Of a DNA stretch of 34,900 nt, positions 1 to 34,900 are shown one piece after another. The stretch lies in contig NZ_QQBI01000029.1 of NCBI RefSeq assembly GCF_004302915.1, positions 1-34,900 on the forward strand, written 5' to 3'. This DNA is from Komagataeibacter xylinus (GTDB taxonomy: Bacteria; Pseudomonadota; Alphaproteobacteria; Acetobacterales; Acetobacteraceae). Position 1 is the first letter of the stretch, and every line of letters begins with the position of its first letter. A program made the position numbers and the translations under genes. The notes under the pieces are model-generated. The model was not told where the DNA came from, ran no database searches, and saw only the letters and a program-made list of their open reading frames with translations.

Positions 1-73
1 GAAAACCGCGGCATCCTTCCTCTCCGTCATCCTCATCGCGGCTACAGCAGAATATATCAAGGCCTAACAGGCC
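1..73 (+). mobile_element. 3' end of an IS5-family insertion sequence (enters from the left)
   Basis: An open frame at 2-67 encodes the last 21 residues of a protein (KTAASFLSVILIAATAEYIKA, then stop). It resembles the hydrophobic C-terminus of IS5-family DDE transposases (a KTA..FL..I.IAA pattern). Six bases after the stop the sequence becomes that of the truncated PAP2 gene on the other strand. The junction is CTAG at 74-77, which fits the YTAR target duplicated by the IS427 group of IS5 elements. The inferred IS end is therefore at 73, reading inward as GGCCTGTTAGGCC. Only this end is in the window, so the left terminal repeat and second target copy cannot be checked. Confidence 0.6.
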
Positions 74-552
74 CTAGGGAAGGAAGCCCAATGATTAAAT
101 GAGTTAGGATCTATCCAGTAAGGGGTTACAAGATGTAAGTTCGGATCATGTAGGGGCCTAAGATGAGAAGGTATCGTCAACTGGACAAGGCGGCTCAATA
201 CACCTGAAAAGAAAGAGATTATAGTTCCGGTTAGAATAGATTTTCTATCATTGTATCGTTTGTCGTTGAACCATTCATAAAATATAGCAGCCATTAATAT
301 TGCAACAGTCATGCCATCGTATGTCAGGGAGATAAGTATCGCATTAATGAACTTACTTCTATCGGCGAATAAATTTAAAAAATTCTCTATGCTGTAATCT
401 ATATCTCGCATTTGGAATAAATTTAGAACGGTACATGAAAAAAACGCCATCATGCAAACCGTAAATATTGTACAATCATTCATTTTGCTATTGTGTTTCA
501 AATTGTATTGATCTGGATGTTTATTAATGGTATTTTTCAATAATTTCTTCAT
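64..552 (-). pseudogene. PAP2-family membrane phosphatase, truncated by IS insertion
   Basis: A 162-residue frame, well started (GGGAG seven bases before the ATG), with membrane segments around residues 30-48, 67-92 and 106-125. It carries the first PAP2 (type 2 phosphatidic acid phosphatase) motif as HLRPLHDP. It reaches the start of the second motif as W-A-S-F-P, where the family normally continues S-D/G-H-A. The frame is broken right there, and the stop plus the last three residues come from the adjoining IS5 element. The catalytic histidines of motifs 2 and 3 are therefore missing and the product should be inactive. Proteins of this type dephosphorylate lipid phosphates such as undecaprenyl or phosphatidylglycerol phosphate at the membrane. 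The gene is much more AT-rich than the rest of the window, which suggests foreign origin. Family assignment is from motif pattern only. Confidence 0.6.
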
Positions 553-727
553 TTTTATCTCCCAATTTTGTTTCTCTACATTTAGTAAATTATTTTGTCA
601 ATTTAATATTTAAATACAACTGTATCGAATTGTTTCTATACATCGATTATACATTAAATGAATTATTGCAATATTTATATATTTAATTTATATTATTAAT
701 ATAATTTTTATATGAAATAAACACTAT

Positions 728-844
728 GCGATCGTCGATCTTGCCCCAAGGGCCATGTTGGCTGATTGGGGATATGATAGAGACAGTTTCCGTCAAGATC
801 TGTTGGCGCACGGTATTGTACTGGTCTTTGTTAGAAGAACCTGA
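728..844 (+). pseudogene. IS5-family transposase fragment
   Basis: This frame reads A-M-L-A-D-W-G-Y-D-R-D-S-F-R, then QDLLAHGIV, and ends in TGA at 842. It matches the central DDE block of IS5-family transposases (LADRGYD.D.FR..L...GI), including the second catalytic aspartate in L-A-D. No start, N-terminus or C-terminus is present, so this is an internal relic. It sits just after a very AT-rich stretch (553-727) with no other gene, and 24 bases before the IS3 relic. A C-terminal fragment of the same kind of transposase lies at 19954-20062 on the far side of the sulfur island. Confidence 0.6.
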
Positions 845-868
845 TCATGCTAAAGGTGTGGGATATTT

Positions 869-1458
869 GTGGGGGAACGCCCACAATCATATAGATTTAT
901 AACGGTTTTATGCTGGTCATCTGAGCGTTTTAAGCTCGTATCAGGCGACCGACGCGACCATGAAGCATACGGAAGATTTCAGAGGATTGCGTTGAGCTGC
1001 GGATTGTCACGCACGCGCGTTGCGGGCGATCTGGGTATTGGAAAATCCAATCTGGGTAAATGGATAGTGGATTATCGTCCAAGTGAGCCGCCATCCGGGC
1101 AGCAGACTGATCTGGCCATCCGTGCCCTGGATATGACGGTGCGGCTGCGTGACCCGGTGCCCGGCTGCATTTTCCACTCCGGTCGTGGCAGCCAGTATGG
1201 CTTTCATGATTTCCAGAAAAAGCTGCTGGCCCATGGACTGCTGGCTTCAATATCCGGAAAAGGAAACTGTTTTGACAACACTGCTGTCGAAACGTTTTTC
1301 AAAAGCCTGAAGGCGGAATGGCTCTGGAGGCAGAGCTGGCCACCCCGCCGTCAGGCGACTGCCGCCATCTTTTCTGTATATCAAGGGTTTCTACAATCCA
1401 CGTCATTCATATCTGGGCGGTATCAGCCTCCTCGCTTTTGAAGCAAGAGTGGCATAAT
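869..1458 (+). pseudogene. Degenerate IS3-family transposase (orfA-orfB fusion by deletion)
   Basis: The first part (SCGLSRTRVAGDLGIG, then KWI) is an OrfA helix-turn-helix. It then jumps directly to the C-terminal part of an OrfB integrase: GRGSQY, SGKGNCFDN, AVETFFKSLKAEW, with the last catalytic glutamate in A-V-E-T. Most of orfB is therefore deleted. After about 1375 a frameshift moves the end into another frame, which reads YIKGFYNPRHSYLGG and ends with EARVA and TAA at 1456-1458, the usual end of these transposases. The original frame stops at 1441. A second, more decayed copy of the same tail lies at 20527-20692. Confidence 0.75.
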
Positions 1459-1497
1459 CCATTTCCTGACCAGCATAAAACCGTCACAGGTCCTCTT

Positions 1498-2931
1498 TCA
1501 GTCTCTTTCACCCGCAGTCACACCGTAATGGTCAGCAAAATGCGCGCCGTCTGCACCCCAACTATAACTGTCTTTCGGGAAAGGCAGCATCTGATCGTTC
1601 CATGCTACCCACGCCCGTTTCAATCTATCAAACAGTTGGGGCTGCCGATCCTTCAGGTTGGCGCGTTCACGCGGGTCATTGACGACATCGAACAGGAATT
1701 CATTTTCATTTATTTTCAGGTATTTGTAGTTGCCCTCCAACTGGGCGCGCTGGCTTTGGATCTTGTAACGCCATGACAGCGTGCGCTCCTGTCTGGCTGT
1801 CGTATCGTGCAGCAGGGGCAGCAGGTTCATGCCATCGGTTGGAAAACTAGCATCCGGGGTAGCCCCTGCCGCTGCAAGAAAGGTCGGTAGCCAATCCATG
1901 GTGATGATAGCCTGATCCGTCTCGGAACCCGACGCAACCTGTCCTGGCCAGCGTAGTACAGCGGGCACCCGCAGGCCGCCTTCCAGCAGTTCGCCTTTCA
2001 TGCCGGTAAAGGGCCAGGTGGCGGAGAAGCGTTCGCCCCCGTTATCACTGGTAAAGACGACGATCGTATTCTCATGCAGCCCGTTCTGGTCCAGCGCTGC
2101 CAGCACGCGCCCGATCTGTTCATCCATGGCCTGTACCATACGGCCATAGGTCTTCTGCGTGCCGCCATCATAATCGAATATGTGGCCCTTTAGCCGTTTT
2201 GATTCCGCCTCGTCCTCCGGTCCTTCCCATGGCCAGTGTGGCGCATTGAAATGCAGGCTCAGGAAAAACGGCTTTGGGCCCCTGCCATATTCATTAACCA
2301 CGGAAACGGCTTCATTTCCCAGTAACCGGGTCAGATAGCCATGTTCATGAACCAGCTGGCTGTCTTTATAGAACTGGTCCTCTCCGGGGTGGCCCTGATG
2401 TGTGAAGTAATCCGCAGCGCCGCCCGCTATGCCATAAAAGTGGTCATATCCACTCTTTAATGGCCCGAAGGCAGGAGGACTGCCCAGATGCCATTTGCCC
2501 ACCAGGGCGGTCCGGTAGCCTGCCCTGCGCAACTGTTCAGGCAGTGTTGGCAGCCCGGGGGGAAGCCCATGTGTCTTGCCAGCCGAAGCAATCGGCTCTT
2601 CCAGCCCGCAGGCGATCCTGTCCTGATAGCGACCTGTAATCAAAGCCGTGCGCGTAGCCGAGCAGACCGCTGAATTGGCATAGGCCCGCGTAATACGGAT
2701 CCCTTCACTGGCGATCCGGTCGATGGACGGGGTTGTGAAGCCAGGATTGCCGAAGCAACTGACATCAGCATAACCAAGGTCATCAGCCAGGATGAAAATG
2801 ATATTGGGCTGGCGATGTATGTCGGCCTGCGTAGCCTGCGCGTTGGACGATACCCCCAATGCGGTTCCCATACCCAATCCGGCGACGCCAGCCATAAATC
2901 CACGACGACTATATGTAAAATAAACCATCAA
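1498..2931 (-). CDS. Tat-exported type I sulfatase (arylsulfatase A type)
   Basis: A 477-residue sulfatase that hydrolyses sulfate esters, expected in the periplasm. A twin-arginine signal (SRRGFMAG, residues 8-15) precedes a hydrophobic stretch and an A-Q-A cleavage region. The alkaline-phosphatase-like core starts PNIIFILADDLGY, with the paired metal aspartates at 50-51. The active-site motif is C90-S-A-T-R94, a C-x-A-x-R variant of the usual C-x-P-S-R; Cys90 would be converted to formylglycine by the enzyme encoded at 6528-7529. A GKWHLG motif and the late metal site TSDNGG also fit. The gene is divergent from the arylsulfotransferase gene (166-base gap, likely shared promoter region). Its stop lies 40 bases from the end of the IS3 relic, which marks this gene as the island edge. 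The natural substrate cannot be told from sequence. Confidence 0.9.
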   Translation of the reverse strand: MMVYFTYSRRGFMAGVAGLGMGTALGVSSNAQATQADIHRQPNIIFILADDLGYADVSCFGNPGFTTPSIDRIASEGIRITRAYANSAVCSATRTALITGRYQDRIACGLEEPIASAGKTHGLPPGLPTLPEQLRRAGYRTALVGKWHLGSPPAFGPLKSGYDHFYGIAGGAADYFTHQGHPGEDQFYKDSQLVHEHGYLTRLLGNEAVSVVNEYGRGPKPFFLSLHFNAPHWPWEGPEDEAESKRLKGHIFDYDGGTQKTYGRMVQAMDEQIGRVLAALDQNGLHENTIVVFTSDNGGERFSATWPFTGMKGELLEGGLRVPAVLRWPGQVASGSETDQAIITMDWLPTFLAAAGATPDASFPTDGMNLLPLLHDTTARQERTLSWRYKIQSQRAQLEGNYKYLKINENEFLFDVVNDPRERANLKDRQPQLFDRLKRAWVAWNDQMLPFPKDSYSWGADGAHFADHYGVTAGERD

Positions 2932-3097
2932 ACTGATTCCACAATCACTATTTGTCTATATAACGATGTTTCATCACATAAACCACTATTCAACAAACGT
3001 AAATTGCATAATCATATAATCACAGCATATTCAGCGTGTATGCTTGCCAAAAATCAACGATACAAAATAGTGTAAATATCAGCGCAAGGGATATACA

Positions 3098-4456
3098 ATG
3101 TTCCCAATCCAACCCCTGCTTTCCCTGCTGGGTGGCAGTCTGCTGCTTGTTTGTGCGAGCGTTCCGGCCATGATGACCCGCGCCCACGCAACCCCCAGCG
3201 TATTCCCCACGGGGGTGACGCAATATGCGCCGGACAGAACCTATAACAGTTTCATTCTTTTTTCGGGTGCGGACAACCATACGCACCTGATCGACATGGA
3301 TGGTCATGAAGTCCATGCATGGCATCAGGCGGGATTTCCCTCCCGCTTTATCGATCCTGCCCTGTCGGGCGGTGAAAAAGGCCTGGTCGGAGTTCAGTTA
3401 ACGGAAATTGCGGGAGATGGCACGCACAAGATCCCGGGCGCGGTTGCCGGTTTTCGCGATCGTACGTTCGGGTATGTCAACTGGCAGGGCAAGACGGTAT
3501 GGGAATGGGGAATCGAGGCCCCCGGGGGGAATGCCCGTCAGCATCATGACTGGGTCAGGCTGCACGATGGTGGTTCGCTACTGCTTGCCAATCAGGACCG
3601 CCATCTTGCCGGTGCGCCCTCACCCGTGCTGGAGGATGTTATTTATGATGTGGCGGCGGACGGAAAAATCCGCTGGACATGGAAGGCAGGCGACCATCTG
3701 ACGGAATTCGGCTTTACGCCCGAACAGTTGAAACTTGTCCTGCATGCTCCCTCGCCAGATTATCTCCATATCAACAATATGCAGTTGGTAGGCGATAACC
3801 ACTGGTTCCGTGAAGGCGACACGCGCTTTGCGCCAGACAACATCATCATCGACTCCCGTCAGGCCAATTTCATAGCCATCATCGACCGCAAGAGTGGACG
3901 GATCGTATGGCGGCTTGGCCCGGACCTGCCCCAGCGTAACTTCAGGAAACCTTCCGTTCCCTATCCCGTGGACCAGTTTGTCGGCCAGCACGACGCACAT
4001 CTGATTGCCGATGGCCTGCCGGGCGCGGGCAACCTGCTTGTATTCGACAATCAGGGAGAAGCAGGCTACCCGCCCCGCCCCTTGCAGACGACCGGGGGAT
4101 CACGGATACTGGAAATCAATCCCGTTACGGCACAGGTGGTGTGGCAATATACCGGCGAGGATAGCGGCAATCCGCCATGGTCATTCTTCAGCAGCTTCAT
4201 CAGTTCGGTGGACCGCCTGCCCAATGGCAATACGCTGATTGACGAAGGCATGAATGGCCGGTTCTTCCAGGTGACACCAGCGGGGGACATCGTGTGGGAA
4301 TATGTCTCGCCTTTTTCTGGAAATACACCGTCCCAGGGTGGTACGCGGCCGACCCGGTCAAACTGGGTGTACCGTATCCAGCCCGTACCGTATGACTGGG
4401 CACCGGCGGGAACGCCACATACGCAAACCCCCGTCCGACCCGCAGCGCAGAAATAA
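3098..4456 (+). CDS. Arylsulfotransferase (ASST) family protein, exported
   Basis: A 452-residue protein with a Sec signal peptide (hydrophobic residues 6-23, likely cleaved after A-H-A near 31). The body has the repeated beta-propeller strands of PAPS-independent aryl-sulfate sulfotransferases: TYNSFILFS, HLIDMDGHEVHAWH, HHDWVRLHDGG, GQHDAHLIADG, NLLVFDNQG and DIVWEYVSPF. The family moves sulfate from an aryl sulfate ester to a phenol through a sulfated histidine in the periplasm. Which histidine does this here was not resolved. AAGGGA precedes the ATG by seven bases. The gene is divergent from one sulfatase and convergent with another, so an alternative fate for aryl sulfates (transfer instead of hydrolysis) is encoded among the sulfatases. 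Members vary in length and some have unknown acceptors. Confidence 0.8.
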   Translation: MFPIQPLLSLLGGSLLLVCASVPAMMTRAHATPSVFPTGVTQYAPDRTYNSFILFSGADNHTHLIDMDGHEVHAWHQAGFPSRFIDPALSGGEKGLVGVQLTEIAGDGTHKIPGAVAGFRDRTFGYVNWQGKTVWEWGIEAPGGNARQHHDWVRLHDGGSLLLANQDRHLAGAPSPVLEDVIYDVAADGKIRWTWKAGDHLTEFGFTPEQLKLVLHAPSPDYLHINNMQLVGDNHWFREGDTRFAPDNIIIDSRQANFIAIIDRKSGRIVWRLGPDLPQRNFRKPSVPYPVDQFVGQHDAHLIADGLPGAGNLLVFDNQGEAGYPPRPLQTTGGSRILEINPVTAQVVWQYTGEDSGNPPWSFFSSFISSVDRLPNGNTLIDEGMNGRFFQVTPAGDIVWEYVSPFSGNTPSQGGTRPTRSNWVYRIQPVPYDWAPAGTPHTQTPVRPAAQK

Positions 4457-4462
4457 TCCGGA

Positions 4463-4495
4463 GGCGGAAGGGACTGCCGGGCAGTCCCTTCCGCC
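4463..4495. terminator. Bidirectional hairpin between convergent genes
   Basis: A perfect inverted repeat (GGCGGAAGGGACTG with its exact complement, loop CCGGG) fills the 41-base gap between the arylsulfotransferase stop and the convergent sulfatase stop. There is no long T run on either side, so this is a strong stem that probably ends or stabilises both transcripts rather than a textbook intrinsic terminator. Confidence 0.75.
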
Positions 4496-4497
4496 CA

Positions 4498-6483
4498 TCA
4501 TATCTGCGGATCGCCTATCCTGCCGCCCATGGCCTTTAACAGCAGCTGCCCGACCGGTCCTTTCAGGGCGGCAGGAGACAGATTGACCGGCTCGGTCCGG
4601 CGCGGGTCGTACGTTCCGGCCTGCACGGATGCTAGATAGGTTGCCGCGGCATGCGCGGCGAACAGGTTCAGTACTTCATCCACGCTATGGGGAACGTGCT
4701 TTTCGGTCAGGACGGTGCGGACGGCAGCGCGCAGGCTGGCCGATCCCGTCTGCCGACCATAGGTCGCGGTTGTAAGGGCGGCGAGGCCTGCGACCGGATC
4801 ATCCGGGCTGGCAATGCTGCGTGCAAGCCAGGGCGTGGCATAGGCGGAGCGTTTTCCATCGAGCAGAATCTCGGCATGCACGGCCTTGATGACCGGCAGG
4901 GGTTCGGTCCGGAATGCGGCCTCCACTTCTGCTACCGTTGCGGCATCCAGTTGCGGACTCAGCACAAGCAGGCCCGTTGCGGCCCAGTAGCGGATTACAG
5001 GGTTGCTATCCTGCATCCGCTTTACAAACAGTGGAACACTGGCGGGGTCACGCGCAATGACCCGGGCGCTCAGTTCCAGCAGGTCGGATAATGGATAGGC
5101 GCCGACCGCGCGACTTTGCGCGTATCCTTCCATGCCCAGCCCTTCGATGAGGAAAGCATTGTCATTAAGGGCGATCATTTCCTGATCCAGCAGCCCGCGC
5201 AACGTGACCAGCACCGCCTGCTGGTCACGATGAGCTGCAAGATTATGGATCTGGTGGGGATCAGCCCTGATATCATATAGTTCTTCTGCCGGTTTTTCCC
5301 GCCAGAAGGCGGCCTGCAGGGTGTTCAGTCGACCTGCGCGCCATTCTTCTTCCCATGATTGATAGCCCCTGCCTCCCCATTCGTAGTTATTATGCTGCCC
5401 ATATATGCGGTGCGGCATGTAGTTGCGGATATAGCGGTACTGGCTGGTGCGGATGGAACGCATCAGATCCTGCCGTTCATCCATGCGGTTGCGTCCGCTG
5501 AATACGTACTGTCGTGCTGGCGCGATCTTGTGTCCGACAAACGCACGGCCCTGCATGACTGGTGGAACAGGTGCGCCGGCCAGTGAAAGGGTGGATGGCG
5601 CCAGATCAAGCAGACTGATGAGGTCCGCGCAGGGCCTGCCTGCTGGCCGGTGCGCCAGATGCCTGTATTTACGTGGAAAATAGGCGATGAACGGGACATG
5701 CAGGCCCCCATCGTAGCAATAGCGTTTGGTGCGTGGCAGTACGCCCCCGTGATCCGCCAGAAAGAAAATGACTGTATCCTCGGTCAGCCCATCCTGCCGC
5801 AACTCGTCAAGGATATGGGCAACCGCCTTGTCCTGCCGGTTTACCATATCAATATTCCGGGCAATCGCATCACGCACATCCGGTGTATCGGGCAGGTATG
5901 GTGGCACCGTAACGCTGTGTGGGTCCGTTATGGTGGGTGTTGTCTCGAACAGGTGGGATTCATGCGTGATCAGGTAATTATAGACCGAAAAAAACGGCCT
6001 GCCCTTCGGCCTGTTGCGCCAGTGCGCCGTAATCGAGCAGTCATCCCATATGGCCTGAGGGTCAAGGTCACAGTTATAATCGGTAAAGACATTATTGGTG
6101 CAGTAATATCCTGCCTGCTGCATATGTTCCGGCAGGCTTTGGATGTGTCCTGCCACCTTTGCTACGGCCCGCATGTTTTCTGCCGGCCCCCAGCTTTGCG
6201 GATGAATGCCCGTTATTAACGAGAACCGTGATGGCGCGCAGACAGGCGTCGTGGCATGGACGTTGTCAAAACGAATGCCGTCATGTGCAAGTGCATCAAT
6301 AGTGGGGGTGCGTGCCAGCGGATTGCCATAGCAGCCGATAAGGGGCGCATGAATGTCGTGACATACGATCCATATGATATTCGGCTTTCTTGCGGGCGTC
6401 GCGTATCCCTTTTTCGTGGTAAGGAGGGCTGTGCCCGCACCCGATGCCGCGGCAAGGACATGCCGTCGTCTTATGCTTTTCAT
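4498..6483 (-). CDS. Large type I sulfatase with C-terminal HEAT-like region
   Basis: A 661-residue sulfatase. The N-terminus (MKSIRRRHVLAAASGAG) looks like a Tat signal. The core begins PNIIWIVCHDIHAPLIGCYG, and the active-site motif is the canonical C82-A-P-S-R86, to be matured to formylglycine. The usual first metal aspartate pair (D-D) is H42-D43, as in the sulfatase groups with an E/H-D-I-S/H-P start, so metal binding may differ. A late metal motif, FFLADHGG, is present. Residues about 490-620 hold helical repeats (DSNPVIRYWAATGLLVL) like HEAT repeats and make it some 180 residues longer than its two relatives here. It is last in a minus-strand run: receptor, sulfatase, FGE, this gene (44 bases after FGE). 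Substrate unknown; N- and O-sulfate esters are both possible for such families. Confidence 0.88.
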   Translation of the reverse strand: MKSIRRRHVLAAASGAGTALLTTKKGYATPARKPNIIWIVCHDIHAPLIGCYGNPLARTPTIDALAHDGIRFDNVHATTPVCAPSRFSLITGIHPQSWGPAENMRAVAKVAGHIQSLPEHMQQAGYYCTNNVFTDYNCDLDPQAIWDDCSITAHWRNRPKGRPFFSVYNYLITHESHLFETTPTITDPHSVTVPPYLPDTPDVRDAIARNIDMVNRQDKAVAHILDELRQDGLTEDTVIFFLADHGGVLPRTKRYCYDGGLHVPFIAYFPRKYRHLAHRPAGRPCADLISLLDLAPSTLSLAGAPVPPVMQGRAFVGHKIAPARQYVFSGRNRMDERQDLMRSIRTSQYRYIRNYMPHRIYGQHNNYEWGGRGYQSWEEEWRAGRLNTLQAAFWREKPAEELYDIRADPHQIHNLAAHRDQQAVLVTLRGLLDQEMIALNDNAFLIEGLGMEGYAQSRAVGAYPLSDLLELSARVIARDPASVPLFVKRMQDSNPVIRYWAATGLLVLSPQLDAATVAEVEAAFRTEPLPVIKAVHAEILLDGKRSAYATPWLARSIASPDDPVAGLAALTTATYGRQTGSASLRAAVRTVLTEKHVPHSVDEVLNLFAAHAAATYLASVQAGTYDPRRTEPVNLSPAALKGPVGQLLLKAMGGRIGDPQI

Positions 6484-6527
6484 GACGATTTTTTTCTCTT
6501 TTTATGGATGGGGCCTGAATGGGCGCC

Positions 6528-7529
6528 CTATCGGTCGAATACGCAGCGAAAACCGATATGCGATGTGCTGCTGTCCGCTGTCGTACGCGTGCGGGCAGAC
6601 AGGCGGTAGCGGTTACAGTAACTGGCATGACACAGGAACGAGCCGCCACGGATCACATGTTCCGTGGTGGTGTCCGCCTGACCGGCAGGGCGGCCCGGGC
6701 TGCTTTTTACGGGCGGCAGGTCAGGACGCGCCGGATCGGTTGACCATGTATCCGTGCACCATTCCCATACGTTTCCCACGACTTCGTACAGGCCGAGCGT
6801 ATTAGGCGGAAAACTTTTAACCGGCGCGGTTCCCCGAAAGCCATCTTCGCCCAGGTCGATATCAGGAAAGACACCCTGCCAGATATTGCATAGATGCTGT
6901 CCCTGCGGCGTCAGTTCATTTCCCCATGGGTAAAGCCGGTCATCATCATGGCCGCCCCGTGCGGCTGCTTCCCACTCCGCCTCCCTTGGCAGGCGTCCGC
7001 CCGCCCAGGCGGCATAGGCGCACGCATCATGCCACGAAACATGCACGACGGGATGGTCCGGCCGCGCGGCCACATGTGATCCCCGGCCCTCAGGGTGCCG
7101 CCAGCATGCCGTTTTCAACGGTACCCACCATGGCACCCCCGGCACCTGGCCGGACCGGATAAGGCGTCGCGCCCGGGCCGGTACGAAAAGAGAGAACACA
7201 AATGACCAGCCATACCGCTCCGCATCCGTGACATATCTCGTTGCGGACACAAAGCGGGCAAACTCCCGATTGGTGACGGTAGTCGTCATGATGGAGAAAG
7301 CATCCAGCGTTACATGCCTGACAGGTCCCTCGGCATCAGCACGATGGGCTTCGGGGCTTTCGCTGCCGATACGGTAATGTCCCGGAGGGAGCCGTACGAT
7401 CTCATGCCCCCCGGCAGCACCTGTTCCTGTCGCCAGTCCGGTAGTGCCAGCCTGCGCGGCGGCCTCCCCGGCGCTGTCCCGCGCCATGGCGGGCACGCAG
7501 CATGATTTCTTTATGTGGTTATCCTGCAT
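6528..7529 (-). CDS. Formylglycine-generating enzyme (sulfatase-activating, SUMF1/EgtB-fold)
   Basis: A 333-residue FGE-sulfatase domain protein. It oxidises the cysteine of C-x-P/A-x-R motifs in unfolded sulfatases to C-alpha-formylglycine with O2 and copper. No signal peptide is seen, so it should act in the cytoplasm before export, which agrees with the Tat signals on the neighbouring sulfatases. Visible family marks are PPGHYRIGS, PVVHVSWHDACAYAAWAGG, RLPREAEWEAAARGG, YPWGNE, VGNVWEWC and the C-terminal RGGSFLCHASYCNRYR. The last carries the two active-site cysteines C300 and C305, spaced as in human SUMF1. These cysteines separate true FGEs from other family members. The first 40 residues are a low-complexity Ala/Gly stretch. 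The gene lies 13 bases after one sulfatase and 44 bases before another, so the three are likely co-transcribed. Confidence 0.93.
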   Translation of the reverse strand: MQDNHIKKSCCVPAMARDSAGEAAAQAGTTGLATGTGAAGGHEIVRLPPGHYRIGSESPEAHRADAEGPVRHVTLDAFSIMTTTVTNREFARFVSATRYVTDAERYGWSFVFSLFVPARARRLIRSGQVPGVPWWVPLKTACWRHPEGRGSHVAARPDHPVVHVSWHDACAYAAWAGGRLPREAEWEAAARGGHDDDRLYPWGNELTPQGQHLCNIWQGVFPDIDLGEDGFRGTAPVKSFPPNTLGLYEVVGNVWEWCTDTWSTDPARPDLPPVKSSPGRPAGQADTTTEHVIRGGSFLCHASYCNRYRLSARTRTTADSSTSHIGFRCVFDR

Positions 7530-7542
7530 TGATAGGCCCCGC

Positions 7543-8961
7543 CTATATATATTCAGGCGAAGAAACCCGACCTGTCATAAAATACTGTTGAAACCCGGAT
7601 ACAATGTCGGGATGGTGGTGCGCGATATCCTGGCTTTCCGATGGATCGGTCTCAAGGTCATACAGCGCGATGTTGCTGGTTTTCACCGGTCGGACCGCTT
7701 TCCATCTTCCCTTGCGGGCCGCCTGCCAGAAGGAGGGCTCATAAGTCTCCCAGTAAAGGAAACGCTCGGGCATGGGGTTCTGGTGCAACAGGGCCGGTGT
7801 CAGGTCAATTCCGTTCACATCGTGCAGGGAGGGACCAGCGTTCCCGGAAAGGGTAAGCGCGGTCGGCAGGAAATCCGGATGATAGGCAGGAACAGAACTT
7901 ATGCTGCCTGCCGGGATATGGCCGGGCCATGACACAAGCAGGGGCACACGCAGGCCACCTTCATACAGATCCCGCTTGTAGCCACGCAGGTTGCCGTGGG
8001 AATTGAAGAATTCGGCAACTTCCGTCTGTTCTGCCGTCGGTTCGGAGCGCGGACCATGATCGGAGGAAAAAAAGATAATGGTATCATCACGCAGTCCGGT
8101 CGCTGTAAGGGTTTCCAGGATATTCCCTACCCCGTCATCCAGAAAGCCGATCATTGCCGCGTAATTTTTTTCATATTCGCCCCACGGCATACCGGCATAA
8201 CGCGCCTGAGTGGGCGTGACATGCGGGCTGTGAGGCGCATTGTAGGCAACTGTCAGGAAAAAGGGCCTGTCACGCGAATGTCGGATATACTCACACGCCT
8301 GCGCGGTGCAGATATCTGTCTCATAGACCGCCTGATGGCCATTTTCATTATCCGCTATGGCATGCAGTGTCGTGCCGTCATACCAACGTGTCGGGAAATA
8401 TCCCTGTGTTGCTTCAGTCTGGGTCAGCCAGCCATGGAATTCATCAAAACCATGACTGGTCGGAACCGCTTCACGATCATATCCATCCAGATGCCACTTC
8501 CCTACCAGCGCCGTGGCGTAACCACCTTGCCGCAGGTATGACGCAACTGTCTTTTCATGCGGTCGCAGTCCCATGCGGCGCACCTGTTCGTGGCCCCGCC
8601 ATCCAACCCGGCCGCCCTGCAGCGCAAAATTGTCCCGTATGGTTGCATGCCCCATGTCCTTTCCGGTCATGAGTGCGCAGCGTGAGGGAGAACAGACGGG
8701 CGCCCCCCCGTAGGCTGCGTCAAAGCGCATGCCGGATGCTGCCAGTGCATCAATGTTGGGTGTATGGATTTTTGTCTGTCCGTAACATCCCAGATCATGA
8801 ACGCCCAAGTCATCGGCAATGATATAGATGATATTGGGGCGGGCCAGCGTTGGGATACGGTCTTCGTGTGCATATGCCCCTTTGCGCAGGAATGATGTCA
8901 CCATTCCTGCCGCAGTAGCACCCAGCAGGGCGCGTCTGCCAATACTGAAATCTGTTTTCAT
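7543..8961 (-). CDS. Tat-exported type I sulfatase (arylsulfatase)
   Basis: A 472-residue sulfatase from the ATG at 8961. A GTG four codons earlier at 8973 is possible, but GGGA then lies inside the coding region at good spacing for the ATG. A Tat signal (IGRRALLGATAAG) leads to a core starting RPNIIYIIADDLGVHDLGC with both metal aspartates. The formylglycine site is C-S-P-S-R (cysteine about residue 90), followed by the family's LMTGK. GKWHLDGYD and SSDHGPRSE complete the active-site set. It hydrolyses sulfate monoesters in the periplasm; the exact substrate is unknown. It follows the TonB-dependent receptor by 45 bases and precedes FGE by 13, which places uptake, hydrolysis and activation in one probable operon. 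Confidence 0.9.
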   Translation of the reverse strand: MKTDFSIGRRALLGATAAGMVTSFLRKGAYAHEDRIPTLARPNIIYIIADDLGVHDLGCYGQTKIHTPNIDALAASGMRFDAAYGGAPVCSPSRCALMTGKDMGHATIRDNFALQGGRVGWRGHEQVRRMGLRPHEKTVASYLRQGGYATALVGKWHLDGYDREAVPTSHGFDEFHGWLTQTEATQGYFPTRWYDGTTLHAIADNENGHQAVYETDICTAQACEYIRHSRDRPFFLTVAYNAPHSPHVTPTQARYAGMPWGEYEKNYAAMIGFLDDGVGNILETLTATGLRDDTIIFFSSDHGPRSEPTAEQTEVAEFFNSHGNLRGYKRDLYEGGLRVPLLVSWPGHIPAGSISSVPAYHPDFLPTALTLSGNAGPSLHDVNGIDLTPALLHQNPMPERFLYWETYEPSFWQAARKGRWKAVRPVKTSNIALYDLETDPSESQDIAHHHPDIVSGFQQYFMTGRVSSPEYI

Positions 8962-9006
8962 GATTGGTCCCACATATATGGAATATATTTTTATTTTATA
9001 ATGACT

Positions 9007-11451
9007 TTAATAATGGGCTTTTACGATAAACCCGAAATTGATGGGCTGGGTAACATAGGCATAATAGGCACCTGTCGATACGCTACTCTGTATAATCTGG
9101 GTGATATGGCGGACATCTGTTGCATTGTTGATGAATGCATCCAGTTCCCACGGCATATTATGCGGGCGGATGCCAAAATTCAGGTTTAGCGTTCCATAGC
9201 CAGGTACCCACCCGTATGATGAATTGGTTGCCGTGGTATTGATGTCGGTACTGTAGGTATAGCTTCCGCCTGCTATACCATCCCACTGCTTCAGGCCGAT
9301 AAACCCGAGGTTGTGATAATACTGAACAGATGCGGAGATAGCCCATCGTGGGTCAAATGGCACACGGGAGCCGGTCAGGCTGTACTGTCCGGAATAATTG
9401 ACTTCAGGCGGCCCGCCAGCATTATTGAACGAAGTAAATTCAGCATCATTGTATGCGACCGATATATTGGTCGCCAGGTTTGCTATCGGGTTGTAATGCA
9501 CATCCAGTTCAGCGCCGCGAACGCGAACGGCCTTCGCGTTGCCCAGATAGGAAATCAGACTACCCTGATAATACCCTACCTGCGTGACCTGATAGTTATG
9601 ATCATTCATCTGGTAAAGGGCGCCGCTTATCAGAAGGCGGTTGGAGAGCAGGTTAACCTTGCTGCCAACCTCAAACGCGTCCTCGGTTTCCTTGCCAACA
9701 TTGGGTGTCGCGCCCGTAGGCAGGTTGGCGAGATTCAGTCCCCCTGATTTGGCCCCACGTGAATACCGTCCATAAACCATCATATGGTCATTCAGATGAT
9801 AATTCAGGACAAACTGCCCCGTGACAAACCCGTTATCATGATGGGCGCTGTACGCACGGGCTACCCCCAGCGTATTATATAATGCAGCCCGCGTCGCTGC
9901 GGGCAGCAAGGAGGAATCAAGGTCCGAAGGGGCGACCTGCGTTAACGAATAGTTCCCTAGTTTTGTCTCATATGTATAGCGCACGCCCGTAATGACATCG
10001 AGCCTGGATGTCGGGTGCCAGGTTGAATTTGCAAATAGCGCATAAGAATTTGTTGTAATCTGGCCATACGAACTGGTGGCGTATCCTGTCAGCGCATTAT
10101 TTACAGCCGCGCTATTGCCCAGGCCGTACCATTCGGCCGCCTGGGATCCGTACAGGGTCTGGCCCGGCACATTATCTTCCTGCCACATGTAAAAACCGCC
10201 GACTGTCCAGTCCGCTATGTTTCTCCATTTGCCACTGGCCCGCAATTCCTGGGTGAACTGCCGTTCGTTGACCTTCTGGTTGGTATTGCGGATCACGTCA
10301 GCCTGTGTCTGGTCACCATCATTGTGGGGCCACCAGTTCCACGCACGATAGGCCGTGATGGACGTCAGCCTGACGCCACGGAGTCGCCAGTCAATCTGGG
10401 CAGACAGGCCCATATCTTCCTGATCGGCATCACTGAGACTGTCCTGGTTCACGCTATACGGCGCATTGGAGGGAGCCATGGGGGTAATGCCCACCTGGGC
10501 CGCGCGCGCATACAGGTTGTTTGCTATAGGCGCCCCATTATTTTTTGTCGTAAGCACCCTGTACAGACCGGCAGCGCAGCAGTTCTCACGCATATGCGCA
10601 TAATCGGCAATGAAACGGACCGACAGGTTCTCCGTGGGGGTATATAGCAGTTGGGCCCGAACCGATCGGTTGGTTGACCCGTTCAGGTTCCCGCCGCCAT
10701 CACGGTTTGTGACCCAGCCGCTATTGCTCAACCCGGTTCCGCTGACACGCAGGGCCAGCTTATCCTTGATAAGTGGCGTATTGAACCCAATACGCCAGCG
10801 GGCGTAATTGTAATTCCCGACGCCAGCCTCGCCGTATATCTGCCGTTTGAACGTCGGTGCCGCTGTTGTAAGGTTAATGGAACCTGCAGTCGTGCTGATG
10901 CCGCTTTCAGTGCCGGTTGGTCCCCGCATGACGGTAATGCCATCCAGATCCGCAATATCCGATAACGCCGTGCCGGGACGCGGGCGATAGACCCCATCCA
11001 CATAGACGCCTACCCCACCCTCAAGGCCATCCGTAGGCGCAGTGCCAGCAGCGCCAAGGCCACGGATATTGATGGTTGTATTACGCGGATTACTGATGTT
11101 CAACTGAACGGTCGGCAACAGCCTGGTCGCCTGCGGCAGTGCTGTAATGTGTTCGGCTGCCAGTTCCTTTGCATCAACGCGTGACGCGGCCTGCGGAACC
11201 TTCTGTAGTGCGCGTGTTTCCTTGTCGATGGATCGGGCAGCGCGTGTGGTCGGTGAAACCGTTACGTGGATACGTTCCGATTTCACCGCATTCACGCCCT
11301 CTTCTGCATTCCCGCTCTGGCTACGTGGCTGCGCACGACCGGGGCCTGGCCTGACCACAGGGTGGCTGTCAGAACTCTGGGCGCAGGCTCCACCATCAGC
11401 AATTCCCGCCACCCCCAGTATGAGCACGGAGCCAAAATAAAATTTCTTCAT
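9007..11451 (-). CDS. TonB-dependent outer-membrane receptor, likely for sulfate esters
   Basis: An 814-residue receptor with signal peptide (hydrophobic segment at 7-22, A-C-A cleavage region), a possible TonB box (ERIHVTVS) and a plug domain at about 75-210 (LPTVQLNISNPRNTTINIRG, GVYVDGVYRPRPG, VMRGPTGTESG). A 22-strand-type barrel follows, ending in an aromatic residue (...VKAHY), as outer-membrane insertion requires. There is no N-terminal STN signalling domain, so it should not control a sigma factor as FecA does. It heads the run receptor-sulfatase-FGE-sulfatase. By analogy with SftP of Pseudomonas putida S-313, the location points to import of sulfated organics rather than siderophores. 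That substrate is inferred from context only. Confidence 0.88.
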   Translation of the reverse strand: MKKFYFGSVLILGVAGIADGGACAQSSDSHPVVRPGPGRAQPRSQSGNAEEGVNAVKSERIHVTVSPTTRAARSIDKETRALQKVPQAASRVDAKELAAEHITALPQATRLLPTVQLNISNPRNTTINIRGLGAAGTAPTDGLEGGVGVYVDGVYRPRPGTALSDIADLDGITVMRGPTGTESGISTTAGSINLTTAAPTFKRQIYGEAGVGNYNYARWRIGFNTPLIKDKLALRVSGTGLSNSGWVTNRDGGGNLNGSTNRSVRAQLLYTPTENLSVRFIADYAHMRENCCAAGLYRVLTTKNNGAPIANNLYARAAQVGITPMAPSNAPYSVNQDSLSDADQEDMGLSAQIDWRLRGVRLTSITAYRAWNWWPHNDGDQTQADVIRNTNQKVNERQFTQELRASGKWRNIADWTVGGFYMWQEDNVPGQTLYGSQAAEWYGLGNSAAVNNALTGYATSSYGQITTNSYALFANSTWHPTSRLDVITGVRYTYETKLGNYSLTQVAPSDLDSSLLPAATRAALYNTLGVARAYSAHHDNGFVTGQFVLNYHLNDHMMVYGRYSRGAKSGGLNLANLPTGATPNVGKETEDAFEVGSKVNLLSNRLLISGALYQMNDHNYQVTQVGYYQGSLISYLGNAKAVRVRGAELDVHYNPIANLATNISVAYNDAEFTSFNNAGGPPEVNYSGQYSLTGSRVPFDPRWAISASVQYYHNLGFIGLKQWDGIAGGSYTYSTDINTTATNSSYGWVPGYGTLNLNFGIRPHNMPWELDAFINNATDVRHITQIIQSSVSTGAYYAYVTQPINFGFIVKAHY

Positions 11452-11749
11452 TTTTTCGATTTCTCTGGAACCGGAGAAGGAAACCGTAGTTCAGTGCCTC
11501 TCGATCCATCTTTTTAGAGCATATATATCAGTCGATAAGCATGTTTTTTATTTTCTACAGATAAAAGTTTTATGCTCTTTTCTGCATCCATGCATGCCGA
11601 TGCGATAATTTATTATCCGCATTTTTCCATTATTCCATATTTCATGGTATATTGGCGTCTCTGTGGAATAGAATCACCGATATGCCCTGCCCTGCGTCAT
11701 GAAGAAATCCACACATGGTGCAGTCATGCTGAAAATAACCGGGCCCCGG
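11452..11749. promoter_or_regulatory. Upstream region of the receptor-sulfatase operon
   Basis: These 298 bases hold no credible gene. They are AT-rich from about 11505 to 11660, as expected for the promoter of the receptor operon on the minus strand, and follow the stop of the dioxygenase gene. A weak Shine-Dalgarno (AGAGAAA) lies before the receptor ATG. I see no clear operator. Confidence 0.35.
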
Positions 11750-12667
11750 TCAATCCGCTGGCAGGGCCCGGCTGGAACGACCGTCCAGGCTGACCGGTAC
11801 ATCGCCCCTGACCGTAACACGCCGGACAATCCTGGGCTGGCTGCCGTAGTCGTCAACCGCCCGGTGCTGCGTTGCCTGGTTATCCCAGATGGCAATATCC
11901 CCTTCAGACCATTTCCAACGGACCGTATTGTCAAGACTGGTGATGTGTGACTGGAAAATCTCGAAGAGATGGCGGCTGTCAGGCGCATTCAGGCCATCGA
12001 ATTTCTGGAAGAAATGACCAAGCACGAGATTGGCCTCGCCCGTAACCGGATGCCTGCGCACCACCGGGTGCAAGGTGCGGTAAGCGGTGGATGTAAAGAC
12101 CCGATGGTACTCACGCGCGGAGTCCGGCACATGGCTCCGGCGGGCGGCATAATCATGGTTGTTTGTATGGATGGCCCAGAGCTGGTCTGCCAGGTTCCGC
12201 AGCGGAAGCGGCAGGTCATTGTAAGCGGTGGCAGTATTGGCCCAGACCGTATCCCCTCCAACGACCGGTATGACGACCCCGCGCAGAATGGATATTTTCG
12301 GATAATCGGGCACGAAAGTAACGTCTGTATGCCAGCTTGCCGCGCGGGTCCCGCGCGCGCTGTCCAGATCCAGTATCCCACTCGTTCCCTTCAGTGAAGG
12401 TACGGTCGGGTGCGGCACAAGATCCCCGAAGCGGCGCCCCAGCGCTTCCTGTCCGTTTTCATCCAGGTGCTGCTGCCCGCGGAAGAAAATCACCTTGTGC
12501 TTGTACAGCAGGTCTTCGATATGACTGAAGATCCCTGAAGGCAGGTCCGCCGACAGGCGGACACCCTCGATCACGGCACCAATCCGGCCGGCAAGAGGCG
12601 TTACGCTCAGCTGGGCGCTCTGCGAATCACTATTTTCCGAAGTGGTACCGAATCCGATTCTCGACAT
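11750..12667 (-). CDS. atsK: Fe(II)/2-oxoglutarate dioxygenase, AtsK/TauD type (alkylsulfatase)
   Basis: A 305-residue TauD/TfdA-family enzyme. Family members hydroxylate the carbon next to a sulfate ester or sulfonate with O2 and 2-oxoglutarate, releasing sulfate or sulfite in the cytoplasm. From the chosen start, the iron ligands are H113-x-D115 (in SWHTDVTF) and H268 (in QHRAVDDYG). The 2-oxoglutarate arginine is R279, 11 residues after the last histidine as in AtsK. GGDTVWANTATAYNDLP and DQLWAIHTNNHDYA resemble AtsK more than TauD. The start was taken at 12667 because AGGAG stands eight bases before it; the ATG at 12676 is only three bases from AGGAG. No export signal. The gene is divergent from the ABC importer at 13085, which would supply its substrate. 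Taurine or another sulfonate as substrate is not excluded. Confidence 0.82.
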   Translation of the reverse strand: MSRIGFGTTSENSDSQSAQLSVTPLAGRIGAVIEGVRLSADLPSGIFSHIEDLLYKHKVIFFRGQQHLDENGQEALGRRFGDLVPHPTVPSLKGTSGILDLDSARGTRAASWHTDVTFVPDYPKISILRGVVIPVVGGDTVWANTATAYNDLPLPLRNLADQLWAIHTNNHDYAARRSHVPDSAREYHRVFTSTAYRTLHPVVRRHPVTGEANLVLGHFFQKFDGLNAPDSRHLFEIFQSHITSLDNTVRWKWSEGDIAIWDNQATQHRAVDDYGSQPRIVRRVTVRGDVPVSLDGRSSRALPAD

Positions 12668-12788
12668 TTCATTCACTCCTTATGGTGATTAACCCTGGCA
12701 TACGATGAAATTCCGGTCAATTAATTACGCTATAAAGAGTCATAATAAATTAACCACGTATTTGTGAGTCATTTATGGAGCGGGAATG

Positions 12789-12812
12789 GCCTGCGTGGAA
12801 AAGCACGCAGGC
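12789..12812. repeat. Perfect inverted repeat in the divergent control region
   Basis: GCCTGCGTG and its exact complement CACGCAGGC are separated by a six-base loop (GAAAAG). A strong stem would form in a transcript reading toward the ABC operon. No T run follows, so it is not a simple terminator. It may be a leader structure or a decayed mobile-element end. Confidence 0.6.
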
Positions 12813-12854
12813 GTGAAGTCCTCCGTTGGGCTTCATCCTAACTTAATTCGTCAT

Positions 12855-12880
12855 AAATAACTGTTTTATAATGGTTATTT
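12855..12880 (+). promoter_or_regulatory. Candidate promoter and operator for the sulfate-ester ABC operon
   Basis: The 408-base gap between the divergent dioxygenase and ABC genes contains an exact TATAAT at 12867-12872. It is flanked by the inverted repeat AAATAAC (12855-12861) and GTTATTT (12874-12880). A dyad over the -10 box is what a repressor or LysR-type site could look like. The -35 element is weak, and the distance to the ATG (13085) would leave a leader of about 200 bases. Two direct GAGTCAT repeats lie upstream (near 12737 and 12767). The rest of the gap shows no gene I can support. Confidence 0.35.
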
Positions 12881-13084
12881 CCAGGAGTTGATTTACGAGC
12901 CCTACTCCTTCCGGGCTGACATCAGCCATTTTCTGACGAGTCTGTACCGGATTAAGTGGCATTAAACACTTTGAATTTTGGTGCATAACAATTTCCACGA
13001 ATCGGGATATGTAAATTTCATTGACACTTTCTGTTTGATTAAACTAACAACGATTTCAGAGAGTGGTTTTCGGAGTATGCACTC

Positions 13085-13882
13085 ATGTCCGACATCGTTT
13101 TTCAGTCCGTCTGCAAAATTTTTCCCGCCGTCCCTGCCCGCAAGGGAGAAAGGGATTACACGGTCCTGCATGACGTTTCCCTCAACATTCGGGCTGGTGA
13201 GTTCATGTGCCTTGTCGGACCCAGCGGATGCGGGAAATCGACCCTGCTTGATCTGATGGCGGGGCTTGATTTTCCGACTGACGGAACGATTCTCATCGAT
13301 GGCGAACCCATAAAGGGCCCCGCCGCCAGCCGCAGCGTCGTATTCCAGCAATATGCCCTCATGCCGTGGCTTTCGGCCCTGCAGAACGTGGAATTCGCTC
13401 TGGAAGCAGCAGGGGTGCCACGGAACAGGCGCCGTGAGCGGGCGCTGGCCTATCTGCGGCTGGTTGGCCTGTCTGATTTCGCGCATCGTCGGCCTGACCA
13501 GCTTTCAGGCGGCATGAAACAGCGCGTCGCGATTGCCCGCAGCCTTTCTGTCGAGCCGCGGGTGCTGCTGATGGACGAGCCCTTTGGCGCGCTGGATGCC
13601 CAGACACGCGAGGGCCTGCAGGATGAACTTCTGCGTCTGTGGCACCAGTCCCGGCAGACCATCGTATTCATAACGCACGATATTGATGAGGCACTGTATC
13701 TGGGCCAACGGGTTGCCATCATGACCCGTAATCCCGGCCACATTGCCGAAATCATTGATGTCCCTTTCTCGGCCCGCCGCATGGAGACGAATGTGCGTCG
13801 CCTGCCTGAATTCAGCGCCCTGCGCCACCAGATCTGGCGGAAACTCAAGCCTGATGCCTTACCGCCCGGTACCTATCATTAA
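13085..13882 (+). CDS. ABC transporter ATPase, sulfonate/sulfate-ester (SsuB/TauB/AtsC) type
   Basis: A 265-residue ATPase energising import across the inner membrane. Walker A is GPSGCGKST (45-53), the Q-loop lies in VVFQQYALMPW, the signature is LSGGMKQR (140-147), Walker B is LLMDEPFGALD and the switch histidine is in THDIDEA. The PWLSALQNVEF segment and the NPGHIAEI stretch near the C-terminus are typical of the nitrate/sulfonate/taurine subfamily. GGAG precedes the ATG. The permease gene follows after 11 bases and the binding protein overlaps that, so these form one transcription unit. Sulfate esters as cargo follow from the divergent dioxygenase and surrounding sulfatases, as with atsRBC of P. 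putida; sulfonates or taurine remain possible. Confidence 0.88.
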   Translation: MSDIVFQSVCKIFPAVPARKGERDYTVLHDVSLNIRAGEFMCLVGPSGCGKSTLLDLMAGLDFPTDGTILIDGEPIKGPAASRSVVFQQYALMPWLSALQNVEFALEAAGVPRNRRRERALAYLRLVGLSDFAHRRPDQLSGGMKQRVAIARSLSVEPRVLLMDEPFGALDAQTREGLQDELLRLWHQSRQTIVFITHDIDEALYLGQRVAIMTRNPGHIAEIIDVPFSARRMETNVRRLPEFSALRHQIWRKLKPDALPPGTYH

Positions 13883-13893
13883 GGACGTGTTCC

Positions 13894-14745
13894 ATGTCTT
13901 CCCCGGCCCAGACATTTACTGCTTCTTCCAGGTCCGTGCAGGCGCAGGCCCGTGATGCTGGCGCAATGGCGCGAAGGTCAGTGCAGATAACGGCGCAACT
14001 GCTCAAGTACACGCTGGCCCCGGCACTGTTTGTGCTGACATGGGAAATGCTGCCTCGGCTGGGTATCGTAAACCCGGTTTTCTTTCCGCCCTTTTCGCGG
14101 GTTGCGCAGGCCGGGTGGCATCTTACCGTAACGGGTGTCCTGCCACGTAACGCCTGTGCCAGCATCATGCGCGCGGTTACGGGTCTATGTCTTGCAACTG
14201 TTATTGCCGTGCCGCTGGGCATGCTGATCAGCGCCAGCCGTACCGTGTCCGACATGCTTTCCCCCCTGCTGGAGGCATTTCGCAATACAGCCCCACTGGC
14301 GCTGCTTCCGGTCATTACGCTTGTGCTCGGTATTGGTGAGGTCTCCAAGGTAACCATGGTGGTTTATGCCGCGTTCTGGCCCATACTGCTTAACACCATA
14401 TCTGGTGTCCGGGGGGTTGATCCCGTCATTATCAAGGCCGGACGCGCAATGGGCCTGTCGCCTGCCAACCTGCTGCTGCGCATCACACTGCCAGCAACGT
14501 TGCCCACCATCTTTACCGGGGTGCGTCTTGCGCTGGCCGCAACATTTCTCGTGCTCATTGCGGCGGAAATGGTCGGTGCGCGTGCCGGGTTGGGATATTA
14601 CCTCAATGTAGCACAGGCCAATTTCCAGATTCCTGAAATGTATGCCGGGATTCTGGCGCTTTCCGGATTGGGCCTCCTGTCGAACGGACTGCTGTTCTGG
14701 GCGGGCGTCCGGTTGCGGATTGTACAATGGAGAAACGTGAAGTGA
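13894..14745 (+). CDS. ABC transporter permease, sulfonate/sulfate-ester (SsuC/TauC/AtsB) type
   Basis: A 283-residue inner-membrane permease of the nitrate/sulfonate/taurine subfamily, with about six hydrophobic segments. The cytoplasmic EAA loop reads IIKAGRAMGLSPANLLLRITLP, with the conserved glycine, and would dock onto the neighbouring ATPase. The first 30 residues are hydrophilic. AAGGA stands eight bases before the ATG. The gene lies 11 bases behind the ATPase gene and overlaps the binding-protein gene by 4 bases if that starts at its GTG, so translation is probably coupled. Confidence 0.88.
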   Translation: MSSPAQTFTASSRSVQAQARDAGAMARRSVQITAQLLKYTLAPALFVLTWEMLPRLGIVNPVFFPPFSRVAQAGWHLTVTGVLPRNACASIMRAVTGLCLATVIAVPLGMLISASRTVSDMLSPLLEAFRNTAPLALLPVITLVLGIGEVSKVTMVVYAAFWPILLNTISGVRGVDPVIIKAGRAMGLSPANLLLRITLPATLPTIFTGVRLALAATFLVLIAAEMVGARAGLGYYLNVAQANFQIPEMYAGILALSGLGLLSNGLLFWAGVRLRIVQWRNVK

Positions 14746-15734
14746 TCGGTCGTCGTCTTTTTCTGGGCGGCGCGACTGCGGGGCTGCTGGTGCCGTCCGT
14801 GCATGCCAGGGCGGATGAAGCCCTGCGCACGCCGCTACGCTATCAGGGGTGGCCGGGGCGTGTCTCCTTTCCCGAACTGGCGCAGGATCTTGGCTACATG
14901 GGGCCGGTCAGGCTCGAATGGGTAGGCAACACCATAAGTGGCCCGCAGGACATACAGGCAGTGATCACCCGCGATGTGGATTTTGGCCTGGCCTTTAACG
15001 GGGCGGTCCTGAAAATGATTGCATACGGTGCCCCGGCCCGCGCCGTTATCGCTGCATCTGGCGCAACGCAGGCGGAATCCGCCGAACTGTTTGTGCTGCA
15101 AAGCAGCCCGATATCCAGCGCATCTGGCCTGCGCGGGCGGAGTGTTGGCGTCAATGTGGTCGGAGCGGAACTGGAGGTCAGCCTCGACCATTATCTGCAG
15201 AAGGCGGGACTGGGCAATGTGGATGATGCCGGGATAACCCTGGTGCCGCTCCCCCCGGTCGCCATGGAAGGGGCGCTGCGCATGGGCCGGATCGATGCCG
15301 CATTCACGGCGCCACCATGGGGGGACATGCTGCGGACACGGGGTGGCGTCAGGTCGGTTTTTTCGGAATATGATGTCTATGGCGACCAGATCATGTCCAC
15401 CTATGTCATGCGCGATACTTTCCTGCAAAAGTACCCACGCACGGCGCGATATTTCATATCCGGCACGGCCCGCGCGATTGAATGGGCACGCAGCGCACCG
15501 AGGCAGGAGGTGATTGCCCGGGCCAAGGCAATCGTCAGCACACGCGGCCGTGGTGAGAACACATCGCCACTGGATTACTGGAAAACACCCGGAATCCCTA
15601 CGCAGGGCGGAATGCTTACGGAGCGTTCCTTTACTGTATTTCAGGACTGGTACGTAAAAAATGGCAGCCCTGAATTGAAGGAAATAAATATAAATAAAAT
15701 ATATGACAATAGTTTCAACTGTTACGACACCTGA
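14742..15734 (+). CDS. Tat-exported substrate-binding protein, sulfonate/sulfate-ester ABC system
   Basis: A periplasmic binding protein of the SsuA/TauA/NMT1-like fold, about 330 residues. It begins with a twin-arginine signal (IGRRLFLGGATAG) ending near V-H-A-R-A-D. The fold is seen in RYQGWPGRVSFPELA, VDFGLAFNGAVL, GLRGRSVGVNV and RIDAAFTAPPWGD. I chose the GTG at 14742: it overlaps the permease stop as GTGA and has GGAG nine bases before. The ATG at 14727 would give a 19-base overlap and has no clear ribosome site. Export through Tat rather than Sec is unusual for this class and suggests folding or cofactor binding before export. It completes the ATPase-permease-binder set. Confidence 0.83.
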   Translation: MIGRRLFLGGATAGLLVPSVHARADEALRTPLRYQGWPGRVSFPELAQDLGYMGPVRLEWVGNTISGPQDIQAVITRDVDFGLAFNGAVLKMIAYGAPARAVIAASGATQAESAELFVLQSSPISSASGLRGRSVGVNVVGAELEVSLDHYLQKAGLGNVDDAGITLVPLPPVAMEGALRMGRIDAAFTAPPWGDMLRTRGGVRSVFSEYDVYGDQIMSTYVMRDTFLQKYPRTARYFISGTARAIEWARSAPRQEVIARAKAIVSTRGRGENTSPLDYWKTPGIPTQGGMLTERSFTVFQDWYVKNGSPELKEININKIYDNSFNCYDT

Positions 15735-15791
15735 TTTTCTTCTCCATCATGCTGCCTGGCACCTTTTGTAATAAGGTATGAAAAATTGGTC

Positions 15792-16811
15792 ATGACACGA
15801 TCAACCACCCGCCGTAGCCTTTTCAGGGCATCTCTTGGCGCCGGAGCGGCCATGGCGCTCCGTCCGGTACGGGCATGGGCCGCCACCGGCCTGCTGAATG
15901 TATCCTACGATCCGACACGGGAGCTCTATCAGGACATTGACCGCAGCTTTTCCGCCGCATGGGCGCGGCAGCATGTAGGCGCACCGGTACAGATCCGTAC
16001 TTCCCATGGCGGCTCAGGCGCACAGGCCCGCTCCGTGCTGGAAGGCGCGCCCGCCGATATCGTGACCCTTGGCCTGGCCTATGATATCGACATCCTGGCC
16101 CAGAACGGCCTGCTCGCGCCGGACTGGCAAAAGCGCCTGCCCCATAATTCCACCCCGTTTACCAGCACGATCGTGTTCCTGGTGCGCAAGGGTAACCCGA
16201 AGAACATTCACGACTGGCCAGACCTGATCCGTGATGATGTGCAGGTCATCACGCCCAACCCCAAAACGTCCGGCGGGGCCCGATGGAACTATCTTGCCGC
16301 ATGGGGATGGGCGCTGCGCCAGCCCGGCGGCACACCCGATAAGGCGCGTGATTACCTGAAAACCCTGTTTGCCCATGTGCCGGTGCTTGATACCGGCGCG
16401 CGCGGCGCCACCAACAGCTTTGTCCAGCGCGGGCTGGGAGATGTACTGCTGGCGTGGGAGGACGAGGCCCTTCTGGCCACGCGCGACATCGGGCCGGACA
16501 AATTCGATATTGTCGTGCCTCCCCTGACCATTCTGGCCGAGCCTCCTGTCGCGGTTGTCGACCGCAACGTGAAGGCCCACGGCACGGCGGAAATCGCTCA
16601 GGCCTATGTGGAATACCTGTTCAGCGAGGAAGGGCAGAAGATCGGGGGGAAACACTATTTCCGGCCCGTAAACCCGACCATTCTGGCGGCCTTCCATGAC
16701 CGCTTCGCCACGACCGATACCTTTGATATCGCAAGTCTTGGCGGGTGGGGCACGGTGCAGAAACAGCATTTTGCCGATGGCGGCATATTCGACAGTATTT
16801 ACACGAAATGA
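15792..16811 (+). CDS. sbp: Sulfate-binding protein (Sbp/CysP type), Tat signal
   Basis: A 339-residue periplasmic sulfate-binding protein. A signal with paired arginines (TRRSLFRASLGAG) precedes LLNVSYDPTRELYQDID, the typical mature N-terminus of Sbp/CysP. TSHGGSGAQARSVLEG and PNPKTSGGARWNYLAAWGW are sulfate-contacting segments of this family. It delivers sulfate to the CysT/CysW channel encoded next. The start is uncertain: the TTG at 15786 is nine bases after AAGG, while the ATG at 15792 is 15 bases after it. It follows the sulfate-ester binding protein by 57 bases and overlaps cysT by four bases (ATGA), so the two import systems may be one operon. Confidence 0.9.
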   Translation: MTRSTTRRSLFRASLGAGAAMALRPVRAWAATGLLNVSYDPTRELYQDIDRSFSAAWARQHVGAPVQIRTSHGGSGAQARSVLEGAPADIVTLGLAYDIDILAQNGLLAPDWQKRLPHNSTPFTSTIVFLVRKGNPKNIHDWPDLIRDDVQVITPNPKTSGGARWNYLAAWGWALRQPGGTPDKARDYLKTLFAHVPVLDTGARGATNSFVQRGLGDVLLAWEDEALLATRDIGPDKFDIVVPPLTILAEPPVAVVDRNVKAHGTAEIAQAYVEYLFSEEGQKIGGKHYFRPVNPTILAAFHDRFATTDTFDIASLGGWGTVQKQHFADGGIFDSIYTK

Positions 16812-17674
16812 CGGCATATCTTTCACGCCGGCTGGGGCTGCCGCGCAGGCAGCGCGATCCCCTGCCCGGCTTCGGGCTGGGGCTGGGGCTGACACTGTTC
16901 TGGCTTGGCACGCTTGTGCTCCTGCCGCTGCTGGCGCTGGTATCGCGCCCGTGGCAAGAGGGGCTGCATCGTGGCCTGCTCGCCTTTGCCCATGCGGCAC
17001 ATGATGGGCGGATACTGTCCGCCCTGTGGGTCAGCTTCGGTTCCGCCGTTCTTGCGGCCCTGTTCGACCTGGTGCCTGGCGTGCTGATTGCCTGGGCGCT
17101 TGTGCGTAGCGATATTCCCGGCCGGCGCATTATCGACATGCTGGTGGAACTGCCCTTTGCCCTGCCCACCGCCGTGGTAGGGATCACCATGGCCACGCTA
17201 TATGGCCCGACAGGCTGGTTCGGCGCGCCGCTGGCCAGGCTGGGAGTGCACATTGCCTATAGCCGGACCGGCATCGTGCTCGCCCTCATGTTTATCGGGC
17301 TGCCCTTTATCGTGCGGACCGTCGCACCGGTTCTGCGCAACCTGCCAGCCGATGTGGAAGAAGCCGCCGCGATATTGGGGGCCAGCCGTGCGCAGGTTCT
17401 GCTGCGTATCGTGCTGCCTGCGCTCCATCCCGCGCTGGTTACGGCATTCGGCATGGCCTTTGCCCGTGGCATCGGGGAATATGGTTCGGTTATCTTCATA
17501 GCGGGCAACCAGCCCTTCCATACCGAAATCGCACCCCTGCTGGTTGTCATCCGCCTGCAGGAGTATGACACGACGGGCGCGACCCTGATCGGGTTCGTGC
17601 TTGTTGCGGTCTCGCTGCTGTCCCTTGCCGGCATAAGCCTTGTCCGCCGCCGGCTGTCCCGTGGCGTCGGGTAA
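16808..17674 (+). CDS. cysT: Sulfate ABC transporter permease CysT (CysU)
   Basis: A 288-residue permease with about six membrane segments. It forms half of the sulfate channel. ELPFALPTAVVGITMATLYG and the EAA loop (EEAAAILGASRAQVLLRIVLP) are diagnostic, and VIFIAGNQPFHTEIAPLLV is typical of CysT. The ATG at 16808 overlaps the sbp stop as ATGA; the open frame extends further upstream to 16745, but that part overlaps sbp and has no signal. The CysW gene follows after 13 bases. Confidence 0.92.
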   Translation: MTAYLSRRLGLPRRQRDPLPGFGLGLGLTLFWLGTLVLLPLLALVSRPWQEGLHRGLLAFAHAAHDGRILSALWVSFGSAVLAALFDLVPGVLIAWALVRSDIPGRRIIDMLVELPFALPTAVVGITMATLYGPTGWFGAPLARLGVHIAYSRTGIVLALMFIGLPFIVRTVAPVLRNLPADVEEAAAILGASRAQVLLRIVLPALHPALVTAFGMAFARGIGEYGSVIFIAGNQPFHTEIAPLLVVIRLQEYDTTGATLIGFVLVAVSLLSLAGISLVRRRLSRGVG

Positions 17675-17687
17675 GGAAGGGATCACG

Positions 17688-18491
17688 ATGTCACGTATCG
17701 TATATGCGCTCGTCATCTACCTGCTGGTTACGGTCATGATCGTCCTGCCGCCGCTACTGGTGGTGGTCATGGCGCTGTCACATGGGCTGGGGGCGGCGAT
17801 CGAAAGCCTGGCCGATCCCGATGCGCTGTCCGCAATCCGGCTTACGGTCATCATCACGGTGCTGACCGTGTGCATCAACACGGTTTTTGGCGTGATGGCG
17901 GCATGGACGTTGACGCATTTCCGTTTTCCCGGCCGGAACCTGCTGGTCGTGCTGGTTGAACTGCCCCTGAGCGTCTCCCCTGTCGTCGGTGGCCTGATCT
18001 GGCTTCTCGTATTCGGGACACAGGGATGGTGGGGCGCCGCACTGGAACGCTGGGGCTATCCCGTCATGTTCGCACCGCCCGGCATCCTGCTGGCCACGCT
18101 GTTTGTCACGTTTCCCTATGTTACGCGCACGCTTATGCCCATGCTGGCCCATAACGGTCGCGCGGCGGAGGAAGCGGCCGTCCTGCTGGGTGCCAGCCTG
18201 TGGCAGGTGTTGTGGCATGTCACGCTGCCTGGTGCGCGACTGGCGCTGGTTTCGGGCATGCTGCTGGCAACCGCGCGCGCCATGGGCGAATTCGGTGCGG
18301 TTTCGGTCGTATCGGGCCATATTCCCGGCCTGACCGAAACCATGCCGCTGCATATCGAGACCCTGTACAATGGCTACCAGACGGTAGCCGCCTTCACCAT
18401 GGCGACCCTGCTGGCCCTGATGGCAATGATTGTCGTGCTGGTCCGCAGCCTTATCGAACGCCGCCTTGACCGGACGGAACCAAGCATATGA
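17688..18491 (+). CDS. cysW: Sulfate ABC transporter permease CysW
   Basis: A 267-residue permease, partner of CysT. It begins MSRIVYALVIYLLVTVMIV. The segments VELPLSVSPVVGGLIWLLVFG, EEAAVLLGASLWQVLWHVTLP (EAA loop) and EFGAVSVVSGHIPG are those of CysW. The start at 17688 has AAGGAAGG seven bases ahead; the longer frame from 17640 lies inside cysT. The stop overlaps the cysA start as ATGA. Confidence 0.92.
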   Translation: MSRIVYALVIYLLVTVMIVLPPLLVVVMALSHGLGAAIESLADPDALSAIRLTVIITVLTVCINTVFGVMAAWTLTHFRFPGRNLLVVLVELPLSVSPVVGGLIWLLVFGTQGWWGAALERWGYPVMFAPPGILLATLFVTFPYVTRTLMPMLAHNGRAAEEAAVLLGASLWQVLWHVTLPGARLALVSGMLLATARAMGEFGAVSVVSGHIPGLTETMPLHIETLYNGYQTVAAFTMATLLALMAMIVVLVRSLIERRLDRTEPSI

Positions 18492-19600
18492 GCGTATATC
18501 TGGACCATATCACCCGCCACAGCCCGCAGGGCGGCCGCGCGATTGTGGATGATGTGTCATTGAGCGTGAAGGATGGCAGCTTTACCGCGCTTGTCGGCCC
18601 GTCGGGCGCGGGCAAGACTTCCCTGCTGCGTATCATTGCGGGACTTGATCCACACCAGCGTGGACAGGTGTCGATTGACGGCAGGCGTGTGGATACGCTG
18701 GGCGCGCGTGAGCGCAACATCGGCTTCGTCTTCCAGCATTATGCCCTGTTTGCGCATATGACGGTGGCGGCCAATATCGGGTTTGGCCTTGCCATCCGCC
18801 CCCGCCACAGCCGCCCCGGCAGGGCTGCGATCCGCCGCCGGGTGGAAGAACTGCTTGAACTCATGCAACTGCCCGCAATGGGGGCACGCTATCCGCATGA
18901 ACTTTCAGGGGGGCAGCGCCAACGCGTCGCCCTTGCCCGCGCACTGGCCACGGGGCCACGTGTATTGCTGCTGGATGAACCCTTTGGCGCGCTTGACCCG
19001 CTGGTGCGCAGGCAGATACGCGGCTGGCTGCACAACCTGCACGAACGGCTGGGCCTGACCACCATTCTCGTAACGCACGACCGGCAGGAAGCTGCCGAAC
19101 TGGCCGATACCGTCGTCATCATGAACCGGGGGCGCGTCGTGCAGTCAGGCACCCCGCAGGAACTGGAAGACAACCCGGCCGATCCCTTCGTCATGGATTT
19201 CAGCGGCGAGACCATCCGTATTGCCGGTCTGGTCACCAATGGTCGTTTCGTGCCGGACATGTCTGATATCATTCCTGTTCCCGTGGCACTTTCCAATGGC
19301 AGGGCCGAGATCCTGATCCGTCCAGCCGATATCCGCCTGCTGCCCCACCAAGGAAATGCCATCGCACAATTTTACCAGCGGCGTGGTCTGGTTGCCTCCT
19401 ATAAAGTGACATCGGCATCGTTCGACGGCATGCTGGTTGAAATGCCTGCGGACCCGGGTGATGTATCAGCGTCCATCATAACACACTGCGCCATTGATAT
19501 ATCCGCAGGTCGTTTCGTGCGGGACAACGCATGGGTCATTCCGGGTTATGGTTTGGTTGGTCCTGTAATTTCCGATGAAGTACAGTTCCTGTATTCATAA
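18488..19600 (+). CDS. cysA: Sulfate ABC transporter ATPase CysA
   Basis: A 370-residue ATPase of the sulfate/molybdate group. Walker A is GPSGAGKTS (37-45), then VFQHYALFAHMTV (Q-loop), LSGGQRQR (about 138), Walker B LLLDEPFGALDPL and the switch in THDRQEAAELAD. The C-terminal 130 residues form the regulatory TOBE-like domain usual in CysA (ILIRPADIRLLP). The ATG overlaps cysW by four bases. It is the last gene of the plus-strand run, and no clear terminator is seen behind it. Confidence 0.92.
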   Translation: MSVYLDHITRHSPQGGRAIVDDVSLSVKDGSFTALVGPSGAGKTSLLRIIAGLDPHQRGQVSIDGRRVDTLGARERNIGFVFQHYALFAHMTVAANIGFGLAIRPRHSRPGRAAIRRRVEELLELMQLPAMGARYPHELSGGQRQRVALARALATGPRVLLLDEPFGALDPLVRRQIRGWLHNLHERLGLTTILVTHDRQEAAELADTVVIMNRGRVVQSGTPQELEDNPADPFVMDFSGETIRIAGLVTNGRFVPDMSDIIPVPVALSNGRAEILIRPADIRLLPHQGNAIAQFYQRRGLVASYKVTSASFDGMLVEMPADPGDVSASIITHCAIDISAGRFVRDNAWVIPGYGLVGPVISDEVQFLYS

Positions 19601-19953
19601 ATAATTTAATTAAGATGTCGGTAATTCAAACTGCAAGTGATTATATAATATTTTCAGAAACACGGCATGTAAAAGCAACGTAATTTAGAAAAAAATCACA
19701 ATATGAAATAAGAGATACAGCATATGGAAATTCGGGTCACAAGAACAACTATAGCCATTTTTATTATTATCCTGTCAATTTATGGCATGAAGAGAAGATT
19801 TGTAAATGTTCGCGATATTTCCGCCTGATCAGGTCTGGCGCGTCGTGGTATTGAACCGACGTTACTGACCATTTCCCGTTCCGGATTACTCATGGATATG
19901 CGTAGCCCGCCCGTGCGATCTTATTGTCGGATATTTATAAAGTATCAGGATGA
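19601..19953. other. Gene-poor AT-rich stretch after cysA
   Basis: No supported gene. It begins very AT-rich (to about 19800) and then shifts to average composition near 19830, the probable seam between island DNA and IS debris. A 34-codon frame at 19724-19828 has a hydrophobic core but no ribosome site or recognisable relatives. Confidence 0.4.
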
Positions 19954-20062
19954 AATATACTTGAACGATTCTTCGCCAGACTGAAGCAGTTCACAGGCAT
20001 CGCGACATGCTACGACAAGCTGAAGTCAATATTCCTCGCCGCCGTTCAACTCGCGGCCGCTA
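19954..20062 (+). pseudogene. IS5-family transposase C-terminal fragment
   Basis: The frame N-I-L-E-R-F-F-A-R-L-K-Q-F, then TGIATCYDKLKSIFLAAV and QLAAA, matches the C-terminal part of IS5-family transposases. It includes the last catalytic glutamate region (I-E-R-F-F..LK..R.IATRYDK). No N-terminal part is present. It is the same family, orientation and position relative to an IS3 scrap as the fragment at 728-844. Confidence 0.65.
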
Positions 20063-20526
20063 TCAACAGCAAATCCCCGTACGTCACCCAGCAGGATCGT
20101 CCCATGACGATAATGCGTTGTGATGGCCTTTCGCCAGCATCCCTGGATGCTGTCTCCAGAGAGACCATGAGGATATCTACCACCATTGCTACAGGCCATG
20201 TGCATCGGCTGGCAGTGCCGGAACTGGACTATGACTCCCGGAGCGGGAAAAACGAAACAGAAGCTGATTAGGATGCCTTTAAGAAGCTTCTGAGAGCATT
20301 CAGATACAGCGGGTCTCTGAACAGGATTTAGTTCCAAGCCCTATGTCCATGCGTGCGGTTCTGCCTGGCAGGCTCGGACAGTCCGCAAAACAGAAAACGA
20401 CGCTGTGGATAATCTCCATGCACCGTTCTGTCCCCCGGTTTTCCTGGCGTCATCGTCCCGCGACATGCCCGGATATCCCGTCATTTCCTGGTCAACATCC
20501 AGTTCCATTCCCGCTGTCCCCTTTCA
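20063..20526. other. IS-derived or decayed spacer without a gene
   Basis: No open frame here shows domain motifs or a ribosome site; frames on both strands look random. Weak resemblance to the IS3 relic may extend back to about 20400, but it is too eroded to assert. Confidence 0.35.
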
Positions 20527-20692
20527 AAGGCGGAATGGCTCTGGAAACAGAACTGACCAACCCGCCGTCAGGCTACCACCGCCATCTTCCATGGGGTCTA
20601 TAATCCACGTCGATGCCATTCTTAGTTTGGGTCTTTTGAAGCAAGAGTGGCATAAGCACTTCCAGACCGGCACAAAACCGTTACAAGTCCAT
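20527..20692 (+). pseudogene. IS3-family transposase tail, second relic copy
   Basis: This stretch follows the end of the relic at 1311-1488 almost base for base: AAGGCGGAATGGCTCTGGA at the start, CCGCCGTCAGGC, then AATCCACGTC, TTTTGAAGCAAGAGTGGCATAA and a shared sequence past the stop (GCA-AAAACCG-T-ACA-GTCC pattern). About 20 bases around the Y-I-K-G-F-Y part are replaced or lost and further stops are present. It cannot encode a transposase. Confidence 0.75.
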
Positions 20693-20785
20693 TGTTATTT
20701 CCTGCTGGGGTGGATCCGTCTGTATTAGGTCTCTTCTGTCCCATCATGTGCTAAATGCATTGTAGGCATTTAATATTTGCAATAA

Positions 20786-23296
20786 TCACCAGCTATACGT
20801 CACCTTGCCAATCACATTGCGGTTTGCGCCGATATAGCAGCCGGTATCGGCCCCGGCGCAACTGGGATAGTACCGCTGGTTGAGCAGGTTCTGGGCCGTG
20901 ACCTGAAACAGCATGCCCTTCATCCGTGGGGCCACGGCATCAAGGGAATACTGTGCCTGTGCATCCACCAGCACATAGCTCGGCGTGACATATTCCAGCG
21001 TGTTGTCCACCAGCGTATTGCCGTTGTAGCGCACGCCCGCGCCAAACCCCAGCCCCCGCAGCGGGCCGTTGCGCAGGTCATAATGCCCCCAGACCGAGAA
21101 CGTCTGCTTGGGCACCGCAATCGGGCGCTCGCCGGTCAGGTCGCCACTGCCGCGCGTATAGGCCACGTCCTGATAGGTATAGGCCGCGATGATGTTCAGG
21201 TTGCGGGTCAGGTCCACATGGGCTTCGAGTTCAATCCCGCGTGAGCGGATGCCGCCGGTCTGGGTATAGAAATCGATATGGACCGGATCGGTGACCAGCA
21301 CGTTGCTCTGCTTGAGATCATACAGTGCAGCCGTGAAAAACCCGTTGAAGCCATGCGGCTGGTATTTCAGCCCCACTTCAAACTGCCGCCCCCGGGTGGG
21401 CTTGAACGGCGTGCCATTGAAGGACAGGTTGTTCGCAGGCTGGAAAGATTCCGCGTAATGGAAATAGGGTGAAAGCCCGATGGGGAACGCATACAGGATG
21501 CCGCCGCGCCACGTCGTGGCCTGATCGGACTGGTTGAAGCTGCCGCCGCTATCGGTCTGGTCGCGGGTGTCGATGGTGGACCAGTCATGGCGCACGCCGC
21601 CCTGCACATGCAGGCGGCCCCATGTCATCTGGTCCTCGCCATAGATGCCTTCCTGGTTGGTGGTGATGCTCTGGGCTTCATACAGGTCCAGCTTGCCGAT
21701 GCTCTGCCCGTATGTGGGGGAAAAGACATCCAGGGATGGGGCATCGCCATAATACAGGTTGGCGGAATCACGGATGTTCTGCCAGTTGCCGCCAATGATC
21801 ACGTTGTGTCTGACCGGCCCGGTGCGGAAATGGCCAAGGATCTGCTCTTCCACCGTGATCGTGTCGAAATGCTCTTCCGACCCGTAGGCGGCGCGCTCCA
21901 GCGTGCGGTTGTCATCATCGAGCATCCCGCCCGAGGACACCTGCTGGAAAAATGCCCCTACATTGGCGTAACGGGCAAATGATTTGAACGTCCAGTTGGG
22001 CGCAATCTGGTAGCTCAGGCGGTAGTTCACCGCCGTCTGGGTGCGCTTGTAGGTCTCGAAATTCGGGTCGCCGGGGTAGAAATGGTCCGAAATCTTGCCA
22101 TTCGGGTTGGGCAGGATGGTGCCTTCCAGCGGTGCGGTATCAAAATTGCCGCCACGCGGGTCACGCTGCCAGAAGGCGGACAGCGTCATGGTCAGGCGGT
22201 CATTGGGGGTCCATGTCAGCGATGGCAGGACGCCGAAGCGTTCGTTGCGGGTATGCTCGTCCTGTGTGCCCGAAGTGGTGGCAGTCGCGGCGATGCGGTA
22301 CAGCCATTTGCCATCACGGTCGATCCGCCCGCCAAAATCGGCGGTGCCGCGCACGTAGCCGTATGTTCCGCCCTCGACCGAGATGGAGTGGACGGGAGTG
22401 GCCGTTGGCTGTTTCGTGGTCAGCACGATGGCGCCCCCGGGATTAGACTGCCCGTACAGGACCGATGGCGGCCCCTTGAGGATGTCGATCCGGTCAAGCA
22501 GGTAGGGGTCGATCTGCTGGGTGGCGTAGTACGCACCGTTGAACAGGCGCAAATTGTCAACAAACTCATCCGCGCCCGCGGCCCCCTGAAAGCCGCGAAT
22601 TTCAACCATGTCGAACCGCGTGGTGTAGCCTGATGCCACATCGCCCGACACACCCGCATTATACCGTAGGGCCTCGGCTATGGTGCGGGCGTTCTGCTGG
22701 TCCAGTTGCGCGCGGGTCACGACGGATATGGATTCCGGGGTTTCGATCAGGGGCGTGTCGGTCTTGGTGGCGGCACTCGAATTCTTGGGCACGAGCCCGG
22801 CCCGCCCTGATGTGGCGTAAACGGCGATCTGCTCTTCTTTCCAGCCTTTTCTGCCGCTCCCGTTCCCCTGCCCTTCCACCCGCACCGGATCAAGGGTGAT
22901 GGCGGACGGCGCGCGGATGAGCGAGACGGAATGCGCCCCGGTTTTGCTGTAACTGATGCCCGTGCCCGCCAGAAGGGCGGAAAGCGCCTGTTCCGCTGTC
23001 ATCTGCCCGCTCACCGCCCCTGAGCGTGCGCCCGCTATCGTGGCGCTGTCGAACGCGATCTGCAGGCCGGTCTGCGCGCCAAGGGCGGCAAGGGCGCGGC
23101 CTAGTGGCTGGGCGGGAATGCTGAAGGGCTGTGCCGGTGATGGCGCGCTGGCCACGCCGCCCTCAACCGGTGCGGCCGCGGCATGATGGCCCGCAGCAGC
23201 CCACATGACGAACAGCAGGGCGGACGTGCCCGTAAGCAGGCTGGATCGGGAAAGCCGGATGCGATTGCGGCGGCACGGCAGAAGAACACACGGCAT
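20786..23296 (-). CDS. FecA-like TonB-dependent siderophore receptor with signalling domain
   Basis: An 836-residue outer-membrane receptor. After a signal region (hydrophobic 18-40) comes an STN domain at about 55-110 (FSIPAQPLGRALAALGAQTG, MTAEQALSALLAGTG), used to signal through FecR. Next come a TonB-box-like ITLDPVRVEG, the plug (ETPESISVVTRAQLDQQNAR, RGFQGA, DILKGPPSVLYGQSNPGG) and a barrel ending in a C-terminal tryptophan (KVTYSW). These marks belong to the ferric-siderophore class. The order fecI-fecR-this gene is the classical surface-signalling set, so ligand binding should induce its own transcription. The actual siderophore is unknown. A palindrome 33-51 bases before the ATG may be its operator. 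Confidence 0.92.
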   Translation of the reverse strand: MPCVLLPCRRNRIRLSRSSLLTGTSALLFVMWAAAGHHAAAAPVEGGVASAPSPAQPFSIPAQPLGRALAALGAQTGLQIAFDSATIAGARSGAVSGQMTAEQALSALLAGTGISYSKTGAHSVSLIRAPSAITLDPVRVEGQGNGSGRKGWKEEQIAVYATSGRAGLVPKNSSAATKTDTPLIETPESISVVTRAQLDQQNARTIAEALRYNAGVSGDVASGYTTRFDMVEIRGFQGAAGADEFVDNLRLFNGAYYATQQIDPYLLDRIDILKGPPSVLYGQSNPGGAIVLTTKQPTATPVHSISVEGGTYGYVRGTADFGGRIDRDGKWLYRIAATATTSGTQDEHTRNERFGVLPSLTWTPNDRLTMTLSAFWQRDPRGGNFDTAPLEGTILPNPNGKISDHFYPGDPNFETYKRTQTAVNYRLSYQIAPNWTFKSFARYANVGAFFQQVSSGGMLDDDNRTLERAAYGSEEHFDTITVEEQILGHFRTGPVRHNVIIGGNWQNIRDSANLYYGDAPSLDVFSPTYGQSIGKLDLYEAQSITTNQEGIYGEDQMTWGRLHVQGGVRHDWSTIDTRDQTDSGGSFNQSDQATTWRGGILYAFPIGLSPYFHYAESFQPANNLSFNGTPFKPTRGRQFEVGLKYQPHGFNGFFTAALYDLKQSNVLVTDPVHIDFYTQTGGIRSRGIELEAHVDLTRNLNIIAAYTYQDVAYTRGSGDLTGERPIAVPKQTFSVWGHYDLRNGPLRGLGFGAGVRYNGNTLVDNTLEYVTPSYVLVDAQAQYSLDAVAPRMKGMLFQVTAQNLLNQRYYPSCAGADTGCYIGANRNVIGKVTYSW

Positions 23297-23328
23297 GGTC
23301 GGGTCTCACGGGCGGACGGTTGGCGTTA

Positions 23329-23347
23329 AATGCAAACGAATTGCATT
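23329..23347. promoter_or_regulatory. Inverted repeat upstream of the siderophore receptor gene
   Basis: AATGCAA and its exact complement TTGCATT are separated by five bases (ACGAA), 33-51 bases before the receptor ATG. The TGCAA-n-TTGCA form resembles operators of the Fur/Mur regulators in alphaproteobacteria (from memory). It may link the receptor to iron in addition to the FecI signal. Confidence 0.45.
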
Positions 23348-23472
23348 CGCGTATATCCATGTCCGTTGAGACGATTTATTTTTAACGTGTGGGTGAAACT
23401 TTTTTTAGCGGTCCGCTGAAAAAAAGCGCTGCGCTGGCAGTTGTGCGTGGTCTGATTGCCCGTGTGGGCACC

Positions 23473-24465
23473 TCAGGGAGCTTTATGGTCTGCCAGCACC
23501 AGGGTGAAGCCCGCCGGGAGTGTGACAAGCCTGCCCCCATGCAGCGCGCACAGGGCCTCAAGCGCCTCCCTGGGGTGATGCAGGTCATACACGCCCCCTA
23601 CCGGGATGGTGTCGTGCTCAAGACCACGGGTTACGATGGTGCCCGGATAGTAGCGGCCCAGTACCGCGACCGCGTCAGAAAACCGTACGTCGTCCAGCAC
23701 CATCTGCCCTGACCGCCATGAACCGACATCCTCCGGGTCGATCGTGCTGCGGTGGGCCTGCCCCGTGTGCTGGTCGACCGCCCATGTCTGGCCGGCGGTC
23801 AGGCGCAGGGCGGGGTCGGACTGGCGGGATACGCTCACGATCCCCTCGCGCACGGCAACAGTGACATGAGGCCCGGCCATCTGCACATCAAAGGCGGTGC
23901 CGATATCGCGCGTCGTCACGTTCCCTGCCCTGACGGCAAAGCCACGTTTTCCGTCATGCACGACACTGAAAAACGCCTCCCCGGCCAGCAGCGTAACCCC
24001 CCGTTCCCCACCCGAATAATGCACGGCGATGGCGGAATGGCCGCCCAGTGTCACCGCCGTTCCATCCGACAGGCTGACCGTGCGGTTTTCGCCCGTTTTC
24101 GTGTAATAATCGGCCTGCAGGCGGAACATGAGGTCCGGCGTGGCAAAGGCCAGCAGGCTCGCCGCCACCGGCAGCATGCAGGCCGCCGCAATCCGCAACG
24201 GGCGTGCCCGTGCCGTTCTGCCAGTCGCAGGCCGCCGGGGTGTTGCGGGCCGGTCATGCGGGGGCGTTACGGGAACCATCTGGCCCGCAAGGGCCCAGGC
24301 GTGTGCCACCCGGCGCCATGCCCGCTCATGGTCGGGGTCCTGCGCGCGCCATGCGGCCCATTCCGCCCGTACCGTTTCATCATCCGGTGCCTCATTGAGG
24401 CGTATTTTCCAGGTGGCGGCTTCCAGCATGGCACGTTTGGCGCCCGGTGTTGGCTGTGTGTTCAT
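23473..24465 (-). CDS. fecR: FecR-family anti-sigma/signal transducer
   Basis: A 330-residue FecR. The N-terminal part (residues 10-60, with AAWRAQDPDHERAWRRV) is the cytoplasmic sigma-binding domain. A membrane segment follows near 93-110 (IAAACMLPVAASLLAFA). The periplasmic FecR domain shows SLSDGTAVTLGGHSAIAV, LLAGEAFFSV, FDVQMAGPHVTVAVREG and LTAGQTW. The C-terminal part would contact the receptor's STN domain. It relays receptor occupancy to FecI. It lies about 100 bases after fecI and 176 bases before the receptor. Confidence 0.92.
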   Translation of the reverse strand: MNTQPTPGAKRAMLEAATWKIRLNEAPDDETVRAEWAAWRAQDPDHERAWRRVAHAWALAGQMVPVTPPHDRPATPRRPATGRTARARPLRIAAACMLPVAASLLAFATPDLMFRLQADYYTKTGENRTVSLSDGTAVTLGGHSAIAVHYSGGERGVTLLAGEAFFSVVHDGKRGFAVRAGNVTTRDIGTAFDVQMAGPHVTVAVREGIVSVSRQSDPALRLTAGQTWAVDQHTGQAHRSTIDPEDVGSWRSGQMVLDDVRFSDAVAVLGRYYPGTIVTRGLEHDTIPVGGVYDLHHPREALEALCALHGGRLVTLPAGFTLVLADHKAP

Positions 24466-24564
24466 CCGTGCCCATCCCCATTCGTTCCATGCCCGTGGCG
24501 TTGAACGTATTTCCAGGAATAGGGACGGCGCAGATGCCTGTTTTTTAACGCCAAGGGGAAAATT

Positions 24565-25074
24565 TTATGGCTCCATGTCTGGCAGGGCCGCGGCACAGGC
24601 CACCAGCGCGATCTGGATCATCCTGTGCACGCGCGTGGTGGAAACACCCAGAACGGTTGCGATTTCCTGCAATGTGTAGCCACCGATGCGGTACATCTCG
24701 AACGCGCGGCGGGTGCGTGGCGGCAGGCTGGCCAGGGCATTTGCCACGGTATGCAGTTCCTGCCGGTGCCCGCAATGGGCTTCGGGCGATATGGACCCCG
24801 CACCCGTATCAGCCAGCAGGGTATGATCGATCTCGGTCGGGATCTGCCTGCGTGCGGCACGGAGATGATCCAGCGCCAGATTGCGTATGATCGCGGTCAG
24901 ATACGCAACAGGGTTGAACACGATCCCCTGCCGCCTGACGGATGCGACCTGAACAAATGCATCCTGAACAATATCTTCCGCCTGCGCCGTGCAGCCGACC
25001 ATGGATACGGCGAAGGACACGAAACGCGACCGGTTTGCCAGATAGGTTTCCAGAAGGTGATCGGTCGAGGCCAC
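24565..25074 (-). CDS. fecI: ECF sigma factor, FecI type
   Basis: A 169-residue sigma factor of the iron-responsive ECF group. Region 2 contains AEDIVQDAFVQVAS and NPVAYLTAIIRNLALDHLRA; region 4 contains SLPPRTRRAFEMYRIGGYTLQEIATVLGVSTTRVHRMI. It directs RNA polymerase to the receptor promoter when FecR releases it. A Fur-box-like site lies 63 bases before the start, so iron starvation should set its level. It stands first in the minus-strand order fecI, fecR, receptor. Confidence 0.93.
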   Translation of the reverse strand: MASTDHLLETYLANRSRFVSFAVSMVGCTAQAEDIVQDAFVQVASVRRQGIVFNPVAYLTAIIRNLALDHLRAARRQIPTEIDHTLLADTGAGSISPEAHCGHRQELHTVANALASLPPRTRRAFEMYRIGGYTLQEIATVLGVSTTRVHRMIQIALVACAAALPDMEP

Positions 25075-25136
25075 GGCCTGAAGGTTCCTTGACAGCGTGC
25101 GTCAGCGCCCGGACGGGGCACGCGCCTTCCTTATAT

Positions 25137-25155
25137 GAACATAATAATCATTATC
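25137..25155 (-). promoter_or_regulatory. Fur box upstream of fecI
   Basis: Read on the minus strand, the 19 bases start GATAATGATTAT and agree with the classical Fur consensus GATAATGATAATCATTATC at 15 of 19 positions. The site lies between divergent fecI and the PepSY gene and could serve both. Confidence 0.65.
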
Positions 25156-25310
25156 AATAACAAAATGGCACTGTGATGTTTCGATACAATCCGGATTGTC
25201 GGACATGCCATTCCTCGCCAGTGCGCTTGGGAAAACGGACAGCCAAATATGCGAACGCGTCTTATTTTCTTTTATTGCCTTGCCCTGACGGGCATGCCAA
25301 GCCATGCGTG

Positions 25311-26486
25311 ATGGCTGTCCTGACCCTGAAAACCGTTCGTCCGGCCCTTGTGCGCCTGCACCGATATACGGGGCTGCTCCTGTCGGGCGTGCTGTTCATT
25401 GCAGGGCTTACGGGAAGCATCAGCGTGTTCCGCACGGAAATTGACGCGGCCCTCAATCCCGACCTGTTCCATGCCCCTGCCCCGACACGCCTCCTGCCGG
25501 TTTCAACATTGCTGGCGCGCCTGAAGCTGCAGCGTCCTGAAACACAGGTGACCGCCCTGCTCTACCGCCCTCCTGCGGGGCGTGCGATCGAGGTTTATTC
25601 GTCCGAAACGGTCGCGGGCAGGAAAGATCCGGTTGAAAATGAAATCTTTCTCGACCCCGGCACGGGGCGCATTCAGGGCATGCGCCCGACCGAAGGGTGC
25701 TGCTTGAACCGTCGCGCGCTGATGGCCTTTGTATACCGGGTTCATTATTCCCTCGATATGGGCCAGGCGGGCCTGTGGGTCATGGGTATCTCGGCCATGC
25801 TGTGGTCGATTGACTGCGTGGTCGGCCTTCTCCTGACCTTTCCGTTGCACCAGCCTGCATGGCGGCAGGTGTTCTGGCGGCAATGGCGCAAGACATGGGC
25901 GATTGGCCTGCGGCGTTCTTCCATACGGATCACGTTTGACCTGCATCGGGCCGTCTCGCTGTGGCTATGGGTTGCCCTGCTGGGCATTGCCATAAGCGGG
26001 GTGGCGCTGGCGCTTGAGGATGAGGTGTTCAATCCCGTCATCCGGACCATCCTGCCTACCGCGCCGCCCATGACGGACACACGGCTCCCGGTCCATCCGG
26101 TTACGATTGATCAGGCGGAAGGCCTCGCCGCAGGTTTCGTGCAGGCTCATGGCAGCGGCGAGAGACCGGCCGCAGTGCTGCTGGACCCCGATGGCGGGAC
26201 CGCCATGTTCTACCTTTTCAGCAATCAGGGAACAGAACCCTCCGGGTTGGGCAGTCCCATGGTTACCGTGGATCTGAAAACCGGTCAGATCACGGCAGGT
26301 GACATGCCCGGCCAAGGGGCTGCGGGCAATCTGGTCATGCAGATGCAATTGCCATGGCATAGCGGCAGGATAGCCGGGCCTGGCGGCCGTATTCTCATAT
26401 GCCTGTCGGGTCTGGCCGTGTGCATGCTGGTGGTAACGGGCATCATGATCTGGCAACGAAAGCGGCAGACCCGTCAGGCCAGATAG
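25311..26486 (+). CDS. PepSY-domain membrane protein (PiuB-like, iron-related reductase family)
   Basis: A 391-residue inner-membrane protein of the PepSY-associated transmembrane family. It has membrane segments at about 18-38 (TGLLLSGVLFIAGLTGS), 155-180 (ISAMLWSIDCVVGLLLTF), 215-235 (WLWVALLGIAISGVALAL) and at the C-terminus (ILICLSGLAVCMLVVTGIM), with the PepSY-like parts in the two periplasmic loops. The conserved histidines in RLHRYTG and DLHRAVS are likely heme ligands. Relatives near siderophore receptors are thought to reduce or release iron from imported siderophores. The ATG at 25311 was chosen because the membrane segment follows directly; the open frame runs back to 25173 without good features. 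Divergent from fecI. Confidence 0.82.
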   Translation: MAVLTLKTVRPALVRLHRYTGLLLSGVLFIAGLTGSISVFRTEIDAALNPDLFHAPAPTRLLPVSTLLARLKLQRPETQVTALLYRPPAGRAIEVYSSETVAGRKDPVENEIFLDPGTGRIQGMRPTEGCCLNRRALMAFVYRVHYSLDMGQAGLWVMGISAMLWSIDCVVGLLLTFPLHQPAWRQVFWRQWRKTWAIGLRRSSIRITFDLHRAVSLWLWVALLGIAISGVALALEDEVFNPVIRTILPTAPPMTDTRLPVHPVTIDQAEGLAAGFVQAHGSGERPAAVLLDPDGGTAMFYLFSNQGTEPSGLGSPMVTVDLKTGQITAGDMPGQGAAGNLVMQMQLPWHSGRIAGPGGRILICLSGLAVCMLVVTGIMIWQRKRQTRQAR

Positions 26487-26544
26487 CCCGACAGGCTGCT
26501 ACAGGAAGCTGAAAAGCCAGAATGGTGGTATTCGGGTGCCAGTG

Positions 26545-26865
26545 TCATCTCAGCACGGTCACGTCTGCCGCATCATGCGGTAGAGCCATGCCGTAGGCTT
26601 CGCTGTAGCGCGAGGCAAATGCTTCCCGCTCCAGCCGCTCGCAATAATCAAGATACCGGATCAACGCCCGCTCGGCGCGCATCGTGCGCCCATAGAGCCG
26701 TTTGTAATGCTGCCATAGCATCATGACATTGACCGACCAGGCATCATAGGCATGTGTTGCAACCCGGTTGCGGATCGCTGGGGGAAGAGCATCGAAGGCT
26801 GCCCAGTCATCACCCGCATAGCGCCGCCACATCTCGTGCCGCAGGGTCCGCTCGTTATCTGCCAT
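26545..26865 (-). CDS. Small conserved hypothetical protein
   Basis: A 106-residue, charged, mainly helical cytoplasmic protein without signal or membrane segment. It shows a pattern I associate with a short uncharacterised family of acetic acid bacteria and relatives: [46 protein letters not shown] and a terminal [12 protein letters not shown]. The ATG at 26865 is preferred to the GTG at 26883. No catalytic motif can be named. It sits directly behind the CobW-family stump, with which it may once have shared an operon under the Zur-like site at 27016. Confidence 0.6.
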
Positions 26866-26968
26866 CGCCTTTGCGGCCCTCACGATTATTGAGCACAGGG
26901 TTGAGGAGCGTCGTCATTCCTGCTCCCAGAAAGCCGGAAAGAACCGTTACCGGAAGCCTTTCGTGCAT
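26855..26968 (-). pseudogene. CobW-family GTPase (G3E, zinc chaperone type), N-terminal stump
   Basis: A 37-codon frame (too short for usual gene calling) reads [17 protein letters not shown], then [15 protein letters not shown]. This is the unmistakable N-terminus of CobW/ZigA-type GTPases ([28 protein letters not shown]). The Walker A lysine is replaced by methionine (GAGMTT) and a proline replaces the usual histidine of LLNHVL. After five further residues the frame stops and runs into the start of the next gene, so about 90% of the protein has been deleted. CobW proteins of this subgroup deliver zinc under zinc starvation. Confidence 0.8.
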
Positions 26969-27015
26969 GATGGACACCCTTCATTCGGTTATGATCCGCC
27001 AAACTTATATGAAAC

Positions 27016-27028
27016 GTTATAATATAAC
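27016..27028. promoter_or_regulatory. Zur-box-like palindrome
   Basis: GTTATAATATAAC is a perfect 13-base palindrome. It matches the core of the proteobacterial Zur operator (GTTATAnTATAAC), the site used by the zinc uptake repressor. It lies 48 bases before the start of the CobW-family stump on the minus strand, exactly where a zinc-starvation gene would be controlled. Confidence 0.65.
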
Positions 27029-27247
27029 AATCCCTGCAGGATTTCGAACGGGGAAAGATATCTTGCAGGATACGGCGTTATGGAATGCCTGTGGTCCGCG
27101 CGTGTTCGCTGCCCCTCCCGCCCGCACAATTGCGTGCACACAAGGCGCCGCAAAACAGGATCGACGCGCAAAGCGTTATCATGGGGCAGTGGGCTTTCCA
27201 TGGCTGGACACGCCCCGGCACCTCAACACGAAGGACTGGATTGGCAG

Positions 27248-28876
27248 ATGGATGTCGTCATTGGTGTCGATGTGGGGACAGGCAGCGCACGCGCAGGCGT
27301 TTTTACGCTGGATGGCCACAAGCTGGGCGCAGGCAGCACGCCAACCCGCACGTGGCAGCCACGCGCTGATTACATGCAGCAGTCCACCGCTGATATATGG
27401 CGTGCGGTATGTAACAGCGTTGCCATCGCCATGCCCATGGCGCGGGATGCGGCCGGGGAAGCGCTGGATGTGCGTGGTATCGGGTTTGACGCGACCTGTT
27501 CGCTGGTGGTGGCTGGCCCTGATGGCCAGGCGCTGTCCATTGATCCTGACGGTGCGCCGGAGCAGGACGTGATCCTGTGGATGGATCACCGCGCCATGGC
27601 CGAGGCCGCCGAGATCAATGCGGGCCATCATGACGTGCTGCGTTACGTGGGCGGCGTGATTTCACCCGAGATGGAAACACCAAAGCTGCTATGGCTCAAA
27701 CGCCATCTGCCCGATGTGTTCGCGCGCGCCGCCCTTTTCCTTGACCTGCCGGATTACCTGACCTGGCGCGCAACCGGGGCCAGTTCGCGCTCGCGCTGTT
27801 CAACCGTGTGCAAATGGACCTACCTTGCCCATGAAAACCGCTGGGATGAAACCTATTTCCGTTCCATAGGCCTTGGCGCGCTGGCTGACGAAGGGTTCCG
27901 CCGCATCGGCACGGACATCAAGGCCCTGGGCGAACGTGTCGGGCATGGACTGGATATGCGGGCCGCCACGGAACTTGGCCTGCCGGCGGGCACCCCGGTC
28001 GCGGTATCCGCCATTGATGCGCATGCGGGCGGCATTGGCGTGATGGGAGGCGCGACGGATAACGAGCCACCTGCATTCAACCAGCGGCTGGCATTGATTG
28101 GCGGCACGTCGAGCTGCCATATGGCAGTCTCTCCCCTGCCCCGCTTTGTGCCCGGCGTCTGGGGCCCCTACCGTGATGCCATGCTGCCTGACATGTGGCT
28201 GAATGAAGCAGGCCAGTCGGCCACGGGCAGCCTGATCGACTTTATCATCGCCACCCATCCCGCCGCACCGGCGTTACGCCAGCAGGCTGAAAGCGAAGGC
28301 AGGACGGTCTATCAGGTCCTCAACGACCTGCTTGCAAAAACCGAAGGCGACCGACCCGCAGGGACGCTGACGCAAAACCTGCACGTCATGCCCGATTTCC
28401 ATGGCAACCGCTCCCCCCATGCCGATCCGACCCTGCGTGGCATGGTCAGCGGGCTTGCGCTCAGCGCCACGGTGCATGATCTGGCATTACTGTACCTGGC
28501 GACAGTACAGGCACTGGCCTATGGCACACGTGATATCGTAACGGCGCTGGACAGGCAGGGCTATGCAATCGATACGATCGTTGCAACCGGCGGGGGAACG
28601 AAAAACCCCGTTTTCGTGCGTGAACACGCCAATGCCACCGGCTGTCGTATCCTGCTGCCCGAAGAGCCTGATTCCGTGCTGCTTGGCAGTGCGATACTGG
28701 GTGCGGTGGCGGCGGGCGCATATCCCTCGATCCGGGCGGCCATGACCAACATGACGCGCATACGGGCGCAGATACGGCCCTGTGCCGGGAGTGCCGCTTT
28801 CCATGCCAGGAAATTCGAGGTCTTTACCCAGATGTATGCTGACCAGATCCGTTACAGGCAGATCATGAATAAATAA
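27248..28876 (+). CDS. FGGY-family pentulose kinase (probable D-ribulokinase)
   Basis: A 542-residue sugar kinase. The N-terminal phosphate loop is [34 protein letters not shown] and [17 protein letters not shown] match the ribulokinase-like branch (pentulose kinases) of FGGY. The ATP-site motifs are [10 protein letters not shown] and [12 protein letters not shown]. It would phosphorylate a ketopentose such as D-ribulose in the cytoplasm. The start at 27248 puts the kinase fold at residue 3; frames opening at 27080 or 27200 add unlikely residues. The transporter genes follow after 117 bases. Together with the polyol dehydrogenase at 33250 and rpiA, this suggests polyol to ketopentose to ketopentose-5-phosphate. 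Sugar specificity is inferred. Confidence 0.85.
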
Positions 28877-28925
28877 GACAGGCATCATGGGAACCGGAAG
28901 GTTTCCGTTGCGCTTTACAGGAAAA

Positions 28926-28939
28926 CCCGGAGCACCGGG
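28926..28939 (+). terminator. Weak hairpin between kinase and transporter genes
   Basis: CCCGG and CCGGG with loop AGCA, flanked by AAAA before and CTTT after. It may lower read-through from the kinase gene or protect the transporter mRNA. Too short to be sure. Confidence 0.3.
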
Positions 28940-28993
28940 CTTTCAGGCCAGATACCGCAAATAAACCGTAATAAAACAATAAAGGGTATTGTA

Positions 28994-30307
28994 ATGGCGA
29001 CTTCCAGGATCCTGGCCTGCATTACTGCTGCCGGCATGCTGCTGGCCGGTGGCGCGCAGGCGGCCGGTACGCTGACAATCGCTACGGTCAATAATGGTGA
29101 CATGATCATCATGAAACAGCTGTCAGGTGAGTTCGAAAAAGCCCATCCCGATATTCACCTGAACTGGGTCACGCTGGAGGAGAATGTCCTGCGCCAGCGC
29201 GTAACGACCGATATCGCAACCCATGCCGGGCAGTTCGATATCCTGACCATTGGCAATTACGAAGTGCCAATCTGGGCAAGGCAGGGCTGGCTGGCTGAAC
29301 TTCACCCCGGCCCTGATTATGATGTGAATGACATCGTGCCTTCCGTGCGCGCCGGGCTGAGTGTGGACTCCAGACTGTATGCCCTGCCGTTCTACGCGGA
29401 AAGTGTCATGACGTATTACCGGACCGACCTTTTCCAAAAGGCCGGGCTGACCATGCCGCAGCACCCCACCTATGACCAGATCCGCACCTATGCCGACAAA
29501 ATCACGGATAGCGGCAGCCAGACCTATGGCCTGTGCCTGCGTGGCAAACCGGGCTGGGGCGAAAACATGGCCTACGTCACCTCGCTGGTGAATACGTTTG
29601 GCGGGCAGTGGTTTGGCGAAGGCTGGAAGCCGATGCTGGATACCCCCGAATGGAAGGCGGCGCTGAAGTGGTATGTATCGGCCATGAAGGCCGACGGGCC
29701 ACCCGGCGCCACGTCAAACGGATTTAATGAAAACCTGGCCCTGTTCGCCAGTGGCCATTGCGGCATATGGGTGGATTCAACCATTGCGGGCGGCCTGCTG
29801 TTTGATCCCAAACAGTCGCATGTGGCGGACAGGGTCGGCTTTGCCGCCGCCCCCACCGGTCCGTATGGCAAGGGACCGACATGGCTGTGGAGCTGGAACC
29901 TCGCCATTCCCGCATCATCAAGGCATGCGGATGATGCGCGCCTCTTCATAGAATGGGCGACATCCAGGGCCTATGTCCAGCTTGTGGCGCAGCATGAAGG
30001 CTGGGTGGCGGTGCCAGCAGGGACCCGCGTGTCCACCTATGACAACCCCGATTACCAGAAGGCGGCTCCGTTCGCCACGTTCGTCCATGCCGCCATCGAC
30101 ACGGCCGACCCCAATGGCCAGACAAAACAGCCACGCCCGTATGGTGGCGCGCAGTTTGTCGGCATTGCCCCCTTCCAGGCCATCGGCACCCAGGTTGGCC
30201 AGAGCGTTGCGGCAACGCTGTCGGGCCAGATGACGGTCGAGCAGGCGCTGGGGGCGGCACAGGCCGCCGTCTGTCGCACCATGCGCCAGTCCGGCTACCT
30301 GCATTGA
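28994..30307 (+). CDS. Polyol/sugar ABC transporter substrate-binding protein (SmoE type)
   Basis: A 437-residue periplasmic binding protein with a Sec signal cleaved near A-Q-A-A-G (residue 23). The family-1 fold shows LTIATVNNGDMIIMKQLS, FEKAHPDIHLNWVTLEENVLRQ, GQFDILTIGNYEVPIWA and YALPFYAESVMTYYR, a set known from sorbitol/mannitol binders of the SmoE/MtlE group. It captures the polyol and passes it to the two permeases. It is the first gene of the transporter run; the permease follows ten bases after its stop. Confidence 0.88.
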   Translation: MATSRILACITAAGMLLAGGAQAAGTLTIATVNNGDMIIMKQLSGEFEKAHPDIHLNWVTLEENVLRQRVTTDIATHAGQFDILTIGNYEVPIWARQGWLAELHPGPDYDVNDIVPSVRAGLSVDSRLYALPFYAESVMTYYRTDLFQKAGLTMPQHPTYDQIRTYADKITDSGSQTYGLCLRGKPGWGENMAYVTSLVNTFGGQWFGEGWKPMLDTPEWKAALKWYVSAMKADGPPGATSNGFNENLALFASGHCGIWVDSTIAGGLLFDPKQSHVADRVGFAAAPTGPYGKGPTWLWSWNLAIPASSRHADDARLFIEWATSRAYVQLVAQHEGWVAVPAGTRVSTYDNPDYQKAAPFATFVHAAIDTADPNGQTKQPRPYGGAQFVGIAPFQAIGTQVGQSVAATLSGQMTVEQALGAAQAAVCRTMRQSGYLH

Positions 30308-30317
30308 GGAGGTGAAG

Positions 30318-31238
30318 ATGGACAAAGTGGCAGGACATCCCCCCGTCATGGCCAGCCCCGCTGGCAGCGCGGCCCGCAGCCGGGGCCTGCAGGGCTTCGT
30401 GCTGCAATCCCCCGCAATCATGCTGCTGCTGGCATGGTCAGTAGTGCCGCTGCTCATGACGCTGTGGTATTCCGTGCGCAATTACAACCTGGTGGACCCG
30501 ACCCAACAGGGTTTTGCAGGCATCAGCAATTACTGGTACCTGCTGACCGATCCGGATTTCATGACATCGCTGGAGAACACGGCCATTCTGGTTGGCGGCG
30601 TGCTGGCCATATCGGTGGGGCTGGGGACATTGCTGGCGGTCCTGTATAACGAGGAGTTCGCAGGGCGCGGCATTGCCCGCATCCTGGTCATCTCGCCATT
30701 CTTCATCATGCCCACGGTTGCCGCCCTGCTGTGGAAGAACCTTATGCTGCACCCGATCTATGGCGTGTATTCCGCCATGATGCGGGCCGTGGGCCTGACA
30801 CCGGTCGACTGGCTGTCACGCTACCCGCTGGCAACGCTGGTGATGATCGTGGCATGGGAATGGCTGCCCTTTGCGGTCCTGATCCTGCTGACCGCCATCC
30901 AGTCGCTTGATACGGAACAGAAGGAAGCCGCGCGCATGGATGGCGCAGGCATGGTGGCGCAGTTCATCAACATCACCCTGCCCCACCTGTCGCGTGCGAT
31001 TACTGTCGTGATCATGATCGAGACCATTTTCCTGCTGACCATATTTGCCGAAATCTCGGTCACGACGGCGGGTGGGCCGGGTGTCGCCTCCACCAACCTG
31101 GCGTTTCTCATCTATTCACGCGCCCTGCTGCAGTTTGATGTGGGCGGGGCCTCGGCCGGTGGCGTCGTGGCCATTGTCGTCGCGAATATCGTGGCCGCCT
31201 TCCTGCTGCGCGCCGTGGCCCGCAATCTGGAGACCTGA
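30318..31238 (+). CDS. Polyol ABC transporter permease (MalF/SmoF type)
   Basis: A 306-residue inner-membrane permease with six hydrophobic segments and an EAA loop (EQKEAARMDGAGMVAQFINITLP). PAIMLLLAWSVVPLLMTLWYS opens the membrane part and AEISVTTAGGPGVASTNLAFLIY is typical of polyol permeases. The ATG at 30318 was chosen: GAGGAG lies six bases ahead, whereas the GTG at 30312 touches it. The second permease starts one base after the stop. Confidence 0.9.
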   Translation: MDKVAGHPPVMASPAGSAARSRGLQGFVLQSPAIMLLLAWSVVPLLMTLWYSVRNYNLVDPTQQGFAGISNYWYLLTDPDFMTSLENTAILVGGVLAISVGLGTLLAVLYNEEFAGRGIARILVISPFFIMPTVAALLWKNLMLHPIYGVYSAMMRAVGLTPVDWLSRYPLATLVMIVAWEWLPFAVLILLTAIQSLDTEQKEAARMDGAGMVAQFINITLPHLSRAITVVIMIETIFLLTIFAEISVTTAGGPGVASTNLAFLIYSRALLQFDVGGASAGGVVAIVVANIVAAFLLRAVARNLET

Positions 31239-31239
31239 C

Positions 31240-32067
31240 ATGGCAAGAACCAGCACGCGCCTGCGCCATGCCACGATCACCCTTCTGGCCTGGAGCATAG
31301 CATTATGGATGTTCTTCCCCATCCTGTGGATGTTCCTGACGGGCTTCAAGAGCGAGCCTGACGCCATATCCACACCGCCGCATTTCTTCTTCAACCCCAC
31401 GCTTTCAAGTTATCAGGATGTATTCGCGCGGGAGAACTACTGGCATTTCGCTGCCAACAGCGTCGTGATTTCGCTCATGGCAACCGTGGTGGCCCTGCTT
31501 GTGTCCATTCCCGCCGCCTATGCCATGGCGTTCCTGCCGGGGCCGCGGACACGCATGACCCTGTTATGGATGCTGTCCACCCGCATGCTGCCTTCGGTCG
31601 GGGTGCTGGTGCCGATTTACCTGCTGGCCCGCGCCACCGGCCTGCTGGACAGCCGGACAGGGCTGGTCGTGATATACATGCTGACCAACCTGCCCATTAC
31701 GGTATGGATGCTTTATACTTTCTTCAGGGAAGTGCCGGTCCCCATACTGGAGGCCGGGCGCATGGACGGGGCGACACGCTGGCAGGAAGTAACACAGGTG
31801 CTTCTGCCGCTGGCGCTGCCGGGCATTGCTTCGACCGGACTGCTTTCCCTGATCCTGTGCTGGAATGAAACATTCTGGTCACTGAACCTCACCTCATCCG
31901 TTGCAGCGCCGCTGACAACATTCATTGCATCCTTCTCCTCACCCGAGGGGCTGTTTTTCGCCAAGCTGTCAGCCGCCTCCACGCTGGCGGTGGCCCCCAT
32001 CATGGTCTTTGGCTGGGCCAGCCAGAAGCAGCTTGTGCGTGGCCTGACATTCGGGGCGGTGAAATAG
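31240..32067 (+). CDS. Polyol ABC transporter permease (MalG/SmoG type)
   Basis: A 275-residue permease. MFFPILWMFLTGFKSEPDAI at the start and the EAA loop (PILEAGRMDGATRWQEVTQVLLP) identify the MalG-type partner. The stop of the first permease and this ATG are separated by a single base (TGA-C-ATG), so translation is coupled. The much longer open frame from 31045 lies inside the previous gene and is ignored. The ATPase gene follows after 42 bases. Confidence 0.9.
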   Translation: MARTSTRLRHATITLLAWSIALWMFFPILWMFLTGFKSEPDAISTPPHFFFNPTLSSYQDVFARENYWHFAANSVVISLMATVVALLVSIPAAYAMAFLPGPRTRMTLLWMLSTRMLPSVGVLVPIYLLARATGLLDSRTGLVVIYMLTNLPITVWMLYTFFREVPVPILEAGRMDGATRWQEVTQVLLPLALPGIASTGLLSLILCWNETFWSLNLTSSVAAPLTTFIASFSSPEGLFFAKLSAASTLAVAPIMVFGWASQKQLVRGLTFGAVK

Positions 32068-32109
32068 AACCGGGGCGAGCAGCCCGCGCGGTAGCAACAG
32101 GAACATACC

Positions 32110-33219
32110 ATGGCGACAGTAGAACTGCGTAACCTGCGCAAGACCTACCTGCATGAGGAAATCATCAAGGGTGTCTCGCTTGCCATTGCCGAGCGGGAAT
32201 TCGTCGTCTTTGTCGGCCCTTCAGGGTGTGGCAAATCCACCCTGCTGCGCATGATCGCGGGGCTGGAGGACATAAGCGCTGGCGACCTGCTGATTGACGG
32301 GCAACGGGTGAACGACACCGAACCCGCACGGCGCGGGCTGGCGATGGTCTTCCAGTCCTATGCGCTGTATCCGCACATGAATGTCTACCGCAACATGGAG
32401 TTCTCGCTGCGGCTTGCCGGCATGCCTGAAGCCGAGCGGCGGCAGCGTATCGGTGATGTGGCGCGCATCCTCCAGCTTGAGCCCTATCTGGATCACAGGC
32501 CGGGCCAGCTTTCGGGTGGCCAGCGGCAGCGCGTGGCGATCGGGCGCGCGATCGTGCGTAACCCCAGGGTCTTTTTGTTCGATGAACCGCTCTCCAATCT
32601 CGATGCCGCACTGCGTGGGCAGATGCGCGTGGAACTGGCCAGCCTGCACCGGCGGCTTGGCGCAACGACCATCTATGTAACGCATGACCAGGTGGAAGCC
32701 ATGACCATGGCCGACAGGATCGTGGTCCTCAACAAGGGTGTGGTGGAGCAGATCGGCACCCCGCTGGAACTCTATCACCGGCCAGGCAACCTGTTTGTCG
32801 CACGTTTCATGGGCTCCCCTCCCATGAACCTGCTGCCCGCCACCATCAGCGCCCCTGCCCCTGAGGGGAGCGTGCAGGTACGCACGGGAACGTTCAGCGT
32901 GTCCATCCCCACGCAACAGGCCGGGCTGGAGGCCGGTGCGCCTGCCACGCTGGGCGTCCGGCCCGAACATATCCGTATTGACCCGCAAGGGGCGGTGCAC
33001 GGCATGGTCGAGGTCAGCGAGCGGCTGGGGGCAATCACGCTTTTGCATGTGCGCCTGCCTGATGGACAGATGATTGTCGTGCAGACGGGCGGGGACAATA
33101 TCGATTGTGCCGATACGCCCATAAGCATGACGTTTGAGGAAGAACACTGCCATCTGTTTGATGCAGGCGGTATGGCGCTGGCCCGCAGCACGGAGCATCC
33201 GCTGCTTGCGGGCGCATGA
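32110..33219 (+). CDS. Polyol ABC transporter ATPase (MalK/SmoK type)
   Basis: A 369-residue ATPase. Walker A is GPSGCGKST (36-44), then VFQSYALYPHMNVYRNMEF (Q-loop), LSGGQRQRVAIGRA, Walker B VFLFDEPLSNLDAALR and switch THDQVEAMTMADRI. The regulatory C-terminus has FMGSPPMNLLPA and TLGVRPEHIRI (MalK/UgpC type). It powers the two permeases before it. The dehydrogenase gene follows after 30 bases. Confidence 0.92.
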   Translation: MATVELRNLRKTYLHEEIIKGVSLAIAEREFVVFVGPSGCGKSTLLRMIAGLEDISAGDLLIDGQRVNDTEPARRGLAMVFQSYALYPHMNVYRNMEFSLRLAGMPEAERRQRIGDVARILQLEPYLDHRPGQLSGGQRQRVAIGRAIVRNPRVFLFDEPLSNLDAALRGQMRVELASLHRRLGATTIYVTHDQVEAMTMADRIVVLNKGVVEQIGTPLELYHRPGNLFVARFMGSPPMNLLPATISAPAPEGSVQVRTGTFSVSIPTQQAGLEAGAPATLGVRPEHIRIDPQGAVHGMVEVSERLGAITLLHVRLPDGQMIVVQTGGDNIDCADTPISMTFEEEHCHLFDAGGMALARSTEHPLLAGA

Positions 33220-33249
33220 AAACGGCTTTCCTGTTCAGGATATAGGCAT

Positions 33250-34023
33250 ATGTATACGGAAAAACTCCGTCTTGACGGACGTGTCGCGGTTGTTACCGGC
33301 GGTGCGCAGAATATTGGTCTGGCCTGCGTTACGGCGCTGGCGGAATTCGGCGCCCGCGTCATTATTGCAGATCGTGATACGGAACTTGCGGCACGTGCCG
33401 TGGCCGAACTGGCCGGGCATGGGCTCAATGTATCGGCCATGGCGCTTGACGTAACCGATACGGCACAGGTGGATGCCTGCGCCGCGCGCATCGGGTCCGG
33501 GGAAGGCCGTGTCGATATCCTGGTCTGCAGTGCCGGAATCTGCATTTCCGAAGTCCGGGCCGAAAACATGACGGATGCCCAGTGGCTGAAGCAGGTTGAT
33601 ATCAACCTTAACGGAATTTTTCGCTGCTGCCGGACATTCGGCCGCATCATGCTCGAGCAGGGGCATGGCACGATCGTGAATATCGGATCCATGTCGGGCC
33701 AGATCGTCAACCGCCCGCAGGAACAGGCGGCCTATAACGCATCAAAGGCAGGCGTGCACCAGTATACACGCTCACTGGCGGCAGAATGGGCCACGCGTGG
33801 GATAAGGGTAAACGCGGTGGCCCCCACCTATATCGAGACGACCCTGACCCGCTTTGGCATGGAAAATCCGCGCCTGTATGCCGCATGGCTGGATGGCACG
33901 CCCATGCACCGCGTAGGCCAGCCAGACGAGGTTGCCTCGGTCGTGCAGTTTCTGGCATCGGACGCAGCCAGCCTGATGACCGGGGCAATCGTCAATGTCG
34001 ATGCCGGATTTACCGTGTGGTAA
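33250..34023 (+). CDS. Short-chain dehydrogenase, polyol (galactitol/ribitol-type) dehydrogenase
   Basis: A 257-residue SDR. The nucleotide loop is TGGAQNIG (16-23), and an aspartate after the second strand (IIADRD) points to NAD(H). CSAG stands at 93-96 in place of NNAG, the catalytic serine lies in IGSMSG and the Tyr/Lys pair in Y162-NAS-K166. The run SMSGQIVNRPQEQAAYNASK and the final AIVNVDAGFTVW recall galactitol and other polyol 2-dehydrogenases. It would oxidise the imported polyol to a ketose, the substrate of the kinase encoded at 27248. It is last in the polyol operon and a hairpin follows. The exact polyol cannot be read from sequence. Confidence 0.85.
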   Translation: MYTEKLRLDGRVAVVTGGAQNIGLACVTALAEFGARVIIADRDTELAARAVAELAGHGLNVSAMALDVTDTAQVDACAARIGSGEGRVDILVCSAGICISEVRAENMTDAQWLKQVDINLNGIFRCCRTFGRIMLEQGHGTIVNIGSMSGQIVNRPQEQAAYNASKAGVHQYTRSLAAEWATRGIRVNAVAPTYIETTLTRFGMENPRLYAAWLDGTPMHRVGQPDEVASVVQFLASDAASLMTGAIVNVDAGFTVW

Positions 34024-34047
34024 ATTACCAGTAGCCTCGTGGGTGAA

Positions 34048-34075
34048 GTCTGGCCCGTGCCTCTGCGGGCCAGAC
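34048..34075. terminator. Hairpin between convergent polyol and pentose-phosphate operons
   Basis: A perfect ten-base stem (GTCTGGCCCG with CGGGCCAGAC) and an eight-base loop lie in the 67-base gap between the dehydrogenase stop and the convergent rpiA stop. It probably ends both transcripts; there is no clear T run. Confidence 0.7.
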
Positions 34076-34090
34076 ACAGGGGGCGGGCGG

Positions 34091-34795
34091 CTACCCGGCC
34101 ATGAGGTGCTTCAGGCCGTCCCGGCCCGCCACGATCACCTCCGACGTGCGGCCAATGAACAGGCCACTTTCGATTACGCCCACAATGGCGCGGATTTTTC
34201 GCGCCAGCGCCACGGAATCAGCGATTTCCCCGAAATTGCAATCCAGAATGAGATTTCCGCCATCGGTATTGAAGGGCGTGCCGTGCCGGTCCAGCCGCAG
34301 GGTGGGGCGTGCGCCCAGCGCCTGCAGCCGGGATGCCGTCAGTTCCCAGCCGAATGTCGTGACTTCCACCGGCACGGGCATGTGGTGGCCCAGCCGTGGC
34401 ACCAGCTTGCTTTCATCCACCACCACCACGAAGCGGCGTGAGGCGGCGGCCACGATCTTTTCACGAAACAGCGCCCCGCCCCGTCCTTTTATCAGGTTGA
34501 GCGTGCCCATCTCCACTTCATCCGCCCCATCAATATCAAGATCGATCTGCGGGTGGGTGGCGAATGTCACCAGGTTTATTCCGTGCGAACGCGCCTGCTC
34601 GGCCGAATGCTCGGAGGTGGGAATGGCGGCAAAACGCAGCCCTTCCGCCCAGCGGCGACCGAGTTCATCAATCATGTAGGCTGACGTGGTGCCCGAGCCG
34701 AGGCCGACCACCATCCCTTCCCTGACCATCGATGCGGCTTCGATCGCGGCAAGGCGTTTCTGTTCCTCATGCGGGTCGCCTGTCTGGGCTGTCAT
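34091..34795 (-). CDS. rpiA: Ribose-5-phosphate isomerase A
   Basis: A 234-residue isomerase interconverting ribose-5-phosphate and ribulose-5-phosphate in the cytoplasm. Family motifs are VGLGSGTTSAYMI, PTSEHSAEQA, DLDIDGADEVE (catalytic aspartate), LIKGRGGALFREKI (catalytic lysine and glutamate) and VDESKLV. The start at 34795 has AGGAG at good spacing. The ATG at 34825 would add ten residues and overlap the preceding stop as ATGA. It lies 26 bases behind another minus-strand gene, probably of the same pathway. Confidence 0.95.
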   Translation of the reverse strand: MTAQTGDPHEEQKRLAAIEAASMVREGMVVGLGSGTTSAYMIDELGRRWAEGLRFAAIPTSEHSAEQARSHGINLVTFATHPQIDLDIDGADEVEMGTLNLIKGRGGALFREKIVAAASRRFVVVVDESKLVPRLGHHMPVPVEVTTFGWELTASRLQALGARPTLRLDRHGTPFNTDGGNLILDCNFGEIADSVALARKIRAIVGVIESGLFIGRTSEVIVAGRDGLKHLMAG

Positions 34796-34821
34796 GTCCG
34801 GGCTCCTGCTATCCACCGCCC

Positions 34822-34899
34822 TCATTGCCCCGCCGCCGCCTTGTCCATAAGCCAGATGAGTTCACCCTCGGTGGTGATATGGCTGGCAGGCTCCGCCGG
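34822..34899 (-). CDS. C-terminus of a pentose-phosphate gene, probably 6-phosphogluconolactonase (partial)
   Basis: Only the last 25 residues are in the window (PAEPASHITTEGELIWLMDK, then AAAGQ and stop). The P-A-S...W.LD.AAA pattern resembles the end of 6-phosphogluconolactonase (Pgl/DevB). In acetic acid bacteria pentose-phosphate genes cluster with rpiA, which supports the guess. The call rests on a short tail. Confidence 0.4.
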   Translation of the reverse strand, partial: PAEPASHITTEGELIWLMDKAAAGQ

Positions 34900-34900
34900 G

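Follow-up and report, generated by a model that had tools for sequence, protein, structure and literature searches.

Known sulfate-ester systems

In Pseudomonas putida S-313, the receptor gene sftP, atsRBC and atsK are reportedly joined for alkyl sulfates. The cluster atsACBR-sftR-atsK-sftP of Pseudomonas sp. UW4, in the passages of its report that describe it, brings together an arylsulfatase, an importer, AtsK and a TonB receptor (PMC3596284). The block analyzed here lies within a window of 34,900 nt, which is one complete contig of the 3.63-Mb Komagataeibacter xylinus assembly. It has an ABC importer, AtsK and a TonB receptor in common with both Pseudomonas systems and an arylsulfatase in common with UW4, a likeness of gene content in which the solved AtsK is the only sequence compared. 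As far as those passages go, it differs from UW4 in having three twin-arginine sulfatases instead of one AtsA, and in the absence of the LysR regulator SftR from its 14 genes; we treat SftR as a variable part that does not define the chemistry. An earlier sequence-only reading knew of no such combined cluster in acetic acid bacteria. Part of the combination is on record, as UW4 already unites arylsulfatase, importer, atsK and sftP. The formylglycine-generating enzyme (FGE), arylsulfotransferase (ASST) and Sbp-CysTWA importer in the same block, together with the insertion sequence (IS) remnants on both sides, set it apart from UW4 and S-313. The sulfonate systems of TauD/SsuABC type share importer families and the dioxygenase superfamily with the block, whose dioxygenase belongs instead to the AtsK branch and has sulfate-ester enzymes adjacent. 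Among the papers listed in literature searches over titles and abstract openings, with few subscription journals, none was on a sulfatase/AtsK cluster in acetic acid bacteria, and the words sulfatase and sulfonate are absent from the available parts of a paper on Komagataeibacter sulfate assimilation (PMC9628956).

By gene content, the core is assigned to the known sftP/atsRBC/atsK kind. We consider it likely that the block as a whole is a horizontally assembled island with a predicted function in sulfur scavenging; the grounds are its genes, their motifs, a conserved core neighbourhood and the IS remnants.

Gene content and organization

All 14 named genes were found within positions 1498–19600 with the open reading frame list and with Pfam and NCBIfam searches (Table 1), which confirms the gene content first read from the sequence: three type I sulfatases (S1, S2 and S3) with Tat signals, a true FGE, an ASST, a TonB-dependent receptor, an AtsK/TauD-type dioxygenase, an AtsRBC/SsuABC-like importer and four Sbp-CysTWA family members in order, with CysA and the CysW equivalog below their curated cut-offs. 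The genes are not clustered by chance, as the assembly has just one further PF00884 protein that exceeds the cut-off, encoded on a different contig; by eye, that protein has no CxPxR-type motif. The receptor, S3, FGE and S2 genes follow each other on one strand, with gaps of 33, 13 and 44 nt. We infer that genes of the block are co-transcribed and that sulfate starvation controls them through a regulator of the host. A promoter scan gave no promoter-like site in the divergent intergenic region, and promoter and terminator predictions were at chance level (14 versus 12.9 and 17 versus 17.2 in shuffled sequences). Scans with Rfam at the gathering threshold and for tRNAs gave no matches. The GC content is 0.576 in the block versus 0.614 to its right, and a sugar ABC cluster lies outside the block, further right on the contig.

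Table 1. Features of the block and its borders, in window coordinates.
Feature	Coordinates	Strand	Evidence
Left IS3-family remnant, internally deleted; perfect 18-bp inverted pair 902-919 / 1467-1484	891..1495	+	transpos_IS3 3.7e-25, under cut-off
S1, predicted type I sulfatase, motif CSATR, twin-arginine N-terminus	1498..2931	-	PF00884 3e-61
ASST, predicted arylsulfotransferase, Sec-type N-terminus (by eye); H298 = E. coli AssT catalytic His436	3098..4456	+	PF05935 8.7e-23
S2, predicted type I sulfatase, motif CAPSR, twin-arginine N-terminus, long C-terminal part	4498..6483	-	PF00884 6.7e-36
FGE, no signal peptide (by eye)	6528..7529	-	PF03781 1.1e-77, Cys300/Cys305
S3, predicted type I sulfatase, motif CSPSR, twin-arginine N-terminus	7543..8973	-	PF00884 3.5e-60
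TonB-dependent receptor, sftP-like position	9007..11451	-	PF00593/PF07715
AtsK, predicted Fe(II)/2-oxoglutarate sulfate-ester dioxygenase, H116-x-D118 + H271	11750..12676	-	TauD family 4.6e-57
Divergent intergenic region, possible shared control region	12677..13084		408 bp
SsuB/AtsC-like ABC ATPase	13085..13882	+	Pfam, NCBIfam, neighbourhood
SsuC/AtsB-like permease	13894..14745	+	Pfam, NCBIfam, neighbourhood
SsuA/AtsR-like solute-binding protein, twin-arginine N-terminus	14727..15734	+	Pfam, NCBIfam, neighbourhood
Sbp, sulfate-binding protein	15786..16811	+	NF008022 436.5 bits, cut-off 288
CysT permease, likely ATG 16808 overlapping Sbp stop; listed frame starts GTG 16745	16808..17674	+	over CysT equivalog TIGR02139
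CysW permease, likely ATG 17688; listed frame starts TTG 17640	17688..18491	+	313.5 bits vs 329.1 (TIGR02140), over subfamily cut-off only
CysA ATPase	18488..19600	+	best against CysA models, below their cut-offs
Right IS3-family remnant, 3' end of left remnant's IS type, same orientation	20527..20692	+	sequence match

The dioxygenase, receptor and first importer

The best solved match of the dioxygenase is AtsK itself (383 bits), with 287.5 bits against the alkyl sulfatase Rv3406 and 173 bits against the taurine dioxygenase TauD (1gqw). Its HxD and distal His, which we take to be the metal ligands, align with those of solved AtsK in the HxD...H pattern. An AtsK-like rather than TauD-like enzyme is thereby supported. 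If importer and dioxygenase acted on taurine or alkanesulfonates instead, this would agree with the best NCBIfam models, taurine dioxygenase and the SsuA family, both of which score below their cut-offs; given an AtsK similarity far above that to TauD, and the sulfatases, FGE and sulfate importer that surround the dioxygenase, we hold such a role to be very improbable.

Family models assign no substrate to the receptor or the first importer. The importer genes lie beside AtsK with the TonB receptor adjacent, as in the sftP-atsRBC-atsK system, the receptor being judged by position. A tie of both to AtsK and to a sulfatase is supported by their conserved neighbourhood. In a sample of 299 genomes of the family, the own genome included, the receptor was detected in 14 at E≤1e-60. 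Four other family genomes carry a receptor 55–70% identical, adjoined by ssuB, ssuC and ssuA in all four, by AtsK in three and by an S1 ortholog in two. The last two (G131 and G054) share the arrangement receptor-AtsK-ssuBC / ssuA-S1 (tblastn identities of 55–56% for the receptor, 55% for AtsK and 70–73% for S1), but have one sulfatase in the 20-kb stretch, where S1 overlaps ssuA by 4 nt and no ASST or CysTWA match was found. One genome (G123) has the receptor-importer pair without an adjacent AtsK and another (G143) the importer without an adjacent receptor or AtsK; both encode an AtsK-like protein elsewhere. Among plasmids, seven SsuA-like loci were picked from the 20 matches listed, of 221 records with a match, and in six a TauD-family dioxygenase is encoded no more than 5 kb from the SsuA-like gene, 49–59% identical to AtsK in four of these six. 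On a Sphingobium plasmid, a receptor gene (37%) is followed, two genes further on, by that of an AtsK relative (52%). Azotobacter was considered as a source of an SftP-like neighbourhood and rejected; its receptor (29%) is next to an LLM oxidoreductase and an SsuA-type protein, with no AtsK match.

Sulfatases and their maturation

S1, S2 and S3 each combine a PF00884 domain with the C-x-P/A-x-R motif of type I sulfatases, and formylglycine is predicted at the motif cysteines (Cys90, Cys82 and Cys94, respectively). In S1, the canonical Pro is replaced by Ala, which is presumably tolerated at this third position. The twin-arginine N-termini were assigned by pattern match; both solute-binding proteins, SsuA-like and Sbp, have such N-termini as well.

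The closest solved relatives are the kappa-carrageenan sulfatase 6prm for S1, the S1_8C sulfatase 9bba for S2 and the GalNAc-6-sulfatase 7ana for S3. Since two of these, 6prm and 7ana, are carbohydrate sulfatases, alkyl and aryl esters are the natural guess for AtsK and ASST only. The three relatives could also speak for a block in which the receptor and sulfatases desulfate host or environmental sugar sulfates, mainly for carbon, with AtsK and the Ssu-like importer as separate neighbours, as could a Novosphingobium pentaromativorans plasmid where four annotated sulfatases, one of them 41% identical to S2, a GH3 enzyme and a TonB receptor occur together. We consider this unlikely, as glycoside hydrolases, lyases and sugar transporters were all absent from the 14 genes in a Pfam domain search and the sole S1 ortholog seen in G054 and G131 overlaps the SsuA-like gene, beside ssuB, ssuC and AtsK.

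The FGE gene is located between those of S3 and S2, two likely substrates. The protein has the full FGE domain, and the solved bacterial FGEs 6s07 (357.7 bits) and 5nxl give 358-bit matches over residues 41–332, with both active cysteines aligned. From 163 related stretches, 80 FGE loci were retained. The flank includes a relative of S1–S3 in 47 of them and relatives of both SsuB and SsuC in 12; none has a receptor, AtsK, SsuA, Sbp, CysT, CysW or ASST relative, some loci being cut by contig ends.

No PF03781 protein, and no anSME above the cut-off, was detected in the G131 and G054 genomes, where the S1 ortholog overlaps the binding-protein gene. It is possible, although doubtful, that S1-type (CSATR) sulfatases form a branch that works without FGE or anSME, through an unmodified Cys or an undescribed maturation, that the FGE of the island was added for S2 and S3, and that ASST relays sulfuryl groups from non-importable aryl sulfates to esters compatible with SsuABC and AtsK. 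Such S1 orthologs offer a sharp test case for the maturation of Cys-type sulfatases.

Predicted arylsulfotransferase

In a profile alignment with the PAPS-independent E. coli AssT (3elq), His252, Arg374 and the sulfated His436 correspond to H150, R254 and H298 of ASST; His356 and Asn358 were matched to H224 and N226 by motif alone, and Thr501 is replaced by Ile368. Overall similarity is weak (profile E 3.3e-5). The enzyme class transfers sulfate and does not release it, so that ASST is not obviously a scavenging step. Seven ASST loci of 13 records were viewed, with flanks of 3 to 20 kb, so that absences are local. One, from Paenibacillus cellulositrophicus, has an adjacent SsuABC-like importer, the ASST gene overlapping the binding-protein/ATPase/permease operon, and an annotated arylsulfatase is encoded no more than 5 kb from those of Methylosinus and Halomontanus. 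The literature passages retrieved give no physiological role for PAPS-independent sulfotransferases; the overlap in this one Paenibacillus hints at one.

Sulfate uptake and the predicted route

Here, a periplasmic arm for hydrolysis, equipped with a maturase of its own and a sulfate importer, could extend a Pseudomonas-type system, so that one block may provide a route from the outer membrane to cytoplasmic sulfate. The gene set spans this route, as had been claimed; the substrates and the direction of flow are deduced. Organic sulfate esters would be imported by the P. putida/UW4-type core, with the outer membrane crossed through the TonB receptor. Small esters would enter the cytoplasm through the SsuABC-like importer and be oxidized by AtsK to aldehyde and sulfate. 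For the second arm, S1–S3 would be made in the cytoplasm, where FGE would convert their active-site Cys to formylglycine, and be exported folded through Tat to hydrolyze esters in the periplasm, probably including sugar or other bulky esters that could not be imported whole. Sulfate freed there would enter through Sbp-CysTWA, whose genes lie downstream of those for the first importer. ASST would use aryl sulfates as sulfuryl donors for its acceptors, and may supply either arm.

The description of the island as self-contained does not hold. The Pfam domain search found neither a regulator nor TonB/ExbBD among the 14 genes, and SulP-family permeases were matched in 19 of 19 genus genomes. This makes CysTWA unlikely as the only sulfate entry, and it may even be dispensable. 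The SulP family also includes transporters of other anions.

Distribution and insertion sequence remnants

Conservation of the whole set in the genus was rejected: FGE (E≤1e-40) is found in none of 6 other genus genomes in the family sample, S3 (1e-20) in none of 18, AtsK (1e-40) in two of 18 (G254, at 57% and 47%; G299, at 35%) and CysT in seven of 18. New here are the position of the block between two IS3 remnants and this absence of S3 and FGE from the other genus genomes sampled.

An IS-rich accessory region could also have gathered, by chance, sulfur genes that have no function or regulation in common. Remnants flank both sides, the distribution over the 299 genomes is uneven (FGE in 52, AtsK in 22, receptor in 14 and SsuA-like in seven, at the cut-offs used), and parts differ in GC3, with 0.66–0.76 for the Sbp-CysTWA genes versus 0.57–0.67 for the remaining genes; the former may be of separate origin. 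Such a chance patchwork appears quite improbable in view of the tight one-strand packing from receptor to S2, the position of FGE between two likely substrates and the recurrence of the receptor-AtsK-importer set in other genera, twice with S1.

For the proposed scavenging island, we infer a history of mobility. The two IS3 ends, which bracket 1498–19600, are the sole matches in the assembly. A composite transposon with two near-identical intact IS copies was considered and is not proposed, as both copies are truncated, and a single event of that kind is unsupported because they are just 72% identical to each other. An IS of an Acetobacter plasmid matches two pieces of the left remnant at 83% and 89% identity.

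Organization of the gene block

The contig is complete at 34,900 bp and belongs to a 3.63-Mb assembly of 101 contigs. ORFs and Pfam and NCBIfam matches confirmed all the genes named in the sequence-only reading, which had proposed a self-contained island for sulfate-ester scavenging. The gene block is real and coherent, and the sulfur-scavenging explanation, with its predicted function, substrates and regulation, is probably correct as stated.

The minus strand carries the sulfate-ester dioxygenase AtsK, then a TonB-dependent receptor, the sulfatase S3, the formylglycine-generating enzyme (FGE) and the sulfatase S2, these four being separated by 33, 13 and 44 nt. Across 408 bp from AtsK, genes transcribed away from it on the plus strand encode an SsuABC-like importer and a sulfate importer in the order ssuB-ssuC-ssuA-Sbp-CysT-CysW-CysA; ssuC/ssuA, Sbp/CysT and CysW/CysA overlap, and 51 nt separate ssuA from Sbp. 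At the left end of the block, the genes for the third sulfatase, S1, and an arylsulfotransferase (ASST) point away from each other.

Active sites and predicted export

The sulfatase motifs are CSATR (S1), CAPSR (S2) and CSPSR (S3), and residues 29–448 of S2 align with the S1_8C sulfatase 9bba. Cys300 and Cys305 of FGE align with solved FGEs. In an established route, such sulfatases are modified in the cytoplasm and then exported by the Tat system. The twin-arginine motifs at the N-termini of S1, S2 and S3, also found in both solute-binding proteins, and an FGE with no visible signal fit this order of events. AtsK scores 383 bits against solved AtsK (1oih) versus 173 bits against the taurine dioxygenase 1gqw, and residues H116, D118 and H271 are present. 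A review covers AtsK (PMC3920027), and Rv3406 is treated in PMC3675115.

A six-sequence ASST profile, compared with the active-site residues of E. coli AssT listed in PMC13426309, places AssT H252, R374 and H436 at H150, R254 and H298. AssT H356 and N358 correspond to H224 and N226 through the HINN motif only, both having been left unaligned by HMMER, and the position of AssT Thr501 is occupied by Ile368, which is invariant in all six sequences. On a Paenibacillus cellulositrophicus plasmid, the operon overlap of an ASST relative (see table) and its lack of a signal peptide by eye suggest that sulfuryl transfer may be coupled to import there.

Conservation of the core

Among 299 family genomes (own genome counted), FGE was found in 52 (E≤1e-40), AtsK in 22 (1e-60), the receptor in 14 (1e-60) and the SsuA-like protein in seven (1e-40). 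All four other genomes with a receptor of 55–70% identity (G123, G131, G054 and G101) have ssuB, ssuC and ssuA adjoining it; AtsK lies at the receptor in three of them (G131, G054, G101) and S1 in two (G131, G054). AtsK adjoins the SsuA-like gene in four of the six other genomes that carry this gene (G131, G054, G101, G271), and the receptor does so in four of the six. A further nine genomes have receptors of 30–38% identity; in stretches taken from three (G060, G080, G145), two remote S1 relatives occur near the receptor of G080.

Seven SsuA-like plasmid loci were chosen from 20 listed of 221 records with a match, and in six of them a TauD-family dioxygenase lies no more than 5 kb away (identity to AtsK 58–59% in three Bradyrhizobium, 49% in Streptomyces, 35% in Pseudonocardia and 29% in Paraburkholderia); the Paenibacillus cellulosilyticus locus has none within 5 kb. 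Named genomes gave 163 FGE-related stretches. Of the best 80, taken with flanks of up to 10 kb a side, 47 include an S1–S3 relative and 12 both SsuB and SsuC relatives; receptor, AtsK, SsuA, Sbp, CysT, CysW and ASST appear in none of these 80 within such flanks. Therefore, the receptor, AtsK and SsuABC-like importer form a conserved core, and all 14 genes together are seen only in this contig among the loci sampled.

The likeness to the Pseudomonas sulfate-ester system drawn in the sequence-only reading is right, because the Pseudomonas sp. UW4 description gives an atsACBR-sftR-atsK-sftP cluster, from arylsulfatase to TonB receptor; for the same reason, the extension of that system put forward as new was in part already published (PMC3596284). 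Titles and abstract openings, mostly outside subscription journals, yielded no comparable cluster in acetic acid bacteria.

S1 orthologs and their maturation

In G131 (100% complete) and G054 (99%), an S1 ortholog with CSATR overlaps the ssuA stop with its start by 4 nt. Neither genome yielded a PF03781 protein or an anSME over the cut-off (one match of 51.9 bits in G054 versus a cut-off of 349.45, none in G131). It is thinkable that a maturase is present and was missed. It is likewise thinkable, by analogy, that these sulfatases act unmodified or follow another maturation route, since the choline sulfatase of Sinorhizobium meliloti is reported to catalyse turnover, though with low activity, when it lacks formylglycine (PMC6189696).

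Distribution in the genus

Among 19 genus genomes, own included, S3 occurs in no other. AtsK-like genes are present in two others, G254 (two copies, 57% and 47%) and G299 (35%), with no receptor or importer match in stretches of 16 to 20 kb (for the G254 copies, L140 and L141, none within about 10 kb). Given this distribution, the sulfatase arm is, as far as sampled, a strain- or species-level acquisition. CysT is found in seven other genomes, and a SulP-family protein exceeds the cut-off in 19/19, G135 having the weaker type only.

Flanks and insertion sequences

The block has a GC content of 0.576 and the DNA on its right one of 0.614, with the GC3 of Sbp-CysTWA closer to the right flank. 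The top-ranked plasmid DNA matches are to Komagataeibacter saccharivorans (cysTWA, 78%; FoxA-FecR-FecI, 87%), about 24 kb apart on one 221,732-bp plasmid. Matches above 95% identity among those listed are few and short: the 77 bp at the contig start, in an IS5 transposase of K. nataicola, and pieces of about 40 bp of ABC genes. From these matches, the DNA probably comes from an acetic acid bacterium.

An internally deleted IS3-family element of 600 bp ends near 1495 on the left, and a partial copy lies on the right. They are 83–89% (left) and 80% (right) identical to an Acetobacter plasmid copy, and are the sole matches in the assembly, a count to be read with care because draft assemblies often lose repeated IS copies. 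IS-bounded assembly of the block is supported; a single intact composite transposon is not, the remnants being internally deleted or partial and only 72% identical to each other. The contig end at the window start is probably an IS, because it closely resembles an IS5 transposase region.

Coordinates of features in the window and in related loci
Locus	Coordinates	Feature	Remarks
Window	1-77	Contig start, 77 bp	98.7% identical to IS5 transposase region, Komagataeibacter nataicola plasmid
Window	64-552	162-aa ORF at contig left end	Adjoins IS3 remnant; no Pfam or NCBIfam match
Window	20527-20692	Right IS3 remnant, 165 bp	3' end of same element, same orientation as left
Window	20786-25074	FoxA-like siderophore receptor, FecR, FecI	Matches the K. 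saccharivorans plasmid that also has cysTWA
Window	27080-34825	FGGY kinase, sugar-type ABC importer, SDR dehydrogenase, ribose-5-phosphate isomerase A-like gene	Resembles a gene cluster for breakdown of a pentose or polyol
L199	6083-8508	S1-type sulfatase and SsuA-like gene, family genome	4-nt overlap
L200	10599-13024	S1-type sulfatase and SsuA-like gene, family genome	4-nt overlap
L221	2992-7040	ASST relative, P. cellulositrophicus plasmid	Overlaps binding-protein/ATPase/permease operon
L225	565-13421	Four annotated sulfatases, GH3 enzyme, TonB receptor, Novosphingobium pentaromativorans plasmid	One block
L139	14794-19591	Receptor, then MFS gene, then AtsK relative, Sphingobium plasmid	Receptor 37% identical to that of the island; AtsK relative 52%
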